Source of the DNA: Mesorhizobium sp. YIM 152430
Lineage (GTDB): Bacteria > Pseudomonadota > Alphaproteobacteria > Rhizobiales > Rhizobiaceae
Direction: 5' to 3'
Assembly (NCBI RefSeq): GCF_029210365.1
Contig: NZ_JARGES010000018.1
Location: 1 to 64,000, forward strand
DNA length: 64,000 nt
The notes under the pieces were generated by a model that did no database searches, had not been told where the DNA came from, and saw only the letters and a program-made list of their open reading frames with translations. The position numbers and the translations under genes are program-made. Positions 1-64,000 of this stretch are shown here, one piece after another (within the stretch, counting starts at the first letter, position 1; the number at the start of each line of letters is the position of its first letter).

Positions 1-1256
1 ATGCCCATGATGTCCGGGCTGGCGAGCGGGTTGCGGATCAGGCGCTGGAGGACGACGCCGGCGATGGCCATCGCGACGCCGGCGGCCGCCGCGGCGGCGA
101 TGCGCGGCCAGCGCAGCGCGAAGACGAGTTCGCTCGGCCATTCGACGCGCCAGCCTTCGCCGGTGACCGCGACGGCGAATGAGGCGGCGAGAATGCCGGC
201 GGCCACGAGGGTGAGGACGATGAGCGCGGACACGGACATGCGGTCGCGGCCCCTCGGCAGGAAGAAGCGCAGATGGTCGCGCGCCTTCATCTGCCGCGCG
301 GCAAGCCAGATCAGCGCCGGAGCGCCGACGAGGGCAGCGGTGGCGCCGCTTGGAATCATGTCGGCGGTGAAGTTGGAGCCGTAAAGCGCGATGGCGTCGG
401 TTCCGACCATCAGCGCCGCGCCGAGAACGATGCTGGCGAGAAGCCGGTCGAGCGTCGAGCGCGCGCCGGCCATCCGGGCGATGTTGGGCGCGATGAGGCC
501 GATGAAGCCGATGACGCCGACGATGGCGACGACATTTGCCGTCAGCCACAGCGCGACGAGAAGTGCCAGCCCGAGCACCTGGAGGATCGGCACGCCCCTT
601 GCCGAAGCCCCTTGCTCGCCGAGCCGCAGGAGCGTCAGCGGGCGCGAAAGCAGAAGCGCGAAGGGCAGCGCGACGAGAAGGCGCGGCCAGAGCCATGCAA
701 CGCCCTGCCAGTCGATCTGGGTCAGGTCGCCCGCGCCCCAGACGAAGAGGTGGCGGACGTAGAACTCGTTCATGATGATGAGCGTGACGGCGACGGCCGA
801 CAGCAGCAGGTTCAGCGCCATGCCGGCGAGCACGATCGGCAGGCCGCCGATGCCCTGCCGCCCGGCGATGGCAAGGACCAGCGCCATGGTGGCCGAGGCG
901 CCGGCGAGCGCGAACCATTCGCCATAGGCGGCGGCAAGGCCGGGCACGAAGACGGTCGCGGCATAGAGCCCGACGCGGGCGCCGGCGGAGACGCCGAGCG
1001 TCATCGGTGAGGCAAGCCGGTTCTGCGTCGCCTCCTGCATGATCGCGCCGGAAAGTCCGAGGGCCGCGCCGCAAAGAAGCGCCATGGCGAGGCGCGGCAG
1101 GACGGAGTGGTAGAAGCGGACTTCCTCGAAGAGATCGGGCGCAAGGCCCGTCGCCAGCGCCCATTTCGTCGCCAGCGGCAGCGGGCTCGACACGCCGAGA
1201 TGGATCAGCGTGGCGGCGACGAGCGCGGCCAGGCAAAGAGCGATGCGGATCGTCAT
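1..1256 (-). CDS. fhuB: Iron-siderophore ABC transporter permease, FhuB-type (partial, 3' end missing)
   Basis: Inner-membrane channel of an iron(III)-siderophore ABC importer (FecCD/BtuC family). About 418 codons are visible and the gene runs off the left edge. The reading frame is continuous and strongly hydrophobic. The first half contains QEATQNRLASPM, and near the window edge, after a new run of membrane segments, a related segment QRLIRNPLASPD appears. This internal duplication shows the double-length FhuB architecture (usually about 650 residues) rather than a single FecC/FecD subunit. The ATG overlaps the stop of the binding-protein gene (ATGA), so the two are translationally coupled. 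It is the last visible gene of the receptor-fhuF-fhuC-fhuD-fhuB operon. The substrate (hydroxamate or another siderophore) cannot be read from the sequence. Confidence 0.88.
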   Translation of the reverse strand, partial: MTIRIALCLAALVAATLIHLGVSSPLPLATKWALATGLAPDLFEEVRFYHSVLPRLAMALLCGAALGLSGAIMQEATQNRLASPMTLGVSAGARVGLYAATVFVPGLAAAYGEWFALAGASATMALVLAIAGRQGIGGLPIVLAGMALNLLLSAVAVTLIIMNEFYVRHLFVWGAGDLTQIDWQGVAWLWPRLLVALPFALLLSRPLTLLRLGEQGASARGVPILQVLGLALLVALWLTANVVAIVGVIGFIGLIAPNIARMAGARSTLDRLLASIVLGAALMVGTDAIALYGSNFTADMIPSGATAALVGAPALIWLAARQMKARDHLRFFLPRGRDRMSVSALIVLTLVAAGILAASFAVAVTGEGWRVEWPSELVFALRWPRIAAAAAAGVAMAIAGVVLQRLIRNPLASPDIMG

Positions 1257-2164
1257 GGCTCGACGGTCAGCAACGCTTCGGTGAAAGCCTCGGCGAGATA
1301 GCCGATGGAGAAGGCGCCGCCGAAGGTCCAGCTCGGCTTGACGCTGGCGAAACGGCGTTCGCGCACGAAGGGCATGGCCCGCCAGAGCGGCGAGGGAAAG
1401 AGCTGGTCGGCGGCCCGGAACGGCTCGATGTTCAAGATGATGCCGTCCTTGATCGTCCCGAGCTGCTCGACGCGCTTTTGCACGAAACCCCATGTGGTCG
1501 CGGGCTGCGGAAAGGCGGGCTTGAGGCCGAGGGCGAGAAGGGCGGCCTCGGACGTCGAATTGCCGCCATGGACGCGCACCCGCGCCTGATCCATCAGGCT
1601 GATGGCGGTGACCTTTGGCAGGTCGGCGCCGAAATGGCTTTCGACCCTGCCGCGCAGATCGGCAAGCTGTGCGTCGAGCCCGGCGAGGCGCTCGCGGGCA
1701 AGGGCTTCGCGGTCGAAGAGACGGGCAAGCTCCAGATAGCTGGTGCGAGTCGCCTCGGCATTGTCGTGGTCGAGGCTGAAGAGGGTGAAATGAACCACGG
1801 GCGCGATGCGTTCGAGGACGGGCGCGAGTTCGGCCTGGTCGTCGGAGATGACGATCACATCGGGCCTGAGTTCGGCGATGCGCTCGACATTGGGCTCGTC
1901 GCGACGGCCGACATTCTCGACGCCCGGATCGAGCGCGGGCTGGACGACCCACAGCGCGTAGCCTTCGGGATCGGCGACGGCGAGAAGCGGAACGTCGAGT
2001 TCCACCAACTGCTCGACGACCGCCCAGGACAGCGCGACGACGCGCTGGGGGATTTCGGCGAAGGTCTGCGTTCCCCGGCTGTCGGTGATCGTCGTCTGCG
2101 CGGCGGCGGGCGAGGCCATGGCGAGAAGGGCCGCGATAACGGCGCGGCGGAAGATCGACATCAT
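1253..2164 (-). CDS. fhuD: Iron-siderophore ABC transporter substrate-binding protein, FhuD/FecB-like
   Basis: Periplasmic receptor that hands ferric siderophore to the FhuB/FhuC importer. The protein is 303 residues from the chosen ATG. Residues 1-23 form a typical Sec signal ending in SPAAAQ. The rest matches the helical-backbone binding-protein family, with the conserved patterns 'PQRVVAL', 'VGRRDEPNVERIAELRPDVI' and a central long helix. An in-frame ATG ten codons upstream would overlap the ATPase gene and add a charged leader before the signal peptide; the ATG at 2164 directly after the fhuC stop gives a normal signal peptide and is preferred. The 3' end overlaps the permease start by ATGA. 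Confidence 0.85.
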   Translation of the reverse strand: MMSIFRRAVIAALLAMASPAAAQTTITDSRGTQTFAEIPQRVVALSWAVVEQLVELDVPLLAVADPEGYALWVVQPALDPGVENVGRRDEPNVERIAELRPDVIVISDDQAELAPVLERIAPVVHFTLFSLDHDNAEATRTSYLELARLFDREALARERLAGLDAQLADLRGRVESHFGADLPKVTAISLMDQARVRVHGGNSTSEAALLALGLKPAFPQPATTWGFVQKRVEQLGTIKDGIILNIEPFRAADQLFPSPLWRAMPFVRERRFASVKPSWTFGGAFSIGYLAEAFTEALLTVEP

Positions 2165-2165
2165 C

Positions 2166-2933
2166 TCAGGCAACGATCGCGATCGGGTGGGCATCGTCGG
2201 GATGCGGCAGGAGGCGGATGTCGATGCCGTAGAGTTCGCTCAAGAGGCGGCCGGACATGAGTTCGGCGGGCGCGCCGTCGAAGGCGATGCGGCCGTCCTT
2301 CAGAGCGATGATCCGGTCGGAAAAGCGGGCGGCGAGGTTGACGTCGTGCAGGACGACGACGATGCCGCGCCCGGCGGTGCGGTTCAGCCCGCGCAGGAGC
2401 GACATGACGCCATATTGGTGGACGAGATCGAGCGCGGAGGTCGGCTCGTCGAGAAGGAGGAGCGGCGATTGCTGGGCGATCAGCATCGCGATCCAGGCGC
2501 GCTGGCGCTCGCCGCCGGAAAGCTGGTCGACCATGCGCGAGGCGAAGCCGGTGAGGTCCGTCGCGGCGAGCGCATCCTCCACGGCCTGCCGGTCCTCGTC
2601 CTTCCAGATGCCGAGCGCGCCGCGCCAGGCATAGCGGCCGAGCCCGACCAGTTCGCGCACGTCGAGGCCGGGCACGTCGGCAAGCTGTTGCGGCAGGAAG
2701 GCGAGGCGGCGGGCGAGGTCGCCCTGCGAAAGGCCGTGAAGGTCGGTGCCGTCGAGGATCAGCCGGCCGGCGGTGGGTTTCTGCTGGCGTGCCATCAGGC
2801 TCATCAGCGTCGACTTGCCCGATCCGTTATGGCCGATGATGGCGGTGAAGGCGCTGCCGGAGAGGGAGAGTTCCGGCACGGAGAGGACCGTGCGCGCGCC
2901 ATGGCGCATCTCGATGTCGGCGAGGTCAAGCAT
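2166..2933 (-). CDS. fhuC: Iron-siderophore ABC transporter ATP-binding protein, FhuC-like
   Basis: Cytoplasmic ATPase energising ferric-siderophore uptake. It is 255 residues, the normal FhuC/FecE length. Walker A is GHNGSGKST (about residues 34-42), the Q-loop is FLPQQL (about 79-84), the signature is LSGGERQ (about 138-144), Walker B plus catalytic Glu is LLLLDEP (about 158-164), and the H-loop His is in VVLHDVN. The ATG at 2933 starts MLDLADIEMRHG, the standard beginning of these ATPases; a longer in-frame extension is low-complexity antisense of fhuF and is rejected. It overlaps the 3' end of the FhuF-like gene by 8 bp and is followed at once by the binding-protein gene. Confidence 0.9.
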   Translation of the reverse strand: MLDLADIEMRHGARTVLSVPELSLSGSAFTAIIGHNGSGKSTLMSLMARQQKPTAGRLILDGTDLHGLSQGDLARRLAFLPQQLADVPGLDVRELVGLGRYAWRGALGIWKDEDRQAVEDALAATDLTGFASRMVDQLSGGERQRAWIAMLIAQQSPLLLLDEPTSALDLVHQYGVMSLLRGLNRTAGRGIVVVLHDVNLAARFSDRIIALKDGRIAFDGAPAELMSGRLLSELYGIDIRLLPHPDDAHPIAIVA

Positions 2934-3681
2934 GGGCGCTCCAATAGGCCTGCATCCGCTCCATGCGCAGCGCACGCGGCTGTTTCGGGCAGGATTGGCA
3001 AAGCGTGCCGGGCTCGCACAGATAATGGAGGCAGCACTGCTTGCGGTCGAGGACGGGATGGAGCGCGCCGCTGGCAAGGCGCACATCGGCAAGCCCGCTC
3101 ATGCCGGACAGGCCGGCGGCGGCGAGCCAGCGATCGGCATGGGCGCAGACGCCGAGATGCGGCTCATGCGCGTGGAGATGGACGAGAGTGCCGAGGATGC
3201 GGTCGGCGAGCAGCCGGTAGGCGATCTTCTCCTTGACCGGGGCGATGGCGCACAGTTCGGCGTAGAAATGGTCGGCGATGGCGCGGATGCGCATCGCGGT
3301 CAGGTCGATCATGCCGGCAAGGTCGGTGCGCAGGCTCTGGCCTGCCGGCAGCCGGAAGCCGTAGACGACGCCATCGGTGACGCACTGGCCGATGCGGTCG
3401 ACGGGAAGCGCGAGGTTCTGGCCGTGAACGGCCATGATGCCGGCCATGGCGGGCTGCCAGACCAGCATCGACCAGCTTCGAACCGCATGATAGGCGCGTC
3501 CGGCCGGCATATGGGCGGAGGCGATTTCGTCATGCAGGCGGGCGATGACCGTTTTGTCGTCGCCCGCGCCGAGCCAGCCCAAGGGCGTGGCCGAAAATCC
3601 GGCGTCGATGCCCGGCATCGCCGTGCGGACCGCGTCGAGGAACGCGGTCTCGGCCTGGTTCCTGTCGAGCGCGACGCCCAT
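2926..3681 (-). CDS. fhuF: Siderophore-iron reductase, FhuF family
   Basis: Cytoplasmic [2Fe-2S] protein that reduces ferric siderophore after import so that iron is released. The 251 residues end with the FhuF signature CC-x10-C-x2-C (from KQCC to CQSC), which supplies the unusual cysteine set of the cluster. The ATG at 3681 opens MGVALDRNQAET, 8 bp after the stop of the TonB receptor gene. Its place between the receptor and the ABC genes supports siderophore reduction. The family is divergent; the call rests on the C-terminal cysteine motif, length and operon position. Confidence 0.85.
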   Translation of the reverse strand: MGVALDRNQAETAFLDAVRTAMPGIDAGFSATPLGWLGAGDDKTVIARLHDEIASAHMPAGRAYHAVRSWSMLVWQPAMAGIMAVHGQNLALPVDRIGQCVTDGVVYGFRLPAGQSLRTDLAGMIDLTAMRIRAIADHFYAELCAIAPVKEKIAYRLLADRILGTLVHLHAHEPHLGVCAHADRWLAAAGLSGMSGLADVRLASGALHPVLDRKQCCLHYLCEPGTLCQSCPKQPRALRMERMQAYWSAHA

Positions 3682-3689
3682 GCGCGCCT

Positions 3690-5750
3690 CTAGAACTTCG
3701 AGGTGAGCTTGAGGGCGACGGTGCGGCGCTCGCCATAGAAGCAGTCGCCGCGCGCAAGGCAGGTGGTGACGTGCTTCTTGTCGAACAGGTTGCGCGCGTT
3801 GAGCGTGACGTCCCAGTTCTCGGCCTCGAAGCCGATCATCGCGTCGGCAAGGACATAGGACGGCGTCTTGACGTTGTCGGCGCCGTCGAGGCTCGATCCG
3901 ACATAGCGCACGCCCGCGCCGGCCTTGAAGCCCTCCCACTCGCCGCCGGGACGCCACGTGCCCCAGGCGCTCGCCAGATGGGTCGGCGTGCTGGCGAGGC
4001 GGAAGCCGGCAGAGGTCCTCGTATCGAGATAGGAGTAGCCGGCGAGAAGCTCGAACTCCTCGTTGATCTTGGTCTGGGCCTCGAGTTCGAACCCCTTGAT
4101 CGTCACGTCGCCGAGCTGGGCCTGGAAGCCGGGATTGGTCGGATCGCCGACGAGGCGGCCGTTTTCCTCGATCTGGAAGACGGCCGCAGTGAAGATCGAT
4201 GGCGAGCCGACAGGCTGATACTTGATGCCGGCTTCGATCTGGTTGCCGCGCCGGGGGCGGAACGGGGTGCCGGATGCGTCGGTGCCGGCGGTCGGCAGGA
4301 AGGATTCGGCATAGCTGACATAGGGCGAGATGCCGTTGTCGAAGGCATAGAGCAGGCCGACATCCTTCGACAGCACGTTGTCGGTGTTGCCGGCGCCGTC
4401 GCGGGCGATGTCGTAGCGCAGGCCGCCCGACACGAACAGGCGGTCGTAGCGGATCTGGTCGCTGACATAGAAGCCGGTCTGGCGCGTGTTCGTCACCGTC
4501 CGGGGTGACAGTCCGGGCACGAGAGGCAGGTTGCCATAGACCGGCTCGTAGAGATCGATGGGCGATGCAGGACCGTAGAAGCTTGCATTGCCCAGATTGA
4601 CATATTGCTGGTCGATGCCGAAGGCGATCTTGTGCTCCAGCGCGCCGGTGAAGGTGTTGGCGTTGAAGCGCACGTCGCCGGTGAATGCCTGGACGTCGGC
4701 CTCCGAGACGTAGACGACCCGGTCGATGGTGCGCCCGTCCGGATTGATGGTCGGCGGGAAGGTCGGATACATCGTGTAGTATTCGGCATTGCTGTCCGAA
4801 TAGCGCGCCCGCGCGCTCATCGACCAGACCTCGTTGAAGCGGTGGTCGAAGATCGCGGTGACGGTTTTCTGCTCGGTGTCGTAGCGGTCGAAGCCGGGCT
4901 CGGACAGGAAGACGCTGTCGGCGATCGGGCCGTTCGGCGCCGGGAAGACCGTGCCCTGCCAGGGCAGGAACTGGGTCGAGGTGCCGGTTTCGTTGCGCTG
5001 CGCGTTGAACAGCACCGTCAGGCTCGTATCCTCGCTCGGCGCCCAGGTGAAGGACGGCGCGAAGACGTAGGAATTGTCGTCGACGAAATCGACCTGCGTG
5101 TCGGAATCGCGGAAGGCGCCGACGAAGCGGTAGAGGAACTCGCCATTGGCATCGAGCGCGCCGGTCATGTCGACGCCGATCTGCTTGCGGTTATGCGTGC
5201 CGTATTCGACGAACGCCTCGCGGCTCGTCTCGGCCTGCGGCATCTTGCTGGTCAGGTTGACGATGCCGCCGATGGAGCTCTGGCCGTAGAGCGTCGAGGC
5301 CGGGCCCTTGACGATGTCGACGCGCTCCAGTGCGTAAGGGTGCGGGCGCACATTGTTGTAGAAGCCGAAGATCTCCTGCAAGCCGTCGCGGTACTGCACC
5401 GGGGAGACGCCGCGCACATAGGACCAGTCGCCGCGCGAATCATAGCCGAAGGTCGCGCCGAAGACGCCGGGCGTATAGAGCAGGGCATCCTGGACGGACT
5501 GCATTCCCTGATCGGCGATGCGCTGCTCGGTGATGACGTTGACGGAGCGCGGCGTCTCGATGATCGGGGTGCCGGTCTTCGTCGCCGAGGACGATTCCTG
5601 CGCGATCGTCTCGCCTTTCGGACCGCCGGTCTGCTGCGCCTCGCCGCCCTCGACGACGAGCGTTTCCAGAACCGTCGAATCCTGCGCCTGCGCGCCCGAA
5701 CCCAATACCAACGCTGCCGCACCGGCAGCCGCGACCAAACGCGCCTTCAT
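3690..5750 (-). CDS. TonB-dependent siderophore receptor (FhuA/FoxA-like)
   Basis: Outer-membrane gated channel for a ferric siderophore. It is 686 residues with a signal peptide ending GAQAQ (about residue 23). A TonB-box-like stretch ETLVVEG follows at about 29-35. The plug domain (about 60-180) carries ETPRSVNVITEQ, TPGVFGATFGYDSRGD, ERVDIVKGPAS and GGIVNLTSK, all hallmarks of siderophore receptors. A 22-strand barrel follows, ending with the terminal Phe in KLTSKF needed for outer-membrane insertion. There is no N-terminal FecA-type signalling extension, in line with the absence of a sigma/anti-sigma pair here. It is first in the siderophore operon. A TGA-N9-TCA box lies about 90 bp upstream of the start. 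Confidence 0.93.
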   Translation of the reverse strand: MKARLVAAAGAAALVLGSGAQAQDSTVLETLVVEGGEAQQTGGPKGETIAQESSSATKTGTPIIETPRSVNVITEQRIADQGMQSVQDALLYTPGVFGATFGYDSRGDWSYVRGVSPVQYRDGLQEIFGFYNNVRPHPYALERVDIVKGPASTLYGQSSIGGIVNLTSKMPQAETSREAFVEYGTHNRKQIGVDMTGALDANGEFLYRFVGAFRDSDTQVDFVDDNSYVFAPSFTWAPSEDTSLTVLFNAQRNETGTSTQFLPWQGTVFPAPNGPIADSVFLSEPGFDRYDTEQKTVTAIFDHRFNEVWSMSARARYSDSNAEYYTMYPTFPPTINPDGRTIDRVVYVSEADVQAFTGDVRFNANTFTGALEHKIAFGIDQQYVNLGNASFYGPASPIDLYEPVYGNLPLVPGLSPRTVTNTRQTGFYVSDQIRYDRLFVSGGLRYDIARDGAGNTDNVLSKDVGLLYAFDNGISPYVSYAESFLPTAGTDASGTPFRPRRGNQIEAGIKYQPVGSPSIFTAAVFQIEENGRLVGDPTNPGFQAQLGDVTIKGFELEAQTKINEEFELLAGYSYLDTRTSAGFRLASTPTHLASAWGTWRPGGEWEGFKAGAGVRYVGSSLDGADNVKTPSYVLADAMIGFEAENWDVTLNARNLFDKKHVTTCLARGDCFYGERRTVALKLTSKF

Positions 5751-5838
5751 TCCGTCCCCCGGAAAACACTTGAGCCAAAAATGACGCCGCGTGCCTTGCC
5801 GGGTGGCTGGGTAGGACGATCCCCGTCCAGCTATTATT

Positions 5839-5857
5839 GTTGAGCGTTGCTGTCAAC
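5839..5857 (-). promoter_or_regulatory. RirA-like iron-responsive operator (IRO box) upstream of the TonB receptor gene
   Basis: The inverted repeat GTTGA-N9-TCAAC contains exactly TGA-N9-TCA, the consensus described for rhizobial RirA iron-responsive operators. It lies about 90 bp upstream of the receptor ATG in the only sizeable gap before the siderophore operon. On the minus strand the right arm overlaps a TTGACA -35-like hexamer. The biological match (iron-uptake operon) strengthens a short motif that could otherwise occur by chance. I could not assign a convincing -10 box. Confidence 0.55.
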
Positions 5858-5916
5858 TTTCAATGCGGGTGCGCGGCCGTGCATTCGCCGCGCGTGTGTT
5901 TCCTGTGACACGAACT

Positions 5917-7554
5917 TTACATATCCGCCCAGGCGGAGCGCACGTCGGCGACCGCGTGCATGATCGCGCCGCCTGCCGCGACATCCGCGAGGATGCCCTC
6001 GACCTTGGGCTGGATGAAGCCGTCGAGATCGTCCCAGTGAAGCGGACGGGCCGCATCGGGCGCACCGCCGGCCGCCTTGCGCGCCGCGAGGTAGAGCGGC
6101 TTTGTCGCCTCGGACAGGATTTTGCGGGCGTCGTAGCTGTCAGCAACGAGCTTGGCGCGCAGTTCCACGGCCTGAACGCCAATCATCAGCGCCGCCGCAA
6201 GATAATGTTCCAGCACGTCGACGGTCTCGCGGGCGAGATTGGCCGCGTTCATCGCCTGGCTGTTGACGTTCTGGTTGAACTGCTCAGCATGGGTCGGAAA
6301 GCGGTCGACGATGGACTGGCCGTAAAAGCTCATCAGCGGCATCATCGAATTGCCGCCGATCTGGAGCGATTTCAGACCGACATTGATGCCGGCCTCCATG
6401 TTACCGACGAGTGAGGGATTGAGGCCGTAGGAGAATTCCGGCGTCATCAGGAGCGCGATCTGCGCGTCGACATGCTTGGCGATGAGCCCGACATGATAGC
6501 GCAGCGCGTCCATCGCGACGCCGGTATATTGCGCGAGGAAGTTTCCGGTGTGGAAGATCTCGCCGGTATCGGGGTCGATCAGCGGGTTGTCGTTGGCGCA
6601 GTTCGCCTCGGTCTCGATCTGGCGCGCGGCGGTGGCGATGCCGTCGACGACGGGGCCGAGATATTGCGGCAGGCAGCGCAGCGAATAGCGGTCCTGGATC
6701 AGCCTGCCCATGCGGTGGCTGCGGCCACCCGCGGCTTCCGAGCGGATGACCTTCGAGCCGTCGACGAGGCGGCCCATCTGCCGCGCTACCCAAATCTGGC
6801 CGGGATGCGGCTTCATGGCGTGGATGAACGGATCGAAGCTCTGGTCGGTGGACAGCATCGCCTGCGCGTAGAGCGCATGGATGCCGAGCGCGAGCGAGGC
6901 GAGGTCGAGCGTGCGGGCGGTCGCATTGGCGGCGATGCCGGTGGAGGCGCCGGTGCCGTTGTTGAGCGCCAGCCCCTCCTTCGGCTGGAGCGCCAGCGGT
7001 GCGAGACCGAGGCGGGCGAGGGCCGCATGGGCGTCGAGCGTTTCGCCGCCCAGATCGACCAGAAAGGCCGGATCGAGGCCGATCACCGCGCCGCCGATAT
7101 AGGAGAGCGGCACGAGATCGCCGGACGCGCCGATGGAGCCGCGCTGATGGACATGCGGGTGCGCGCCGGCATTGAGGAAGGCGATATAGCGCTCGATGAT
7201 CTCGCGGCGCACGCCCGACGCGCCCTTGACGAAGGAATTGGCGCGCAGGAGCATGGCCGCGCGCACGTCTTCTGCCGGAAGCCGCGGACCTGTCGTGCTC
7301 TTGTGCTGCCAGACGGCGATCCGCTGGACGTCGGCGAGAAGGTCGGGGCCGACATACTGGTCGGCCATGCCGCCGAAGAGCGTGGTCACGCCGTAGATCT
7401 GCTCGCCGCGTTCGACGCCGCCGGCGATGATTTCGCGCGACTTGTCGATCCGCGCGAGGATCGCGGGATCGTGGGTCAGCGCGACCTTGGCGCCCCTGGC
7501 GACGGCGCGGATGTCCGCGATGGTCAGATCCTGCCCGGTGATGATGACGGTCAT
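5917..7554 (-). CDS. Aromatic amino acid ammonia-lyase (HAL/PAL/TAL superfamily)
   Basis: MIO-dependent lyase that removes ammonia from histidine or an aromatic amino acid to give a 2-enoate. It is 545 residues. The MIO-forming Ala-Ser-Gly is at 143-145 within GSIGASGDLVPLS, the catalytic Tyr is in YGVTT (about 54), and the family block YSLRCLPQ is present. The specificity position reads Gln83-His84, where histidine lyases usually have Ser-His and tyrosine lyases His-Leu, so neither substrate is assured. The 'EQFNQNVNSQ' block resembles PAL/TAL or aminomutase relatives more than HutH. No other hut gene is nearby; it follows a ThDP enzyme by 34 bp in one operon. The ATG at 7554 gives the normal MTVIITG start; a longer frame extends into the spacer. 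Confidence 0.82.
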   Translation of the reverse strand: MTVIITGQDLTIADIRAVARGAKVALTHDPAILARIDKSREIIAGGVERGEQIYGVTTLFGGMADQYVGPDLLADVQRIAVWQHKSTTGPRLPAEDVRAAMLLRANSFVKGASGVRREIIERYIAFLNAGAHPHVHQRGSIGASGDLVPLSYIGGAVIGLDPAFLVDLGGETLDAHAALARLGLAPLALQPKEGLALNNGTGASTGIAANATARTLDLASLALGIHALYAQAMLSTDQSFDPFIHAMKPHPGQIWVARQMGRLVDGSKVIRSEAAGGRSHRMGRLIQDRYSLRCLPQYLGPVVDGIATAARQIETEANCANDNPLIDPDTGEIFHTGNFLAQYTGVAMDALRYHVGLIAKHVDAQIALLMTPEFSYGLNPSLVGNMEAGINVGLKSLQIGGNSMMPLMSFYGQSIVDRFPTHAEQFNQNVNSQAMNAANLARETVDVLEHYLAAALMIGVQAVELRAKLVADSYDARKILSEATKPLYLAARKAAGGAPDAARPLHWDDLDGFIQPKVEGILADVAAGGAIMHAVADVRSAWADM

Positions 7555-7588
7555 GGCGATTCCCCTGTTTGAGGCAGGATAGACGCGA

Positions 7589-9310
7589 TCAGTAGCGATC
7601 CGAAATCGCAACGCGCACTTCGATCATCGCCTGCCGCTTTTCCTCCCGGATCACCTTCAGCGCGCGCTGGAGCGCGGCGGGAAGGTCCGCGCCGTTCTCG
7701 ACGCGCTCGACATGGGCGCGGTTGGCGGAGGCCAGCATGGTGTAGTCGGGCGAAGGTTCGAGCGAGGTCAGCGGCATCCGGTTGGCCTTGGCCGCCGCGC
7801 CTTGCGGATAGGCGTTGACGACCGAGCGGCGCACCGCATTCCACATGCCGTTGTTCTTGACGATGGTCAAAAGCGGCAGGCCGAGCGCTTCGGCGATCTG
7901 GTGGCAGGCGGTGGGGTTGGCGAACATGTAGGAGCCGTCGCCGACGCAGGCGACGACGAGCCGGTCTCGGTCCGCAAGCTGCGCGCCGAGCGCGGCCGGC
8001 AGCGCCCAGCCGAGGCCGCCCGAATGCGGGTTGCAGAAGACGCGGTTGGGGCCTTTGGCGTCGATCGCGCCCGGCACGATGCCCAGTTCGGAAAAGGCGA
8101 CGCCGTCATTGCCGAGAATGTCGGACACGCATTTCGACAGCCACTCCGCGCCCATCGGCGACGTTTTGCCGGCCTCGATGGTCTCAGTCATGGCGCGGCG
8201 GCGATCCGAAGATCGCGCGGCGATCGCGTCCCTGCGGGCATCAGGGTCGACCTTCAGGCCAAGGAGCGCCGCGTGCAGCGCTTCGAGCCCGGCAGTGGGA
8301 TCGGAGGTGATCGCCAGATCGGACTGGTAGCCGCGGATCGGCATCCGCTCGAATTGCGGATCGGCGCCCATCTGGACGATTCTCACGGCCGGGTCCGGCC
8401 GATGCACGGCCTCGATCCACGGCACGCCGCTGTCGACGACGAGGACGAAATCCGCCCCCTCGAGCGCCGCCTTCGGGTCGTTGCCGAGGAACATCGGGTC
8501 CGCGCTCGACATGACGTTGCGGATCGCGAAGGGCTCGCACACGCCGACCGCGAAATCGGCGGCGAGGCGGGCCAGCGCGGCACCGACGCGGCCGGCCGGA
8601 TCGCCCCGCTGGCACAGCACGACCGGGTGCCTGGCGGCGGCGAGCCAGCCGGCGGCCTTTGCGATCGCATCGGGATCGGGAAAGGCGCGGGTGGAGACGG
8701 CCTGCGCGGAGGTCGCGCGGCCGATGGTTTCGGGCACGCGCTCGGTGAGCGGTTCGCGCGGCAGGCTGACATAGACCGGCCCGCACGGCTCGGATTGCGC
8801 CAGCACGGCGGCGCGCCGGGCGAGGATTTCGCCCTGCTCGGGATAGCGCATCTCGTAATGGAACTTGACGCTGTCGGCGACGAGCGAAGACTGGTCATAC
8901 ATTTCCTGCCCGTACTGGATCGGCGTCATCCGCGCGCCCTTGCGGCCGCGCTCGGTGATCGGCGTGCGGCCGGACAGGACCATGACCGGGATGTTGTCGC
9001 TCGCCGCATTGATGACGCCCATCACCGAATTGGCGAGGCCGACATTGACATGGACCATGGTCGCCTGCATCCGGCCGGTGACGAGGTAATAGCCATGCGC
9101 CATGCCGACGCTTGCCGTCTCGTGCGGCACTGTGACGGGAACGGGAACGGATTGCGGGTCGAGCGTCGCGAAAGCCTCGATGATCGGCGGGAAGTCGGTG
9201 CCGGCATTGGCGAAGAGATAGTCGATGCCGCTCGCCTTCAGCCCGACAAGGAGGCTTTCGGCCCCCGTTTGCGTCGCGACGCCGCCTTCGTGACCGTCCA
9301 TCGTCTCCAC
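7589..9310 (-). CDS. Thiamine-diphosphate enzyme, acetolactate synthase/benzoylformate decarboxylase superfamily
   Basis: Likely a 2-oxoacid decarboxylase or ligase; the precise reaction is unknown. It is 573 residues with the three-domain ThDP layout. The N-terminal PYR domain has the catalytic Glu in PHETASVGMAHG (about residue 64). A middle domain follows. The C-terminal PP domain has the cofactor motif GDGSYMF with a later KNNGMWN, giving the GDG-x26-NN pattern. The start is a GTG at 9310 because AGGAG sits 8 bases upstream of it; the in-frame ATG at 9301 has its purine run too close. It precedes the ammonia-lyase and diverges from the TAXI-TRAP operon. The pairing of a lyase and a ThDP enzyme suggests stepwise shortening of an aryl-alanine-like substrate, which is inference. 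Confidence 0.82.
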   Translation of the reverse strand: METMDGHEGGVATQTGAESLLVGLKASGIDYLFANAGTDFPPIIEAFATLDPQSVPVPVTVPHETASVGMAHGYYLVTGRMQATMVHVNVGLANSVMGVINAASDNIPVMVLSGRTPITERGRKGARMTPIQYGQEMYDQSSLVADSVKFHYEMRYPEQGEILARRAAVLAQSEPCGPVYVSLPREPLTERVPETIGRATSAQAVSTRAFPDPDAIAKAAGWLAAARHPVVLCQRGDPAGRVGAALARLAADFAVGVCEPFAIRNVMSSADPMFLGNDPKAALEGADFVLVVDSGVPWIEAVHRPDPAVRIVQMGADPQFERMPIRGYQSDLAITSDPTAGLEALHAALLGLKVDPDARRDAIAARSSDRRRAMTETIEAGKTSPMGAEWLSKCVSDILGNDGVAFSELGIVPGAIDAKGPNRVFCNPHSGGLGWALPAALGAQLADRDRLVVACVGDGSYMFANPTACHQIAEALGLPLLTIVKNNGMWNAVRRSVVNAYPQGAAAKANRMPLTSLEPSPDYTMLASANRAHVERVENGADLPAALQRALKVIREEKRQAMIEVRVAISDRY

Positions 9311-9410
9311 CCTTTTGTCTCCTCGACTTCATGCGGGGAAGGAGCGGCAACGACGAAACGCGTGATTCCGTCATTGCCGCAGCCTGTCTTGCCCCATGGT
9401 AAAAATGGCC

Positions 9411-9440
9411 TTGTCATCGACGCAAACGCAAGTGCATAAT
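9411..9440 (+). promoter_or_regulatory. Predicted sigma-70 promoter of the TAXI-TRAP operon
   Basis: TTGTCA (9411-9416) and CATAAT (9435-9440) are separated by 18 bp, close to the sigma-70 consensus. They lie about 75 bp upstream of the TAXI receptor ATG in the intergenic region shared with the divergent ThDP-enzyme gene. An inverted repeat begins 4 bp downstream, where a repressor would block initiation. Confidence 0.45.
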
Positions 9441-9443
9441 CGC

Positions 9444-9470
9444 ACAAAATCTCTCTTTATGGGATTTTGT
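9444..9470. promoter_or_regulatory. Inverted-repeat operator candidate (IclR-type) upstream of TAXI-TRAP
   Basis: Perfect 8-bp arms ACAAAATC (9444-9451) and GATTTTGT (9463-9470) flank an 11-bp centre. The repeat sits directly after the predicted -10 box, in the only regulatory gap of this cluster. A similar arm, ACAAATCTC, occurs in a palindrome at 13284-13311 before the amidohydrolase operon. The IclR regulator encoded between the two sites is the natural candidate to bind both. Confidence 0.5.
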
Positions 9471-9515
9471 ATCGTCTCGAGGTGGCGGTACGGAGGCACA
9501 AACCGGAGGAAACCG

Positions 9516-10472
9516 ATGAAATATGCACTCGCCTCGGCCGTCATTGCGGCCGCTCTCGTTACCGGCGGCCATGCCTCGGCGCAGGCCGTCGGCATCGCCA
9601 CGTCCAACCCAGGCTCGATCTTCCACAATATCGGCACGGCCGTCGCCAATGCCGCCAACCAGGCCGGCCTCAACGCGACGATCCAGCCGGCGACGAGCCC
9701 GAACCAGTATATTCCTTTCGTCGCCTCGGGCGGCATCGAGTTCGGCGCCGCCAATCTTCAGGAAGTGAACTACGCGCTCGAGGGCAAGGAGTGGTTCACC
9801 GGTTCGGTCAATCCAGACCTGCGCATCGTTGGCCATGTCATGCCGCTGGTCGAGGCGATCTTCGTGCGCGCCGACAGCGACATCCGCTCGATCGAGGATC
9901 TGCGTGGCCAGCCGATGGTCGACGGCTACACGGCGCAGAACACCATCCTGCCGCAGCTCGACGCCATGTATGCGACGGCCGGCATGACGCGGGCCGACAT
10001 GCAGCCGGTGCAGGTGCCGAGCGTGGTCGGCGGCGCGGACGCCTTCATCGCGGGCGACGCTGTCGGCTTCATCTTCGCCCATGGCGCCGGCAAGGTGCGC
10101 GAGGCGGACGCCGCGGTCGGCGGACTGCGCGCCCTGCCGATCGAGGAAACCGAGGAAAACCTCGCGACCATCCGCGAGCACTGGCCGGTCGGCTTCTTCG
10201 TCACCATGGAACCCGGCCCGAACGCGCCCGGCGTCGAGGAAACCTCGACCTATTTCGCTTATCCGCAGGTGATCTTCACCCATGCCGGCGTGGACGAGGA
10301 GACGGTCTACCAGATGACCAAGGCGATCTATGAGAGCAAGGAGGCGATGGCGCAGACCTTCCCGCCCTTCAACGCCTTCGATCCGGCCGACATGGCGAGC
10401 GACACGGGCGCGTCCGAATTCCACCCCGGTGCGATTCGCTTCTATCAGGAAGTCGGCATCTGGCAGGAATAG
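9516..10472 (+). CDS. TAXI family TRAP transporter solute-binding protein
   Basis: Periplasmic receptor of a TRAP secondary transporter, TAXI subclass. It is 318 residues with a signal peptide MKYALASAVIAAALVTGGHASA. The mature protein starts QAVGIATSNPGSIFHNIGTAVA, which has the TAXI-type 'ATSNPGSxxHxxGxAxA' layout (related families read GGTGGxYYPxG), and continues with 'NLQEVNYALEG' and 'PLVEAIFVRADSDIRSIEDLRG'. The ATG at 9516 follows GGAGGA at 9505-9510; upstream in-frame codons lie in the promoter/operator region. A strong hairpin separates it from the fused permease gene, allowing the binding protein to be made in excess. The ligand is unknown; a carboxylated aromatic or amino acid derivative is plausible from the neighbours. 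Confidence 0.88.
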   Translation: MKYALASAVIAAALVTGGHASAQAVGIATSNPGSIFHNIGTAVANAANQAGLNATIQPATSPNQYIPFVASGGIEFGAANLQEVNYALEGKEWFTGSVNPDLRIVGHVMPLVEAIFVRADSDIRSIEDLRGQPMVDGYTAQNTILPQLDAMYATAGMTRADMQPVQVPSVVGGADAFIAGDAVGFIFAHGAGKVREADAAVGGLRALPIEETEENLATIREHWPVGFFVTMEPGPNAPGVEETSTYFAYPQVIFTHAGVDEETVYQMTKAIYESKEAMAQTFPPFNAFDPADMASDTGASEFHPGAIRFYQEVGIWQE

Positions 10473-10486
10473 GGCCGGCCTTTTGC

Positions 10487-10509
10487 GGGCGTCGCATGAT
10501 GCGGCGCCC
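10487..10509 (+). other. Intercistronic hairpin between TAXI receptor and TRAP permease genes
   Basis: GGGCGTCGCAT and ATGCGGCGCCC are complementary (one G-T wobble), forming a 9-10 bp stem with a very small loop. No T-run follows, so this is more likely an mRNA-stabilising or partial read-through element than a full terminator. Comparable hairpins follow two other binding-protein genes in this window (21634-21662 and 47255-47276). Confidence 0.6.
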
Positions 10510-10559
10510 GGCATTCGCCCGCGCCCGTTGCGGCGGGGCCTCGATCGACCAGAGTGTGC

Positions 10560-12512
10560 ATGATGAATTCCGCCCTTGAGCGCCCGTCGCAGCCGGGCTT
10601 GCCCGAAGCCGTCTGGCGGCCCTTGTCGGGGCTTCTCGCCGTCGGGCTGACGCTGCTTGCCGTTGCCTATTCGCTCGGCGTGCCGCGGATGCTGGGCGTC
10701 TCCTTCTACCCGCAGCAGTTCATGGCGGCGATCCTGGCCTTTGCGCTGCCGATCGCCTTCCTGTCGCTGCCGGCCAGGCGCGACAGCCGAAGGATCAAGG
10801 CGCCCTGGTATGACGTCGCGCTCGCGGTCATCGCCTTCGTCGCCGTCGCCTACATCACCATGCGCTACCCGCAGGTCGTCAATCTGATCTTCGCGCGGCC
10901 CGCCGCGGCCTGGGTGCCGGGCCTGATCGTCATCGCGCTCCTGCTCGAGGCGGTTCGGCGCGCGACGGGCTGGGCGCTCGTCGTCATCATCCTCGTCTTC
11001 CTGCTCTATGCCCTGTTCGGCAATTACGTGCCGGGACGGCTCGCCGGCCGCGCGCAGAACTGGCAGATGCTGTCGGGTTACATGGCCTTCGATTCGAACG
11101 GCATCCTGGGCCTGCCGATGGCGGTCGCCTCGACCGTCGTCGTCGCCTTCATCCTGTTCGGGGCGCTTCTGGGGCTCACCGGCGGGTCGAAATTCTTCAC
11201 CGACGCGGCCCTTCTGGGCATGGGACGGTTCCGCGGCGGTTCGATGAAGATTGCCGTGCTGGCGTCCGGCCTGTTCGGCTCGATCTCGGGTTCGGCGGTG
11301 GCGAATGTCGCGGCGACCGGCGTCGTCACCATTCCATTGATCAAGCGCGACGGCTATCCCGCGCACAAGGCCGGCGCGATCGAGGCCGTCGCCTCGACCG
11401 GCGGCCAGCTGATGCCGCCGGTAATGGGCGCGGCCGCCTTCCTGATGGCCGAGTTCCTCCAGATTTCCTATGCGCAGGTCGCGCTCGCGGCGCTGGTTCC
11501 GGCGCTGATCTACTATGTGGCGCTGTTCATCCAGGCCGATCTCGAAGCCGCCCGGCTGGGCATTTCGCGCGTGCCGAAGGCCGACATGCCCGCGCGGCGC
11601 AGCGTCGCGACCGGCCTGCATTTCCTGTTCGCCTTCGCGGTCCTGATCTACACGCTCTTCGCGCTCAACTGGCAGCCCGAACGCTCGGCGCTCGCCGGCG
11701 GGCTTTGCGTGGTGATCACGGGGCTTGTCTTCGGCTATCAGTCGGTTCGCCCAAAAATCGGCGCGCTTCTCGGCGCCTTTGCCGAGACGGGCCGCGCCGT
11801 TGTCGAGATCATCATCATTTCGGCCGCGGCCGGCATCGTGATCGGCGTCCTCAACGTCACCGGCCTCTCCTTCAACCTGACCTATGCGCTGGTTCAGCTC
11901 GGCGGCGGGAATGCGGTCGTGCTTCTGGTCCTGTCGGCGCTCGTGTGCATCGTTCTGGGCATGGGACTGCCGACGCTCGGCGTCTATGTGCTGCTTGCGG
12001 CGCTGGTCGCGCCGGCGCTCGTCCAGGTGGGCATCGAGCCGATCGCCGCCCATCTCTTCGTGCTCTATTTCGGCATGATGTCGATGATCACGCCGCCGAT
12101 CGCGATCGCCGCCTTCGCCGCCGCCAGCATCGCGCAGGCGCCTGCCATGAAAACGGGCTGGGCGTCGATGAAGTTTGGCTGGGCGGCCTTCGTGGTGCCG
12201 TTCCTCTTCGTCTTCTCGCCGACGCTCGTCATGATCGGCGAGCCCATGGACATCGCAATCGCCGTCGTGACGGCCGGGGTCGGCGTCTGGCTTGTGTCGG
12301 CGGCACTGGCCGGCTATTTCGCGTCGAGATTGTCGCCCATGATGCGGCTCGCCTTCGGCGCGGCGGGGCTTTTGGCGCTGGTTCCGGCGGGCGCGTTTCC
12401 TGGCGCGGTCGTTACCGACGTCGTCGGCGTCGCACTCGGAATCCTGCTGATGGCGATCAACTACAGGGGAGCGATGCAAATGATGAAATCAGGGGAAAGC
12501 GCGGTGTCTTGA
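10560..12512 (+). CDS. TRAP transporter fused 4TM/12TM permease (DctQM-type, TAXI-associated)
   Basis: Membrane component of the TAXI-TRAP system, with small (DctQ) and large (DctM) subunits fused in one 650-residue chain, as is usual for TAXI systems. The N-terminal third holds the QS-like helices. The DctM part shows 'GLTGGSKFFTDAALLGMGRFRGGSMKIAV', the 'LFGSISGSAVANVAATG' hairpin, 'TGGQLMPPVMGAAAFLMAEF' and the second inverted-repeat motif 'GMGLPTLGVYVLLAALVAPALVQVG'. Candidate starts are a GTG at 10554 and tandem ATGs at 10560 and 10563; none has a strong ribosome-binding site, so the exact start is uncertain. The stop overlaps the TTG start of the IclR gene (TTGA). Confidence 0.9.
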   Translation: MMNSALERPSQPGLPEAVWRPLSGLLAVGLTLLAVAYSLGVPRMLGVSFYPQQFMAAILAFALPIAFLSLPARRDSRRIKAPWYDVALAVIAFVAVAYITMRYPQVVNLIFARPAAAWVPGLIVIALLLEAVRRATGWALVVIILVFLLYALFGNYVPGRLAGRAQNWQMLSGYMAFDSNGILGLPMAVASTVVVAFILFGALLGLTGGSKFFTDAALLGMGRFRGGSMKIAVLASGLFGSISGSAVANVAATGVVTIPLIKRDGYPAHKAGAIEAVASTGGQLMPPVMGAAAFLMAEFLQISYAQVALAALVPALIYYVALFIQADLEAARLGISRVPKADMPARRSVATGLHFLFAFAVLIYTLFALNWQPERSALAGGLCVVITGLVFGYQSVRPKIGALLGAFAETGRAVVEIIIISAAAGIVIGVLNVTGLSFNLTYALVQLGGGNAVVLLVLSALVCIVLGMGLPTLGVYVLLAALVAPALVQVGIEPIAAHLFVLYFGMMSMITPPIAIAAFAAASIAQAPAMKTGWASMKFGWAAFVVPFLFVFSPTLVMIGEPMDIAIAVVTAGVGVWLVSAALAGYFASRLSPMMRLAFGAAGLLALVPAGAFPGAVVTDVVGVALGILLMAINYRGAMQMMKSGESAVS

Positions 12513-13297
12513 CGAAAACGGCAGGCAACAGTCTCGAAAAGGTTCTCGCAGTCCTCGAGGTTTTCAGCGAGGACCGTCTGGAGTGGACGCCCGAAGAACT
12601 GATGGATGAACTGGGCTACAGCCGGCCGACGCTCTATCGGTATCTGAAGACGCTGAAGGAGGCAGGACTTCTCACCTCCATGCCCAATACCGGCTTCACG
12701 CTCGGCCCGAAGGTGGTCGAGATGGACTATCTGATGCGCAAGTCCGACCCGCTAATCATCAACGGCTCGGCGCATCTGAAGAATCTCACATCGAAATACA
12801 GTTGCACGGCGCTTCTGGTGCGCTGGTATGGCAACCGGCTGCTCTGCGTCGATTCGGACACCTCGACGAAGAACCCGCTGTCCTCCTATCCGCGCGGCCG
12901 GCCGATGCCGCTCGGGCGCGGAGCCATCGCCCGTTCGATCATGGCCTTCCTGCCGCGCCGGCATCTGGTGCCGCTCGTCGAGCGCACCATGGACGACCTG
13001 CGCGCGGTCGGCCTCGGCAGCAGCGTCGAGGACGTGATGGAGCAGTTGAAGAAGGTGCGCAAGGCGGGCGTGAGCGTCGCCTATGGCGAGGTGACGCCGG
13101 GCGTCGTCGGCATCGCGGCGCCGGTCTTCGACGCGGGACGCAGCCCGGTCGCCAGCGTCTGCGTCACCATCGCCGGCAATCTGGTGGACGGCGCGGCGAT
13201 CGAGAAGATCGCGGCCGACGTGAAGGCGACAGCGCGGCTGGTGAGCGACTCCCTGCTGCGCGGCAGGGTGGAGAATGGCGAGAACAAATCTCATTGA
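12509..13297 (+). CDS. IclR family transcriptional regulator
   Basis: Local regulator with an N-terminal winged helix-turn-helix and a C-terminal ligand-binding domain, 262 residues. The HTH region (about 20-75) includes 'MDELGYSRPTLYRYLKTLKEAGLL'. The effector domain shows 'GRGAIARSIMAFLP', 'VAYGEVTPGVVGIAAPVFD' and 'ASVCVTIAG', standard IclR blocks. There is no usable ATG; a TTG at 12509, overlapping the permease stop as TTGA, gives the normal N-terminus MTKTAGNSLEKVLAVLEVF, with AGGGGA upstream. Two related inverted repeats (9444-9470 and 13284-13311) are candidate targets. It probably controls the transporter and the degradative operon that follows. Confidence 0.88.
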   Translation: MTKTAGNSLEKVLAVLEVFSEDRLEWTPEELMDELGYSRPTLYRYLKTLKEAGLLTSMPNTGFTLGPKVVEMDYLMRKSDPLIINGSAHLKNLTSKYSCTALLVRWYGNRLLCVDSDTSTKNPLSSYPRGRPMPLGRGAIARSIMAFLPRRHLVPLVERTMDDLRAVGLGSSVEDVMEQLKKVRKAGVSVAYGEVTPGVVGIAAPVFDAGRSPVASVCVTIAGNLVDGAAIEKIAADVKATARLVSDSLLRGRVENGENKSH

Positions 13298-13311
13298 ATG
13301 AGATTATTTGT
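13284..13311. promoter_or_regulatory. Palindromic operator candidate before the amidohydrolase operon
   Basis: A perfect palindrome ATCTCATTGAATGAGAT (13288-13304) lies inside a wider inverted repeat whose outer arms are ACAAAT (13284-13289) and ATTTGT (13306-13311). It spans the last codons and stop of the IclR gene, about 60 bp before the next ATG. A TTGACT hexamer begins at 13311, but no clear -10 box follows. The arm ACAAATCTC resembles the repeat at 9444-9470. Confidence 0.5.
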
Positions 13312-13365
13312 TGACTTGATGGGCGCCGGGAAGGCATCCTTCGGCCAGTCGCCGAGGGAGGTTCC

Positions 13366-14385
13366 ATGAAGAAGATCGACATTTTCAACCACATCTGGCC
13401 GAAGCCGTTTTTCGATGCGCTGATCGGCCATATCGGCGAGATGACCGACATCACTATGCGCTCCGGCGCGGTGCCGATGATGACCGATCTCGACCGCCGC
13501 TTCGAGGTCATGGAAATGTTCGGCGAGGACTACCAGCAGGTGCTCTCGCTCGCCTCGCCGCCGCTCGAAAAGCTGGCCGGACCTGAAAAGGCGCTCGAAC
13601 TGTCGAAGATCGGCTCGGATTCGATGGCCGAGCTTTGCCAAAAATATCCCGAGCGCTTCCCGGCCTTCGTCGGCACCGCGCCGATGAACAATCCCGACGC
13701 GCTGGTCGCCGAATGCCGCCGCGCGGTCGAGGATCTGGGCGCCGCCGGAATGCAGATCTTCACCAACATCGCCGGCAACCCGGTCGATCTGCCGGAATAC
13801 GCGCCGTTCTTCGACTATATGGCGAAGGCCGGCAAGCCGGTCTGGCTGCACCCGGCGCGAGGCGAGAATTTCGCCGACTACAAGAACGAGAGCCGGTCCG
13901 AATACGAGATCTGGTGGACCTTCGGCTGGCCCTACGAGACGTCGGCCGCGATGGCGCGCATGGTGTTCTCGCGCTTCTTCGACAGGTTCGAGGGGCTGAA
14001 GGTCTTGACTCACCATGCCGGCGGCATGATCCCGTTCTTCGAGGGCCGCGTCGGCCCCGGCTGGGACCAGATGGGCAAGCGCACGACGGACCGCGACTTG
14101 GCGGCGGTGCGCAAGGCGCTGAAGCGCCCGCATCTCGACTATTTCAAGGAGTTCTATGCCGATACCGCGTCCTTCGGCTCGTCGAAGGCGATCGAGCACG
14201 CGATCGAGTTCTTCGGCGAGGACCGGGTGATGTTCGCGTCCGACGCGCCGTTCGATCCCGAAGGCGGACCGATGTATATCCGCGAAACTATCCGCATCCT
14301 CGACGAACTCGACATCTCCGACGAATTGCGCGCCAAGCTCTATGAGGGCAATGCGCGCAGATTCCTCGGGCTGGAGGCGGCATGA
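13366..14385 (+). CDS. Amidohydrolase 2 family protein (ACMSD/resorcylate-decarboxylase-like)
   Basis: TIM-barrel amidohydrolase related to aminocarboxymuconate-semialdehyde decarboxylase and 2,6-dihydroxybenzoate decarboxylase, so a decarboxylase or hydrolase acting on an aromatic-derived acid is expected. It is 339 residues. Later metal/active-site blocks are visible: WLHPAR (about 160), THHAGG (about 215) and ASDAPFDPEGG (about 291). The N-terminal metal motif, usually H-x-H, reads N-H-I-W (residues 8-11), so one of the two histidines is missing. The start follows GAGGGAGG by 5 bases. Its stop overlaps the aldehyde dehydrogenase start (ATGA), and the two probably act in sequence. Confidence 0.82.
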   Translation: MKKIDIFNHIWPKPFFDALIGHIGEMTDITMRSGAVPMMTDLDRRFEVMEMFGEDYQQVLSLASPPLEKLAGPEKALELSKIGSDSMAELCQKYPERFPAFVGTAPMNNPDALVAECRRAVEDLGAAGMQIFTNIAGNPVDLPEYAPFFDYMAKAGKPVWLHPARGENFADYKNESRSEYEIWWTFGWPYETSAAMARMVFSRFFDRFEGLKVLTHHAGGMIPFFEGRVGPGWDQMGKRTTDRDLAAVRKALKRPHLDYFKEFYADTASFGSSKAIEHAIEFFGEDRVMFASDAPFDPEGGPMYIRETIRILDELDISDELRAKLYEGNARRFLGLEAA

Positions 14386-15821
14386 CGGCCGCACTCAACT
14401 ATATCGGCGGCGAATGGGTGAAGGGGGCAGGCGCGCGCGACAGCCTGAACCCCGCCGACGGCAGTGTGCTCGGTTCCTATGAGCCGGGCACCAAGGCCCT
14501 CGCCGACCAGGCCGCGGCGCTTGCCCGCGAGACCTTCGAGACGACCGGCTGGGCGTCGTCGCCGCGTTTGCGCGCGGCGGTGCTGTTCGAATTCGCCGAC
14601 CGGCTGGAAACGGCGAAGGGCGAAATCGCAGACTTGATCGTCGCCGAAAACGGCAAGCTCAGGCGCGAGGCGTTGGGGGAGACGATGGGTGCGATCTCGG
14701 AGATTCGCTACTATGCGGGGCTCGCGCGCACCGTGCTCGGCCGCACGATTGAGACCATGCCTGGCAATTTCTCGATGATGAACCGCGAGGCGGCCGGCGT
14801 CGCGGCGATCATCGTGCCATGGAACGCCCCGGTGACGCTGCTCGCCCGCTCGTTGGCCCCGGCGCTCGCCGCCGGTTGCACGACCGTGATCAAGCCCGCG
14901 CCGCAGACGCCGCTGATTCATGCGCGGATCATGCGCTGCCTCGCCGATTGCCCCTCGCTGCCGAAGGGCGTCGTCAATTCGGTCAACGAACAGGGGTCTG
15001 AAGTCGGCGAAGCACTGGTGGCGTCGCACGACATCGACGTCATCTCGTTCACCGGATCGAGCGCGACCGGCAAGCGCATCATGGCGGGCGCGGCGCCGAC
15101 CTTGAAGCGGCTATCGCTGGAACTTGGCGGCAAGGCGCCCGCGACGGTGTTCGCCGATGCCGATCTCGACCAGGCGGTGCGCGAACTGACCGCCGGCTCG
15201 CTGGTGATGGCGGGCCAGATCTGCGTCGCGGCGGCACGGTTTCTGGTCGAGAAATCGATCGAGAAGGCGTTCACCGACCGGATCAAGGCGGCGTTCTCCG
15301 CCGTGAAGGTCGGGCCAGGCGGCGATGCGCAAAGCCAGATGGGCTCGCTGATCGACATGGGCAATCGCGACCGCGTCTCGCGGCTGATCGAGCAGGCCGG
15401 TGACGAGGGCGAGATGGTGCTGAAAGGGGGCGTCCCGAACGAGCCGCTGTCAAAGGGTGCGTTCCTGACGCCGACGCTTTTCAGGATCGACGATCTGTCG
15501 TCCCCGCTGGTGCAGGACGAACTCTTCGGTCCCATCGTCTCCATCGAAACCTTCGAAACCGAGGCGGAAGCGATGAAGAAGGCCAACGCGACCGAATACG
15601 GCCTCGCGGCGAGCGTCTTCACGCGCGATCTGAACCGGGCGATGCGCATGTCGCGCGCCGTTCGCGCCGGCACGGTCTGGCTCAACTGCCATGGCCGGCT
15701 CTTCGCCGAGGGCGAGACGGGCGGCTATCGCCAGTCGGGTCTCGGACGGCTCCACGGCGTCGAGGGGCTGAACGATTTCCTCGAAACCAAGCATGTTTAT
15801 CTCGAGGCCGGCGCGATCTGA
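14382..15821 (+). CDS. Aldehyde dehydrogenase family protein
   Basis: NAD(P)-dependent oxidation of an aldehyde to a carboxylate, in the cytoplasm. It is 479 residues. Conserved elements are IVPWNAPV, VIKPAPQTP (cofactor Lys), FTGSSATGKRIM, SLELGGKAP (general base Glu) and the catalytic Cys in GQICVAAARF. The C-terminal block has 'SGLGRLHGVEGLNDFLETKHVYLE'. It closely follows the amidohydrolase and precedes a flavin hydroxylase, so a semialdehyde or aryl aldehyde intermediate of the same pathway is the likely substrate. The aldehyde itself cannot be named from sequence. Confidence 0.9.
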   Translation: MTAALNYIGGEWVKGAGARDSLNPADGSVLGSYEPGTKALADQAAALARETFETTGWASSPRLRAAVLFEFADRLETAKGEIADLIVAENGKLRREALGETMGAISEIRYYAGLARTVLGRTIETMPGNFSMMNREAAGVAAIIVPWNAPVTLLARSLAPALAAGCTTVIKPAPQTPLIHARIMRCLADCPSLPKGVVNSVNEQGSEVGEALVASHDIDVISFTGSSATGKRIMAGAAPTLKRLSLELGGKAPATVFADADLDQAVRELTAGSLVMAGQICVAAARFLVEKSIEKAFTDRIKAAFSAVKVGPGGDAQSQMGSLIDMGNRDRVSRLIEQAGDEGEMVLKGGVPNEPLSKGAFLTPTLFRIDDLSSPLVQDELFGPIVSIETFETEAEAMKKANATEYGLAASVFTRDLNRAMRMSRAVRAGTVWLNCHGRLFAEGETGGYRQSGLGRLHGVEGLNDFLETKHVYLEAGAI

Positions 15822-15859
15822 AGCGCCGGGCTTCTCAGTGCATACGCAATGAACGGGCG

Positions 15860-17449
15860 ATGATGACGAACGCAGATGAACGGCAGACCGATGTGGTGAT
15901 CGTGGGGGGCGGCCCTGTCGGCATGGGGCTGGCGATCGAACTGGGCCAGCGCGGCATCCGCACCATCGTCGTCGAGCGCTATCCGACGCCGCAGCGCGTG
16001 CCGAAGGGCCAGAACCTGACGCAGCGGACGATGGAGCATTTCCACTTCTGGGGTGCGGAGAAGGAACTGCGCGCCGCGCGCACCGTGCCGAAGGAATACG
16101 GGATCGGCGGGCTCACCGCGTATGGCACACTTCTCGGCGACTATCATTATGACTGGCTGCAACGCGAACTCGTGCGGCCCTATTACTTCACCGACAATGA
16201 GCGACTGCCCCAATATGCGACCGAGGACGTGCTGCGGGCGCGAGCGGCCCATATCGACGCCATCGAGACGCTCTACGGCTATTCGGGCGAGGCGCTCGAG
16301 GAAGATGCCGATGGCGTGACTGTGACCGCCGTGCCGCGCGAGAGCGGTGCGCCGGTCAAGGTGCGCGCGCGCTTTCTCGTCGGCTGCGACGGCAGCAAGT
16401 CGGCCGTCCGCGACATGGCCGGCATCACGCAGACGCGCTCGGACCACGACAAGCTGATGGTGCTGCTCGTCTTCCGCTCGACCGGGCTGCACGAACTGCT
16501 GAAGCGCTTTCCCGGCAAGTCGTTCTACAACGTCCTACACCCGGACCTGAAAGGCTACTGGCAGTTTTTCGGCCGCGTCGATCTCGGCAATACCTGGTTC
16601 TTCCATGCGCCGGTGCCGGCCGACACGACGAAGGACAATTTCGATTTCACCGCCTATCTGCACCGGGCGGTTGGCGCCGACTTCGACGTCGCGTTCGAGC
16701 ATATCGGCTTCTGGGATTTGCGCATCGCGATTGCCGACAGTTATGCCAAGGGCCGCGTGTTCATCGCCGGCGACGCCGCGCACAGCCATCCGCCCTATGG
16801 CGGCTATGGCATCAATACCGGCTTCGAGGATGCGCGGAACCTCGGCTGGAAGCTGGCCGCGACGCTCGAGGGCTGGGGCGGCGAGGACCTGCTCGACAGC
16901 TACGATGCCGAGCGCCGGCCGGTCTTCGCCTCGACGGCAAAGGATTTCATCGAAAAGGCGATCGAGAGCGACCGGGCCTTTCTGGAGACGCATGATCCCG
17001 AAGACGACCGTGGGGCCTTCGAGCGCGAATGGACGGCACGCGGTTCGGGCGCGCGCGACGAGGTCAATGCGTTCGAGCCGAACTATCGCGGCTCGCCGAT
17101 CGTGTCCGGCGCCGGCGGCGCGACCAATGCTATTGGCGGGCATGTCTTCAAGGCGCAGGCGGGGCATCATTTGGCGCCGCGCCGCCTTTTGACGGGCGAG
17201 AACGTCTATGACCGGCTGGGGTCGGGCTTCACGCTGCTGTGCCTTGGGAAGGCAGGCAATGGCGAAATCGAACGGTTCCGGGCGGCCGCGAACGGAACGG
17301 GCGTGCCGCTGACGGTCGTAAAGGACGATGTGCCGGGCGAGGCGGCCGACTATCGCGCGCGCTACGTGCTGGTGCGGCCCGACCAGTTCGTCGCCTTTGC
17401 GGGCGACACGCTCGATCCGGGCATTCTGGCCCGCGCGACGGGTCGCTGA
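15860..17449 (+). CDS. FAD-dependent aromatic hydroxylase (PheA/TfdB/MhpA family)
   Basis: Class A flavoprotein monooxygenase that hydroxylates an aromatic ring with NAD(P)H and O2. It is 529 residues. The FAD-binding GGGPVG is at about 16-21, the NADPH/FAD-linking DG motif is in VGCDGSKSAVRDMAG, and the GD motif is in VFIAGDAAHSHPPYGGYG, followed by NTGFEDARNLGWKL. The C-terminal thioredoxin-like domain of the phenol-hydroxylase subgroup appears to be present (about 420-529). It is the last gene of the amidohydrolase-dehydrogenase-hydroxylase unit. The substrate is unknown; the context suggests a phenolic or phenylpropanoid acid. Confidence 0.87.
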   Translation: MMTNADERQTDVVIVGGGPVGMGLAIELGQRGIRTIVVERYPTPQRVPKGQNLTQRTMEHFHFWGAEKELRAARTVPKEYGIGGLTAYGTLLGDYHYDWLQRELVRPYYFTDNERLPQYATEDVLRARAAHIDAIETLYGYSGEALEEDADGVTVTAVPRESGAPVKVRARFLVGCDGSKSAVRDMAGITQTRSDHDKLMVLLVFRSTGLHELLKRFPGKSFYNVLHPDLKGYWQFFGRVDLGNTWFFHAPVPADTTKDNFDFTAYLHRAVGADFDVAFEHIGFWDLRIAIADSYAKGRVFIAGDAAHSHPPYGGYGINTGFEDARNLGWKLAATLEGWGGEDLLDSYDAERRPVFASTAKDFIEKAIESDRAFLETHDPEDDRGAFEREWTARGSGARDEVNAFEPNYRGSPIVSGAGGATNAIGGHVFKAQAGHHLAPRRLLTGENVYDRLGSGFTLLCLGKAGNGEIERFRAAANGTGVPLTVVKDDVPGEAADYRARYVLVRPDQFVAFAGDTLDPGILARATGR

Positions 17450-17502
17450 GCCCGATCGACCTCAGGCAACCATCAAGACGGGCTTCGGCCGGATGCTTCC
17501 TT

Positions 17503-18213
17503 TTAGCCGGCTTCGGCGCCGGAAGCCTGACGGATGCGGCTGAAGCTCATGGCGATGTGCGCGCGCCTCACATAGCCGGCGGCCGTCAGGTCGCCGTGTT
17601 CGACGGCTTCGGTGATGTCGGCGACCTCGCGCTGGAAGGTGACGAACTCGTTCTGGAGGAGTTCGTCGAATCCTTCGAGGCGCGAGGCCGTCTTGAGCCA
17701 GATCCGGGCCGTCTGGTAGTAGAGCCGTTCACTGATCTCGCGCAGCGGCTCGTTGGTGGTGAGGGTCGTGAAAAGATGGAAGAATTCCATGTTGATCCGT
17801 GAGAACTCGCGCGGATCGCCTTCGGCGACCATCCGGTCGCAACGCGCCCGGATGTCGCGGAAGCGCGCGATGAGCGCGGCGTCGACGATGACGGGCGACA
17901 GCTTGCCGACGAGCTCGGCAAGTTCGATGCGCAACTCGTAGACCTGCGCCAGTTCGTCGACGTCGATGTCGGTGACGATGGTGCCGACGCCATGCACGGA
18001 CCGCAGCAGGCCCTCTGCCTCCAGCTTGACGAGAACGCGTCGCAACGGTGTCCGCGAAACGCCGAACTCGCCGGCCAGGTCCTCCTCGCGCAAGCGGCTG
18101 CCCGGCGCGTAGTCGAGCATACATATGCGTGTGCGCAGGGTCTGGTAGATCCGTTCGAACCGGCCCCTGACGCCCTCGTCGGCGGGTTTTCCAGCGGCGT
18201 GATCGGCCATCAT
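17503..18213 (-). CDS. GntR family regulator (FadR/FCD subfamily), probable ectoine-module regulator
   Basis: DNA-binding regulator, 236 residues. The N-terminal winged helix includes 'LREEDLAGEFGVSRTPLRRVLVKLEAEGLL' and 'GVGTIVTDID'. The C-terminal all-helical FCD domain (about 90-225) includes 'YELRIELAELVGKLSPV' and His residues suitable for a metal/effector site. It is last in the doeA-like/deacetylase/gntR unit. Known ectoine clusters are commonly controlled by EnuR, a MocR-type GntR protein with an aminotransferase domain; this one lacks that domain and is a different GntR class. Two near-identical operator candidates (TGTATACAAC, TGTGCACAAC) lie in the divergent promoter region at 20633-20737. 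Confidence 0.85.
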   Translation of the reverse strand: MMADHAAGKPADEGVRGRFERIYQTLRTRICMLDYAPGSRLREEDLAGEFGVSRTPLRRVLVKLEAEGLLRSVHGVGTIVTDIDVDELAQVYELRIELAELVGKLSPVIVDAALIARFRDIRARCDRMVAEGDPREFSRINMEFFHLFTTLTTNEPLREISERLYYQTARIWLKTASRLEGFDELLQNEFVTFQREVADITEAVEHGDLTAAGYVRRAHIAMSFSRIRQASGAEAG

Positions 18214-18232
18214 CAGTCTCCTCCGTGACGAC

Positions 18233-19408
18233 TCAAGTCGGCATCTCTCGCGTGGCGAGGTTGAGCCGCAGCTTGTCCAGCATGTCGAGGCAGGCTTGCA
18301 ACTGATCGATGGCGATGAACTCGTCCGGCTTGTGCGCCTGTGCGATCGAGCCGGGGCCGCAGATCACGGACGAGATGCCGATCTCCTGAAACAGGCCGGC
18401 TTCCGTGCCGAAGGAGACGAGTTCGCTCTGCCGGTTGCCCGTCAGTTCGAAGACGATGTCGCGCGCCTCGGACTGCGAGACCGGCAAAAGGCCGCGCACC
18501 TCGCCGATGACGTGGGTGACGATCGATGCGTCTTGATAGACGTGCCGCATGGCCGGCAACAGGTCCTGGTCGACATAGGCACCGAGTTCGCGCTTGACGT
18601 GATCGCTGTCGTCCGTGTGGACGGGCCGCATCTCCCATTCCACGGAACAATGGCCGGCAATGGTGTTGCGGGCGTTTCCGCCGGCGATGCGTCCGACCTG
18701 GACCGTCGTCCAGGGCGGCGAGAACCGGCTTTCCGCCGGTGCGCGATCCTTGAGTTCCGCGCCGAGCGCCATGAGCCGCGAGATGTAGCGGACGGCGTAT
18801 TCGACGGCATTGACACCCTTGTCCGGCTGCGAGCCGTGGCCCTCGAGGCCTGTGAACTCGGTCGTGTATTCGTAGCAGCCCTTGTGACCTTCGATGACGC
18901 CCATCATGGTGGGCTCGCCGATGATGGCAGCGGCGGGCCGAAGGCCGGCCTTGCGCAGTTCGTCGACCAGAGCGCGCGCGCCGAGACAGCCGACCTCCTC
19001 GTCATAGGTGAAGGCGAAATGCAGCGGCCGCGCAAGATCTAGCTGGGCAAAGCGCGGCGCGACCGCAAGGCAGGCGGCGATGAAACCCTTCATGTCGCAG
19101 GTTCCGCGACCGTAGAGGCGCCCGTCGCGTTCGCTCATGACGAACGGATCGCTGGTCCAGTCCTGTCCCTCGACCGGCACCACGTCGGTATGGCCGGACA
19201 GGACGATGCCGCCATCGCGCTCGGGACCGATCGTGGCGAAGAGGTTCGCCTTGTTGCCGCTCTCGTCGAGCGACACCGACAATTGCGCGCCGGCGCTCGA
19301 CAGAAGATCGCCGGCATAGGTAATCAGTCGCAGATTGCTGTCGGCCGATATGGTGGGAAAGGCGACCAGGTCGGCAAGGATCGCCTTCGTTCGGGCAAGA
19401 TCGTCCAC
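18233..19408 (-). CDS. M20 family deacetylase, ArgE/acetylornithine deacetylase-like
   Basis: Zinc-dependent amidase of the ArgE/DapE family, 391 residues. Metal and catalytic motifs are SGHTDVVP, GRGTCDMKG, TYDEEVGCLGA, IGEPTMMG and the late His in AQAHKPDEF. Between them lies the dimerisation (lid) domain with NARNTIAG. By family it should hydrolyse N-acetyl-ornithine-like substrates. Next to a DoeA-type ectoine hydrolase, the likely substrate is N-acetyl-2,4-diaminobutyrate, the role normally filled by DoeB (AstE-type fold). This would be a non-orthologous replacement; a plain ArgE function cannot be excluded. The ATG lies 4 bp after the upstream gene's stop. Confidence 0.85.
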   Translation of the reverse strand: MDDLARTKAILADLVAFPTISADSNLRLITYAGDLLSSAGAQLSVSLDESGNKANLFATIGPERDGGIVLSGHTDVVPVEGQDWTSDPFVMSERDGRLYGRGTCDMKGFIAACLAVAPRFAQLDLARPLHFAFTYDEEVGCLGARALVDELRKAGLRPAAAIIGEPTMMGVIEGHKGCYEYTTEFTGLEGHGSQPDKGVNAVEYAVRYISRLMALGAELKDRAPAESRFSPPWTTVQVGRIAGGNARNTIAGHCSVEWEMRPVHTDDSDHVKRELGAYVDQDLLPAMRHVYQDASIVTHVIGEVRGLLPVSQSEARDIVFELTGNRQSELVSFGTEAGLFQEIGISSVICGPGSIAQAHKPDEFIAIDQLQACLDMLDKLRLNLATREMPT

Positions 19409-19412
19409 CGTT

Positions 19413-20597
19413 TCAATCCTTGACGTAGAGTTCGCGCGGCCGGTCGCACAGGCACTCCGCTGCCTGGCCGTCGCGGATCAGGATGCTCTCGGTGATCTCG
19501 AGGCCCCAGTCCTCCATCCAGATGCCCGGCATGAAGTGGAATGTCATCCCGGCTTCGAGCACGGTTTCATCTTCCTTGCGGAACGAAATGGTGCGCTCGC
19601 CCCAATCGGGCGGATAGGAAATGCCGATGCCGTAGCCGCAGCGCGCATCGCGCTTGATGCCGGCCTTGAGCAGCGCGTCGTGCAGCGCGTTGGCGACGTC
19701 GCAGGCCCGGTTTCCCGGCCGCGCGGCTTCCAGCCCGGCGTCGAGGCCCTCGACCAGCGCCTTGCTGGCATCGACCAGATGCTGCGGCGGTTTGCCGAGG
19801 AACACGGTCCGGCAGAACGGCACATGGTATCGGCGATAGCATCCCGAGATTTCGAAGAAGGTCGCCTGGCCTGCCGCCAGCGGCCGGCCGTCCCAGGTCA
19901 AATGCGGCGCAGCGGCGTCCGTCCCGCTCGGCAGCATCGGCACGATCGCGGCATAGTCGCCCCAGTGGCCGTCGGCGCCGCGGATGGCGTCGCGGTAGAT
20001 CTCGGCGACGAGATCGTTCTTCGCCATGCCCGGCTCGATCCGGCTCACGATGCCGTCGATGATCGTCTCGGAAATGCGCGCCGCGCGGCGCATGAAGACG
20101 ATTTCCTCCTGAGACTTGACGGATCGCTGCCAGTTCACCAGCCCGGTGGCGTCGACGAGATCCGCATTCGGCAGTTCCGCCTGAAGCGTCAGGAACGCCT
20201 TGGCCGAGAAATAGTAGTTCTCCAGTTCCAGGCCGATGCGCTTGCCTGCATAGCCTTCGCGCGTCAGGATCGCGGCGAGGTCCTGCATCGGATGGCGCAC
20301 CGTCGACTGGATGTAGGCTTCGCCATAGGGCTGGACGCGATCCGACCCCATCCACACCGTCCGCAGCGCGCCGTTGCCGTCCTGCGCGCGCCCCCACCAG
20401 ATCGGATCGCGATCGTGAAAGACGATCACGCCCTGATGGACGTAGAACGACCATCCGTCATAGCCGGTGATCCAGGCCATGTTGGAAGGGTCCTCGACGA
20501 AGAGCACGTCGATGCCCTTCCGCTCCATCGCGCTGCGCACCCTGGCGAGCCGCCGCGCATATTCCTCACGGGAGAAAGGCAATTCCACAGTCAGCAT
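19413..20597 (-). CDS. doeA: Ectoine hydrolase, DoeA/EutD-type (M24 peptidase fold)
   Basis: Pita-bread-fold hydrolase predicted to open the ectoine ring to N-acetyl-diaminobutyrate. It is 394 residues. The N-terminal domain contains 'DPSNMAWITGYDGWSFYVHQ', a block typical of DoeA/EutD, and the C-terminal creatinase-like domain contains 'GYGIGISYPPDWGERTISFR' and 'FHFMPGIWMEDWG'. The M24 metal-ligand D-x-G is replaced by FFEISG, so it is not a normal metallo-aminopeptidase, in line with DoeA/creatinase enzymes. It is divergent from ehuBCDA-eutBC, the usual company of this enzyme. A GGAG lies 5-8 bases before the ATG. Confidence 0.78.
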   Translation of the reverse strand: MLTVELPFSREEYARRLARVRSAMERKGIDVLFVEDPSNMAWITGYDGWSFYVHQGVIVFHDRDPIWWGRAQDGNGALRTVWMGSDRVQPYGEAYIQSTVRHPMQDLAAILTREGYAGKRIGLELENYYFSAKAFLTLQAELPNADLVDATGLVNWQRSVKSQEEIVFMRRAARISETIIDGIVSRIEPGMAKNDLVAEIYRDAIRGADGHWGDYAAIVPMLPSGTDAAAPHLTWDGRPLAAGQATFFEISGCYRRYHVPFCRTVFLGKPPQHLVDASKALVEGLDAGLEAARPGNRACDVANALHDALLKAGIKRDARCGYGIGISYPPDWGERTISFRKEDETVLEAGMTFHFMPGIWMEDWGLEITESILIRDGQAAECLCDRPRELYVKD

Positions 20598-20632
20598 ATG
20601 ATCTCCATGCGTCGGGCATGATCGAATTCGAA

Positions 20633-20642
20633 TGTATACAAC
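20633..20642. promoter_or_regulatory. Operator candidate (GntR-type) near the doeA-like start
   Basis: TGTATACAAC contains the palindrome TGTATACA. It lies 36 bp upstream of the minus-strand hydrolase ATG. It differs only in the two central bases from TGTGCACAAC at 20727-20736 near ehuB. FCD-type GntR proteins typically bind T-x-G-T-x(n)-A-C-x-A sites of this shape. Confidence 0.4.
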
Positions 20643-20723
20643 TACGCCGGATTGCGTGTTTGGGATAGGAGAATATTAGCGGAGAGTCCTACAATTCCGT
20701 TGACACAATCTCGTATAGCATGT

Positions 20724-20737
20724 TGTTGTGCACAACA
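20724..20737. promoter_or_regulatory. Operator candidate (GntR-type) upstream of ehuB
   Basis: A perfect 14-bp palindrome, TGTTGTGCACAACA, lies 36 bp upstream of the ehuB ATG and about 18 bp downstream of a TTGACA hexamer (20700-20705). Its core TGTGCACAAC matches the site at 20633-20642. Placement fits a repressor controlling both divergent ectoine transcripts. Confidence 0.5.
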
Positions 20738-20773
20738 TAAGAAGATTTGGTGGTGGAACACAGGAGAAGCCTT

Positions 20774-21625
20774 ATGAAGAACGCAATCGTCAAGGGCCTC
20801 GCCGTCATCGGCGTGTCGGCCTTCGCATTCGGTTTTGCTGGCGTGGCCAACGCGCAGTCCCTGATGGAACGCGCTGAAAGCGGCGAGCCGATCCGCATCG
20901 GTTTCGCAAACGAGGTTCCCTTCGCCTATCCTGGCGACGACGGCAGCCCCAAGGGCTTCGTCAACGTCATGACGATCGCCATTCTGGAGCAGATGGGCTA
21001 CGACAACATCGAGCCGGTGCAGACCGAATGGGGCGGCCTCATTCCAGGTCTCAATGCCAACCGCTTCGACATCGTGACCGGCGGCATGAACATTCTGGCC
21101 AGCCGCTGCGAGAACATCGCCTTCTCCGAACCGATCGCGACCATCGGCGATGGCTTCATCGTTGCGCCCGGCAACCCCAAGAACATCGGCGACTATGCCA
21201 GCCTCGTCGAGAACGACGCCATCATGGTCACCGGTTCGGGCTATTCAAACATCGAGGCCGCCATGGCCGCCGGCGTGGACGAGGCCGACATAATGCAGGT
21301 GCCGGGACCGACCGAAATTCTGGCCGCCGTGCGTGCCGGCCGCGCCGATGCGGGCGCCGGCACATATTTCACGATGAAACAGCTTGCCGACAGTTCAGGC
21401 GGCGCCGTCGAAGCCTCCGACCCGAGCGCGATGCCGGAGGACTCATTCAACTGGGCCGGCATCGGCTTCCGCGAGTCCGACCGCGATTTCCTCGACAAGT
21501 TCAACGTCGCGCTGGCCGACTATATCGGTTCGCAGGACATGCTCGCAGCGGTCGCCGAATACGGCTATGGCGAGGGGTCGCTTCCGGGCGACCAGACGAC
21601 CGAGTGGGTCTGCGCCAACCGCTGA
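20774..21625 (+). CDS. ehuB: Ectoine/hydroxyectoine ABC transporter substrate-binding protein EhuB
   Basis: Periplasmic binding protein of the polar amino acid family (cluster F), 283 residues. The signal peptide spans about 1-28 (ending GVANAQ). The mature N-terminus reads 'IRIGFANEVPFAY', placing a Glu and a Phe where EhuB uses them for ectoine binding; 'LIPGLNANRFDIVTGGMNI' and 'CENIAFSEP' follow. The call is supported by the linked DoeA-like, EutB-like and EutC-like genes. The ATG has AGGAG eight bases upstream. A very strong hairpin follows the stop, before ehuC. Another cyclic amino acid derivative is possible as ligand. Confidence 0.8.
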   Translation: MKNAIVKGLAVIGVSAFAFGFAGVANAQSLMERAESGEPIRIGFANEVPFAYPGDDGSPKGFVNVMTIAILEQMGYDNIEPVQTEWGGLIPGLNANRFDIVTGGMNILASRCENIAFSEPIATIGDGFIVAPGNPKNIGDYASLVENDAIMVTGSGYSNIEAAMAAGVDEADIMQVPGPTEILAAVRAGRADAGAGTYFTMKQLADSSGGAVEASDPSAMPEDSFNWAGIGFRESDRDFLDKFNVALADYIGSQDMLAAVAEYGYGEGSLPGDQTTEWVCANR

Positions 21626-21633
21626 CATGACGA

Positions 21634-21662
21634 AGGCCGGGCCGGTCCTGCCGGTCCGGCCT
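21634..21662 (+). other. Intercistronic hairpin between ehuB and ehuC
   Basis: AGGCCGGGCCGG (21634-21645) pairs over its full length with CCGGTCCGGCCT (21651-21662), one G-T wobble, around a 5-base loop. No T-run follows. It probably stabilises the ehuB message or partly terminates transcription so that EhuB exceeds the membrane subunits. Confidence 0.65.
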
Positions 21663-21729
21663 CCCTCCGCGGCGCCGGCGCAGACGGCGCCTGCCTCGCC
21701 TTAGGGGCCTTCGAGAAGGTCTGAGCGGC

Positions 21730-22395
21730 ATGTCCTACTTCGAGTTTCTCAGCCAGTATGGCGACCGGATCGTCAGCGGCACGCTCGTCACCATGGCGCT
21801 GACCGTGCTTGCCTCGCTTCTGGCCGTGGCGATCGCGCTTGCCGCCGGGCTGATGCGCATGGCGCCGAACAGGGCGGTGCGCGGCATCGCAACCGTCTAT
21901 ATCGAGATATTCCGCGGCACCTCGCTGCTGGTCCAGCTCTACTGGATCTTCTTCGTGCTGCCGCTCTTCGGCATCACGCTGGAAAAGTTCACCGCCGGCT
22001 TCGTCGCGGTCGGCATGAATCTCGGCGCCTATGGCGCGGAACTGGTACGCGGCGCGATCCTCTCGGTGCCGAAGGGGCAGTGGGAAGCCGCGCTGGCGCT
22101 CAACATGTCGCCGGCCAAGCGGATGCGCCGAGTGATCCTGCCGCAGGCGGTGCTCATCATGCTGCCGTCCTGGGGCAATCTCCTGATCGAACTGCTGAAG
22201 GGAACCGCGCTCGTCGCGCTCATCTCGGTCACCGACCTCATGTTCCAGGTCAAGCAGATCAACGGCACCACCTTCCTGTCCGCGGAAGCCTTCGGCACGG
22301 CCCTGGTCATCTATTACGTGCTGGCGCGCTTCATGGTCACGCCCTTCATGCGCTGGCTGGAACGCTTCATGATGCGCAAGATGGGGAGGGTCTGA
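21730..22395 (+). CDS. ehuC: Ectoine/hydroxyectoine ABC transporter permease EhuC
   Basis: Inner-membrane permease of the HisMQ family, 221 residues with about five membrane spans. It shows the family start region 'GTLVTMALTVLASLLAVAIAL', the 'EIFRGTSLLVQLYWIFF' block, and the cytoplasmic EAA loop 'GAILSVPKGQWEAALALNMSP'. It forms the channel with EhuD (next gene, 4 bp away). A hairpin lies between ehuB and this gene. The name rests on the cluster rather than on residues specific to EhuC. Confidence 0.85.
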   Translation: MSYFEFLSQYGDRIVSGTLVTMALTVLASLLAVAIALAAGLMRMAPNRAVRGIATVYIEIFRGTSLLVQLYWIFFVLPLFGITLEKFTAGFVAVGMNLGAYGAELVRGAILSVPKGQWEAALALNMSPAKRMRRVILPQAVLIMLPSWGNLLIELLKGTALVALISVTDLMFQVKQINGTTFLSAEAFGTALVIYYVLARFMVTPFMRWLERFMMRKMGRV

Positions 22396-22399
22396 GGCC

Positions 22400-23068
22400 A
22401 TGCTCGACTGGCGCTGGGACTTCACCTGGGAAATCCTGCCCCGCCTGCTGGCGGCCACCGGCAACACGCTCCTGGCGGCCGGCCTCGGCTACGCCATCGC
22501 CGTGGTGCTGGGGCTGGTGCTCGCGCTGGCGCAGCGCACGCCGCTCACCGTGCTGACCGTGGCGGTGCGCGAGATGGTCGAGTTCATTCGCTCGACGCCG
22601 CTGGTTTTGCAAATCTTCTTCGTCTTCTATGTCGGCCCGCAATTCGGCATACGGCTGTCGCCATGGACGGCGGGCATGATCGCCATCGGCCTGCACTATG
22701 CCGCCTATCTTTCGGAGGTCTATCGCGGCGGGCTGGAAAGCGTGCCGAAAGGACAGTGGGAAGCCGCCAGGTCGCTCAACCTGTCGACGGGCCGGACCTA
22801 TTTCCGCGTCATTCTCCCGCAGGCTTTGCCGCCGTCTCTGGCCGGCATGGGCAATTATCTGGTCGGCATCTTCAAGGACACGCCGATGCTGTCGGTGATC
22901 GGCGTGGCCGAACTCATGCACACGGCCAACGCGATCGGGTCGCAGACCTACCGGTTCCTCGAACCCTTCACGCTGGTCGGCATCATTTTCCTTCTCATCT
23001 CGCTGCCAACGGCGGCGGCGATCCGGCTCTTCGAGGGCTGGGTGCGGCGCAAACTCGGAATGGGCTGA
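22400..23068 (+). CDS. ehuD: Ectoine/hydroxyectoine ABC transporter permease EhuD
   Basis: Second HisMQ-type permease, 222 residues. It has the 'EFIRSTPLVLQIFFVFYVGP' block, the EAA loop 'GLESVPKGQWEAARSLNLS', and the downstream 'LPPSLAGMGNYLVGIFKDTPMLSVIGVAEL' region characteristic of EhuD-like permeases. Its stop overlaps the ATG of ehuA (TGATG). It acts as a heterodimer with EhuC. Confidence 0.85.
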   Translation: MLDWRWDFTWEILPRLLAATGNTLLAAGLGYAIAVVLGLVLALAQRTPLTVLTVAVREMVEFIRSTPLVLQIFFVFYVGPQFGIRLSPWTAGMIAIGLHYAAYLSEVYRGGLESVPKGQWEAARSLNLSTGRTYFRVILPQALPPSLAGMGNYLVGIFKDTPMLSVIGVAELMHTANAIGSQTYRFLEPFTLVGIIFLLISLPTAAAIRLFEGWVRRKLGMG

Positions 23069-23889
23069 TGGATATTTCGGACATATCAGATTTCCCTCTC
23101 GCGCTGGAGCGCGACACGGCCCCGATGGTGAGCTTCCGGAAAGTCACCAAATCCTACGGCAGCCTCGTGGTGCTCGATGCGCTCGACCTCGACGTGGCAG
23201 AGGGCGAGATGGTCACGATCATCGGCCCGTCCGGTTCGGGCAAGACGACCGTGCTGCGGATGCTGATGACGCTCGAGACCATCAATGGCGGCGTCATCTA
23301 TGTCGACGGCGAGCCGCTCACCCATATGGAGCGGGACGGCAGGCTGGTTCGGGCGAACGACCGGCATCTGCGCAAGATCCGCTCGAAGATCGGCATGTGC
23401 TTCCAGCACTTCAACCTGTTCCCGCACATGACGGCGCTGGAAAATTGCATGGAAGGCCCGGTGCATGTGCTGGGCCTGTCGAAAAGGCAAGCGCGCGAGC
23501 GCTCGGAGGAGCTTCTGGCGATGGTCGGCATGGCCGACAAGCGCGACCAGCATCCCTCCCGCCTTTCCGGCGGCCAGCAGCAGCGCGTCGCCATCGCGCG
23601 CGCGCTCGCCATGCGGCCGAAGGTCATGCTGTTCGACGAAGTGACCTCCGCGCTCGACCCGGAGGTGATCGGCGAAGTGACCAACGTCATTCGGGAACTG
23701 GTGGGAAAGCACAATCTGACCATGCTGATGGTGACGCACCAGATGGGGTTCGCCAAGGACATTTCCGATCGCATCTGCTTCTTCTATGGCGGCCGCATCG
23801 AGGAACAGGGAACGCCCGAAGAGCTTTTCGGCAACCCTCAAAAGGAGCGCACCCGGCAGTTTCTGAGCGCGGTCAAGGAGGCGACTTGA
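23068..23889 (+). CDS. ehuA: Ectoine/hydroxyectoine ABC transporter ATPase EhuA
   Basis: ATPase of the polar amino acid importer family (GlnQ/HisP-like), 273 residues. Walker A is GPSGSGKTT, the Q-loop is in MCFQHFNLFPHMTA, the signature LSGGQQQRVAIARAL, Walker B VMLFDEVTSALDPE, and the H-loop MVTHQMGFAKD. The ATG overlaps the ehuD stop. A roughly 25-residue insertion after the Walker A region (HMERDGRLVRANDRHLRKIR) is common in EhuA. The stop overlaps the TTG start of the EutB-like gene (TTGA), tying uptake to catabolism in one transcript. Confidence 0.88.
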   Translation: MDISDISDFPLALERDTAPMVSFRKVTKSYGSLVVLDALDLDVAEGEMVTIIGPSGSGKTTVLRMLMTLETINGGVIYVDGEPLTHMERDGRLVRANDRHLRKIRSKIGMCFQHFNLFPHMTALENCMEGPVHVLGLSKRQARERSEELLAMVGMADKRDQHPSRLSGGQQQRVAIARALAMRPKVMLFDEVTSALDPEVIGEVTNVIRELVGKHNLTMLMVTHQMGFAKDISDRICFFYGGRIEEQGTPEELFGNPQKERTRQFLSAVKEAT

Positions 23890-24893
23890 CGATCGACCTC
23901 GCCGACATTCTGGCCGCGCGGCGGGTGATCGCCGGCGTGGCGGTGCGCACGCCGCTGGTGCCCTCGTCGCATATGAGTGCCGTCGCGAACCAGGAATTCC
24001 TCATGAAACTGGAGACGGCGCAGCCGATCGGCGCGTTCAAGCTGCGCGGCGCGCTCAACGCGGTCGCCGCCGTTCCGGCCGGCGCGCCCGGCGTCGTTTG
24101 CTGTTCGACCGGCAATCACGGCCGGGGCATCGCCCATGCGGCCAGGGCGAGCGGCTTGCGGGCGGTCGTGTGCATGTCCGCGCTCGTTCCGCAGGCGAAG
24201 GTCGACGGCATCAGGGCGCTGGGGGGAGAGGTGCGCATCGTCGGGCGCAGCCAGGACGAAGCGCATGAGGAAAGCGTGCGGCTCGCGCGCGACGAAGGGC
24301 TGGTTTCAATCCCGCCCTTCGACGACCCGATGGTAATTGCGGGGCAGGGGACGATCGGGCTGGAAATGCTGGAGGATCGGCCGGATCTCGCGGCGATTCT
24401 GGTGCCGCTGTCCGGCGGCGGGCTCGCGGCGGGCGTCGCACTGGCCGCCAGGGCGATCAAGCCGTCGATCCGCGTGATCGGCATCACGATGGACCGCGGC
24501 GCGGCGATGGCGGAGTCGATCCGCGCCGGCAGGCCGATCGAGGTCGACGAAGTCGCCAGCCTCGCCGACTCGCTCGGCGGCGGCATCGGCGCCCACAACC
24601 GGCTGACCCTGTCGATGTGCCGCGATCTTCTCGACGATTGCGTGCTCGTCACCGAAGACGAGATCTACGACGCGATGCAGACGCTCTATTTCGAGGACCG
24701 CATGATCGCCGAGGGCGCGAGCGTGGTGGGCATCGCCGCGATGAAGGCCGGCAGGCTGCCGGCATTCGACGGCCCGGTGGCGACCATCCTCACCGGGCGC
24801 AACGTGGACATGGCGATCTTCACCGACATCGTCGCCGGACGCGGCGTGGCGCTCGGGGACGTCCAACTGAAAGGCCGCGCCTATGCCGCATGA
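23886..24893 (+). CDS. eutB: Hydroxyectoine utilization dehydratase EutB (threonine dehydratase-like)
   Basis: PLP-dependent fold type II enzyme related to threonine dehydratase, 335 residues. The PLP lysine is in GAFKLRGALNA, the phosphate-binding tetraglycine loop is SGGGLAAG (about 178-185), and STGNHGRG is the substrate/cofactor loop. In ectoine clusters EutB is thought to act on hydroxyectoine-derived intermediates with EutC. No ATG fits; the TTG at 23886, overlapping the ehuA stop as TTGA, gives MTIDLADILAARR, the expected start. It overlaps the next gene by 11 bp. Without the cluster context it would be called a serine/threonine dehydratase. Confidence 0.82.
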   Translation: MTIDLADILAARRVIAGVAVRTPLVPSSHMSAVANQEFLMKLETAQPIGAFKLRGALNAVAAVPAGAPGVVCCSTGNHGRGIAHAARASGLRAVVCMSALVPQAKVDGIRALGGEVRIVGRSQDEAHEESVRLARDEGLVSIPPFDDPMVIAGQGTIGLEMLEDRPDLAAILVPLSGGGLAAGVALAARAIKPSIRVIGITMDRGAAMAESIRAGRPIEVDEVASLADSLGGGIGAHNRLTLSMCRDLLDDCVLVTEDEIYDAMQTLYFEDRMIAEGASVVGIAAMKAGRLPAFDGPVATILTGRNVDMAIFTDIVAGRGVALGDVQLKGRAYAA

Positions 24894-25875
24894 AGTGACG
24901 ATCCTGACCGAGGCGGATCTGCGGGGAGTGGTCAAGCTCGATTTGTCTGCAATCGCCGTCGTGGAGCGCGCTTTCGCCGCGCTCGCTTCGGGCTCCGTGG
25001 TGATGCCGCCGGTCCTGTCGATGGCCATAGAGGCGGCCAATGGCGAGGTGGATGTCAAGACAGCCTACATCCCCGGCTTCGAGGGCTTCGCCATCAAGGT
25101 GAGCCCCGGCTTTTTCGACAATCCGAAGATCGGGCTGCCGAGCCTCAACGGGCTGATGATCCTTTTTTCGGCGAAGACAGGCCTGGTGCAGGCGCTGCTT
25201 CTCGACAACGGCTATCTGACGGATGTCCGCACCGCCGCAGCCGGCGCCGTCGCCGCGCGGCATCTTGCACCGGCCACGGTCGAAACGGCGGGCGTGATCG
25301 GCACCGGCACGCAGGCGAGGCTTCAAATAGAGGCGGCGCATCTCGTGCGCCCGTTCGCCAAGCTCCTGGTCTGGGGGCGCAACGAGGAAAAGGCGCGGAT
25401 ATGCGCGGCCGATCTCGGTGCGCGGCTCGGAATCCCGGCAAAGGCCGTGACCGATCCCGCCCGCCTCGTGGCGGACAGCCAGTTCGTCGTCACCACGACG
25501 CCGGCCGAGCATCCGGTGCTGCGGTCCGAATGGCTGCATCCGGGCTTGCACGTCACGGCGATGGGCTCCGACCAGGCCGGCAAGAACGAGATCGAAGCCG
25601 CTGCGCTTGGCCGAGCCGATCTCTATGTCTGCGACAGGGTCGCCCAGTGCGAATTGCTCGGAGAGTTGCGCAGCGCCATCGCTGCGGGCGCATGGCAGGG
25701 CGGCGCGCCGCCCGAACTCGGCGACATCGTCTCTGGCAGGCGCGAAGGGCGCATGTCGGACGACCAGATCACGATCTGCGACCTGACCGGCACCGGCGCG
25801 CAGGACACCGCCATCGCGACCTTCGCGGTGGAGCGCGCGCGCAGTGCTGGCGCAGGATCGTCCATCCTGACCTGA
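24883..25875 (+). CDS. eutC: Ectoine utilization protein EutC (ornithine cyclodeaminase family)
   Basis: NAD(P)-binding enzyme of the ornithine cyclodeaminase/mu-crystallin family, 330 residues. The Rossmann motif is GVIGTGTQARLQIEAA (about 128-143), 'LTDVRTAAAGAVAARHLAP' precedes it and 'GSDQAGKNEIEAAALGRAD' follows. EutC works with EutB in converting hydroxyectoine to ectoine in the proposed Eut pathway. Gene order ehuABCD-eutBC is conserved, but eutA (Asp/Glu-racemase-like) is not found beside it. Confidence 0.82.
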   Translation: MPHEVTILTEADLRGVVKLDLSAIAVVERAFAALASGSVVMPPVLSMAIEAANGEVDVKTAYIPGFEGFAIKVSPGFFDNPKIGLPSLNGLMILFSAKTGLVQALLLDNGYLTDVRTAAAGAVAARHLAPATVETAGVIGTGTQARLQIEAAHLVRPFAKLLVWGRNEEKARICAADLGARLGIPAKAVTDPARLVADSQFVVTTTPAEHPVLRSEWLHPGLHVTAMGSDQAGKNEIEAAALGRADLYVCDRVAQCELLGELRSAIAAGAWQGGAPPELGDIVSGRREGRMSDDQITICDLTGTGAQDTAIATFAVERARSAGAGSSILT

Positions 25876-25937
25876 TGTCGCCATGGCCGCACTCTGCTTC
25901 CCGCTCCGGCCGAAAACGATCCGCATGAAAGGCTCCC

Positions 25938-26423
25938 ATGCTGAAGCTGGACGACCGTGACCTCAGGATGCTCGCCATCCTGCGCGAGGAAGGCCGGGTC
26001 TCGAAAGCCGACCTCGCAAAGCGCATAAACCTGTCGGCAGCGCCATGCTGGGAGCGGCTGAAGCGGTTGGAGGACGCCGGCATCATCGTCGGCTATCGCG
26101 CCGAGGTGTCGCTTCGGAAGATCGCCGCGCATATCGTCGTCCTCATGGCGGTCGAACTGGAGCAGCATCGCGCCGAAGACTTCGCCCTGTTCGAACGCGC
26201 CATCGCGCCGCTCGACGAGATCGTGACCTGCTGGGCCGTGGGCGGCGGCTTCGACTACATCATGCAGATCGTCACGCGCGACATCGATTCCTATCAGCGG
26301 CTGGTCGACCATCTGCTGGAGGCGAGGACCGGGATCGCCCGCTACTTCACCTATGTCGTGACCAAGCCGGTGAAGCAGTCGGCAGGGCTGCCCTTCGACC
26401 TGCTGATCGGCGGCAAAGGATAG
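25938..26423 (+). CDS. Lrp/AsnC family transcriptional regulator (DoeX/AsnC-type)
   Basis: Feast/famine regulator, 161 residues. The N-terminal HTH is 'LDDRDLRMLAILREEGRVSKADLAKRINLSAAPCWERLKRLEDAGII' (in parts) and the C-terminal RAM domain carries 'VTCWAVGGGFDYIMQIVTRD'. AsnC-type proteins (DoeX, AsnC) accompany many ectoine catabolic clusters and sense pathway intermediates. It lies between eutC and an aldehyde dehydrogenase, in the same direction, and may control the latter; the 115-bp gap after it contains no motif I can assign. Confidence 0.85.
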   Translation: MLKLDDRDLRMLAILREEGRVSKADLAKRINLSAAPCWERLKRLEDAGIIVGYRAEVSLRKIAAHIVVLMAVELEQHRAEDFALFERAIAPLDEIVTCWAVGGGFDYIMQIVTRDIDSYQRLVDHLLEARTGIARYFTYVVTKPVKQSAGLPFDLLIGGKG

Positions 26424-26538
26424 TCGGACAAGACGCCGAACTTGCGAAGGATCGTCTGCGCCAGGGCGCCGGAACCGAAGAAATTCGGGCCGCGTTCCGT
26501 CGATACTGTCGCCGTCCCCCAATAAGAGGTTGCCCATC

Positions 26539-28026
26539 ATGCCCGCTTCCGCCGCAATGATCGAGAAAGCCTCGCTGTCGATGCTTGCCGACCCGCGCCT
26601 GTTTCGAGAATTCTCCTATGTCGGAGGCGCATGGACAGCTGGCTCGACCTCCCGCGCCATCGACGTGACGGACCCGGCCGACGGTTCCCGCGTCGGCAGC
26701 GTTCCAGCGCTGAGCGCCGCCGATGCACGGCAGGCGGTGGAAGCGGCACAGCGCGCCTTTCTTCCGTGGTCGGCGCAACTGCCGGCCCGGCGAAGCGAAA
26801 TCCTGCGCCGTTGGTTCGAACTCATCCTTGCCTCGAAGGAGGATCTCGCGCTGCTGATGGTGCAGGAGCAGGGCAAACCGCTCTCGGAAGCGCGCGGCGA
26901 GATCGACTATGCGGTCTCCTTCGTCGAGTTCTATGCCGAGGAAGCCAAACGGCTGAACGTGGAGAGCGTCACGTCGCATCTGCCGCACGCCGAGATGCGC
27001 CTGACCCGCCAGCCGGTCGGGGTCGCCGCGCTCGTCACGCCCTGGAATTTTCCATCCGCGATGCTGACCCGCAAGGCGGCCGCGGCGCTTGCCGCCGGAT
27101 GCACGGTCGTCGCGCATCCGTCGTCGCAGACGCCGTTCTCCGCGCTGGCGCTCGCAGAACTCGCAGAGCGCGCCGGCTTCCCGGCCGGCGTCTTCAACGT
27201 GGTGACGGGGAACGCGCCGGAGATCGTCGGCGCCCTGACCGCCTCGCCGCTCGTGCGGGCGCTGTCGTTCACCGGCTCGACTGAGGTCGGCCGGCTTCTC
27301 TACGGCCAATCGGCGCCCACCATAAAGCGGCTGATCATGGAACTCGGCGGGCACGCACCGTTTCTCGCCTTCGCCGACTGCGACATGGATCGCGCGGTGG
27401 ATTGCGCCGTCGCGGCCAAGTTCGCCACCTCCGGCCAGGACTGCCTCGCCGCCAACCGGCTGCTTGTCGAACGGCCGATCTACGAACGGTTTGTCGCCTC
27501 CTTCGCGGACAAGGTGAAGGCGATGCGGGTCGGCGCCGGCATGAGTGATCCGCAGATCGGGCCGCTGATCGACGGCCGCGCCGTGGCCAAGCAGAAGGAG
27601 CATGTGGCGGACGCGCTTTCGCGCGGCGCCCGGCTGCTTGCGGGCGGCGGCGGGCATCGCGCCGGGCCGTTCTTCTTCGAGCCGACGGTTCTGGCCGACG
27701 TGCCGGACGACGCGCTGATCTTCCGCGAAGAGACGTTCGGTCCCGTCGCCGCCTTCGCGCCCTTCGACGACGAGGCGGAGGCGCTGGACAAGGCCAACCG
27801 GACCGAAACCGGCCTCGTCGCATATCTGCACACGCGCGACGATGCGCGCATCGCGCGCCTGTGCGATCGGCTCGAATTCGGGATGGTCGCCGTCAACCGC
27901 ACCAAGATCACCGGGGCGCCCGTTCCGTTCGGCGGCGTCAAGCAGGCGGGGCTCGCCCGCGAAGGCTCCCGCCACGGGCTCGAAGCCTATACCGACCTCA
28001 AATATGTCTGTCGCCAGACGGCATGA
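26539..28026 (+). CDS. NAD(P)-dependent aldehyde dehydrogenase, succinate-semialdehyde-dehydrogenase-like
   Basis: Aldehyde dehydrogenase, 495 residues, closest in motif style to SSADH. It has TPWNFP (165-172 region), FTGSTEVGRLL, general-base Glu268 in MELGGHAP and catalytic Cys302 in SGQDCLAANR. The usual cofactor-binding Lys of VxKPxxxTP is His193 here (VVAHPSSQTP). In the ectoine pathway the final step oxidises aspartate semialdehyde (DoeC), and this gene sits in that position; the aminotransferase DoeD is absent. AAGAGG lies 9 bases before the ATG at 26539; a TTG three codons earlier is less likely. Confidence 0.85.
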   Translation: MPASAAMIEKASLSMLADPRLFREFSYVGGAWTAGSTSRAIDVTDPADGSRVGSVPALSAADARQAVEAAQRAFLPWSAQLPARRSEILRRWFELILASKEDLALLMVQEQGKPLSEARGEIDYAVSFVEFYAEEAKRLNVESVTSHLPHAEMRLTRQPVGVAALVTPWNFPSAMLTRKAAAALAAGCTVVAHPSSQTPFSALALAELAERAGFPAGVFNVVTGNAPEIVGALTASPLVRALSFTGSTEVGRLLYGQSAPTIKRLIMELGGHAPFLAFADCDMDRAVDCAVAAKFATSGQDCLAANRLLVERPIYERFVASFADKVKAMRVGAGMSDPQIGPLIDGRAVAKQKEHVADALSRGARLLAGGGGHRAGPFFFEPTVLADVPDDALIFREETFGPVAAFAPFDDEAEALDKANRTETGLVAYLHTRDDARIARLCDRLEFGMVAVNRTKITGAPVPFGGVKQAGLAREGSRHGLEAYTDLKYVCRQTA

Positions 28027-28139
28027 ACCGCCCCCGGTCGGCAAGGCATGGGGCAATTCGCTGATGCGCTATCCGCCCTCGTCTCGATCGTGCTATTTGC
28101 GGGCATCTGCCTCGACCTGTTGGAAGAAGGGTTCACGTC

Positions 28140-28916
28140 ATGGCGCGCCGGATCGTCGATATCTCCACCGCGCTCAAGGCAGGCATCGCCTCCGATCCCA
28201 AAGGCACCGAGCCGCAGATCACCTATGTCGATCACCGACAGTCGGTCGGTCAGATCACCGGCTTCTTTCCCGGCCTGACCAGAGACCAGCTTCCGGCCGG
28301 CGAGGGCTGGGCGATCGAGCAGTTGGTCGTCTCGACGCACAATGGCACACATCTCGACGCGCCCTACCACTTCCATTCGACCATGGACGGGGGCAAGCGC
28401 GCCCTGACCATCGACGAGGTGCCGCTGGAATGGTGCTTCGGTCCGGGCGTGAAGCTCGATTTCCGTCATCTGCCCGACGGGCATGTCGTCACGGCCGGCG
28501 AGGTCGAAGCCGAGCTTCAGCGCATCGGCCATGAGATCGATCCGGGCGACATCGTCGTGGTCAACACCTCTGCTGCGGCCAGATACGGCCAGGACGACTA
28601 CCTCGCCTCCGGCTGCGGCATGGGCAGGGAAGCGACGCTGTATCTGACCAGCCGCGGCGTGCGCGTCACCGGCACCGACGCCTGGAGTTGGGACGCGCCC
28701 TTCATTCACACCGCCCGGCGCTACGCCGAGACAGGAGACGCCTCGCTGATCTGGGAAGGCCATCGGGCCGGCATGGAGATCGGCTATTGCCACATCGAGA
28801 AGCTCGCGAACCTCGATCTGCTGCCGCCGACCGGCTATATGATCGCCTGCTTCCCCTTCAAGATCGAGAAGGCATCGGCCGGCTTTACCCGCGCGGTCGC
28901 GATTTTCGAGGACTAG
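28140..28916 (+). CDS. Cyclase family hydrolase (kynurenine formamidase/isatin hydrolase-like)
   Basis: Metal-dependent hydrolase of the cyclase/KynB family, 258 residues. The signature H-x-G-T-H-x-D-x-P-x-H is present as HNGTHLDAPYHF (about 65-76). 'DIVVVNTSAAARYGQDDY' and a C-terminal 'CHIEKLANLDLLPPTGYMIACFPFKI' complete the fold. These enzymes open an amide or lactam bond in compounds such as formylkynurenine or isatin; the substrate here is unknown. It stands alone, downstream of the ectoine aldehyde dehydrogenase with a 113-bp gap, and converges with the universal stress gene. A second family member is at 32451-33257. Confidence 0.82.
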   Translation: MARRIVDISTALKAGIASDPKGTEPQITYVDHRQSVGQITGFFPGLTRDQLPAGEGWAIEQLVVSTHNGTHLDAPYHFHSTMDGGKRALTIDEVPLEWCFGPGVKLDFRHLPDGHVVTAGEVEAELQRIGHEIDPGDIVVVNTSAAARYGQDDYLASGCGMGREATLYLTSRGVRVTGTDAWSWDAPFIHTARRYAETGDASLIWEGHRAGMEIGYCHIEKLANLDLLPPTGYMIACFPFKIEKASAGFTRAVAIFED

Positions 28917-28990
28917 GCGCCGGGGGAGACAATGAGCGCATCGTCGAAAGGCCCGACATTGCACTCCCACGCTGCGGAGAAGGCGAGGCT

Positions 28991-29842
28991 TCACCTGAAG
29001 AGGACGACCGGAATCTTGCAGGACCGCATCATCTGCGCCGTCGTCGAGCCGATGATCATCGCACGGATGCGCGAATGGCCATAGGCGCCCATGACGAGGA
29101 GGTCGATGCCGTCGCGTTCGACGACGTCGGAAATCGCCGTCTCCGGCTGGCCGGATGCGATTTCGATCGACGCGGTATGACCGCCGGCCCGAAGCGTCGC
29201 CTGCGCATCCTCCAGCCGCCGCCGCACGTCGGCGCTCTCACTGCCAACGGTCAGAAGCCGGATGTCGAGGCCCGCAAAGAGCGGTGCGCGGGCGACATGG
29301 TCAACCGCCTTCATCACGCTTGGACCGCCATCATAGGCGATCAATACCTTTTCGATGGGGCGGAAGGCACGCGCTGCCACGAATACCGGCTTGGTGGCCG
29401 ATCGCGCGATGCGTTCCAGGTTGGAGCCTATATGAAGCCTGGCGAAGTCCGCGGCCTCTCCGCGCTTGCCGATGACGATGCCGCGTGAGCCAGGCTCCGC
29501 ATCGGCCACCGTTTCCAGAAGATCGCCGTGCCGCAGTCTTGAAGTGACGTCTTCAACACCGGCAGAGCGGAGGACGGCTTCCGCGTCTTCGAGGATGGCC
29601 CGGCCACGCTTCTGTGCCAGCTTCGAGCGCTGTTCGTCGAGGCTCGACAGTTCTTCCAGCAACGCCGTGCGAGCGCCGAGCGCGATCGAGCCGGACAGGT
29701 CCGAACTCGCCGTTTCTCTTCGGCCGAGAACGTGAAGGAGTTCGACGGGCGCGCCCGTGCGCCGCGCGATCCAGGCTGCGTTCTCGCAGACGCTTTTCGA
29801 ATAGATCGAGCCATCGACAAGGGCGATGAGTTTTTCGGTCAT
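28991..29842 (-). CDS. Tandem-domain universal stress protein (UspA family)
   Basis: Cytoplasmic stress/nucleotide-binding protein with two Usp domains, 283 residues. Domain 1 (about 1-140) starts 'KLIALVDGSIYSKSVCENAAW' in style; domain 2 (about 150-283) starts 'KVLIAYDGGPSVMKAVDHVA' in style. The ATP-binding G-x2-G-x9-G-[ST] motif is in domain 2 (GAYGHSRIRAMIIGST); domain 1 has GKRGEAADFARLHIGS. The ATG at 29842 follows GGGAGGAC. It lies 67 bp downstream of the SulP gene in the same direction; SulP-Usp pairs are common, with Usp thought to modulate the transporter. Confidence 0.88.
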   Translation of the reverse strand: MTEKLIALVDGSIYSKSVCENAAWIARRTGAPVELLHVLGRRETASSDLSGSIALGARTALLEELSSLDEQRSKLAQKRGRAILEDAEAVLRSAGVEDVTSRLRHGDLLETVADAEPGSRGIVIGKRGEAADFARLHIGSNLERIARSATKPVFVAARAFRPIEKVLIAYDGGPSVMKAVDHVARAPLFAGLDIRLLTVGSESADVRRRLEDAQATLRAGGHTASIEIASGQPETAISDVVERDGIDLLVMGAYGHSRIRAMIIGSTTAQMMRSCKIPVVLFR

Positions 29843-29909
29843 GCAGTCCTCCCTACCGGCAACCTGGCCGGAGCATGGATGGTGAGGCAAATCGACGGGC
29901 GAGGGCGGA

Positions 29910-31394
29910 TCAATGCGCCATCAGCTTGTCGAGTGCGCCGGGCTTGTCGTGGATAGCGAGGCGATCGACGATGGTCTCGCTCGCCGCGTTCATGCCGACG
30001 ATTTCCACTTCGGCGCCGTCGCGGCGGAACTTCAGCACCGCCATGTCGAGCGCGGCCACGCTGGAGATGTCCCAGATATGCGCGCGCGAGACGTCGATGG
30101 TCACCTTTTCCGCAGCTTCCTTGAAGTCGAAGGCGGCCATGAAGTCTTCCGCCGAGGCGAAGAAGAGTTGGCCTTCGACCACATAGGTCCGGTGACGCCC
30201 GTCCGCGCTGAGGCTCGACGACACGCGGAAGAGCTGCGCGATCTTCCAGGCGAAGAAGATGCCCGACAGAAGCACGCCGACGATGACCCCATAGGCGAGA
30301 TTGTGCGTGAAGACGACGGTGACGACCGTTGCGATCATGACGATGGAAGAGGATCGCGGATGATCCTTCAGGTTGACGATCGACGACCAGGAGAAGGTGC
30401 CGATCGACACCATGATCATGATCGCGACCAGCGCGGCCATCGGAATCCGGCTGACCAGATCGCCCAACACGAGGATCATGAACAGGAGGAAGACGCCTGC
30501 GGCAAAGGTCGACAGCCGTCCGCGACCGCCGGACTTCACATTGATGATCGACTGCCCGATCATCGCACAGCCGGCCATGCCGCCGATGAAGCCGGTCGCC
30601 GTGTTGGCGATGCCCTGTCCGATGCACTCCTGATGACGATCCGACGGCGTGTCGGTGAGATCGTCGACGATCTGCGCCGTCATCAGGGATTCAAGCAGGC
30701 CGACGACCGCCACCGCCGCCGAATAGGGCAGGATGATCAAGAGCGTGTCGAGATTGAGCGGAATGTCCGGGATCAGGAAGATCGGGAGCGTGGACGGCAG
30801 TTCGCCCATGTCGCCCACCGTACGCAGATCGAAGCCGAAGAAGATCGTGACCGCCGTCAGGACGACGAGGGCAACCAGCGGCGACGGGATCGCTTTCGTG
30901 AGATAGGGGAACAGGTAGATGATCGCGAGGCCGGCGGCGACCATGACATAGGTCAGGTTCGGCACGCCGACGAGTTCGGGAATCTGCGCCATGAAGATGA
31001 GGATTGCGAGCGCGTTGACGAACCCGGTCATCACGGAACGCGAGACGAACCGCATCACCGAACCCAACTTGAGAAGCCCAGCGGCGATCTGCAGAAGTCC
31101 TGCGAGCACGGTTGCGGCGAGGAGATATTGCAGCCCATGATCGCGCACCAGCGTGACCATGAGAACGGCGGTTGCGGCGGTCGCAGCCGAGATCATGCCC
31201 GGCCGGCCGCCGACGAATGCGATCAGAACGGCGATCGAGAAAGACGCGTACAGGCCGACCTGAGGATCGACGCCGGCGATGATGGAAAAGGCGATGGCTT
31301 CGGGGATGAGCGCGAGTGCAACGACGAGCCCGGCGAGCAGGTCACCGCGCACATTGCCGAACCACTGCGCGCGATAAGCGGACAAGGAGGTCAT
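29910..31394 (-). CDS. SulP family anion transporter with STAS domain
   Basis: Inner-membrane anion carrier of the SLC26/SulP family, which moves sulfate, bicarbonate or dicarboxylates. It is 494 residues with about 12 membrane spans (about 15-390) and a C-terminal cytoplasmic STAS domain (about 400-490). The N-terminal signature '[20 protein letters not shown]' and '[11 protein letters not shown]' define the family; '[23 protein letters not shown]' is the second half-repeat substrate region. The relatively short STAS domain and Usp partner resemble bacterial BicA-like bicarbonate transporters, but substrate cannot be fixed from sequence. Confidence 0.9.
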
Positions 31395-31722
31395 GAAGTT
31401 CCTGGGAATTCAAAATCAAGAAACGGTGCGTGGAGAACCGCGCGACAAGTCGGCATTGATTTCGTTGTCCGGCGGATCGGCGGCCGGAAGAGCCACCCGG
31501 GCTTTCACCGGGTCCGTGCGATTGCGCTCACATACCTCCGAAACCTGTTGCGGCACAACATGCAACATCGGCATGGCTGCCATGCATGGCCGGTTGGACG
31601 GCTCATGACGATTCGGCAGCGTTTGCGGGATGGGACAGCGCCCGTAACGGCTGTTGCCGGGTCATCGAGAGGGTGACGCCGCATGAGCCGATCCGCCTGA
31701 TCTCAACGGCGGGCGAGATGGG
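31395..31722. other. 328-bp intergenic region with short palindromes, no gene seen
   Basis: Lies between the start of the SulP gene (minus) and the 3' end of the SDR gene (minus), so it should hold the SulP promoter and the end of the aromatic operon. Open frames here are short and have no family features. Two inverted repeats are visible: TGTTGC/GCAACA spanning 31546-31567 and the 12-bp palindrome GCCATGCATGGC at 31579-31590. The palindromes could form an RNA hairpin ending the operon, but there is no T-run. Confidence 0.5.
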
Positions 31723-32454
31723 TCAAAGGATCGACCCTCCGACACTCGCGCCGCCGCAGACATAGAGCGTCTGGCCGGTGACGAAGCCGGATTTCGGATC
31801 GCAGAAGAACAGGAAGGCGTTGGTTACGTCCTCCACGGTTCCCAATCGCCCCACCGGGATTCGCGCGGCGAGTTCCGCCTCGCGTTCGCTGCCTTTCGGG
31901 ATGATCCCCCAGAAATTGTCCGTCAGGATGGGACCGGGGGCCACGACGTTGACCGTGATGCCGTGTGTTGCGAGCTCAAGTGCCCATGTGCGTGCCATGC
32001 CGATCATGCCGGCTTTGGAGGCGCTGTAGGCGGTTCGTGTCGGCGCGCCGAGGGCTGCTCGGGAGGCATTGAACATGACGCGCCCGAATTGCCGCTCCTT
32101 CATCGCCGGCAGGAATGCCTGCAACAGCGTCAGAGCCGACCCGAGATGCAACTGGGCGAGGCCGGTTATGTCTTCCGGCTTTGCCTCTTCGACCAGGTTC
32201 GGCCAGATCAGGCCGGCATTGTGGACAAGATGGGTGACCTCGTGGTCCCTGGCGATCGTGGCTCCCGCTTGCCTGACCGCCTCCGGATCGAGAAGATCGG
32301 CCTCGACCGAAACGAGCCTCACATGTGACTTTTCCGGCGCATGGCGCGCGACCGAAACGACTGTGTAGCCCTGCTCCAGCAGGCGGTCGGCGAGATCGGC
32401 ACCGATGCCCTTGTTGCCGCCGGTGATGACGGCCGTGAAGTTCGCCTCGCTCAT
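31723..32454 (-). CDS. Short-chain dehydrogenase/reductase
   Basis: NAD(P)-dependent oxidoreductase of the classical SDR family, 243 residues. The cofactor motif is TGGNKGIG (TGxxxGxG, about 11-18), HNAG is in VHNAGLIWP, the catalytic Ser precedes YSASKAG (Tyr-x3-Lys intact), and 'ITVNVVAPGPILTDNFW' follows. The C-terminus 'FLFFCDPKSGFVTGQTLYVCGG' is typical of FabG-like SDRs. It is the last gene of the Rieske/CoA-ligase operon and overlaps the cyclase gene by ATGA. A role in oxidising a hydroxylated indole or alcohol intermediate (for example dioxindole to isatin) is inference. Confidence 0.87.
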   Translation of the reverse strand: MSEANFTAVITGGNKGIGADLADRLLEQGYTVVSVARHAPEKSHVRLVSVEADLLDPEAVRQAGATIARDHEVTHLVHNAGLIWPNLVEEAKPEDITGLAQLHLGSALTLLQAFLPAMKERQFGRVMFNASRAALGAPTRTAYSASKAGMIGMARTWALELATHGITVNVVAPGPILTDNFWGIIPKGSEREAELAARIPVGRLGTVEDVTNAFLFFCDPKSGFVTGQTLYVCGGASVGGSIL

Positions 32455-33257
32455 GCGTCTTTTCCCGGTACGAGCGCGATGACGCGCAACGGGCTGCCCG
32501 TGCCCTTCTTGATCTTGAGCGGCGTCGCCACGATCACCGCGCCGGTGGGCGGCAGGCGATCGAGATTGTTGAGGCATTGCAGGCCGTAGCGGCCGGCGCC
32601 ATGCAGGATGAAGTGCGCGGGGTAGGGGGGCGTGTAGTGCATTCCCTGGCCGGCATCCGTGCCGACGGTCTCCGTCCCGAAGCCGCGAATGCCGCGCTCC
32701 TCGACGAGCAGCCGTATCGCGTCGGGCGTCGGGCCCGGCGAATGTGGACCGTCATCGCGCATGTTCAGGTATGCCGCGCCGCGCCGCTTCGACCAATCGG
32801 TCCGCATCAATACCCAGCAATCTCGTGGGATCGGGCCGTTGGTCTTTTCCCAATCGCGAATGATCTGAGGCGTCAGCTCGAAATCTTCATCTTCGCCGGC
32901 GCCCGCCGAGCAGTCGATCACGCATACCGGGCCGACGAACCGGTCGACCGGTATCTCGTCCACGTTTCCATGCGGGATGTCGCGGCCGGAAATCCAGTGC
33001 GACGGTGCGTCGAAATGCGTTCCGGTATGCTCGCAAAGGCTGATATTGTGCCACTTCCAGGCCGGGCCACGATGGTCGTAGGCGGAAATCTCCTCCATGC
33101 GGAAGCGGGCGCACTGGCCGAATTCAGGTGGCAGGATGATGACGGGGAAATCCTGGTCGAGCGTGTGGGTGAGATCCACCACCTCGATGCCGCCCGAGGC
33201 GATGGCGCCTGCCATCTGCGCCAGCAGATCGGCGCTCCTGTTGTCGATCGCGTCCAT
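32451..33257 (-). CDS. Cyclase family hydrolase (isatin hydrolase/kynurenine formamidase-like)
   Basis: Metal-dependent hydrolase, 268 residues. The metal signature is HTGTHFDAPSHW (H-x-G-T-H-x-D-x-P-x-H, about 76-87), with downstream 'FGTETVGTDAG' and 'LPPTGAVIVATPLKI'. Relatives hydrolyse isatin to isatinate or formylkynurenine to kynurenine. In an operon with a Rieske oxygenase, an SDR and an aldolase-type thiolase, ring opening of an isatin-like lactam is the most attractive role, but this is inference. Its start overlaps the DUF35-SDR stop by one base and its stop overlaps the SDR start (ATGA). It is clearly distinct from the paralogue at 28140-28916. Confidence 0.83.
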   Translation of the reverse strand: MDAIDNRSADLLAQMAGAIASGGIEVVDLTHTLDQDFPVIILPPEFGQCARFRMEEISAYDHRGPAWKWHNISLCEHTGTHFDAPSHWISGRDIPHGNVDEIPVDRFVGPVCVIDCSAGAGEDEDFELTPQIIRDWEKTNGPIPRDCWVLMRTDWSKRRGAAYLNMRDDGPHSPGPTPDAIRLLVEERGIRGFGTETVGTDAGQGMHYTPPYPAHFILHGAGRYGLQCLNNLDRLPPTGAVIVATPLKIKKGTGSPLRVIALVPGKDA

Positions 33258-34513
33258 CAGCCTTCTCCCGCCTGGGCCATCATCTCGCGCTCGAGTACCT
33301 TCGGCCCCTGCCGCCAGCGATCGATCAGATCCTTCGCGACGTCACCGACATAAACGTCCTCGAGACCGTCCTTGAGCCCCGCAATCACCGATTTGGCGAG
33401 AGCCGACGGCGCGACTTTCGGGGGTGGCAGCGGCTGGTGCCATTCGTCCTCGGTGGGTCCGGTATAGACGTTCATGACACGTACGCCGCCAGGTGCCATC
33501 TCGGCCCGCAAACAATGGGATAGCGACAGCGCCGCCGCGTTGGAGGCCGAAAACACGCCATATGCCGGCATGTTGGCGTATGCATAGACGGACAGGATGT
33601 TGACCCACGCGACCGCGCTGTTGACGCCGTCGGCGCCACGGCCGCTCATGGCCGGTCCGAAAGCCTGCGCAAGCCGCATCAGCCCGAGCACGTTGGTCTC
33701 GAATTCGTCGCGCGCAAAGACTGTATCGCCGCGATCCATGATCCCGCCCGGTCGCATGAAGCGTGAATTGTTGACCAGAATGTCGGTCTTGCCCCCGATC
33801 TCGCCGGCAAGTTCGCAGACCGAACGGGTGTCGGTGACATCGAGCGGGACGATCGCAACGTTGGAGACGGCAGCGAGCGCGGCGCGGTGCGGGTAGGGCC
33901 GCCATCCTTCCGGCTCGCCGACGAAGATGCTGGTCGCCCCCGCATCTGCGAACGCTTTGGCGAGCGCGACCGAATTCTCGTTGCGCGCGTCGGTGACGAG
34001 GATGCGGCGGAACTTCGGATCGGCGGTCAGTTCGCGTAGTTGAGGATCGTCCGCCATGTCGGCACTCCCATCCATTGGCAGGGCGAAGAAGACGCCCTGG
34101 CCCGATTTGTCGAGACGATTGACAAGCACCACCCTGGCGCCGCGCGCGACGTCGCCATGCACATGCGCCATCACGGACGGCCCGGCATCCAGCTTCACCG
34201 TTCCGATGCGCCATGGAGTCCGCTCGCGAAAATAGACATTGGTCGAGATGCGCACGGTCGTTTCGGCAATGAGCGCGCCGGCAGGCTTCACGTCACGCCA
34301 TTTGAGACCGATCGAAAGGCATGTCGAGCAGGCGTCGCGCGGCGGATATTGCAGTGCGCCGCAGGCTTCGCAGCCTTGCAACATGAAGCGGCCTTCGGCG
34401 GCAGCGGCGGCCAATCCCAGCGCGGCGCGGCTGCGCAATCCGGACGGAAGCGTCGGGACACGCGTGCGCTTTTGCGGGTTCTTCCTTGGCGGTGGCGCGA
34501 TCGGCCTGGTCAT
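33257..34513 (-). CDS. DUF35 OB-fold/zinc-ribbon protein fused to a degenerate SDR domain
   Basis: Two-domain protein, 418 residues. The N-terminal part (about 25-150) is a DUF35 domain: a rubredoxin-like zinc ribbon with Cys48, Cys51, Cys62 and Cys65 (CEAC...CSTC) followed by an OB-fold. DUF35 proteins partner thiolase-like proteins, for example in steroid side-chain aldolases. The C-terminal part (about 165-400) has SDR fold motifs (ILVNNS, 'NILSVYAYANMPAYGVFSAS' region), but the Gly-rich cofactor motif is replaced by VTDARNENS. Taking Ser308 as the catalytic Ser, the Tyr and Lys positions hold Phe321 and Asn325. The SDR half therefore looks inactive, perhaps structural. Both ends overlap neighbouring genes. 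Confidence 0.8.
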   Translation of the reverse strand: MTRPIAPPPRKNPQKRTRVPTLPSGLRSRAALGLAAAAAEGRFMLQGCEACGALQYPPRDACSTCLSIGLKWRDVKPAGALIAETTVRISTNVYFRERTPWRIGTVKLDAGPSVMAHVHGDVARGARVVLVNRLDKSGQGVFFALPMDGSADMADDPQLRELTADPKFRRILVTDARNENSVALAKAFADAGATSIFVGEPEGWRPYPHRAALAAVSNVAIVPLDVTDTRSVCELAGEIGGKTDILVNNSRFMRPGGIMDRGDTVFARDEFETNVLGLMRLAQAFGPAMSGRGADGVNSAVAWVNILSVYAYANMPAYGVFSASNAAALSLSHCLRAEMAPGGVRVMNVYTGPTEDEWHQPLPPPKVAPSALAKSVIAGLKDGLEDVYVGDVAKDLIDRWRQGPKVLEREMMAQAGEG

Positions 34514-35685
34514 TCGCCTGCTCCCGAGATGATGGCGGCGTTGGAGCAGACGCCACGGTCGAAGTTGATCATGCCGAAACCGGACACCATCGCGGTGCGT
34601 GCGCCCTCAACCTGCGTCGGCCCCGCCGCGCCCGCTACCTGCCGGATCGCTTCGACAAGACCGATATAGCCGCCGGCGGCGCCGGCCTGTCCGGCCGAAA
34701 GTTGACCGCCCGACGTGTTGTGCGGAAAGTCGCCGCCAATCGTCAGATCCTTGCTGCGAACGAATTGCGGACCTTCGCCCTTGGCGCAGAAGCCCAGGTC
34801 CTCGAACTGCATCATCGATATCACGGGGTAGTCGTCATAGGTCTGTAGGAGGTCGATGTCGTCGGGCCTTGCATCCGCCATCGCGTAGAGCTCGTCGATG
34901 TCCATCGCCCAGCCGCCGCGCATCTGGATCGGATCTTCCGGAAAGGCATTGTGCCGCTCGATGGTCGAGCGGATGTGCGCATGGGTGAGACCTGCGGCGC
35001 GGGCATCTTCCTCGCGCATGACGAGAAAGGCTTCCGAACCCGCGACCGGCATCACGCAGTCGAAAAGCGCGATGGGATCGGAGATCATTCGTGCGGAAAG
35101 ATACTGTTCCATCGTCAGTGGCGACTTCATCACCGCGTGAGGATTGCGGAGGGCATTGTCGCGCTGCGCCACGCTGATCCGGCCGAAATCCTCCTTCGTC
35201 GCTCCGAATGCCTGCATGTAATGGTCGGTCAGGAGTGCGAAGCAGGCATTCGGCCCGCCGGCGCCATAGGGATAGGACGCGTCCTGGGCGAAGCGCGAAA
35301 AGCTTGAGAGCATCCGCCGGAAGCTGTCGACGTGATTGGTATCGCCTGCCACGCACGCCACCACGTCGACATCGCCGGCCTGAACGGCCCGCGCTGCGCG
35401 CCGGACGGCAGCGATGCCGCTCGCTCCGCCCATCGGGATGTGATCGAGCCAGCGTGGGGAAAGACCAAGGTGCTGGGTCAGGCCAACAGCCGTGTCCGGA
35501 AAGAGGCTGAAGCTGGAGACCGAGAAACCGTCGAGATCAGCCGGCCGGATTCCTGCCGTCCGCAGGCATTCCGAGAGGGCGCGAGCGATCCACCAATGGG
35601 CGGTATCGGTTGAAAAGCGCTGATAGGGAATGGTGACCGGTGCGGCCAGGACCACGCCGTCATAGGCTTGTCGCCGACGCGCCAT
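34510..35685 (-). CDS. Thiolase-like protein lacking the nucleophilic Cys (SCP-x/Ltp2 aldolase type)
   Basis: Thiolase-fold protein, 391 residues. The usual CASG nucleophile block reads GGASG (about 86-90), so the acyl-accepting Cys is absent. The C-terminal region is well kept: 'FEDLGFCAKGEG' and 'PHNTSGGQLSAGQAGAAGG'. In known systems such Cys-less thiolase-like proteins (Ltp2) pair with a DUF35 protein to form a retro-aldolase that removes acetyl-CoA or propionyl-CoA from an acyl-CoA side chain; the DUF35 gene is the very next one. I take the ATG at 35685, one base into the ligase stop; a TTG three bases earlier is also possible. Confidence 0.82.
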   Translation of the reverse strand: MARRRQAYDGVVLAAPVTIPYQRFSTDTAHWWIARALSECLRTAGIRPADLDGFSVSSFSLFPDTAVGLTQHLGLSPRWLDHIPMGGASGIAAVRRAARAVQAGDVDVVACVAGDTNHVDSFRRMLSSFSRFAQDASYPYGAGGPNACFALLTDHYMQAFGATKEDFGRISVAQRDNALRNPHAVMKSPLTMEQYLSARMISDPIALFDCVMPVAGSEAFLVMREEDARAAGLTHAHIRSTIERHNAFPEDPIQMRGGWAMDIDELYAMADARPDDIDLLQTYDDYPVISMMQFEDLGFCAKGEGPQFVRSKDLTIGGDFPHNTSGGQLSAGQAGAAGGYIGLVEAIRQVAGAAGPTQVEGARTAMVSGFGMINFDRGVCSNAAIISGAGE

Positions 35686-37322
35686 CAAGCGGCCTGCCGC
35701 TTCTTCATCGCACGCGTATCGACCGTTTCCGGGTCGGCGAGCAGGCGGGGCACGAGCGTTTTCAACTCGCCGCGCTGGATTTTCTGCGTCGCGGTCAGCG
35801 GGAGGGCGTTCAGAAAGGCGACGTAGCCGGGCACCTTGTAGTAGGCCACGCGCTCAAGACACCATGAGACGATTGCACGGGCCGACGCCTCACTGCGTTC
35901 GCCCTCGACGACGAGGCAGGCAAACACCTCGTCGCCGCGCAACTCGTCCGGCGCAGCCGCGACCGCGGCCGCCTTGATGTCGGGGTGCTGCATCAGGATC
36001 GATTCGACCTCGACCGCGGCGATGTTTTCGCCCGAGCGACGGATGACGTTCTTCTTGCGGTCGACGAAGAAGAAGTCGCCATCGGCATCCCGCCGGACGA
36101 TGTCGCCCGTGTGAAACCAACCATCGGCCCAGGCTTCGGCCGTCGCTTCGGGGTTCTTGTAGTATTCGCAGAAGAAGCCGTAGCGGGGATCGCCGCCGGC
36201 ATGGCGAACAAGCAACTCGCCGGGCTGGTCTGCCTCTGCCTCCCGTCCCTGATCCGTCACGATCCTTGCCTCGACGCTGCCGCGAGGCCTGCCGAGACAA
36301 CTCGACCCCCGCTTGCGCGGCTCCCTATTGGCGGCGATCACGGCACCGGCACCGGTTTCCGTCATCGCCCAGGCCTCGACGAGGGGAATGCCGAAGCGAT
36401 CTTCGAACGGGCCATGCAGCTTCGGATCGATCCCGGCGCCGAATCCGAAACGGACATCATGATCGCGATCGGCGGGCGAGGGCTGCGCCTTCATGAGCAT
36501 CGACGGCATGACGCCGAGATAGTGCAGGCATGTCGCCCGTGACTGGCGCACGCTCCGCCACCACGTCCGCGGATGGAAGCGGTCGAGCGCGGTCAGGCAG
36601 CCGCCGACGCCGATCATTGCCATCAGCGAGTAGGCCATGGCGTTCATGTGGAAGATCGGCAGCGGCGTTATCATCCGTTCGCCTTCCTGGCTTAGCGCGC
36701 AGATGCCGCCCGCCTCGGCATACCAGCGACCGGCGGCGAGGAAATAGAGGTTCGAAAGGACGCAGCCCTTCGGCTTGCCGGTCGTGCCGGATGTGTAGAG
36801 CATCGCGGCCTCCCGCTTCAGCGGATCGACGCCCGGCGTCTTCACGCGCATGGCCAGTTCAGCCGCCAGCGGCGGTGGCGCTTCGTCCGGCGCGACGACG
36901 GGAAAGCCGACGCCAGAGGCTGCTGCGGCCTTCTCGAGGTCGGCGATGCGAGAGGCAATGGCGACGGCCAGCACCGGCTCGGCGTGGCGTGCCATATATT
37001 CGAGTTCCGAAGACTGAAGGTCCGGATTGACCGGCACCACCGACAGGCCGAGTGCGTTCAGTGCAAACCAGTGCAGGAAGAAGGCTGGCCGGTTCTCCAT
37101 AAGAAGCATGACGCGGCCGCCTGACACGTAACCGGCAGCACCGTAGGCGTCGCGCAGGCGCTCGACTTCCCCCAGCGCTTCGGCGTAGCTCCACTCATGC
37201 GCGTCGATGCCGTAAATCTCGGCCGTTTCCTCCAGCACGTTGAGGAAGGGACGCTCCGGCCAGGTCGCGGCGGCAGACCGGAGTGCGGTAAAGACGGTGG
37301 CGTGCGGCGCGATCTCGATCAT
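35685..37322 (-). CDS. Acyl-CoA ligase (class I adenylate-forming enzyme)
   Basis: ATP-dependent acid:CoA ligase, 545 residues. The P-loop-like motif YTSGTTGKPKG (about 172-182), 'AMTETGAG', 'DGWFHTGDIVRRDADG', 'KKNVIRRSGENIAAVEVE' and the C-terminal catalytic Lys in TATQKIQRGELK define the family. It activates a carboxylic acid, probably the oxygenated aryl-acetate made by the Rieske enzyme, for cleavage by the downstream thiolase-like/DUF35 pair. It follows the beta subunit by 7 bp and overlaps the thiolase-like gene. Acid specificity cannot be read. Confidence 0.87.
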   Translation of the reverse strand: MIEIAPHATVFTALRSAAATWPERPFLNVLEETAEIYGIDAHEWSYAEALGEVERLRDAYGAAGYVSGGRVMLLMENRPAFFLHWFALNALGLSVVPVNPDLQSSELEYMARHAEPVLAVAIASRIADLEKAAAASGVGFPVVAPDEAPPPLAAELAMRVKTPGVDPLKREAAMLYTSGTTGKPKGCVLSNLYFLAAGRWYAEAGGICALSQEGERMITPLPIFHMNAMAYSLMAMIGVGGCLTALDRFHPRTWWRSVRQSRATCLHYLGVMPSMLMKAQPSPADRDHDVRFGFGAGIDPKLHGPFEDRFGIPLVEAWAMTETGAGAVIAANREPRKRGSSCLGRPRGSVEARIVTDQGREAEADQPGELLVRHAGGDPRYGFFCEYYKNPEATAEAWADGWFHTGDIVRRDADGDFFFVDRKKNVIRRSGENIAAVEVESILMQHPDIKAAAVAAAPDELRGDEVFACLVVEGERSEASARAIVSWCLERVAYYKVPGYVAFLNALPLTATQKIQRGELKTLVPRLLADPETVDTRAMKKRQAA

Positions 37323-37329
37323 GACGTGC

Positions 37330-37812
37330 CTAGAGGAACATCTGGATGTTGCCGAAGGCGGCGTCGCAGTTCAGCAGGTCGACGCGTTTCCTTTTCATCT
37401 TCAGTTTGCCGTCCACCATGACCAGATGGTGTCGGGCGTTGGCGGCGAGCAACGTCTGGTCGTCGAGCCGCGTCTCGACATAGTGGAATGCCGTGTGCGT
37501 GACGAACTCGCCCGCCCCGGCATCCAGCCTGTCGACGAAGGGACGCTGGATGACATGGTGGCAGCGCGTTTTCGGCTTCTGCGAAAAGGTGCGCTCACCC
37601 TTGAACCGCTCGACACGCAACTTGATCATGAAGAAGTCTTCATGCAGCAGCGAAGTCACGAGGTTCTCGTCCTGCTGGTTGTATTCGAGCGGCATCCAGT
37701 AGAGGCCGTCCGGCGTCCAAAGGTCGAGCCACTCATCGAAGCGCCCGTCGTCGAGCATACGTGCTTCTTCGTAGACGAAGTCGATGAGGTCTTCCTTGCT
37801 GGGCGTGTTCAT
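37330..37812 (-). CDS. Aromatic-ring-hydroxylating dioxygenase beta subunit
   Basis: Small structural subunit of a Rieske non-haem iron dioxygenase, 160 residues, cystatin-like (SnoaL/NTF2) fold. Visible hallmarks are 'EARMLDDGRFDEWLDLWTPDGLYWMPL', 'TRCHHVIQRP' and the C-terminal 'LLAANARHHLVMVDGKLKMKRKRVDLL' region. The ATG overlaps the alpha-subunit stop (ATGA), giving matched synthesis. The length is within the usual 155-180 range. Confidence 0.88.
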   Translation of the reverse strand: MNTPSKEDLIDFVYEEARMLDDGRFDEWLDLWTPDGLYWMPLEYNQQDENLVTSLLHEDFFMIKLRVERFKGERTFSQKPKTRCHHVIQRPFVDRLDAGAGEFVTHTAFHYVETRLDDQTLLAANARHHLVMVDGKLKMKRKRVDLLNCDAAFGNIQMFL

Positions 37813-39143
37813 TGGCCGACCTCGTCCATGGTCATCGTCATGAATTTCGACCACGCGGCAAACTGGTTGCGCATCTGCCGCTCCGTCGTGCCGTTCTCGA
37901 TCGCTTCTTTTTCGAAGTCTTCGCCGGGCTCGTAGAGCCGCTGGACATTGACCCATTCGAGCCCGTCGGAATGCAGCCCCTCCTGCGCGCGCTCATACAT
38001 TTCGAGATCGTCGTGCCCGACCATGGAGGTGGGCGCATTGATGAGCCGGTTGTACATGGCAGTGCGTTGCAACAGCATGTCAGGGGCGTCGACGAGCCGG
38101 TAGATATAGCTTTCCACCAGCGTCTTGCTGGCCGAGATCGGCTTGAAGAGCCTGAGCTGCTGGATCGGGCCCTTGATCATGATGTTGGGGAAGTACACCG
38201 TGTTGTGCCGGTTCTCACCGAGTATCCTGCGGGCCTTCTCTTCGCCATGGGCCTTGCACATCTGTTCGAAATATCCCGGAACCGCCGAATAGTCCGAGTG
38301 GATGGAGTGATGCACGCCGGTATGGCCATGGCCGTTCGGCCAGGTGCGGATGCCCATGTTCTCGAAGAACTCGTAGGACGACATGAAGGGGGCGATGACT
38401 TCCATCGCCATCGGGGTCTTCGTCCCTTCCGGCTTGTCCATCTCTTCCCATAGCTTGATAGCAGTGCCGGCGGAGCTTTCATGCGCAACCATGGGATGGC
38501 AGGTGTCGGTCTGGTTCTCGACCAGCATCTTCCAGTTGCAGCGATGCATGTAACGCAGCGGCGGACCGGCGATCTCGAGCCGTCCGGCCGGCGACCGGTC
38601 GACCATGTTGTCGATTGAGCTGAGGGAATCGCCGAAGAACTCCTCGAAGGAGACGCCTTCGGAGGCAAGGCGCGCGAAGACGAAACCGCGATAGTTCTTC
38701 ACGTCGCCGACCGGCGCCATGCCCTTGACGCTCTCGCTCTCTTCGAGGCCGGTGTCCTTGTAGCCCTTGCGCAGCGGGATCGCGAGAAGGCAGCCGTTCG
38801 TCTTGAATGACCAGGCATGGTACGGGCAGCGGAAGAACTTGCCGGTATTGCCCGAGCGGTCGATCGCGATCTTGGTTCCCTTGTGCGGGCAGCGATTGTG
38901 CAGGACATGGATTTCGCCATCTGAATGACGCACCATGATCATCGGCTGCGTGCCGATCTCGGTCGTGAAATAGTCGCCTTTGTCCGGGGTCTGGCTGTCG
39001 TGGCCGACGAACACCCAGCAATTGGCGAAGAGATGCTTCATCTCGAGCTGGAAGACGTCCTCGTCGATGTAGATGTCGCGATGCACTTCCGTCGGACGGA
39101 CGAGGCCGGCGATGGCGGAGCGGTCCTTGGCGTGGCGGCTCAT
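37809..39143 (-). CDS. Aromatic-ring-hydroxylating dioxygenase alpha subunit (Rieske)
   Basis: Catalytic subunit of a Rieske oxygenase, 444 residues. The [2Fe-2S] Rieske motif is Cys85-x-His87 ... Cys106-x2-His109 (CPHKGT and CPYHAW). The mononuclear iron ligands fall in ENQTDTCHPMVAH, giving Asp213, His216 and His221. The Tyr often present in the D-x-Y-H motif is Cys215. Electrons come from the reductase gene 10 bp upstream; the beta subunit follows. In an operon with a CoA ligase and cyclase-family hydrolase, an aryl- or indole-acetate is the favoured substrate, which is inference. GGAGGAAG lies before the ATG. Confidence 0.9.
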   Translation of the reverse strand: MSRHAKDRSAIAGLVRPTEVHRDIYIDEDVFQLEMKHLFANCWVFVGHDSQTPDKGDYFTTEIGTQPMIMVRHSDGEIHVLHNRCPHKGTKIAIDRSGNTGKFFRCPYHAWSFKTNGCLLAIPLRKGYKDTGLEESESVKGMAPVGDVKNYRGFVFARLASEGVSFEEFFGDSLSSIDNMVDRSPAGRLEIAGPPLRYMHRCNWKMLVENQTDTCHPMVAHESSAGTAIKLWEEMDKPEGTKTPMAMEVIAPFMSSYEFFENMGIRTWPNGHGHTGVHHSIHSDYSAVPGYFEQMCKAHGEEKARRILGENRHNTVYFPNIMIKGPIQQLRLFKPISASKTLVESYIYRLVDAPDMLLQRTAMYNRLINAPTSMVGHDDLEMYERAQEGLHSDGLEWVNVQRLYEPGEDFEKEAIENGTTERQMRNQFAAWSKFMTMTMDEVGQ

Positions 39144-39153
39144 CAGCTTCCTC

Positions 39154-40119
39154 CTAAAGATCCAGAACCAGGCGGGCGGATTTCGCCCGCGACACGCAGA
39201 TCTGCATCACGTCGTTGGCGGCGCGCTCGTCTTCCGTGAGGATCACGTCGCGATGGTCCGGCACGCCTTCCAGCACCGATGTCTGGCAGATGCCGCAGTC
39301 GCCCCGCTGGCAGTCGTACACCAGATCGACGCCGCCTTCTTCGAGAACCTCGATGATCGTCCTGCCGGGCGGAATGGTGAAGACTTCACCGGTCGATTTC
39401 ACCTCGACCTCGAAAGGCTGGTCGCCGGACTGTTCTTCCGGCCGATCGAACAGCTCGAAATGAACGCGATCCTTTGAGAACCCCTCGGGAAGCGCCCGAT
39501 CGCGAACGGCTTCGATCATCCCGCGCGGTCCGCAGACATAAAAGTGAGCATCGGCGGGGGCGCGCTCGATCAGTCCTGACAGATCGAGGCAGCGTTCGGC
39601 CTCGTCGTCGCAGTAGATGTTCAGAGCGTCACCGAATGTCTCTTCAATCTCGTCGACGAAAGCCATCAGCGGGCGCGATCGGCCCGAATAGTGAAATTCG
39701 AACGGCCGTCCGGCCCGCTTTAGCTCGGCGGCCATGGAGATGATCGGCGTCACGCCGATCCCGCCGGCCAGCAAGATGGCGGGACCCTCATGCGCGACGA
39801 GCCCGAATTCATTCTTGGGTGCCGAGGTTGCGATGGTGTCGCCCGGCTTCAGCCCATGCATGTAGCGCGAGCCACCTTTGCTCTCGGGCTCCATCAGGAC
39901 ACCCAGACGGTAGGTCCGAACGCCGGACGACGTATCGCTCCCCGCATCCGGGTTGATCAGCGAATAGTGACGCTCACCGCCATGGGGCAGGGCGATCCTG
40001 ATGTGGGCGCCAGCTCGATAGCCGGGCAATTTCCGCCCGTCCTCGGACGCAAGTGTCAGCGCCCGGATCCGATCCGTCGGCGCTTCGACCGAACTGACTT
40101 TCAGCCGCAATTGCGACAT
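39154..40119 (-). CDS. Phthalate-dioxygenase-reductase-type ferredoxin reductase (FMN/NAD/2Fe-2S)
   Basis: One-protein electron supply for the adjacent oxygenase, 321 residues, VanB/PDR layout. The flavin domain has HYSLINPD (about 51-58), the NAD domain has LLAGGIGVTPIISMA and YVCGPRGMIEA, and the C-terminal plant-type ferredoxin has CQRGDCGICQTSVLEG plus a late Cys in MQICVSRA. The ATG follows GGAGG. It is first in the minus-strand operon; a MarR-type operator candidate and other palindromes lie in the 202-bp divergent gap upstream. Confidence 0.9.
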   Translation of the reverse strand: MSQLRLKVSSVEAPTDRIRALTLASEDGRKLPGYRAGAHIRIALPHGGERHYSLINPDAGSDTSSGVRTYRLGVLMEPESKGGSRYMHGLKPGDTIATSAPKNEFGLVAHEGPAILLAGGIGVTPIISMAAELKRAGRPFEFHYSGRSRPLMAFVDEIEETFGDALNIYCDDEAERCLDLSGLIERAPADAHFYVCGPRGMIEAVRDRALPEGFSKDRVHFELFDRPEEQSGDQPFEVEVKSTGEVFTIPPGRTIIEVLEEGGVDLVYDCQRGDCGICQTSVLEGVPDHRDVILTEDERAANDVMQICVSRAKSARLVLDL

Positions 40120-40188
40120 GTGCAGGGACCTCCGCTTCTTGCTGCGGTCATCGGGTCAAAGGCGCACACAGCCTCCTCGATCCGGAAT

Positions 40189-40200
40189 ATGAATTATCAT
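40189..40200. promoter_or_regulatory. Operator-like site 1 in the oxygenase/TRAP divergent promoter
   Basis: ATGAATTATCAT has mirrored ATGA/TCAT ends. It differs by two bases from ATGCATTTTCAT at 40233-40244 and lies in the same intergenic region, nearer the reductase gene. A MarR regulator encoded in the divergent operon is the likely partner. Confidence 0.35.
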
Positions 40201-40232
40201 GTTTTTGCCTGTCAACCTTCAGGCATGAAATT

Positions 40233-40244
40233 ATGCATTTTCAT
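40233..40244. promoter_or_regulatory. MarR-type operator candidate in the oxygenase/TRAP divergent promoter
   Basis: ATGCATTTTCAT matches, with one mismatch, the reverse complement (ATGCATTTGCAT) of the palindrome in front of the oxidoreductase operon at 53619-53630. Both target operons contain or adjoin a MarR gene. It is followed by the perfect palindrome TTCAAGCTTGAA at 40248-40259, about 65 bp upstream of the TRAP receptor start. Confidence 0.5.
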
Positions 40245-40247
40245 CTT

Positions 40248-40259
40248 TTCAAGCTTGAA
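40248..40259. promoter_or_regulatory. 12-bp perfect palindrome in the divergent promoter region
   Basis: TTCAAGCTTGAA is fully self-complementary and lies 4 bp beyond the MarR-type candidate. It could be a second protein-binding site or part of a composite operator. No copy was noticed elsewhere in the window. Confidence 0.35.
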
Positions 40260-40321
40260 GGGGGCAAAAAGCTGTGCCAGCATCCGTAGCGTAAGGCTGC
40301 CGATAACAAGGGGAACCAACG

Positions 40322-41347
40322 GTGACCGTCATGCTCAAGAAATTTGCATATGCATTTATATCGCTCCTCGCTCTGAGCGCCCATGCCTCCGCGCAGGAAA
40401 CCGTTCTTCGCATGTCGAACTGGCTTCCGCCGTCGCACCCGATCGTCAAGGACATGATGATCCCCTGGGGTGAACGGCTGAAGGAGGCGACCGACGGTCG
40501 CGTAAGCGTCCAGATTCTCGACGCACCCCTGGGGCCGCCTCCGGCGCATTTCGATCTCGCAGCGAATGGCGTTGCCGACCTGACCTTCGGCGTCCATTCC
40601 TATACGCCGGGCCGCTTCGCGCTCACCGAGATCGCCGAGCTTCCATTCATCGCCGACACCTCCGAGAGCCTGTCAGTGGCCTTCCAGCGCGTGTTCGAGA
40701 GCGATCTTGCCGCGGCGGACGAACATCGCGGCACCAAGGTGCTTGGCCTTTTTGCGCATGGACCTGGCCTTCTCTTCACCAAGGGCCGTCCGGTAACGCC
40801 GATTTCCGGACTTTCCGGCCAGAAGGTGCGCGTGGCCGGCAATATCACCAACATGTTGGCCGAAGGGCTTGGCATGGTGTCGATCCAGGCTCCCTCGCCG
40901 CAGTCCTATGAGGTGCTGTCAGGCGGTGTGGCAGACGGCATCTTCTTCCCGGTGGAATCGGTGCCCTTCTTCAAGCTCGAAAGTCTCGTCGACACCGCGC
41001 TGCGGGTACCCGGCGGCCTCTATAACGTCTCGTTCTTCTTCGTCATGAACCAGGCCAGGTTCGATAGCCTGTCTGCCGAGGATCAGGCGGCGATCGACGA
41101 GATTTCGGGCGAAGCATTTGCCCGCATGGCAGGCCGGGCCTGGGATGCTGCCGATGCAGCGGGCATGGAAGTCATCGCCGACACGGTCGCCTTCCACGAA
41201 GCGACCGAGGAGGAGGTGGCCGAACTTCGCGAGGCCGCACAGCCGATCTTCGACGGCATCAAGGCGAATTACGAGGCCAAGGACGTCGATTTCGACGCGA
41301 TCCTTTCCAGGCTCGAGAGCGAAGTCCAGTCCGTCGCGAGCGAGTGA
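40322..41347 (+). CDS. TRAP transporter DctP-family solute-binding protein
   Basis: Periplasmic receptor of a tripartite transporter, 341 residues from the GTG at 40322. The signal peptide ends AHASAQ. The mature region opens 'ETVLRMSNWLPPSHPIVKDM', and the family block 'VRVAGNITNMLAEGLGMVSI' carries the conserved Arg that grips a carboxylate, followed by 'SPQSYEVLSGGVADGIFFP'. AAGGGG sits about 8 bases before the GTG; an ATG three codons on (40331) also gives a good signal peptide. A carboxylate ligand, here perhaps an aryl-acetate, is expected from the divergent degradative operon. Its stop overlaps the DctQ start. Confidence 0.87.
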   Translation: MTVMLKKFAYAFISLLALSAHASAQETVLRMSNWLPPSHPIVKDMMIPWGERLKEATDGRVSVQILDAPLGPPPAHFDLAANGVADLTFGVHSYTPGRFALTEIAELPFIADTSESLSVAFQRVFESDLAAADEHRGTKVLGLFAHGPGLLFTKGRPVTPISGLSGQKVRVAGNITNMLAEGLGMVSIQAPSPQSYEVLSGGVADGIFFPVESVPFFKLESLVDTALRVPGGLYNVSFFFVMNQARFDSLSAEDQAAIDEISGEAFARMAGRAWDAADAAGMEVIADTVAFHEATEEEVAELREAAQPIFDGIKANYEAKDVDFDAILSRLESEVQSVASE

Positions 41348-41856
41348 TGTATCCGTCTTCCGACGCCTTCCTCGCGAGGGCTCGGCGGGGTCTGCGCATG
41401 GTGACGGCAGTGCTCTGCGGAGTGCTGCTGATTGCCCTGACGCTAGTAACGGTGGTCGATGTCGTCGGGCGCTATTTCCTGTCCAGCCCCCTGCCCGGCG
41501 CTTCCGAGTATACGGAGCTCCTGTTGATGTCGATCATCTTCTGCGGCTTGCCTGCGGTGTGCCTCGACGATGGTCATATCTCGGTCGATCTCGTCACCGG
41601 ACGTCTGCGGGGATGGTGGGAAACGGCGCAACTTCTATTCGCCCGCCTGTTCGTTTCGGTGGTGTTGGCGATCGTTGCCTGGCAGCTCTGGAAGCACGGC
41701 AGTCAGCTTGCCAGCTACAATGAAGTGACCGTCTACCTGCGCGCTCCGATCGGCCCGTTCTCCAAGGCCGCCGCCGTCATCGCCGGCGCATGTTCGATCG
41801 TGACCTTCATCATGGCCGTCATGCGCCTGTCCAGGGGCCGCGAGGAGACCGCCTGA
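41347..41856 (+). CDS. TRAP transporter small permease, DctQ family
   Basis: Small membrane subunit with four predicted spans, 169 residues. The DctQ block 'VVDVVGRYFLSSPLPGASEYTELLLMSIIFCGLP' and 'DDGHISVDLVT' are recognisable. The ATG overlaps the receptor stop by one base (TGATG); a GTG one codon earlier is possible. The stop overlaps the DctM start in the same way. Confidence 0.87.
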   Translation: MYPSSDAFLARARRGLRMVTAVLCGVLLIALTLVTVVDVVGRYFLSSPLPGASEYTELLLMSIIFCGLPAVCLDDGHISVDLVTGRLRGWWETAQLLFARLFVSVVLAIVAWQLWKHGSQLASYNEVTVYLRAPIGPFSKAAAVIAGACSIVTFIMAVMRLSRGREETA

Positions 41857-43142
41857 TGGAGTGGCCGATTGGCGTCCTTCTGCTTCTGGTGCTCATCTTC
41901 GCAGGTGTTCCAATCGCTTTTGCGATGGCTGGAGTGGGCCTCATCGGCGTTGCTTCGATCATCGGCTGGACGCCGACCTTGTCGCTGATCGGCCAGACCT
42001 ATTTCGACGGTGGCCGCAGCTACACGCTTTCAGTCGTGCCGCTGTTTCTGTTGATGGGCAATCTCGTCGTGCAGTCGGGCGTGGCGGGCGACCTCTACAA
42101 AGCCGCCAATGCCTGGCTGCGTCATCGCAAGGGCGGGCTTGCCATGGCGACGATCGTCGCCTGCGGGGGGTTCTCTTCGGTCTGCGGATCCTCGCTGGCG
42201 ACGACGGCGACCATGGCCCGCATCGCGCTGCCGGAAATGCGCCGCTTCGGCTATTCCGATCGTCTTGCATCGTCCGCAATCGCGTCGGGAGGCACGCTGG
42301 GCATCCTCATTCCGCCCTCCGTGATCCTTGTCATCTATGGGATCCTGACCCAGCAGAACATCGGCATGTTGTTCCTTGCAGGACTGCTGCCCGGTATCGT
42401 CGGCATGATCTTCTACATTGTCGCCGTGCGGCTCTCGCTGGTGATGTACAAGGAGCATCTGGAGGTTCAGCCGAAGCTGCCGCTTGCCGACCGGTTCCGG
42501 GCGCTGAAGGGCGTGTTCTGGGCGCTGGCACTGTTCGTCTTCGTGCTCGGCGGCATCTATGCCGGCGCCTTTACCGCCACTGAAGCCGCGGGCATGGGCG
42601 CGGGCGGCGCGTTTCTCCTGACGGCGTTCCGCGGCCGGCTCACCCTTCGCGATACGCTCATGACTCTGTTCGACACCGCAAAGACGACGGCGGTGATGTT
42701 CTTCATTCTGTTCGGCGCGCTGTTCTTCCTGAACTACGTCAATTTTTCCGGCCTGACGACGGATCTGCGCGAATGGATCAACCTGCTCGGTGTCGGCCCC
42801 TATCAGTTCATCTTCTCGATCGTCATCATCTACCTGATCCTCGGATGCCTTCTCGAGAGCCTGTCCATGGTGACGCTCACGGTGCCGATCTTCTTCCCGA
42901 TCGTGACCGGCCTCGGCTTCGACCCGATCTGGTTCGGCATCTTCGTCGTCATTGCCACCGAGTTGTCCTACATCACGCCGCCGATCGGCATGAACATCTT
43001 CGTCATGCGCTCGGTCGCTCCCGATGTGCCGATCGAGCGCATCTATGCCGGCGTCGTTCCCTTTGTTGCGGTCGACATCCTGCGGCTGATGCTCCTGATT
43101 TTTGTGCCGGGCCTGGCGCTCGTCATTCCGCAGTCGATGTGA
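41856..43142 (+). CDS. TRAP transporter large permease, DctM family
   Basis: Ion-coupled transport subunit, 428 residues, about 12 spans with two inverted halves. Conserved features are 'VPIAFAMAGVGLIG', 'GGFSSVCGSSLATTATMARIALPEM', 'SGGTLGILIPPSVILVIYGILT' and, in the second half, 'LGCLLESLSMVTLTVPIFFPIV' and 'TPPIGMNIFVM'. It completes the DctPQM set and is followed 6 bp later by the MarR gene. Confidence 0.9.
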   Translation: MEWPIGVLLLLVLIFAGVPIAFAMAGVGLIGVASIIGWTPTLSLIGQTYFDGGRSYTLSVVPLFLLMGNLVVQSGVAGDLYKAANAWLRHRKGGLAMATIVACGGFSSVCGSSLATTATMARIALPEMRRFGYSDRLASSAIASGGTLGILIPPSVILVIYGILTQQNIGMLFLAGLLPGIVGMIFYIVAVRLSLVMYKEHLEVQPKLPLADRFRALKGVFWALALFVFVLGGIYAGAFTATEAAGMGAGGAFLLTAFRGRLTLRDTLMTLFDTAKTTAVMFFILFGALFFLNYVNFSGLTTDLREWINLLGVGPYQFIFSIVIIYLILGCLLESLSMVTLTVPIFFPIVTGLGFDPIWFGIFVVIATELSYITPPIGMNIFVMRSVAPDVPIERIYAGVVPFVAVDILRLMLLIFVPGLALVIPQSM

Positions 43143-43148
43143 GGACGG

Positions 43149-43673
43149 ATGACCGCGCACAAACATCCGCCGGAGGCCGGGCAGACCGCAGACCAGGGGT
43201 TTGTGCGACACTACCTCCTCTACCTGCTTGCGGCAGCGAGCGAAGGCGTCTCGACGGAATTCCATGCTCAGGTGCGGGCGCGGGGCGTAAGGGTGCCGGA
43301 GTGGCGGATTCTGGCCTGCCTTGCCGATGAGGATGGCCAGATGGTGACGCAACTCGCGGCGCTTGCGCTGATGGAGCAGTCGCGGCTGACCAAGATCATC
43401 GACCAGATGGCTGACAAGAAGCTGGTGACGCGGCGCAGCGACGAGCGCGACCGGCGGCGTGTCCGGGTTTTCCTGACCGCAACGGGTCGCTCGCTCGCCC
43501 GTGAACTCGTCGAGGATGCGCGCATCCACGAGGCGGGCATCATCGATCAGATTTCACCCGCCCAGGCGGCAATTCTCAAGCACGTCCTGGCGCGCATCGT
43601 CGCCCTGCACGGCCCCGAAGCCCGTCCGGCGGGTGAACGCCGCACCACCAGACCTGCCGAGGAGGAGAGTTGA
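43149..43673 (+). CDS. MarR family transcriptional regulator
   Basis: Winged-helix regulator, 174 residues. It has the MarR recognition region 'LMEQSRLTKIIDQMADKKLVTRR' and the wing 'SDERDRRRVRVFLTATGRSL'. Being inside the TRAP operon suggests control of uptake and degradation by an aromatic acid, as MarR proteins often sense phenolic or indolic acids. The TRAP promoter carries ATGCATTTTCAT (40233-40244), a candidate target. It overlaps the RidA gene by one base. Confidence 0.87.
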   Translation: MTAHKHPPEAGQTADQGFVRHYLLYLLAAASEGVSTEFHAQVRARGVRVPEWRILACLADEDGQMVTQLAALALMEQSRLTKIIDQMADKKLVTRRSDERDRRRVRVFLTATGRSLARELVEDARIHEAGIIDQISPAQAAILKHVLARIVALHGPEARPAGERRTTRPAEEES

Positions 43674-44131
43674 TGAACACCAAGCCTGATGCGGATGCGG
43701 CCCCCTCTGGACTGGCCAGCCGCGTGCTCCAGCCGGAAGGCTGGGCCAAGCCGAAAGGCTATGCCAACGGCGTGATGAGCGCCGGTGGCGTGATCTTTAC
43801 CGGTGGCCTTGTCGGCTGGGATGCCGAAGGGCGCTTTCCCGATGGTTTCACCGCGCAGGCCCGGCAGACCTTCATGAATATTCGCGACGTGCTCGCGGCA
43901 GGTGGCGCCGGCCCGGAGCATCTCGTCCGGCTGACCTGGTACGTGACCAGCATCGAGCAGTATCTCGCCGATCCGAAGGGTCTGGGTGCCGCCTACCGGG
44001 AGGTCTTCGGGCGCTGTTTCCCAGCCATGACGACCGTGGAGGTGACGCGTCTGGTGGAACGGGACGCACTGGTTGAAATCGAGGCGACCGCTGTCGTCTC
44101 CGGCGTTCAAGAGCAGGGAGTGGATAGATGA
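43673..44131 (+). CDS. RidA family protein (YjgF/YER057c/UK114)
   Basis: Small enzyme of the RidA superfamily, 152 residues, a trimer that typically hydrolyses reactive enamine/imine intermediates. It shows 'GVIFTGGLVGWDAEG', 'FTAQARQTFMNIRDVLAAGGAG' and 'VRLTWYVTSIEQY', and near the C-terminus 'FPAMTTVEVTRLVERDALVEIEATAVV'. The motif Arg is in VTRLVE, where RidA proper has the catalytic RxxL-type Arg. GGAGGAG is just upstream of the ATG at 43673. It may deaminate an imine produced by the next gene, an amine-acting dehydrogenase; this is inference. Confidence 0.87.
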   Translation: MNTKPDADAAPSGLASRVLQPEGWAKPKGYANGVMSAGGVIFTGGLVGWDAEGRFPDGFTAQARQTFMNIRDVLAAGGAGPEHLVRLTWYVTSIEQYLADPKGLGAAYREVFGRCFPAMTTVEVTRLVERDALVEIEATAVVSGVQEQGVDR

Positions 44132-45204
44132 AGATTGCTGTTCTGGGCGGAGGCAACGGGTCCTACGCGGCAGTGGCCGATTTCACAGAAGCAGACCACG
44201 ATGTGGCATGGTGGCGGCGCGCGGCGTCGAGCTTCGCCGATGTTGCCGCTGCCGGAGAAATTACGGTCACCGACCACAAGGGCAGCCGGAAGGTGAAGGT
44301 CACGCCAACCGATGATCTTGCCGCCGCGATCAAGCACGCCGCCCTCATCGTGGCGCCGACACCGGCCTTTGCGCAGGAGGACATGGCAGCGGCGCTTGCC
44401 CCGCACCTGAAGGATGGGCAGGTGATCTACCTGCCACCCGGCACCTTCGGCTCCTACATCATGATGAAGCGCATCCGCGACGCAGGATCTGCTGCCGACA
44501 TCGCGATCGCCGAGACGGGAACGCTTCCGTGGCTCTGCCGCAAGCAGAGCCCTCTGGAAGTCCGCATCACCACGCGCGCCTCGCGCCTGCCGACAGGGGT
44601 CTTGCCCGCCAGCAGGACCAGACACGCGATAGAGGTGATATCGCAGGCGTTTCCCGGTGCCATCGAACCGGTCGAAGACGCGCTGTCGGGCGCATTGATG
44701 AATGCCGGCCCGATCATTCACCCACCGTTGATCCTCATGAACGCCGGCCCGATCGAACATTTCGACAAATGGGACATCCACAATGAGGGAACGCAGCCGG
44801 CGATCCGGCGAACGCACACTGCTCTCGACAACGAGCGCATCGCGATCCGCGAGAAGCTCGGCTATGGCGCGCCGCATTTTCCGCTCGCCGATCACTACGA
44901 GACCAGCGACTGGATGTACGGTAATCTTGCCCACGACAAGCTCGTCGGATCCGGCGACTGGCACGAGACGCTCGACCTCAAGAACCATCGCTACATGACC
45001 GAGGATGTCGGCCTCGGCCTCGCCTTTCTCGTCTCGGTCGGCGATTGGGCGGGGGTGCCGTGCCCTGTTGCCAAGGGCCTTCTGGCAATCGCCGGGGTGG
45101 TGGCCGAGCGCGACTTGCGAAGCGAGGGCCGCACGATGGAAAGTGTCGGCCTCGCCGACCGGAGCCAGGCCGACGTGCAGGCCATGCTCAAGGACGGTTT
45201 CTGA
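44128..45204 (+). CDS. NAD/NADP octopine/nopaline dehydrogenase family protein
   Basis: Two-domain dehydrogenase, 358 residues. The Rossmann motif is VLGGGNGSYAAVADF (about 4-18). The C-terminal helical domain has 'MNAGPIIHPPLILMNAGPIEHFDKWDIHNEG', the opine-dehydrogenase substrate region with the conserved His. Such enzymes reversibly split or form N-(1-carboxyalkyl) amino acids. Next to a RidA protein, a catabolic role on an N-substituted amino acid (such as an amino acid conjugate) is possible. The start overlaps the RidA stop (ATGA). Confidence 0.82.
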   Translation: MKIAVLGGGNGSYAAVADFTEADHDVAWWRRAASSFADVAAAGEITVTDHKGSRKVKVTPTDDLAAAIKHAALIVAPTPAFAQEDMAAALAPHLKDGQVIYLPPGTFGSYIMMKRIRDAGSAADIAIAETGTLPWLCRKQSPLEVRITTRASRLPTGVLPASRTRHAIEVISQAFPGAIEPVEDALSGALMNAGPIIHPPLILMNAGPIEHFDKWDIHNEGTQPAIRRTHTALDNERIAIREKLGYGAPHFPLADHYETSDWMYGNLAHDKLVGSGDWHETLDLKNHRYMTEDVGLGLAFLVSVGDWAGVPCPVAKGLLAIAGVVAERDLRSEGRTMESVGLADRSQADVQAMLKDGF

Positions 45205-46196
45205 TGTCCGGCGAAATCATCGCCTGCATCGGCGCCGGGCGCATGGGCCGCGGCATCGCACAGTGCGTCGCCTATGCGGGCCACCAAATCCGGCTGCTGG
45301 ACGCGAAGCCGCGTGATGCGGCCGGGTTCGAGGAACTGAAGGCGCAGACGCTGGGCGAGGTCGAGGCGGGCCTGAACGCAATCGCCTTGCTCGGAGCCTT
45401 CGATGCCGCGGCGATCGGCGAAATACTGGCACGGGTGACGGTCCTGCCGCGAACCCACGCAGACGAGGCGTTCAGCAACGCATCGATCGTCTTCGAGGCA
45501 GTGCCTGAGACCGAAGCTGCAAAGCGTGACGCGTTCGGCGTCTTCGACGCTCACGCGTGCAGCGATGCCATCCTCGCCTCGACCACATCGACGATGCTCT
45601 CGACACATCTATCCGCCTTCACCGGGAACCCGCAGCGTTTCCTCAACGCTCACTGGCTCAACCCCGCCTTCCTGATGCCGCTGGTCGAACTCAGCCCGGC
45701 CGAAGAGACTTCCGGATCGGCGCTTGCAACGGTGCGCGGTTTTCTGGAGTCGATCGGCAAGGTGCCGATCACCTGCAAGGCTTCGCCAGGCTACATCGTA
45801 CCTCGAATTCAGGCTCTGGCCATGAACGAGGCGGCACGGCTCGTCGAAGAGGGCGTCGCCAGTGCCGAAGACGTCGACAAGGCCGTGACCTATGGTTTCG
45901 GGCTGCGCTTCGGCGTGCTCGGGCTTCTCGAGTTCATCGACTGGGGCGGCGGCGACATCCTCTATTACGCTTCGAACTATCTCAGCGACGCCTTCCAGGA
46001 CGATCGTTTCGCGCCGCCCGCCATCATCAGCCGCAACATGGAAGAAGGAAAGATCGGCCTGAAAACAGGCGAGGGGTTCTTCAACTATACCGGCATGGAC
46101 GTGGCCGCTTATCGTCAGCGGCGCATGGCAGATTTTCTCCGCTCCCTCGAAGCTTCCGGGCTCGTTCGCCCGCCGGTTCTCGCGGGCAATCCATGA
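45204..46196 (+). CDS. 3-hydroxyacyl-CoA dehydrogenase family protein
   Basis: NAD-dependent dehydrogenase, 330 residues. The N-terminal motif is ACIGAGRMGRGIAQ (about 7-20), the catalytic region 'NAHWLNPAFLMPLVELSP' contains the conserved His and Asn, and the C-terminal dimer domain follows 'GYIVPRIQALAMNEAARLVEEG'. In single-gene form this family includes 3-hydroxybutyryl-CoA, L-gulonate and carnitine dehydrogenases, so the substrate is open. 'IDWGGGDILYYASNYL' is typical of the 3-hydroxybutyryl-CoA-like subgroup. The ATG overlaps the preceding stop (TGATG). Confidence 0.84.
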   Translation: MSGEIIACIGAGRMGRGIAQCVAYAGHQIRLLDAKPRDAAGFEELKAQTLGEVEAGLNAIALLGAFDAAAIGEILARVTVLPRTHADEAFSNASIVFEAVPETEAAKRDAFGVFDAHACSDAILASTTSTMLSTHLSAFTGNPQRFLNAHWLNPAFLMPLVELSPAEETSGSALATVRGFLESIGKVPITCKASPGYIVPRIQALAMNEAARLVEEGVASAEDVDKAVTYGFGLRFGVLGLLEFIDWGGGDILYYASNYLSDAFQDDRFAPPAIISRNMEEGKIGLKTGEGFFNYTGMDVAAYRQRRMADFLRSLEASGLVRPPVLAGNP

Positions 46197-46250
46197 CAGA
46201 CCGGCGGCAAGCCGGCAATTGAATCGAAACAAACAGAGAGGGTACTCGAC

Positions 46251-47243
46251 ATGACCAGACATCACACGAAAATGGCCTTGATGGCGGCCGCTTCGATCCT
46301 TGCGCTTGGCGCCGGCGGCGCAAATGCCCAGGAGCAGATCCGTGCCATCTCGGCTTTCCCGCAAACGCTTGCGTTCTCGCAGAGCTTCCAGGGCTTCGTC
46401 GATCTCGTGAACGAAAAGGGCGAAGGCGTCGTTCAGATCACCTATGCCGGCGGCCCCGAGATGTTTCCGCCGAACCAGCAGGTCGATGCCGTGCGCCGCG
46501 GCGTGATCGACATGCAGTACGGCCCTGCATCCTATTATCTGGGCACGATGCCGGAAGCCGATGCCTGGGTCGGCTCCACCGTCACCGCCGCCGAAGCGCG
46601 CGAGAATGGCGGCTTCGAGATCATGCAGCAGGCGTTCCGCGACAAGCTCGGCGTGGAGCTGCTTGCCCATCTCGATACCGGCGTCGAATTTCACGTCTAT
46701 ACGATCGGGGAGCCCAAGCGCACTGAGGAAGGAGGCGTCGATCTGTCCGGTCTGCGCATCCGCTCACAGCCGATCTACAACGCGTTCTTCGAAGAGGTCG
46801 GCGCGATCCCGGTCTCCGTCCCGGTCCCGGACGTCTATACCGGCCTCGAGCGCTCGACCTTCGACGGATCGGGCTGGCCGATCGTCGGCATCAAGGATCT
46901 GTCCTGGGACCGCTTTCTGCGCTACCGCATCGATCCGGGCGTCTTCCAGACCGACCTTGCCGTCGTCATCAACCCTGCGAAGTGGGAGGGCTTGTCGGAC
47001 GAGGCCAAGGCGATCATCGAGGAGGCTGCCGCCGAGTACGAACTGACCTCCTACGAGAACTTCCAGCAGGTCATCGAAGAGACGGATGCGGCGGTGCGTG
47101 AAGAAGGCATGACCGTGGTCGAACTCGAAGGCGAACAGGCCGAAGAGTTCCGTCGCATGGCGTTCGAGAGCGCCTGGGCCCGTATGCAGGCGGCTGGAAG
47201 CGAACACTACGACGCACTGCGCGCAGCCTACTACCCCGAATGA
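46251..47243 (+). CDS. TRAP transporter DctP-family solute-binding protein (second system)
   Basis: Periplasmic receptor, 330 residues, signal peptide ending GGANAQ. Family regions include 'GGPEMFPPNQQVDAVRRGVIDMQYGP', 'LSGLRIRSQPIYNAFFEEVGAIP' and the 'PDVYTGLERSTFDGSGWPIVG' block. Sequence style differs clearly from the first DctP at 40322, so it is not a recent duplicate. AGAGAGGG precedes the ATG. A hairpin (47255-47276) lies between this gene and its DctQ. Confidence 0.86.
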   Translation: MTRHHTKMALMAAASILALGAGGANAQEQIRAISAFPQTLAFSQSFQGFVDLVNEKGEGVVQITYAGGPEMFPPNQQVDAVRRGVIDMQYGPASYYLGTMPEADAWVGSTVTAAEARENGGFEIMQQAFRDKLGVELLAHLDTGVEFHVYTIGEPKRTEEGGVDLSGLRIRSQPIYNAFFEEVGAIPVSVPVPDVYTGLERSTFDGSGWPIVGIKDLSWDRFLRYRIDPGVFQTDLAVVINPAKWEGLSDEAKAIIEEAAAEYELTSYENFQQVIEETDAAVREEGMTVVELEGEQAEEFRRMAFESAWARMQAAGSEHYDALRAAYYPE

Positions 47244-47254
47244 ACTGCAACACC

Positions 47255-47276
47255 GGGCGGGGCATCGGCTCCGCCC
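47255..47276 (+). other. Intercistronic hairpin after the second DctP gene
   Basis: GGGCGGGGC pairs with GCTCCGCCC (one G-T wobble) around the tetraloop ATCG, giving a 9-bp stem directly after the receptor stop. No T-run follows. It is the third such element after a binding-protein gene in this window. Confidence 0.6.
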
Positions 47277-47304
47277 TCATCCATTTCATCGGGGTCAGCG
47301 CGCC

Positions 47305-47802
47305 ATGAGTGTCACCAAGATCTATGACCGTCTGATCGTCGGCCTGGCGGTTCTCGGAGCTCTCAGCCTGGTCGCCATCACGGCGCTGATCATCGTCGAT
47401 GTCATCCTGCGGAACACCGGTTACCGCCCGTTCCAATCGACGAGTGCGCTCGTCGAATATGTGATGCTGTTCGCCACGATGTCCGCCGCGCCCTGGCTCG
47501 TGCGCGAAAACGGACACGTCGCGATCGGCTCCTTCGTCGCCAAGCTGCCTGATGGTCCAAGGGTCGCGATCGGCCGCCTCGTCCTCATCGTCTCGATCCT
47601 GGCGCTCGCGCTTCTCACCTGGCGCTCTGCTGCCGTCAGTTTCGAGATGGTCGCAACGCGCTCGGTGGACATGCGCTCCATCAATATCCCCGCCTGGGTC
47701 CTCTACGCCATGCTGGCAGGTGGGTTCTTCCTGATGGCGATCGAGTTCCTGCGCATCCTGCTGCGCGGCGAGACGTACAGCGGTGCGGGCGGAGGCCACT
47801 GA
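47305..47802 (+). CDS. TRAP transporter small permease, DctQ family (second system)
   Basis: Small membrane subunit, 165 residues with four predicted spans. Blocks such as 'IIVDVILRNTGYRPFQSTSALVEYVMLF' and 'LVRENGHVAIGSFVAKLP' match DctQ. It lies 61 bp after the receptor gene, across the hairpin, and 1 bp before the DctM ATG. Confidence 0.86.
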   Translation: MSVTKIYDRLIVGLAVLGALSLVAITALIIVDVILRNTGYRPFQSTSALVEYVMLFATMSAAPWLVRENGHVAIGSFVAKLPDGPRVAIGRLVLIVSILALALLTWRSAAVSFEMVATRSVDMRSINIPAWVLYAMLAGGFFLMAIEFLRILLRGETYSGAGGGH

Positions 47803-47803
47803 C

Positions 47804-49123
47804 ATGATGCCCTGGTACGACGCCACGCTTCTGATGATCGGCGGCCTCCTGGCGCTGATGGTGGTCGGAATGCCTGTCGCGATCGCCTTTCTCGTGATCA
47901 ACATCGCCGGCGTCCTCATCTTCATGGGAGGCATCGTCGGGATCGACCAACTGGTCGCCAACGCGACGACCTCGGTGACGAGTTTCGCGCTCGTTCCGGT
48001 GCCGCTGTTTCTGATCATGGGCGAATTGTTGTTCCACACCGGCCTTGCCTTCCGCGTCTTCGACGCCCTCGACAAGTGCATGGGCAATATCCGCGGCCGG
48101 CTTGCATATCTGACGGTCGGCGGCGGCACGATCTTCGCGACCCTCTCCGGTTCCTCCATGGCCAATGCGGCAATGCTGGGAACCACTTTGATGCCGGACA
48201 TGATCAAGCGCGGATACAAGCCGCGCATCATCATGGGCCCCATCCTTGCGACGGGCGGCCTTGCCATGATCATTCCGCCGTCCTCGCTGGCGGTCCTGCT
48301 CGGGTCGCTGGGCCGCATCGACGTCGGTTCGCTGTTGATCGCCGGCCTCGTTCCGGGGCTCATACTCGCGCTGCTGTTCGCCGCGGTGATACGGCTACAG
48401 ATCGCCATCGATCCCGACGTCGCACCTGGCTACGTTGCCGGGCGGGCATCGGCAGGCGAGATCGCGCGTGCGTTGCTCGTCGACGTCGCGCCGATGGGCA
48501 TCGTCGTCTTCGCCGTGGTTGGACTCATCCTTCTTGGATGGGCGACGCCGACCGAGTCCGCGGCCTTCGGAGCGCTGGCGGTCCTCGTTCTTGCCGCCCT
48601 CTACGGCAAGCTGTCCTGGGAAGCCGTCGTCAAGTCGATGAAGGGCACGCTCGCCGTCTCGGTGATGATGCTGATGATCATCGTCGGCTCCACGACCTTT
48701 TCGCAGATCCTGGCTTTCTCCGGCGCTTCACAGGGACTGATTGGCTTTGCGACGAGCTTCGACGTTTCGCCCTATGTGATGCTGACGCTGATGGTGCTGG
48801 TGCTGATAATCCTCGGCATGTTCATGGATCCGCTGTCGATCATGATGCTGACGCTGCCGATCTTCATGCCGCTGTCGTCGCTTGCGGGTTTCGAGCCCGT
48901 CTGGTTCGGCATCGTCATGCTGCTGGTGCTCGAACTGAGCCTCGTGACGCCGCCCTTTGGATTGCTTCTGTTCGTGATGCTGGGCGTAGCTCCGAAGGGC
49001 ACCACGATCGGCCAGGTCGCTTGGGCGGCGCTGCCTTACATCGGCTGCACGCTGTTCCTCATCGTTCTCCTCGTCGTCTGGCCGCAGATCGCTTTGTGGT
49101 TGCCCAGCCTCATAAGGTATTGA
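47804..49123 (+). CDS. TRAP transporter large permease, DctM family (second system)
   Basis: Large permease, 439 residues from the ATG at 47804 (another ATG follows at once). It has 'VGMPVAIAFLVINIAGVL', 'GGGTIFATLSGSSMANAAMLGTTLMPDM', 'ATGGLAMIIPPSSLAVLLG' and 'LGMFMDPLSIMMLTLPIFMPL', as expected for DctM. GGAGG precedes the start. The racemase-like gene follows 2 bp after the stop and is probably co-translated. Confidence 0.89.
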   Translation: MMPWYDATLLMIGGLLALMVVGMPVAIAFLVINIAGVLIFMGGIVGIDQLVANATTSVTSFALVPVPLFLIMGELLFHTGLAFRVFDALDKCMGNIRGRLAYLTVGGGTIFATLSGSSMANAAMLGTTLMPDMIKRGYKPRIIMGPILATGGLAMIIPPSSLAVLLGSLGRIDVGSLLIAGLVPGLILALLFAAVIRLQIAIDPDVAPGYVAGRASAGEIARALLVDVAPMGIVVFAVVGLILLGWATPTESAAFGALAVLVLAALYGKLSWEAVVKSMKGTLAVSVMMLMIIVGSTTFSQILAFSGASQGLIGFATSFDVSPYVMLTLMVLVLIILGMFMDPLSIMMLTLPIFMPLSSLAGFEPVWFGIVMLLVLELSLVTPPFGLLLFVMLGVAPKGTTIGQVAWAALPYIGCTLFLIVLLVVWPQIALWLPSLIRY

Positions 49124-49125
49124 CC

Positions 49126-49899
49126 ATGCGGATCTGGTATCAAAGCTATGTCGACTATAAAAACGGCGCGAGCTACTGGGACGAACTGCGAAAGCATCTC
49201 GACCGGATCGTTGACTCTGGGACGCAGATCGACATCAAGGGCATCACGCCGCACGACTCCTACGCGCACGCCATCGTCGAGTTTCGCTGCGCGCGCGAGG
49301 TGATCTGCAATGCCGTGCTTGCCGAGCGGGAAGGCTATGATGCCTTCATCATCGGCCACTTCCAGGATGCCGGTCTCTACGAGGCTCGCTCGGTGGTCGA
49401 CATTCCGGTGCTTGGCATGGGAGAGGCGTCGATGCTGCACGCCTGCCAGCTCGGCCAGCGCTCCGGCATCGTGACGATCAACAGGCGCTATATCCCCTGG
49501 TTTCATCACCAGATCGGAAAATACGGGCTGAAGGAACGTGTCACCGGCGTTCACGCCATGCAGTTCGAGCCCGGCCAGATCCTCGCTGCATTCGGCTCCG
49601 ACGAGCGGCTGGAGACGGTGCGGGCGCTGTTCGAGGAGCAGGCGCGACCGCTGGTGGAGCAGGGGGTCGACGTGTTGATCCCCGGTGGCGGCATCCCGAT
49701 GCTGCTGTTCTCGCAGTTGCACGATCACCGCGTCGATGGCGCGCCCGTCATCAACGGCATTCCGATCGTCGTGAAGCTGGCGGAAATGGCGGTCAAGCTG
49801 AAGCGGCTGACAGGTCTCGGCATCAGCCGGACGTCGGACTACGTGAAGCCACCCCTCGAGATCATCGAGGAGTTCATGGCGCACCCGAAGGGCCTATAG
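49126..49899 (+). CDS. Asp/Glu/hydantoin racemase family protein lacking both catalytic cysteines
   Basis: Protein of the Asp/Glu racemase superfamily, 257 residues, with two alpha/beta halves. The first half ends 'DAFIIGHFQDAGLYEARSVVDIPVLGMGEASM', where active racemases have a Cys in 'CFxDPG'; here it is His78. The second half has 'DVLIPGGGIPML', where the second Cys is normally in 'GCxGM'; here Gly. The cofactor-free two-Cys racemisation is therefore not possible as usual; it may be a lyase or isomerase of another type (EutA or arylmalonate-decarboxylase relatives also vary here). It ends the plus-strand operon and overlaps the convergent oxidoreductase gene by 6 bp. Confidence 0.78.
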   Translation: MRIWYQSYVDYKNGASYWDELRKHLDRIVDSGTQIDIKGITPHDSYAHAIVEFRCAREVICNAVLAEREGYDAFIIGHFQDAGLYEARSVVDIPVLGMGEASMLHACQLGQRSGIVTINRRYIPWFHHQIGKYGLKERVTGVHAMQFEPGQILAAFGSDERLETVRALFEEQARPLVEQGVDVLIPGGGIPMLLFSQLHDHRVDGAPVINGIPIVVKLAEMAVKLKRLTGLGISRTSDYVKPPLEIIEEFMAHPKGL

Positions 49900-51441
49900 C
49901 GTCGCCACGGTCTTGAGGGCGCCATCGAGCGCCTTGCCTTCCTCATCGAGCAACGCCGCTTCGCGCAGCCGCCGCAGCCATTCCCCGCCATCTTCACGCG
50001 GCGCAAGCAGAGGCACCGCGCCCATCACACGGAAGAATTTCGACTGCGCCCGAGCATGGGTGTCGGAGTAGCCCTTGATGAGGCGCCGGCATTTCAGGAT
50101 TTCGACGCCGAGACGATAATTTCCTCGTGCGTGCTCCCGGGCTTCCTTGAACCAGGCTTCGAGATGCGCCTCCTCGACATTGTGACGCAACAGGCTGCGC
50201 CGCCACGGCCGCAGCGCCGCCATCGTCCAGAGCATCAGATAGCCGCGCAGGCTGTCGGTCCGGATGCGCCGCCCCTTGTTGATGCGCCGGTCGAAGAAGT
50301 CGAACAGCTTCGGACGGGCCTCGACGTAGCGGCCAAGCGGTGCGGGCAGCGTGCCGCAAATTTCTTCCATGCGCGGATGGAAGTATTCGGTCACCTGTAT
50401 CACTGCGTTGTCCTTGACGCCCTGCTCGCGGCGCAGCCGCCCCTGGCGTGACGTGCGCGTCTTGAGGTCCGCGACGCGGATGATGTCGTCATAGACCATG
50501 GCATTGGCGAGGTATTTGGCCGCCTCGACCGAGAAGCCGTAATCATGCACGGCATCATCGACCGCCACGGCCTGATCAAGCCGGTCGAGATAGAGCGACC
50601 CATAGGCGAGGTCCTGGTAATCGACGACTTTCTTCAGGCCGCGCCGCGCCATGTCCCGGATTGCTTCGGGCAGCGTTTCGACGCGCGACATGAGAGCAGT
50701 CCACTCACGCAGCATCCTGTCGGGGCCGGCTACCGATGGGCTGGCGTCGGCTGTCACCGGGACCGGCTCGCGCTCGCGTTCTCCGGTCAGCGCCCGCTCG
50801 TAACTGACACCGAAGGCCCGCAGGCTGGCTTCCACCCCGCGACCCGATGCGCGGATCGTCTCCTCGTAGCTCTCGCGCGCGAAGGGCAGGGCGCCGGAGC
50901 CGGCCAGCGCGCCGAACAGGCTCGATGAGATGACGCTACCGGCATCGACGGCGATCTTTTCCATATCGAAGCACACGAGCTTGTAAGAGGCATCTTCGGC
51001 AGCCTTGCGCACCCTCGGCCGGTCCGCCTGGCCATCGCCCGGCATGATCTTTTCGGAAACCGCAAGCACTCGATGCGAAGAGGCGACGAGCGTCGTGCGG
51101 TCCGGCGTCACGAAGCCGCGCATGATGGCGCGTCCCGCCTCCATCATCTCGGCCGCGATCAGGATGTCGACGTCGCCCTGCGACGGGCTCAGCGAGAAGA
51201 TCGGTGCGCGGCCGGTATCCGGCGTCATCTCAACGTAATAGATGGTCGCGCCGGTTCGCTGCGCGACGCCTGCAACCGACGTCGACTGCGCACGATAGCC
51301 ATTGCGCTCGGCAACCGCCACGATCCAGTCGGTCAGGACGCCACCGCCCTGACCGCCAACGGCAAGCACTGCGATCTTGATGATCGAGCGTGTGGCGTCT
51401 CCGGCGCGAACCGGAAGTTCGGCGCGCATGTGAACGTCCAT
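49894..51441 (-). CDS. iorB: Indolepyruvate:ferredoxin oxidoreductase beta-type subunit with C-terminal DUF6537-like extension
   Basis: Gamma/beta-domain partner of the ThDP subunit, 515 residues. The N-terminal 200 residues carry 'IAVLAVGGQGGGVLTDWIVAVAE' and 'SVAGVAQRTGATIYYVEM', typical of the IorB domain. The remaining about 300 residues are mostly helical and match the extension found in large proteobacterial forms. Together with the next-door alpha subunit it should oxidatively decarboxylate an aryl-2-oxoacid to the acyl-CoA, passing electrons to ferredoxin. One base separates it from the alpha gene. It converges with the racemase-like gene, overlapping by 6 bp. Confidence 0.84.
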   Translation of the reverse strand: MDVHMRAELPVRAGDATRSIIKIAVLAVGGQGGGVLTDWIVAVAERNGYRAQSTSVAGVAQRTGATIYYVEMTPDTGRAPIFSLSPSQGDVDILIAAEMMEAGRAIMRGFVTPDRTTLVASSHRVLAVSEKIMPGDGQADRPRVRKAAEDASYKLVCFDMEKIAVDAGSVISSSLFGALAGSGALPFARESYEETIRASGRGVEASLRAFGVSYERALTGEREREPVPVTADASPSVAGPDRMLREWTALMSRVETLPEAIRDMARRGLKKVVDYQDLAYGSLYLDRLDQAVAVDDAVHDYGFSVEAAKYLANAMVYDDIIRVADLKTRTSRQGRLRREQGVKDNAVIQVTEYFHPRMEEICGTLPAPLGRYVEARPKLFDFFDRRINKGRRIRTDSLRGYLMLWTMAALRPWRRSLLRHNVEEAHLEAWFKEAREHARGNYRLGVEILKCRRLIKGYSDTHARAQSKFFRVMGAVPLLAPREDGGEWLRRLREAALLDEEGKALDGALKTVATL

Positions 51442-51442
51442 A

Positions 51443-53596
51443 TCAGCCCTCGGCGAATGTCAGGCGGCGGCTCTCGCGCCGGTGTTGAAGAAAGCCGATG
51501 ACGCGCTTGCGCAGGCGCGCCGCGAAACGCTCGAAGCCGGACGGATTGTGCACCACGTCGGCGCGGTAGAAGGAGGGGCAGAGCACGGCCGCGTCGGCCA
51601 CCTCGCCGCAATTGCCGCAGCCAACGCAGCTCTGGTCGATCGAGGCGACGGGATCGTCGCGCAGCGGATCGTCCAGCTTCTTGACCGACAGCGAAGGGCA
51701 TCCTGACAGGCGTATGCAGGCGTGGTCGCCGGTACACACGTCCTCATCGACACCGAATCGCGGCTTGACGACGCGTTTGCCGGACTTCATCGCTGAGGCA
51801 ATGACCGGCTTTTCGCGGCGCTGCCGGTTGAGCATACATTCCGATGAGGCGACGATGACCTTGGGGCCTCTCTCGGACGTCGTCAGCGCTTCCTTCAGCG
51901 TGTCACGCATCTTGCCGACATCATAGGTGCGATCGAGTTGGCGGACCCATTTCACGCCCATGCCGCGCACGGCGTCGGCGATCGGATGCTTCGTCGACTT
52001 CGTCTTGTTGTCGGCGCGCGAGGAAAGGATGTCCTGTCCCCCGGTCGCCGCAGAATAATAGTTGTCGACAATGACGATGACGCCGTCATTCCCGTTAAAG
52101 ACGGCGTTGCCGATGGAGGATGTCAGGCCATTGTGCCAGAAGCCTCCATCGCCGACGAACGAGATGGAGCGGCGCCTGGCACTCTTTGAATTGAAGGCCG
52201 AAGCCGATGCGGGACCGAGGCCATAGCCCATCGTCGTCGCGCCCAACTCGAAGGGCGGCATGATCGAGAAAAGGTGGCAACCGATGTCGGACGCAATGTG
52301 GTGCCGTCCAAGTTCGTTCTCGACCAGCTTGGTCGCCGCGAAAATCGGCCGCTCCGGACATCCCGTGCAAAAGCCTGGTGGGCGAGCGGGCACCACGTCG
52401 CCGAGCCCCGCCGCCGCTTGCGGCAGCGGCGGGAGGTTCGGCGCACGGCCCCGGGAGGGAAGCAGTTCGCTTGCGTGATCGGCGAGAAAGGCGCGGATGC
52501 CGTCTGTCATCACCTGCCCGGTATACTCGCCCGCCATCGGCAGCGGACCCTTGCCGACGAGCCGCGTCGTACGGCCCGCCTTGTAGAGCATCGAGCCGAG
52601 CGCCTGTTCGATATAGTCGGGCTGACCTTCCTCGACGACCAGCACCGCCTTCTTGCCTTCACAGAAGGCCAGGAACTCGTCATTGACCAACGGATACGTC
52701 ACATTGAGGACGTAGAGCGGAACCTGCGTCTCGCCGTAGATATCGGCCAATCCGAGGCGCTGGAGGCTGCGCATGACGGAATTGTACATGCCGCCTTGAA
52801 GCACGATACCGACATCGGCCTCCTGCGTCCCGAACATCTCGTTGAGCCGGTTCCTGCGGATGTAGTCGAGCGCAGCGGGCAGCCGCTTGTTGATCTTCTC
52901 ATGTTCATGCAGGAACGAGGCGGGCGGCAGCACGATGCGCGCCGTGTCGCGGCGCGGATTGTCCAGCGCATCGGCCACTGTCATCTCCGGCCGGCGATTG
53001 TCCTTGGCCGTGAACGCTCCATGCACATGGCAGCAGCGAATGCGGACCTGGAGCATGACCGGCGTGTTCGAGGCTTCCGACATCTCGAAGCCGTGACGGA
53101 CGGCATCGACGATCGAGGGAAGGTTCGGCCGCGGATCGAGCAACCAGATCTGGCTCTTCATGGCGAAGGCGTGGCTGCGCTCCTGCATGATCGAGGAGCC
53201 TTCGCCATAGTCTTCGCCCACGATGACAAGCGCGCCGCCCGTTACGCCGCCGGAGGCGAGGTTTGCAAGAGCGTCGGAGGCGACATTGGTGCCGACGGTC
53301 GACTTGAAGGTAACGGCGCCACGGATCGGATAGTGCACCGAGGCCGCAAGCATGGCAGCGGCCGTCGCCTCGGAGGCGCTCGCCTCGAAGTGAACGCCGA
53401 GCTCGCCGAGAATCTCCTGCGCATCGGCGAGCACGTCCATCAGATGGCTGATCGGTGCGCCCTGATAGCCGCCGACATAGCCGACGCCGTTTTCCAGCAG
53501 CGCCTTGGTGATCGCAAGGATGCCCTCGCCGTGGAAGGTTTCGCCTTCCCCCATGCGCAGCTTCTTCACTTCGCTGGCGAACGAACGTTCGGCCAT
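51443..53596 (-). CDS. iorA: Indolepyruvate:ferredoxin oxidoreductase alpha subunit
   Basis: ThDP-dependent 2-oxoacid:ferredoxin oxidoreductase, 717 residues. The N-terminal pyrimidine domain shows 'GVGYVGGYQGAPISHLMDVLAD', the ThDP motif is FVGDGGFWHNGL with IVDNYYS, and the C-terminal ferredoxin domain (about 615-665) has CTGDHAC...CPS and CVGCGNC...CPS. The first cluster motif has Asp in place of the second Cys (C-x2-D-x2-C). Substrates of the family are arylpyruvates; in this locus an arylglyoxylate such as isatinate is an alternative. AGGAG lies just before the ATG at 53596. An operator candidate lies 23-34 bp upstream. Confidence 0.87.
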   Translation of the reverse strand: MAERSFASEVKKLRMGEGETFHGEGILAITKALLENGVGYVGGYQGAPISHLMDVLADAQEILGELGVHFEASASEATAAAMLAASVHYPIRGAVTFKSTVGTNVASDALANLASGGVTGGALVIVGEDYGEGSSIMQERSHAFAMKSQIWLLDPRPNLPSIVDAVRHGFEMSEASNTPVMLQVRIRCCHVHGAFTAKDNRRPEMTVADALDNPRRDTARIVLPPASFLHEHEKINKRLPAALDYIRRNRLNEMFGTQEADVGIVLQGGMYNSVMRSLQRLGLADIYGETQVPLYVLNVTYPLVNDEFLAFCEGKKAVLVVEEGQPDYIEQALGSMLYKAGRTTRLVGKGPLPMAGEYTGQVMTDGIRAFLADHASELLPSRGRAPNLPPLPQAAAGLGDVVPARPPGFCTGCPERPIFAATKLVENELGRHHIASDIGCHLFSIMPPFELGATTMGYGLGPASASAFNSKSARRRSISFVGDGGFWHNGLTSSIGNAVFNGNDGVIVIVDNYYSAATGGQDILSSRADNKTKSTKHPIADAVRGMGVKWVRQLDRTYDVGKMRDTLKEALTTSERGPKVIVASSECMLNRQRREKPVIASAMKSGKRVVKPRFGVDEDVCTGDHACIRLSGCPSLSVKKLDDPLRDDPVASIDQSCVGCGNCGEVADAAVLCPSFYRADVVHNPSGFERFAARLRKRVIGFLQHRRESRRLTFAEG

Positions 53597-53618
53597 GATC
53601 ACTCCTGCCGTCAGAAAC

Positions 53619-53630
53619 ATGCAAATGCAT
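53619..53630. promoter_or_regulatory. MarR-type operator candidate upstream of iorAB
   Basis: ATGCAAATGCAT has perfect 5-bp inverted arms ATGCA/TGCAT around AA. It lies in the 74-bp gap between the MarR gene and iorA, 22 bp before the iorA start. Its reverse complement differs by one base from the site at 40233-40244. Confidence 0.5.
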
Positions 53631-53670
53631 ATTCTTAGGAATGATGATCGTGGTCAAGGGCTCGTGGGCG

Positions 53671-54171
53671 CTAGATCTCGTGCTTGCGGACGTTTTTCAG
53701 GATCTTCTGCAAGGTGGCGATAAACCGGTCCCGCTCCTCATCGTCGATCGCGGTGAACATAGCCTCGGCGGATGCCGCCATCGTTGGCCACAGGGCGGAG
53801 AAAACGCTGCGACCCTGCTCGGTGATGAAGATGTTGCGCACCCGGTTGTCATCCGGCGCCGCCTCGCGACGGATCAGGCCATCGGCCTCCAGAGAATCGA
53901 GTGACCGGCTCAGCGTGGACTGTTCGACGACAGCGTAGACGGCCAGTTCATTGACCTTCAGCCCGTCGAGAATGGACAGGACGGCAAGAGAGCGCATCTT
54001 CGGTGTCGTCAAACCGTTCTTGGCCAACTCGTGACGCAATGTGTGGTTATAGCGGCCCATGATGCGGTTCATGAGGTAGGGCGCGAAACGTTGAAGCCCG
54101 ATATCGCCGAGCGAGCTGTAATGCTGCACCGCGGGATCGTTCTGCTCGGCGACCTGGTCAAGGGGAGGCAT
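53671..54171 (-). CDS. MarR family transcriptional regulator (second)
   Basis: Winged-helix regulator, 166 residues. The recognition region is 'VNELAVYAVVEQSTLSRSLDSLEADGLIRR', with the wing 'DDNRVRNIFITEQGRSVF'. It lies directly upstream of iorA in the same direction, with an operator-like palindrome in the gap, suggesting control of iorAB and possibly of itself. It differs strongly from the MarR at 43149; the two may respond to different pathway compounds or bind as a hierarchy. Confidence 0.86.
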   Translation of the reverse strand: MPPLDQVAEQNDPAVQHYSSLGDIGLQRFAPYLMNRIMGRYNHTLRHELAKNGLTTPKMRSLAVLSILDGLKVNELAVYAVVEQSTLSRSLDSLEADGLIRREAAPDDNRVRNIFITEQGRSVFSALWPTMAASAEAMFTAIDDEERDRFIATLQKILKNVRKHEI

Positions 54172-54460
54172 GTGTAATCACGATCGATTGCTCACTCTTG
54201 TCATAACGGAACCGGCGAAAGGGGATAACGTCTGCCGCTCAACAGTCGTCGTGGGACGACTGACGATGGCACTTTCGGATTTGGCCTGAACGGCTGTCAA
54301 GTTCAACTCGGCAGGCGCTCGTATGGAGCATTGACCTGCCGCGTTTTTCCAATCGCTGAGCTGGTGTCAAGACACTTTCGATCCGGAAGTCGGCGCTCAA
54401 CGTCCTCAGCTCCGCCCAATTCGAGAAACGGACGTCATCCCGATGCAATGCCTCTCCACA
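54172..54460. other. 289-bp intergenic region with two hairpins
   Basis: Lies downstream of the MoeA-PBP gene and upstream of the MarR gene (both minus). CAGTCGTC/GACGACTG (54243-54262, 4-base loop) forms a perfect 8-bp stem that could end the MoeA transcript. CGGCAGG (54309-54315) and CCTGCCG (54335-54341), followed by TTTTT at 54344-54348, look like a terminator reading on the plus strand, although no plus-strand gene ends here. Short open frames in the region have no family features. Confidence 0.45.
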
Positions 54461-56446
54461 TTACCGGGGCAAGTCCGGAATGACGCGATCTTCGAGCCGT
54501 TCGGACGGTTCAAATCCTGCATTTGTCAGGGCTTCCCGGCACGGGGCCGATTTCAATGCGCCGAGAAAAGCGCGGACCGCCGGTCGATCCTTGCGCGCCG
54601 TGACCAGCGCAAAGTCGTAATGCTCTTCCGTCAGCGGGATGAAATCGAGGCCCGACGCCTGCGCGACGGGCGCGATTGTCACGCCCCAGTCAGCCCGTTC
54701 CTGCACGACCGCGGCCGCGACGGCGTTGTGCGAGCGAGGCTGGTTCCAGTAGCCGTCGGGCCGCGCCTTGCCCAGCAACCGGTCGATCAGGACACGCGTG
54801 CCGGCGCCTTGGTTGCGGTTGACCATCAGGCAATTCGGATCGGCCAGCGCGACGCGCAACGCTGCCTGCGCGTCGCGGCCCTCGAAGCGCTTGTCGCCCT
54901 GACGGAACACGATGCCCTGCATCCTGCGCCATCCGGGCACAAACTCCAGTCCCTCGCCGAGGAAGGGCACGTTGTAACTGTTCGTTGCGCTGTCGAAGAG
55001 ATGGATTGGCGCCAGGTCGCATTCGCCCCGGCGCGCGGCCGCGAGCCCGCCCAGGCTTCCCACGGCCAGCGTGCGGATGGATCGTCCCTCTCGGACGAGC
55101 GGCGACACCGCCAGGTCCAGCCCCGTGCAATGACTGCCGATGATCACCAGATCGGGTATGCGCACATGCGGGGCGAGCAACGTCACCTTTGCGATGCTGC
55201 CCTGTGGCTGATGGTCGGCCAGCGCCTCGATGCGCACGAAGCCGTCGGCCTGGGAGAAGGAGGTGATGGCACCGGAGCCTTTTCCGGTCGGATAGGCGGC
55301 GAGGCCCTCTTGCCCCTCGATAAGCGAGACCATGACGAACTCCACACGGCCCAGTTCGGAAGCGATACGGACCGGAATCGTCGCTTCGACCTCGGCTTCG
55401 GCGCGCGGCGGCAATCCGGCCATCCGGCGCAGGACAGGCACGATCATGTCGTGGAACGTGAACATCGCCGAGGTCGGGAAGCCGGGCAGGACGACGATCG
55501 GCTTTCCGTCGCAGACGGCGAGGCAAAGAGGCTTGCCGGGCTTGAGCGCCACGCCATGGACCACGATTCCCGGTTTGCCGAGGCGGGCCATGATGCGGTG
55601 GGTGAGGTCGCCCGCTCCTTTCGAGGTTCCGCCAGACAGGATCAGCATGTCGCAATCCGACAGCGCCTGTCGCATGGCATCTTCGAGCGTCGCCTCGTCA
55701 TCCGGCACCGCGCCGAGGAATTGTCCAACGCCTCCATTCTCCGCGACCGCCGCCGAGACGATCGCCCCGTTGGTGTCGTAGATTCCCGCCGGGCGCGGTG
55801 GCTCGCCCGGCTGCATGAGTTCGTTTCCCGTGGAGAGAATCGCAACCCGTGGCTTGCGCGCGACGCAGACTTGGGCGATGCCGCAGGCGGCCAGCATACC
55901 GATCTCGCGCGAGCCGATCGGCGTCCCGGCCCGCAGCACGACTTCGCCCCGCGCGATGTCCGATCCGGCATAGGAGACGAACTGACCTGGAGAAGCGCTG
56001 CGCTGGACCTCGATGGCGTCGTCGCCCAGGGCATGGGTGTGTTCCACCATCACGACTGCGTCGGCGCCGCGCGGCATCGGCCCCCCGGTTGCGATCGTCG
56101 TGGACGTTCCGATTTCGACGGCAATGCGAGGAACGGTACCGCAGGCGATCGTCTCGCCATTCAGGGCAAGTCGCACGGGAGTGGCCGCGCCGGCGGCGAC
56201 GAGGTCTGAGGACCGTACGGCAAAGCCGTCCACATTGGACCGATCGAAGGGAGGAACGTCGACGGGCGCTCCCACGTCCCTTGCCAGGACCGCGCCCAGA
56301 GCTTCTGCCAGGGGCCGCTCCTCGACGCTGATGGCTATCGGCCCCAGCGCCGCCTCGAAACGGGCCATCGCCTCCTCACGGGACAGGACAGTCAGAAACT
56401 GATCCTGTTCGGCCGCTTTGCCGCCGGAAGATGAGGGTCCTGTCAT
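54461..56446 (-). CDS. MoeA-like molybdopterin molybdotransferase fused to a periplasmic-binding-protein-like domain
   Basis: Two-domain cytoplasmic protein, 661 residues. The first about 400 are MoeA, which inserts molybdate or tungstate into adenylated molybdopterin; the substrate loop is VPPFDRSNVDGFAVRSSD (Asp73 retained), with 'ILSTGNEL', 'ILSGGTSKGAGD' and 'VALKPGKP' blocks. The last about 230 residues are a PBP-like (LysR-substrate/TupA-type) domain with 'NRNQGAGTRVLIDRLLG', 'NQPRSHNAVAAAVVQERADWGV' and 'YDFALVTARKDRPAV'. This fusion is known beside Mo/W enzymes and may bind the oxyanion. The ATG at 56446 begins MTGPSSSGGK, 7 bp after the upstream gene. Confidence 0.87.
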   Translation of the reverse strand: MTGPSSSGGKAAEQDQFLTVLSREEAMARFEAALGPIAISVEERPLAEALGAVLARDVGAPVDVPPFDRSNVDGFAVRSSDLVAAGAATPVRLALNGETIACGTVPRIAVEIGTSTTIATGGPMPRGADAVVMVEHTHALGDDAIEVQRSASPGQFVSYAGSDIARGEVVLRAGTPIGSREIGMLAACGIAQVCVARKPRVAILSTGNELMQPGEPPRPAGIYDTNGAIVSAAVAENGGVGQFLGAVPDDEATLEDAMRQALSDCDMLILSGGTSKGAGDLTHRIMARLGKPGIVVHGVALKPGKPLCLAVCDGKPIVVLPGFPTSAMFTFHDMIVPVLRRMAGLPPRAEAEVEATIPVRIASELGRVEFVMVSLIEGQEGLAAYPTGKGSGAITSFSQADGFVRIEALADHQPQGSIAKVTLLAPHVRIPDLVIIGSHCTGLDLAVSPLVREGRSIRTLAVGSLGGLAAARRGECDLAPIHLFDSATNSYNVPFLGEGLEFVPGWRRMQGIVFRQGDKRFEGRDAQAALRVALADPNCLMVNRNQGAGTRVLIDRLLGKARPDGYWNQPRSHNAVAAAVVQERADWGVTIAPVAQASGLDFIPLTEEHYDFALVTARKDRPAVRAFLGALKSAPCREALTNAGFEPSERLEDRVIPDLPR

Positions 56447-56453
56447 TTCGTCG

Positions 56454-57584
56454 TCAGCTCCATCCGTGAAGCGCCAGCGCGCCGACCGACGTTCCAGGCG
56501 CATATCCTTCTTCGCCAGCCGGGACGGTCAGCCAGGCATCGGCCTCGCGAATCCGGTCAAGTGTGAGGTCTCCGACGACGAGCGGCATCCAATGATCAAT
56601 CTCCTGTCTGAGGAGGACGATTTCGGCAAGCCCGACAGCGGAGGCGATCTTCCGGGCGAGGGGAAGCGCGATGCGGCGGCGTGGCCGGCGGCCGCAGAGG
56701 CGGTCCACAACCGGTTCCGCCAGAGCGAGGTAGCCGGCCAGAGCCGGGCCGGGCAGGCCCGGAAGCGCGATTACGGGAACGCCACGCATCCGTCCGATCG
56801 CTGCCGTCCGTCCTGGCCGCAGGGCGATTCCATGGGCGATCAGAGCGCCAGCGTCGTTCAGAGCCGCGACGGTCGCATCTCTTTCGCCATTGCCGGTCCC
56901 ACCGACAAGGACGACCAGATCGACAGGGGAGCCCTCCAGCGCCTTGCCGATCGAACCGGCGTCCCTTGGGCACATCTCGATGGGCAGGCGTTGCGCTCCA
57001 TCCGCATCGAGACGTTCTCTGGCCATTCGCGCGCTGACGCCGGGTTTGCCGTCGGACGAGACGTCGATCACACGCACCGCCGGGCTGCGTATCGACAGCG
57101 TCTCCAGTCCCAGGCTGCGTGCCAGGACGAGATCCGCTCCGGTCACCACGCGCCGCGCGATCACCGGAGCGCATCCTGCCGCGGCATCCTCGCCGATGCG
57201 GCGGACAGCCTCGCCCGGCGAGGCTTCGCCGAGTGCGCAGAAGATCGGCCCCGCGCGCTCGACGAGCCCCGGTTCGAGCACGCAGTCGCAGCCGGATGGC
57301 AATGGCTGGCCGGCTTCCACCCATGTCGGGGGAAGCGTCAGGTGAAGCGGCGAATAGGAGGACGCCCCGGCGAGATCGCTGGCGCGAAAAGCCCAGCCGC
57401 CGATCTCGGCCCGGTTTTCCGGCGGCAGAGGCGTTCCGACAGGCCGCATCTCTGCGGCGACGAAGCCCAGCGCCTCGGTCAGCGGAACCGTGCTGGAGGG
57501 GACGGACGCCACGCCTTCGAGCAGCGCCGCGAGCGCGGCCTCAAGGCTGGTCAGCGCGCCCGATGGCGACGGCGTTTTGATCAT
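56454..57584 (-). CDS. MoeA-related protein with degenerate active site
   Basis: MoeA homologue, 376 residues, co-transcribed with the MoeA-PBP fusion. Its substrate loop reads LPPENRAEIGGWAFRASD, so the catalytic Asp of the N-x-D-G motif is Gly62. The 'GGTGNGERD' and 'IALRPGRTAAIG' blocks are altered versions of SGGxSxGDxD and ALKPGKP. 'LPGLPGPALAGYLALAEPVVDRL' keeps the late MoeA motif. MoeA works as a dimer with sites at the interface, so this may be a heterodimer partner or regulator of the intact copy. The ATG at 57584 avoids a long, poorly conserved N-terminal extension. Confidence 0.8.
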   Translation of the reverse strand: MIKTPSPSGALTSLEAALAALLEGVASVPSSTVPLTEALGFVAAEMRPVGTPLPPENRAEIGGWAFRASDLAGASSYSPLHLTLPPTWVEAGQPLPSGCDCVLEPGLVERAGPIFCALGEASPGEAVRRIGEDAAAGCAPVIARRVVTGADLVLARSLGLETLSIRSPAVRVIDVSSDGKPGVSARMARERLDADGAQRLPIEMCPRDAGSIGKALEGSPVDLVVLVGGTGNGERDATVAALNDAGALIAHGIALRPGRTAAIGRMRGVPVIALPGLPGPALAGYLALAEPVVDRLCGRRPRRRIALPLARKIASAVGLAEIVLLRQEIDHWMPLVVGDLTLDRIREADAWLTVPAGEEGYAPGTSVGALALHGWS

Positions 57585-57663
57585 CGGGAATGAATGGCCA
57601 AAAGACCCGCGCTTTGCAATCGGCTTCTCCCGAGCGGCCTTCGGCCCTTTCCGGACCGGAAAG

Positions 57664-58521
57664 TCATGTATTCCAGCGAACATCGCCAAGATTCGCGATG
57701 TCGTAGCCGGAGATATATTCCGCACGGCGCGCGAACGCATCGGTTCGAGCGAAGGTGAGCAACTTCTGGAAGGGCGGCTCGAAATAGTCGCGCCTGCGCA
57801 TAACGAGATCGAATTCCTCCCCCGGCCAGAGCGGCAGGAATCCCACGGTTGCGGCTGCTAGCCCAAGCCCGCTGTCGGCCTCGCCCATCTCGATCATCCC
57901 GGCCAGATCACCGTGGCTTTCGGCGACGCGTGGCACAATATTGAGATCGGCCGGCGACAACCCTTCTCGGGCAAGCAGCATGTCGAGCAGAATTTGCGAT
58001 CCTGCCCCTTCTCCACGCGTCACCACCCTCAGGCCCCGCGCCGCCAGATCGGCAAGGCCTTCGATCTTCAGCGGATTGCCCTTGGCAACAAGCAGGCCCT
58101 GCACCCGCCGCGCCCAGTGGATCACGACGATGTCGGGGCGCGGCAGCAGGGCGCGCACTGCTGGTATGTTATACTTGCCTGTTTCGGGATCGATCAGATG
58201 AGCGCCTGCCAGCGTGGCGCGCCCCGCCGCCAGTTCTTCAAGCCCGTGGCGCGAACCGTTGGTCAGGACCGCCAGCCCGCTGCCCGACTGGCGCAGCGCC
58301 CATTCCAACAGCGGCTCCGAGGAGCCGGCATAGATCATTGGCGGCGGGGCTAGCGCGGTATCCGGAAGTTCGGTCTGACCCTCCAGCCAGGCTTCGATGA
58401 GGCGGCGCGGGAAAAGCAGCTTGCCGGAAGCCTTGGTGAAAGGAATCTGCTGGCGCGAGACCATCTCGTAGACCGTGCGCTCCTTGATCCGCAGATAGCC
58501 GGAGATCTCGGCGGTGGTCAT
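57664..58521 (-). CDS. HTH (excisionase/MerR-type) PBP-domain regulator, probable molybdate/tungstate sensor
   Basis: One-component regulator, 285 residues. Residues 1-48 form an excisionase-like winged helix (MTTAEISGYLRIKERTVYEM start, 'LLFPRRLIEAWLEG'). Residues about 55-285 form a PBP-like domain with 'GLAVLTNGSRHGLEELAAG', 'VAKGNPLKIEGLADL' and 'RGEGAGSQILLDMLL', similar in pattern to the C-terminal domain of the MoeA fusion. It is divergent from tupBCA with twin GCAAAATTTACA repeats between them. It most likely senses tungstate or molybdate and represses tup. The start is the ATG at 58521; a TTG at 58560 would add 13 residues. Confidence 0.82.
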   Translation of the reverse strand: MTTAEISGYLRIKERTVYEMVSRQQIPFTKASGKLLFPRRLIEAWLEGQTELPDTALAPPPMIYAGSSEPLLEWALRQSGSGLAVLTNGSRHGLEELAAGRATLAGAHLIDPETGKYNIPAVRALLPRPDIVVIHWARRVQGLLVAKGNPLKIEGLADLAARGLRVVTRGEGAGSQILLDMLLAREGLSPADLNIVPRVAESHGDLAGMIEMGEADSGLGLAAATVGFLPLWPGEEFDLVMRRRDYFEPPFQKLLTFARTDAFARRAEYISGYDIANLGDVRWNT

Positions 58522-58585
58522 CAGGCCGTGGCGGACGAATGGTTCTGACCGACCTGTCAAGGATCACGCTTTCTGTTGTTCTCTT

Positions 58586-58597
58586 GCAAAATTTACA
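58586..58597 (+). promoter_or_regulatory. Direct repeat 1 upstream of tupB
   Basis: GCAAAATTTACA, identical to the copy at 58613-58624. The two starts are 27 bp apart. They occupy the AT-rich centre of the 165-bp divergent gap between the HTH-PBP regulator and tupB, a typical place for an oxyanion-responsive operator. Confidence 0.6.
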
Positions 58598-58612
58598 GAA
58601 AAACCTTCAAGA

Positions 58613-58624
58613 GCAAAATTTACA
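58613..58624 (+). promoter_or_regulatory. Direct repeat 2 upstream of tupB
   Basis: Second exact copy of GCAAAATTTACA. Here the sequence continues so that GCAAA (58613-58617) and TTTGC (58627-58631) form an inverted repeat, giving this copy partial dyad symmetry that the first lacks. It lies about 60 bp before the tupB start. Confidence 0.6.
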
Positions 58625-58686
58625 TATTTGCGTCATATCGCAGTTTCTGCTCCAATTCCATCGCAGTTCGGAGGAGGGTGCGAAAG

Positions 58687-59385
58687 TTGGCTTCAAACCC
58701 ATTCGTTACGGCATTCGAACTGATCGCTTCGGGCAATCCTGAGTTGATTCAGATCATGGGCCTGTCGCTCCGCGTGACGTTGAGCGCGGTCCTGATCGGC
58801 TGCCTGATCGGTCTACCGCTGGGTGCGGTGCTGGCGCTGACGCGCTTTCCGGGGCGGGCGGGCGTGATCGTGCTGTTCAACGCATTGATGGGTTTGCCCC
58901 CGGTGGTGGCAGGGCTTCTGATCTATCTGCTTCTCTCGCGCTCCGGGCCGATGGGGGACTATGCGCTCCTGTTCACACCCGCGGCGATGATCATGGCGCA
59001 AGGCATCTTGATCCTGCCGATCGTCGTCTCACTGACGCGCAGCGTGGTCGAGGATCTTTGGATTGAATATGAAGAGCAACTCCGCTCGCTGGGCACTTCC
59101 CGGATACGGTCGGTTCCGACGCTCCTGTGGGACGGCCGGATCAGCCTGCTCACCGGCGTGCTCGCAGGCTTCGGCCGCGCCAGTGCCGAGGTGGGTGCGG
59201 TGCTTATCGTGGGAGGCAACATCGCCGGCCATACGCGCACCATGACCACGGCGATCACGCTTGAGACGAGCCGCGGCAATCTCGGCATGGCCGTGGCGCT
59301 GGGGACCATTCTTCTTTTGATCACCCTGACCCTTAACGGTGCAGCCTACGGGATCACCCAATGGTCCGGCGGGGGTGGCCGATGA
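58687..59385 (+). CDS. tupB: Tungstate ABC transporter permease TupB
   Basis: Inner-membrane permease of the TupB/WtpB-like family, 232 residues with about five spans. It shows 'LRVTLSAVLIGCLIGLPLGAVLAL', 'NALMGLPPVVAGLLIYLLLSRSGPMG' and the EAA-like loop 'YEEQLRSLGTSRIR', matching TupB. I choose the TTG at 58687 (MASNPFVTAF), 9 bases after GGAGGAGG; a GTG at 58678 overlaps the ribosome-binding site and the upstream open frame lies in the operator. The stop overlaps the ATPase ATG (ATGA). Confidence 0.88.
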   Translation: MASNPFVTAFELIASGNPELIQIMGLSLRVTLSAVLIGCLIGLPLGAVLALTRFPGRAGVIVLFNALMGLPPVVAGLLIYLLLSRSGPMGDYALLFTPAAMIMAQGILILPIVVSLTRSVVEDLWIEYEEQLRSLGTSRIRSVPTLLWDGRISLLTGVLAGFGRASAEVGAVLIVGGNIAGHTRTMTTAITLETSRGNLGMAVALGTILLLITLTLNGAAYGITQWSGGGGR

Positions 59386-60104
59386 TGGATACGCGCGCGT
59401 CGATATTGCCGCTGAGGCTCGACCGACTCGGCTTTTCCGCCGGCGGTGCCGATCTCCTGTCCGACATATCGCTGACCGTTCGGTCGGGGCGGCGGCTACT
59501 GGTGATCGGTCCGAACGGCGCGGGCAAGAGCCTTCTGCTGCGGCTCTGTCATGGGTTGATCCAGCCAAATTCGGGCCGCGTGATCTGGGCCGACGGTTCC
59601 GTCCGGCCGCGGTCACAGGCCATGGTCTTCCAGCGCCCGGTTCTGCTGCGGCGCTCGGTACGCGCCAACCTCGAATACGCTCTGTCCGTCTCGGGAATGG
59701 CGCGCGTGCAGCGGAAAGCACCGACCGATGCGGCGCTGAGGCGTTTCGGCCTCGCGCCGCTCGCCAGACGTGCGGCCCGACTGTTGTCGGGAGGCGAGCA
59801 GCAGCGGCTGGCGATTGCGCGGGCCTGGCTTCTGCAGCCCGAGATAATGTTCCTTGACGAGCCTTGCTCTGCCCTCGATCCGGGTGCCACCCGCCTCATT
59901 GAGGAGACGATCGCCGGCTTCGCCACCGAGGGCATGACGCTGATGATGACCACGCACGATCTTGGCCAAGCACGACGTCTGGCCGACGACATCGTCTTTC
60001 TCCACAAGGGACGGCTGGTCGAGCACGGCCCCGCCGCCGACTTTTTCGACGCTCCGAAGACCAGGGAGGCTGGCGCCTTCCTCGCGGGCGATCTGCTCTG
60101 GTGA
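59382..60104 (+). CDS. tupC: Tungstate ABC transporter ATP-binding protein TupC
   Basis: ABC ATPase, 240 residues. Walker A is GPNGAGKS (about 43-50), the Q-loop is in AMVFQRPVLLRRSV, the signature LSGGEQQRLAIARAW, Walker B IMFLDEPCSALDP, and the H-loop TTHDLGQA. There is no C-terminal TOBE (oxyanion-sensing) domain, unlike ModC, so sensing probably rests with the HTH-PBP regulator. Tandem ATGs (59382, 59385) overlap the tupB stop. Confidence 0.88.
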   Translation: MMDTRASILPLRLDRLGFSAGGADLLSDISLTVRSGRRLLVIGPNGAGKSLLLRLCHGLIQPNSGRVIWADGSVRPRSQAMVFQRPVLLRRSVRANLEYALSVSGMARVQRKAPTDAALRRFGLAPLARRAARLLSGGEQQRLAIARAWLLQPEIMFLDEPCSALDPGATRLIEETIAGFATEGMTLMMTTHDLGQARRLADDIVFLHKGRLVEHGPAADFFDAPKTREAGAFLAGDLLW

Positions 60105-60132
60105 CTTATCCAGCCACGAAAGGAAACCGATC

Positions 60133-60942
60133 ATGAACTCAGCCCGCTCCCTGCTTGTCGGCCTTGCGCTCGGCCTCGCCTCGCTGCCGGCCAAGGCGCA
60201 GGAATTTATCACCGTGGCCTCCACCACTTCGACCGAAAATTCCGGACTCTTCGGCCATATACTGCCGATCTTCCAGGAAGAGACCGGCATCGCGGTGCGT
60301 GTCGTCGCGCAGGGCACGGGACAGGCGCTGGAAACCGCTCGGCGTGGCGACGCCGACGTCGTCCTCGTCCATGCCCGCGCTGCCGAAGAGCAGTTTGTGG
60401 CCGAGGGGCATGGCGTGGAGCGCTTCGACGTCATGTATAACGACTTCGTCGTGGTTGGCCCGTCCGACGACCCGGCGGGACTCGGTTTGGCTGAAACTGC
60501 CACCGCTGCCTTTGCCGCGATCGCAAAGGCCGGTTCGCCCTTCGCGTCTCGCGGCGACGATTCCGGCACGCATATCGCCGAACAGGCGCTGTGGGAGACC
60601 GCCGGCGTGAAGCCTGCCGGCAATGACTGGTATCTGGAGACCGGCAGCGGCATGGGAGCGACGCTCAACACCGCCGCGCAGGTGCCCGCCTATGCGCTGG
60701 CGGACCGCGGAACCTGGCTCAGCTTCGAGAACCGTGGCGATCTTGAGATCGTCTTTGAGGGCGATCCGGTTCTGTTCAACCCCTATGGCGTGATGTTGGT
60801 TAATCCCGAACGGCATTCGCATGTGAAGGTCGACGCCGGACAGAAGTTCATCGACTGGCTGATTTCAGACGAGGGCCAGGTCGCGATCGAGAGATTCACC
60901 ATCAACGGCGATCAACTCTTCTTCGCCAGCGCGAAACAATAG
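60133..60942 (+). CDS. tupA: Tungstate-binding periplasmic protein TupA
   Basis: Periplasmic tungstate/molybdate receptor, 269 residues, signal peptide ending LPAKAQ. The anion-binding signature TTSTENSG (TupA-type TTTS region) begins the mature domain; 'VAQGTGQALETARRGDADVVLVHARAAEE', 'YNDFVVVGP' and 'SRGDDSGTHIAEQ' are standard TupA blocks. AAAGGAAA precedes the ATG at 60133. It is last in tupB-tupC-tupA and converges with the cytochrome gene. Family members prefer tungstate strongly over molybdate; the preference here is not measurable from sequence. Confidence 0.9.
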   Translation: MNSARSLLVGLALGLASLPAKAQEFITVASTTSTENSGLFGHILPIFQEETGIAVRVVAQGTGQALETARRGDADVVLVHARAAEEQFVAEGHGVERFDVMYNDFVVVGPSDDPAGLGLAETATAAFAAIAKAGSPFASRGDDSGTHIAEQALWETAGVKPAGNDWYLETGSGMGATLNTAAQVPAYALADRGTWLSFENRGDLEIVFEGDPVLFNPYGVMLVNPERHSHVKVDAGQKFIDWLISDEGQVAIERFTINGDQLFFASAKQ

Positions 60943-60985
60943 CCGCATCGGAACGTCTTGGGCCCCGATGCTCAGCACCGGTGCC

Positions 60986-62278
60986 TTACTGTGTGGCGCG
61001 TTCCAGAAACTCCATCAGCGCCGCGCGATCCTCCGCGCTGGTGATGCGCTGCTCGGGCATCCTCGTGCCGGGCGTATAGGCTTCGGGGCCGTGCTCGAAA
61101 AGTTCCGAGACGGTCTGCGGCGTCCAGATGATGTCCATGTCAAGCAGCGCCTGCGAATAGTCGTAGCCTTCTGCCGTGCCGATCTGGCGTCCAAATATGC
61201 CGTGCAGCGTCGGTCCGGCGCGGTTTCCGTCATCGGATGCCAGCGTGTGGCACGCCGCGCAGGAGCGCCAGACCTGCGCTCCGCGGCTTGCGTCATCGTA
61301 TTCCTCCTGCGGGCCTGCCGCGCCTCCCGATCCCAGTGCCGCGCCCGTCGACGCATCCCATCGCCGGATCAGTCCGTCGCCGCCTCCGGTGAAAAGCCGT
61401 CTGCCCCCGGCATCCAGCCCGAGCGACCAGACGGGTCCCTGATCCGGTTGCAGAAGATGACGCACCTCCAGCGTTTCCGCGTCCAGAATCCAGACGTGAC
61501 CTTCCACGGAGGCTGCCGCGACAACCGGGGCCTGCGCTGCCGCCGTCACCGTCACCACCGGGCGCTCGGAAAGCGCAGCTTCGGAGACGATGCCCCGTTC
61601 GGGATCGACGAGCCGCAGGACGCCGTCCGCTGACGTCACCGCCAGCAAGCCGGTATGCGTGACCGCCAGAGAACTCGGCGGAGAGGGAAGGTCCACCATG
61701 TTGGCAAGGGACGCCGCGTCGGATGCGGACCAGACACGCAGCCGCAGATCCTGTCCGACGCTCGCAAGACGTCCCTCCGGCAGGAACCCCAGTCCGTTCA
61801 CCGGACCCTGATGTGCGTCGAATCCCGTCCCTTCGGCCTGATCAAGCCTTCGCAGCCAGATGCGCCCGTCCCATCCTCCTGTCGCAAGAAGCGCGCCGTC
61901 ATCCGAAACCGCGATCATCGCCACAGGCGCTTCATGCAGGGGTTCGATCTCTTCCGGCACGGTGGCGTCGTCCGCTGCCCAGATGGCAAGCCGCCCGTCC
62001 TGCCCCCCCGTCGCCAGTCGCCCTTCAGGCAGGAAGGCGACGGCGGTGACGTTGCCCTCATGAACGCGCATGATCCTCGCGGCGGCCGCGGTTTGCGTCG
62101 ACCACAAGATGGATCGGGTGTCGAACGAGCCCGACAGCACCTGCGAGCCGCTTTCGGAAACCGCCAATGCCCCGACCGGTCCTCCGTGCCCGCGCAGATC
62201 TTCGGCGTGAGCCGCCGCGCTGGTGACGGAAGAAACGAAGGCGGCAAAAGCGGCGCGGCGCAGGAAGCGACTGAACAT
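60986..62278 (-). CDS. WD40-repeat beta-propeller protein with C-terminal cytochrome c domain
   Basis: Exported haem protein, 430 residues. A signal peptide (about 1-27, ending SAAAHA) is followed by seven WD40-like repeats (about 30-315; for example 'GRLATGGQDGRLAIW', 'LLATGGWDGRIWL', 'LFTGGGDGLIRRW'), enough for one seven-bladed propeller. The C-terminal class I cytochrome c has CAACH (about 340) and a Met ligand in TRMPEQ (about 402). Location would be the periplasm. Such hybrids occur near formate-dehydrogenase or Mo/W accessory genes, consistent with fdhD next door; an electron-transfer or scaffold role is inference. The ATG at 62278 is chosen over a GTG at 62299. Confidence 0.85.
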   Translation of the reverse strand: MFSRFLRRAAFAAFVSSVTSAAAHAEDLRGHGGPVGALAVSESGSQVLSGSFDTRSILWSTQTAAAARIMRVHEGNVTAVAFLPEGRLATGGQDGRLAIWAADDATVPEEIEPLHEAPVAMIAVSDDGALLATGGWDGRIWLRRLDQAEGTGFDAHQGPVNGLGFLPEGRLASVGQDLRLRVWSASDAASLANMVDLPSPPSSLAVTHTGLLAVTSADGVLRLVDPERGIVSEAALSERPVVTVTAAAQAPVVAAASVEGHVWILDAETLEVRHLLQPDQGPVWSLGLDAGGRRLFTGGGDGLIRRWDASTGAALGSGGAAGPQEEYDDASRGAQVWRSCAACHTLASDDGNRAGPTLHGIFGRQIGTAEGYDYSQALLDMDIIWTPQTVSELFEHGPEAYTPGTRMPEQRITSAEDRAALMEFLERATQ

Positions 62279-62446
62279 TGCGAACCATCCTCTCGGCACA
62301 AGGGTTCTCAGAACCTATGGCGGCTGACGGGGGCCGGCAATGCCGCCGTGCCGCGGGCCGTGCCGTCAGGGTGGACAACGAGACGGCGCTATTGCACTCT
62401 CGCCGGCCACGCGAAAGGCAACCGCATTCTGATGGTGACGTGACCC

Positions 62447-63319
62447 ATGGCGGCCGACTACATCATAGGTCCGAACGTAGAAAACCCGCGATTGACCCGG
62501 TCCGTCACCGGTGTCGACCATACGGGCGCGACGTCGGTGCTTTCTGTCGTCGAGGAGCGTCCGCTCACCATCTTCCTGAACTCACAGGAGATCGTCACGG
62601 CGATGACGATCGGCGATTATCCGGAATATCTGGCGCTCGGCTTCCTGCGCAACCAGGGGATGCTGGGGCCTGCCGAAACCGTTACCGGCGTCGAATACGA
62701 TGAGGATCTCGAGGTCGTCATCGTGCGTACCGAAAGCCGCACGACCTATGAAGAGAAGGTCAAGAAGAAGACCCGCACCAGCGGCTGCGCCGTGGGCACC
62801 GTGTTCGGCGACATGATGGAGGGGCTGGAGGGGTTGACCCTTCCGCCGACGCCGCTGCGCACCTCGTGGCTCTACGCGCTGGCGCACAAGATCAACACCA
62901 CGCCGAGCCTCTATCTCGAAGCGGGCGCGATCCACGGCACGGTGCTGTGCAAGGAAGACCAACCGCTGGTCTACATGGAAGATGTCGGCCGTCACAACGC
63001 GGTCGACAAGATTGCTGGCTGGATGCTGTTTGAAAAAGCGGACGCCCAGGACAAGATCCTCTACACCACCGGACGGCTCACCTCGGAGATGGTGATCAAG
63101 ACTGCCATGATGGGCATCCCGGTGCTCGCCTCGCGTTCCGGTTTCACGGCCTGGGGGGTGGAGATCGCGCGTCAGGTGGGGCTGACGCTGATCGGCAGGA
63201 TGCGCGGCAAGCGCTTTGTCTGCCTTTCGGGCGAGGAACGCCTGATCTGGGATGCCGATCCCGAGGCCGTGCCCGAAGACGAGAAGAAGCACCGCCGCAA
63301 GGGTGCGTTGATTGACTAG
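62447..63319 (+). CDS. fdhD: Formate dehydrogenase accessory sulfurtransferase FdhD
   Basis: Cytoplasmic protein that carries sulfur from a cysteine desulfurase to the Mo/W-bis-MGD cofactor of formate dehydrogenase. It is 290 residues. Typical blocks are 'ERPLTIFLNSQEIVTAM', 'YPEYLALGFLRNQGM', 'EDVGRHNAVDKIAGW' and 'TSEMVIKTAMMGIPVLASRS'. The cysteine loop reads TSGCAVG: Cys114 is kept, but the second Cys of C-x2-C is Gly117. It overlaps the mobA start by 8 bp. No formate dehydrogenase structural gene lies in the window; one is expected beyond the right edge. Confidence 0.92.
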   Translation: MAADYIIGPNVENPRLTRSVTGVDHTGATSVLSVVEERPLTIFLNSQEIVTAMTIGDYPEYLALGFLRNQGMLGPAETVTGVEYDEDLEVVIVRTESRTTYEEKVKKKTRTSGCAVGTVFGDMMEGLEGLTLPPTPLRTSWLYALAHKINTTPSLYLEAGAIHGTVLCKEDQPLVYMEDVGRHNAVDKIAGWMLFEKADAQDKILYTTGRLTSEMVIKTAMMGIPVLASRSGFTAWGVEIARQVGLTLIGRMRGKRFVCLSGEERLIWDADPEAVPEDEKKHRRKGALID

Positions 63320-63935
63320 AATTCCGGGCGTCATACTGGCGGGAGGCAAGGCCACCCGCATGGGCGGCGGCGACAAGGGCTTGCTGCCACTGGGCGATGC
63401 GACGCTGCTCGACAGTGTGATCGGACGGCTCGGCCCGCAATGTTCGGAACTGGCGATCAACGCCAACGGCGATCCGGCGCGCTTCGCCCGGTTCGGACTT
63501 CCGGTGCTGGCCGATCCGATGGCTGATTTTCCAGGACCGCTCGCCGGCGTCCTCGCCGGTCTCGACTGGGCGGCGCAAACAGGGGCTGAAGCGATCGTGA
63601 CTGCTGCCGCCGACACGCCCTTCCTTCCCGGCGATCTCGTGGCGCGCCTAACGGCGGAGGCGGCAGAGAAGGGCGTGCCGATCGCGCTCGCCGCCTCGGC
63701 CGACGAGGCAGGCGTGCAACGTCGCCATCCTACATTCGGCCTGTGGCCGACGGGGCTGCGCGAGGACCTGCGCGCCGCGCTTTCGGGCGGCCTGCGCAAG
63801 ATCGTGCTGTGGACCGACCGGCACGGCGCGGCGACCGTTCCGTTCCCGGCAGCTTCTTTCGACCCCTTCTTCAACGTCAACACGCCGGAAGACATGGCGC
63901 GCGCTGAAAGGCTTCTGGCCAGAGGCATGGCATGA
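63312..63935 (+). CDS. mobA: Molybdenum cofactor guanylyltransferase MobA
   Basis: Transfers GMP from GTP to molybdopterin to form the MGD cofactor, in the cytoplasm. It is 207 residues. The nucleotide-binding signature LAGGKATRMGGGDKGLLPLG (about 9-28) is complete, 'LADPMADFPGPLAGVLAGLDWA' and 'VTAAADTPFLPGDLV' follow, and 'FFNVNTPEDMARAE' closes the fold. The only suitable start is a TTG at 63312 inside the fdhD 3' end. It overlaps the next gene by 4 bp (ATGA). It works on the same cofactor that FdhD sulfurates. Confidence 0.92.
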   Translation: MTRIPGVILAGGKATRMGGGDKGLLPLGDATLLDSVIGRLGPQCSELAINANGDPARFARFGLPVLADPMADFPGPLAGVLAGLDWAAQTGAEAIVTAAADTPFLPGDLVARLTAEAAEKGVPIALAASADEAGVQRRHPTFGLWPTGLREDLRAALSGGLRKIVLWTDRHGAATVPFPAASFDPFFNVNTPEDMARAERLLARGMA

Positions 63936-64000
63936 GGCTCTACGGTGTGGTCGGCTGGAAGAACGACGGATTGCAGATGCCGCTCTTCGACCTGAACGAC
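63932..64000 (+). CDS. Possible MobB-like protein (partial, 5' end only)
   Basis: Only 23 codons are visible before the right edge. The start MRLYGVVGWKNDG matches the opening of MobB (MRxxGxxGWKNSGK), and the ATG overlaps the mobA stop, the usual mobA-mobB arrangement. After that point the Walker A continuation G-K-T/S is not seen; the frame reads GLQMPLFD instead. It may be a degenerate MobB, a frameshifted copy or a fusion start; the rest lies outside the window. Confidence 0.5.
   Translation, partial: MRLYGVVGWKNDGLQMPLFDLND

Follow-up and report, generated by a model that had tools for sequence, protein, structure and literature searches.

A catabolic locus for indole-3-acetic acid (IAA), of the iad type and divided into two blocks, is almost certainly present in the window, the 64,000-nucleotide stretch of Mesorhizobium sp. 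YIM 152430 DNA that was analysed. The explanation as a whole, in which a retro-aldol step at IadGH is followed by IadI and then by IadAB leading to anthraniloyl-CoA, is considered likely. By its genes the locus reads as a further example of the known iad kind, with the split into two blocks and the TRAP transporters as its particular features.

Gene organization and identity of the locus

The genes iadC-D-E-F-G-H-I-J lie at positions 31723-40119 in the published order, as judged from open reading frames and Pfam/NCBIfam domains. They form a minus-strand operon running from 40119 to 31723, which encodes in turn a reductase, Rieske alpha and beta subunits, an AMP-forming ligase, a thiolase-fold protein, a DUF35-SDR fusion, a Cyclase-family hydrolase and an SDR; four of its seven gene joints are 4-base overlaps. 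The divergent plus-strand genes (40322-49899) encode DctP-Q-M, a MarR, RidA, an octopine dehydrogenase family protein, a 3-hydroxyacyl-CoA dehydrogenase, a second DctP-Q-M and an Asp/Glu-racemase family protein. A convergent minus-strand block carries a MarR (54171-53671), iorA and iorB (end 49894). The Rieske operon, divergent TRAP/MarR genes and convergent MarR/iorAB genes described in the initial annotation are thus all recovered from the reading frames and domains; RidA, the octopine dehydrogenase/HCDH pair, the second TRAP system and the racemase were not named there. The genes iorA and iorB are already known in iad loci as iadA and iadB, their 'exclusive markers' (PMC9613470). Both are within the window, 10-14 kb from iadC. 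Among 66 related loci of at least 19 kb, the full C-J set was found in 43 and iadA was in view in 32.

The iad identity rests on the oxygenase and on gene order. IadD, the Rieske oxygenase alpha subunit (37809..39143, minus strand), has the Variovorax IadD structures 9o71 and 7yls as best PDB matches (580 and 578 bits), the next family scoring 143 bits. The beta subunit IadE (37330..37812, minus) best matches Variovorax IadE 7yls_A (155 bits; next 41). The reductase IadC (39154..40119, minus) carries 2Fe-2S ferredoxin and NAD-binding domains (Pfam Fer2/NAD_binding_1) and corresponds in position and order to Variovorax iadC. Relatives, Variovorax and Bradyrhizobium among them, have the same gene order. 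Together with the IadR-type MarR, these matches bear out the initial assignment to the iad type. Rieske oxygenase, ligase and thiolase families are widespread in aromatic catabolism, and domain names alone would permit a locus degrading another aromatic acid (phthalate-, salicylate- or benzoate-like) that resembles iad only through shared families. This is very improbable: the score of IadD against IadD is four times that against any other solved oxygenase, and an isatin hydrolase and an IAA-type MarR are encoded in the same locus.

Upper steps of the pathway

The ligase IadF (35685..37322, minus; PF00501, 195 bits) is the proposed dioxindole-3-acetate:CoA ligase, a role taken from PMC12633357. 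It is the best-match ligase in 63 of 80 loci, in some at only 31-34% identity. IadJ (31723..32454, minus; PF13561; start ATG at 32454) is an SDR dehydrogenase with intact catalytic residues, Tyr and Lys being present in 72/72 homologues and Ser in 71/72. The iad oxygenase is reported to be a monooxygenase (PMC12633357), which means that the dioxindole acid is not the product of IadCDE alone, contrary to what had been supposed at first. The initial placing of the SDR at the isatin-forming step is not supported either, since published genetics put IadJ before the ligase (PMC12633357) and a retro-aldol cut yields isatin without oxidation. As published for Variovorax, IadCDE and IadJ would convert IAA to dioxindole-3-acetate, and IadF would form its CoA thioester.

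Transport and regulation

Two TRAP systems, predicted to import IAA, are encoded on the plus strand: DctP1 (40322..41347; PF03480), DctQ1 (41344..41856; PF04290) and DctM1 (41856..43142, start at 41856; PF06808), and DctP2 (46251..47243; PF03480), DctQ2 (47305..47802; PF04290) and DctM2 (47783..49123; PF06808). Between them on the same strand are genes for a RidA-family protein (43670..44131; PF01042), an octopine/nopaline dehydrogenase family protein (44128..45204; PF02317) and a 3-hydroxyacyl-CoA dehydrogenase family protein (45204..46196; PF02737/PF00725; NF006125 470 bits, cut-off 427). The latter two accompany the iad genes in 10 of 80 loci, Variovorax included. An Asp/Glu/hydantoin racemase family gene (49126..49899, plus, start at 49126; PF01177) has homologues near iad in 2 of the 80.

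The MarR repressor IadR (43149..43673, plus) has R. pomeroyi IadR 3CDH as best PDB match (152 bits) and keeps the 3CDH residue at all seven IAA-contact positions. 3CDH binds IAA with a KD of 0.237 uM (PMC9613470). IadR is thus a probable IAA sensor by homology, in line with the MarR control proposed initially. The divergent iadC/dctP promoter contains two palindromic boxes (40186..40245), the probable operators of this repressor. A 16-mer from this promoter is common to 19 of 28 relatives (at most 4 mismatches, either strand), while ten shuffles reached 4-7. A search of the window with the box pattern gave six strand matches at three places against 0.68 expected, the largest number in 100 shuffles being five. 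One of the three is an imperfect IadR-type box with 2 mismatches directly upstream of iadA (53624..53637). The second, IadR2-like MarR, also upstream of iadA (53671..54171, minus), best matches 3CJN (176 bits); four of the five IAA contacts common to MarR_73 and 3CDH are replaced in it. Of the 18 detached loci, 14 have a homologue of it close to iadA.

IadG and IadH as a putative retro-aldolase

The thiolase-fold protein IadG (34510..35688, minus) has the aldolase CtSal (9myr, 172 bits) as best PDB match, followed by 4U4E, a putative thiolase, and by Ltp2 (6ok1, 138 bits); characterised thiolases score at most 117 bits. In all 58 homologues, IadG has YDDY at the site of Sal YDCY and Ltp2 YDHF, including the motif tyrosine (Tyr284, numbered from the TTG at 35688), and Gly88 where thiolases have the nucleophilic Cys (58/58, the column being picked by eye from alignments). 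The initial description of this protein as 'Cys-less' was too broad; it has six Cys, and only the thiolase nucleophile is missing. Asp286 occupies the site of Sal Cys304 (58/58), and the PDB-match alignments place no Tyr opposite Ltp2 Tyr344. The second catalytic residue is thus neither that of Sal nor that of Ltp2, and IadG is for this reason classed as working like these enzymes and not as one of them. Asp as the second Sal/Ltp2 catalytic residue is a new combination. The AF2 model of IadG best matches 9myr (Z 45.3); Foldseek ranks Sal first and Ltp2 second, and VIA-align also ranks Sal first, although fold scores for aldolases and thiolases are nearly equal (Z 45.3 and 43.7 vs 43.8).

IadH (33257..34513, minus; PF12172, PF01796, PF00106), encoded alongside IadG, is a DUF35 protein (zinc ribbon and OB) fused to an SDR-like domain and is the proposed aldolase partner. 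Its DUF35 part keeps the zinc Cys4 in 58/58. The SDR domain appears degenerate: Tyr and Lys occur together in 2/55, Tyr is kept in 4 to 6 relatives, and the window copy has Phe and Asn. In three relatives (L079, L080, L029) DUF35 is found without the SDR fusion.

Taken together, residues and fold make it quite likely that IadGH is a Sal/Ltp2-like, DUF35-partnered retro-aldolase, a reading that goes beyond anything found in print. IadG and the DUF35 part of IadH would cleave dioxindole-3-acetyl-CoA, a tertiary beta-hydroxyacyl-CoA, to isatin and acetyl-CoA. The initial proposal that ligase and thiolase-fold/DUF35 proteins remove the side chain as acetyl-CoA is strengthened by the Sal/Ltp2 match, motif and fold. 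In the preprint PMC12633357, IadG is annotated as a ketothiolase and IadH as an alcohol dehydrogenase, which would take off the side chain reductively and leave dioxindole for IadI to open. C8H7NO2, the formula of dioxindole, is taken there as the IadFGH product, and it builds up both when iadI is deleted and in a strain with iadCDEFGH_JK2 (PMC12633357). This speaks against a retro-aldol cut, which predicts isatin, so that a side reduction has to be assumed. The annotated route is nevertheless unlikely, because the nucleophilic Cys is absent in 58/58 IadG, the SDR Tyr/Lys pair is missing from IadH in 53/55, dioxindole-3-acetyl-CoA offers no beta-keto group to thiolyse, and IadI belongs to the isatin hydrolases.

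IadI and the conversion of isatin

There is hardly any doubt from homology that IadI (32451..33257, minus) is an isatin hydrolase, as the cyclase-family protein had been named at the outset. It scores 489 bits against isatin hydrolase A (5nna), 268 against isatin hydrolase B (4J0N) and 33 against kynurenine formamidase, and would convert isatin to isatinate. The crystallised R. aggregatum isatin hydrolase A is itself the iadI of an iad locus.

IadAB and its proposed substrate isatinate

IadB (iorB; 49894..51441, minus; PF01558, PF20169) is a 2-oxoacid oxidoreductase beta subunit with DUF6537 (NF006179 695 bits, cut-off 348). IadA (iorA; 51443..53620, minus; PF02775) is the ThDP subunit and, from its context, part of the proposed isatinate:CoA oxidoreductase. 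Pfam reports no ferredoxin domain in IadA; seven Cys between residues 629 and 681 look ferredoxin-like by eye. We consider it fairly probable that IadAB, as a ThDP/iron-sulfur enzyme, decarboxylates isatinate to anthraniloyl-CoA, which would then be consumed by the genome's 2-aminobenzoyl-CoA (anthraniloyl-CoA) monooxygenase/reductase homologue (ACMR). This reading, too, goes beyond anything found in print.

Genome context backs isatinate as the substrate, as conjectured initially. Among 18 genomes in which iadAB stands apart from iadC-J, 14 have a member of the isatin hydrolase family within the same 20 kb and four have none in view; in R. aggregatum this neighbour matches the crystallised isatin hydrolase B (4J0N) at every one of its 263 residues. 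On the other hand, none is in view in 9 of 12 iad-less genomes with a close iadA. Among 38 further iad genomes iadA was found in 33, in 31 of these at 64% identity or more. Of 50 iad genomes, 46 have an ACMR that scores above cut-off; the four Pseudomonas/Xenorhabdus loci with only C-D-E have neither iadA nor ACMR. In a set of 385 genomes, iadA-like genes and ACMR occur together 41 times, against 17 and 30 times alone, and each of the eight genomes whose IadD reaches at least 46% carries the two. Close iadA without ACMR was seen in four genomes. The window genome's ACMR is on another contig, adjoining kynureninase and a ligase, and hence has another substrate source. Strong accumulation of C8H7NO3 and C7H7NO is confined to strains that overexpress iadC-K2 after deletion of the locus (PMC12633357). 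Judged by gene numbering such a strain is without iadAB, and the published isatinate-formula accumulation therefore occurs where iadAB is lacking. Variovorax iadC-K2 without iadAB still gives anthranilate (PMC12633357), so IadAB is not needed for anthranilate.

Family members of IadAB elsewhere act on indolepyruvate, and COG and NCBIfam names would make IadAB an ordinary indolepyruvate:ferredoxin oxidoreductase feeding indoleacetyl-CoA or IAA from tryptophan into the locus. In two of six more distant genomes iadA has kynureninase and ACMR as neighbours, and no relative of isatin hydrolase is in view. We regard this role as unlikely, since IadA reaches only 289 bits on TIGR03336 (indolepyruvate ferredoxin oxidoreductase alpha), far under the curated cut-off of 650.9, detached iadAB has an isatin-hydrolase-family neighbour in 14 of 18 cases, and iadAB presence follows isatin-producing genes.

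Implications

Among the bacterial types of auxin degradation, it is the iad route for which protection of roots within mixed communities has been reported (PMC9613470), and plant-associated strains are being engineered to carry it (PMC12633357). Most assignments for the middle and final parts of the route have so far come from annotation. We lean towards a joint reading in which IadAB would be a CoA-acylating isatinate:ferredoxin oxidoreductase (2-aminophenylglyoxylate to anthraniloyl-CoA) directing auxin carbon into the 2-aminobenzoyl-CoA monooxygenase route without free anthranilate, IadG-IadH a DUF35-partnered retro-aldolase of a new kind, whose Tyr-Asp (YDDY) site cleaves the oxindole to isatin and acetyl-CoA, and isatin hydrolase, MarR2 and IadAB a movable isatin module usable by other indole pathways. 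If both enzyme readings are true, the chemistry would be redox-balanced, with isatin released directly and acetyl-CoA and anthraniloyl-CoA saved. They would also explain why iadAB marks iad loci and why isatinate-like compounds pile up in strains without iadAB.

Comparison with known systems

2-Oxoacid:ferredoxin oxidoreductases acting on aryl-oxoacids (indolepyruvate, phenylglyoxylate) share with IadAB the ThDP domain, POR domain and Cys-rich C-terminus; IadA differs in falling far under the IOR alpha cut-off and IadB in having DUF6537. The steroid side-chain retro-aldolases Sal-Shy and Ltp2-ChsH2 (9MYR, 6OK1; PMC12329534) resemble IadG-IadH in thiolase fold, DUF35 partner and the Tyr of the YDxx motif, and Sal also in having Gly instead of the thiolase Cys. 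They have YDCY or YDHF where IadG has YDDY, and a steroid side chain as substrate where an oxindole is proposed for IadG. In Shy, DUF35 is joined to a MaoC domain, whereas in IadH it is fused to an SDR-like domain. By homology, IadI is nearer to isatin hydrolase A than to B of Labrenzia (Roseibium) aggregata (5NNA, 4J0N).

The Variovorax paradoxus CL14/CL014 locus (PMC9613470, PMC12633357, PMC10374108) likewise has iadA-J and the MarR IadR, and the Variovorax loci L104, L105 and L108 have the same genes as the window at 45-66% identity for A-J. In Variovorax iadAB is upstream of iadC and an ABC binding protein, IadK2, is present, whereas in the window iadAB forms a convergent block of its own with a MarR in front, and TRAP transporters are found in place of IadK2. 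Ruegeria pomeroyi and Roseibium aggregatum IAM 12614 (L042, L178) have iad-like loci. R. pomeroyi, whose regulator and IAA degradation are described in PMC9613470, provides the closest solved regulator (3CDH). R. aggregatum shares both C-J in order and the detached MarR2-iadA-iadB; there MarR2-iadAB adjoins isatin hydrolase B together with a flavin amine oxidoreductase, where the window has a MoeA-like gene instead.

The locus belongs to the iad type

Three blocks of genes make up the locus: eight closely packed genes on the minus strand (40119 to 31723), eleven genes on the plus strand (40322 to 49899), and a convergent third block, MarR-iorA-iorB (54171 to 49894). The contig that carries the window is 571 kb long, in a genome of 3.83 Mb and 99.84% completeness, and the GC content of the locus (0.62-0.65) is slightly below that of its flanks (0.63-0.69). 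In a PDB sequence search, IadD, the oxygenase alpha subunit, matched the two solved Variovorax IadD proteins at 580 and 578 bits, compared with 143 for the next oxygenase, and IadE scored 155 bits versus 41 for its next match. The order of the minus-strand genes (reductase, alpha, beta, ligase, thiolase-fold protein, DUF35-SDR fusion, isatin hydrolase, SDR) is the iadC-J order described for Variovorax in PMC12633357. These results bear out the initial annotation, which had proposed an iad-type locus: the locus is an iad locus, and the match of IadD to IadD led us to reject a phthalate, salicylate or benzoate pathway; the best match of the oxygenase does not lie in an unrelated pathway. The association of iad with iorAB, also proposed there, was confirmed as a set; it is already known, since iorB/iadB and iotA/iadA are given as exclusive markers of iad-like operons in PMC9613470, and in the window it is split.

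The flanks look unrelated to the iad locus. On the left are an aldehyde dehydrogenase, an ornithine-cyclodeaminase-family gene, an ABC ATPase and a SulP-type transporter, the last read by eye. The right flank (54461-63319) has the appearance of a region for molybdenum/tungsten and formate dehydrogenase: its products are MoeA with a fused PBP-like domain, another MoeA-like protein, a regulator of the HTH-PBP type, an ABC ATPase and FdhD.

From a scan of public genomes, the best 80 of at least 584 confirmed relatives were kept. These extend from Nitratireductor (IadD 85% identical) over Roseobacters, Bradyrhizobium, Achromobacter and Azoarcus relatives to Variovorax (56-57%). Among the 66 of these loci spanning at least 19 kb, C-J was complete in 43, and 32 had iadA in view, as many as had iadB. 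A split arrangement with TRAP transporters is also seen in relatives (L030, L037, L046, L173). One genome (G335) has a single unbroken run A-B-C-D-E-F-G-H-I-J, and another (G202) has a distant set with IadD at 46%, a free-standing DUF35 protein, and a homologue of 2-aminobenzoyl-CoA monooxygenase/reductase (ACMR) a few kb from iadB (stretches L024, L029 and L206 for these two genomes). In four Pseudomonas and Xenorhabdus loci (L096, L099, L101, L103), IadD is 56-59% identical and is accompanied by C and E only; neither iadA nor a full ACMR was found in their genomes, and this is perhaps a different oxygenase system.

Among the accessory genes, an octopine-dehydrogenase-family gene is followed by a 3-hydroxyacyl-CoA dehydrogenase (44128-46196); such a pair lies near iad in 10 of the best 80 loci, three of them from Variovorax. 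In Rhodobacteraceae F11138 (L046, L173), as in the window (46251-49899), a second TRAP system with an Asp/Glu-racemase-family gene lies close to the iad genes; in Pseudolabrys (L094) the racemase-family gene does.

Regulators and promoter boxes

The best solved match of the MarR protein at 43149 is R. pomeroyi 3CDH (152 bits), with Variovorax MarR_73 at 75-76 bits. At the seven positions by which MarR_73 touches IAA, it is identical to 3CDH throughout and to MarR_73 at five. A KD of 0.237 uM for IAA is reported for 3CDH in PMC9613470. In the second MarR protein (53671-54171), Arg46 is kept in the alignment and Tyr15, Ser28, His32 and Trp45 are replaced, as expected for a putative regulator of the IadR2 type, which does not bind IAA.

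Two copies of a palindrome close to TATGAAAWTTCATRTT are present in the divergent iadC/dctP promoter. One 16-mer from it was common to 19 of 28 relatives with at most four mismatches (4 to 7 in ten shuffles), and 9 of 209 loci contain the strict consensus. With a looser pattern, the whole window has only three sites (6 strand matches versus an expectation of 0.68; no more than 5 in any of 100 shuffles). As the third of these lies directly upstream of iadA, there is a hint that IAA may switch on iadAB too.

IadI is predicted to be an isatin hydrolase

The best solved matches of IadI were isatin hydrolase A (489 bits), the Ralstonia-type isatin hydrolase (324 bits; 5nmp, which we take to be of Ralstonia origin) and isatin hydrolase B (268 bits). 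Kynurenine formamidase, with 33 bits, was rejected. By its sequence, then, the cyclase-family protein is an isatin hydrolase, as had been predicted. The C-terminal part of crystallised isatin hydrolase A has an exact match at L042:15807-16580 in Roseibium aggregatum IAM 12614; read from this match, the crystallised enzyme is itself the iadI product of an iad locus.

IadG as a candidate retro-aldolase with IadH as its partner

Of the solved proteins, Sal (9MYR, 172 bits), a steroid side-chain aldolase, was closest to IadG in the PDB sequence search; the putative thiolase 4U4E (144 bits) and aldolase Ltp2 (6OK1, 138 bits) came next, and Pyrococcus thiolase (117), benzoylsuccinyl-CoA thiolase (104) and archaeal acetoacetyl-CoA thiolase (88 bits) scored lower. 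With the AlphaFold model of IadG (mean pLDDT 86.6), Sal and Ltp2 were the first two Foldseek entries, and VIA-align placed Sal first (Z 45.3, rmsd 2.8, 369 aligned). Since thiolases (Z 43-44) come within about 2 Z of Sal, with Ltp2 in the same range, the fold search on this model does not by itself tell aldolases from thiolases.

It is the predicted active site, and not the fold, that decides the nature of IadG. According to PMC12329534, Sal has Gly instead of the nucleophilic Cys, and for this reason is unable to carry out thiolysis; it uses Tyr302 and Cys304 of its YDCY motif, and Ltp2 uses the Tyr of YDHF together with Tyr344. IadG shares with Sal the Gly at the nucleophilic-Cys site, but its motif is YDDY, unlike the YDCY of Sal and the YDHF of Ltp2. 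Both the Gly and YDDY were present in all 58 proteins compared (the window and 57 relatives from the best 80 of at least 584). The step order published in PMC12633357 would make dioxindole-3-acetyl-CoA the substrate of IadG. Because this is a tertiary beta-hydroxyacyl-CoA, a retro-aldol cut would be possible and thiolysis would not; the cut would yield isatin and acetyl-CoA.

In the same 58-protein set, the zinc Cys4 of the IadH DUF35 domain is kept throughout. After three short proteins were left out, the catalytic Tyr of the SDR-like domain was found in 6 of 55, the Lys in 23 and both in 2; the window protein has neither. On account of this missing pair, IadH was rejected as a working dehydrogenase. 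In L079, L080 and L029 the DUF35 protein is free-standing, with no IadH-type SDR frame adjoining, and the SDR neighbouring it in L029 is IadJ. From the conserved Cys4, the loss of most SDR residues and the free-standing DUF35 proteins, we read IadH as the probable DUF35 partner of an aldolase, with an SDR tail that is mostly dead. Apparent IadH proteins of 774-775 aa in L061, L062 and L066 were judged by eye to be probable over-extended reading frames and not fusions.

IadJ retains both catalytic Tyr and Lys in 72 of 72 proteins from the best 80 of at least 584 relatives. The initial annotation had assigned isatin formation to this SDR, an assignment rejected here on the step order in PMC12633357. 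The same source reports that C8H7NO2 (the formula of dioxindole) accumulates without IadI, which counts against IadG as a retro-aldolase, since isatin would be expected; our guess is that accumulating isatin is reduced by other enzymes.

IadAB and isatinate

In 41 loci iadA was out of view; to locate it, the source genome of the window and the genomes of 38 of these loci were searched (L045, L070 and L109 were left out). It was found elsewhere in 33 of the 38, at 64% identity or more in 31 and at 56% in two; the five lacking it were a metagenome assembly (L036) plus the four Pseudomonas/Xenorhabdus C-D-E-only loci. ACMR, which we take to be a homologue of 2-aminobenzoyl-CoA monooxygenase/reductase and for which the NCBIfam model used bears the name salicylyl-CoA 5-hydroxylase, was searched in the source genome and the genomes of 49 of the best 80 loci. 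It exceeded the cut-off in 46 of these 50, the missing four again being the Pseudomonas/Xenorhabdus loci. Among 385 genomes of the class, 58 had an iadA-like gene and 71 had ACMR (both in 41, iadA-like alone in 17, ACMR alone in 30, neither in 297), an odds ratio of 24 that ignores relatedness and genome size. An IadD-like protein at 1e-100 was present in 13 of the 385; in eight of these its identity was at least 46%, and all eight carried both an iadA-like gene and ACMR.

Neighbourhoods of detached iadA were fetched for 18 of the 33 other genomes. An isatin-hydrolase-family gene, which was not a criterion of selection, was present in 14, a MarR2 homologue in 14, and ACMR in 6, a count biased because several neighbourhoods were picked for having ACMR on the same contig. 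In two of the 14, the hydrolase gene is probably the locus's own iadI (G397, 77% identity; G411, the single such gene found). Isatin hydrolase, a ~520-residue frame, MarR2, iadA and iadB often follow one another in this order (L178:4067-10692, L170, L171, L175, L182, L184, L186, L188); in the two loci tested (L170, L178) the frame encodes a flavin amine oxidoreductase, and the hydrolase of the R. aggregatum cassette is isatin hydrolase B (4J0N), identical over 263 residues. One reference sequence that failed to translate was left out of the set compared here. A close iadA without any IadD at 1e-100 was present in 13 genomes of the class, of which 12 were taken (G274 was left out); three of these carry the isatin hydrolase-MarR2-iadAB cassette (L192, L193, L195) and nine do not. 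The cassette may serve other indole pathways as an isatin module. In L182 it is followed by a gene with a styrene-monooxygenase-A domain.

The source genome itself encodes a full-length ACMR homologue above the family cut-off (C37:538327-540600), adjoined by a kynureninase (above cut-off), an acyl-CoA dehydrogenase, an SDR and a benzoate-CoA-ligase-family protein (366 bits, just below the cut-off of 375). With the kynureninase and the ligase-family protein beside ACMR, tryptophan-derived anthranilate has a CoA-dependent sink, into which a CoA ester from IadAB could go directly. A Rieske protein of this genome (L002) resembles AndAc of anthranilate 1,2-dioxygenase at 401 bits, below the cut-off of 750.

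IadA scored 289 bits against an IOR alpha cut-off of 651 and had no PDB match at 1e-6. In an IorA tree made by a quick method, six more distant homologues split off with full support, and no clade was exclusive to iad loci. By the gene numbers in PMC9613470 (72 is iadA, 70 iadC and 69 iadD), the Variovorax deletion 77-53 lacks iadA and, by position, iadB. The accumulation of C8H7NO3, the formula of isatinate, and of C7H7NO in such a background (PMC12633357) fits isatinate as the IadAB substrate, with C7H7NO as its decarboxylation product; overexpression of iadC-K2 alone could also account for it. Isatinate as the substrate of IadAB is the reading to which the evidence from context points.

Comparison with known systems

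In the open-licence literature searched, including passages of PMC9613470, PMC12633357, PMC10374108 and PMC8383072, isatinate was nowhere found proposed as a substrate for IadAB, nor was IadG described as an aldolase. As far as open-licence papers show, these two enzyme readings are new, and the locus to which they apply is of the known iad kind.
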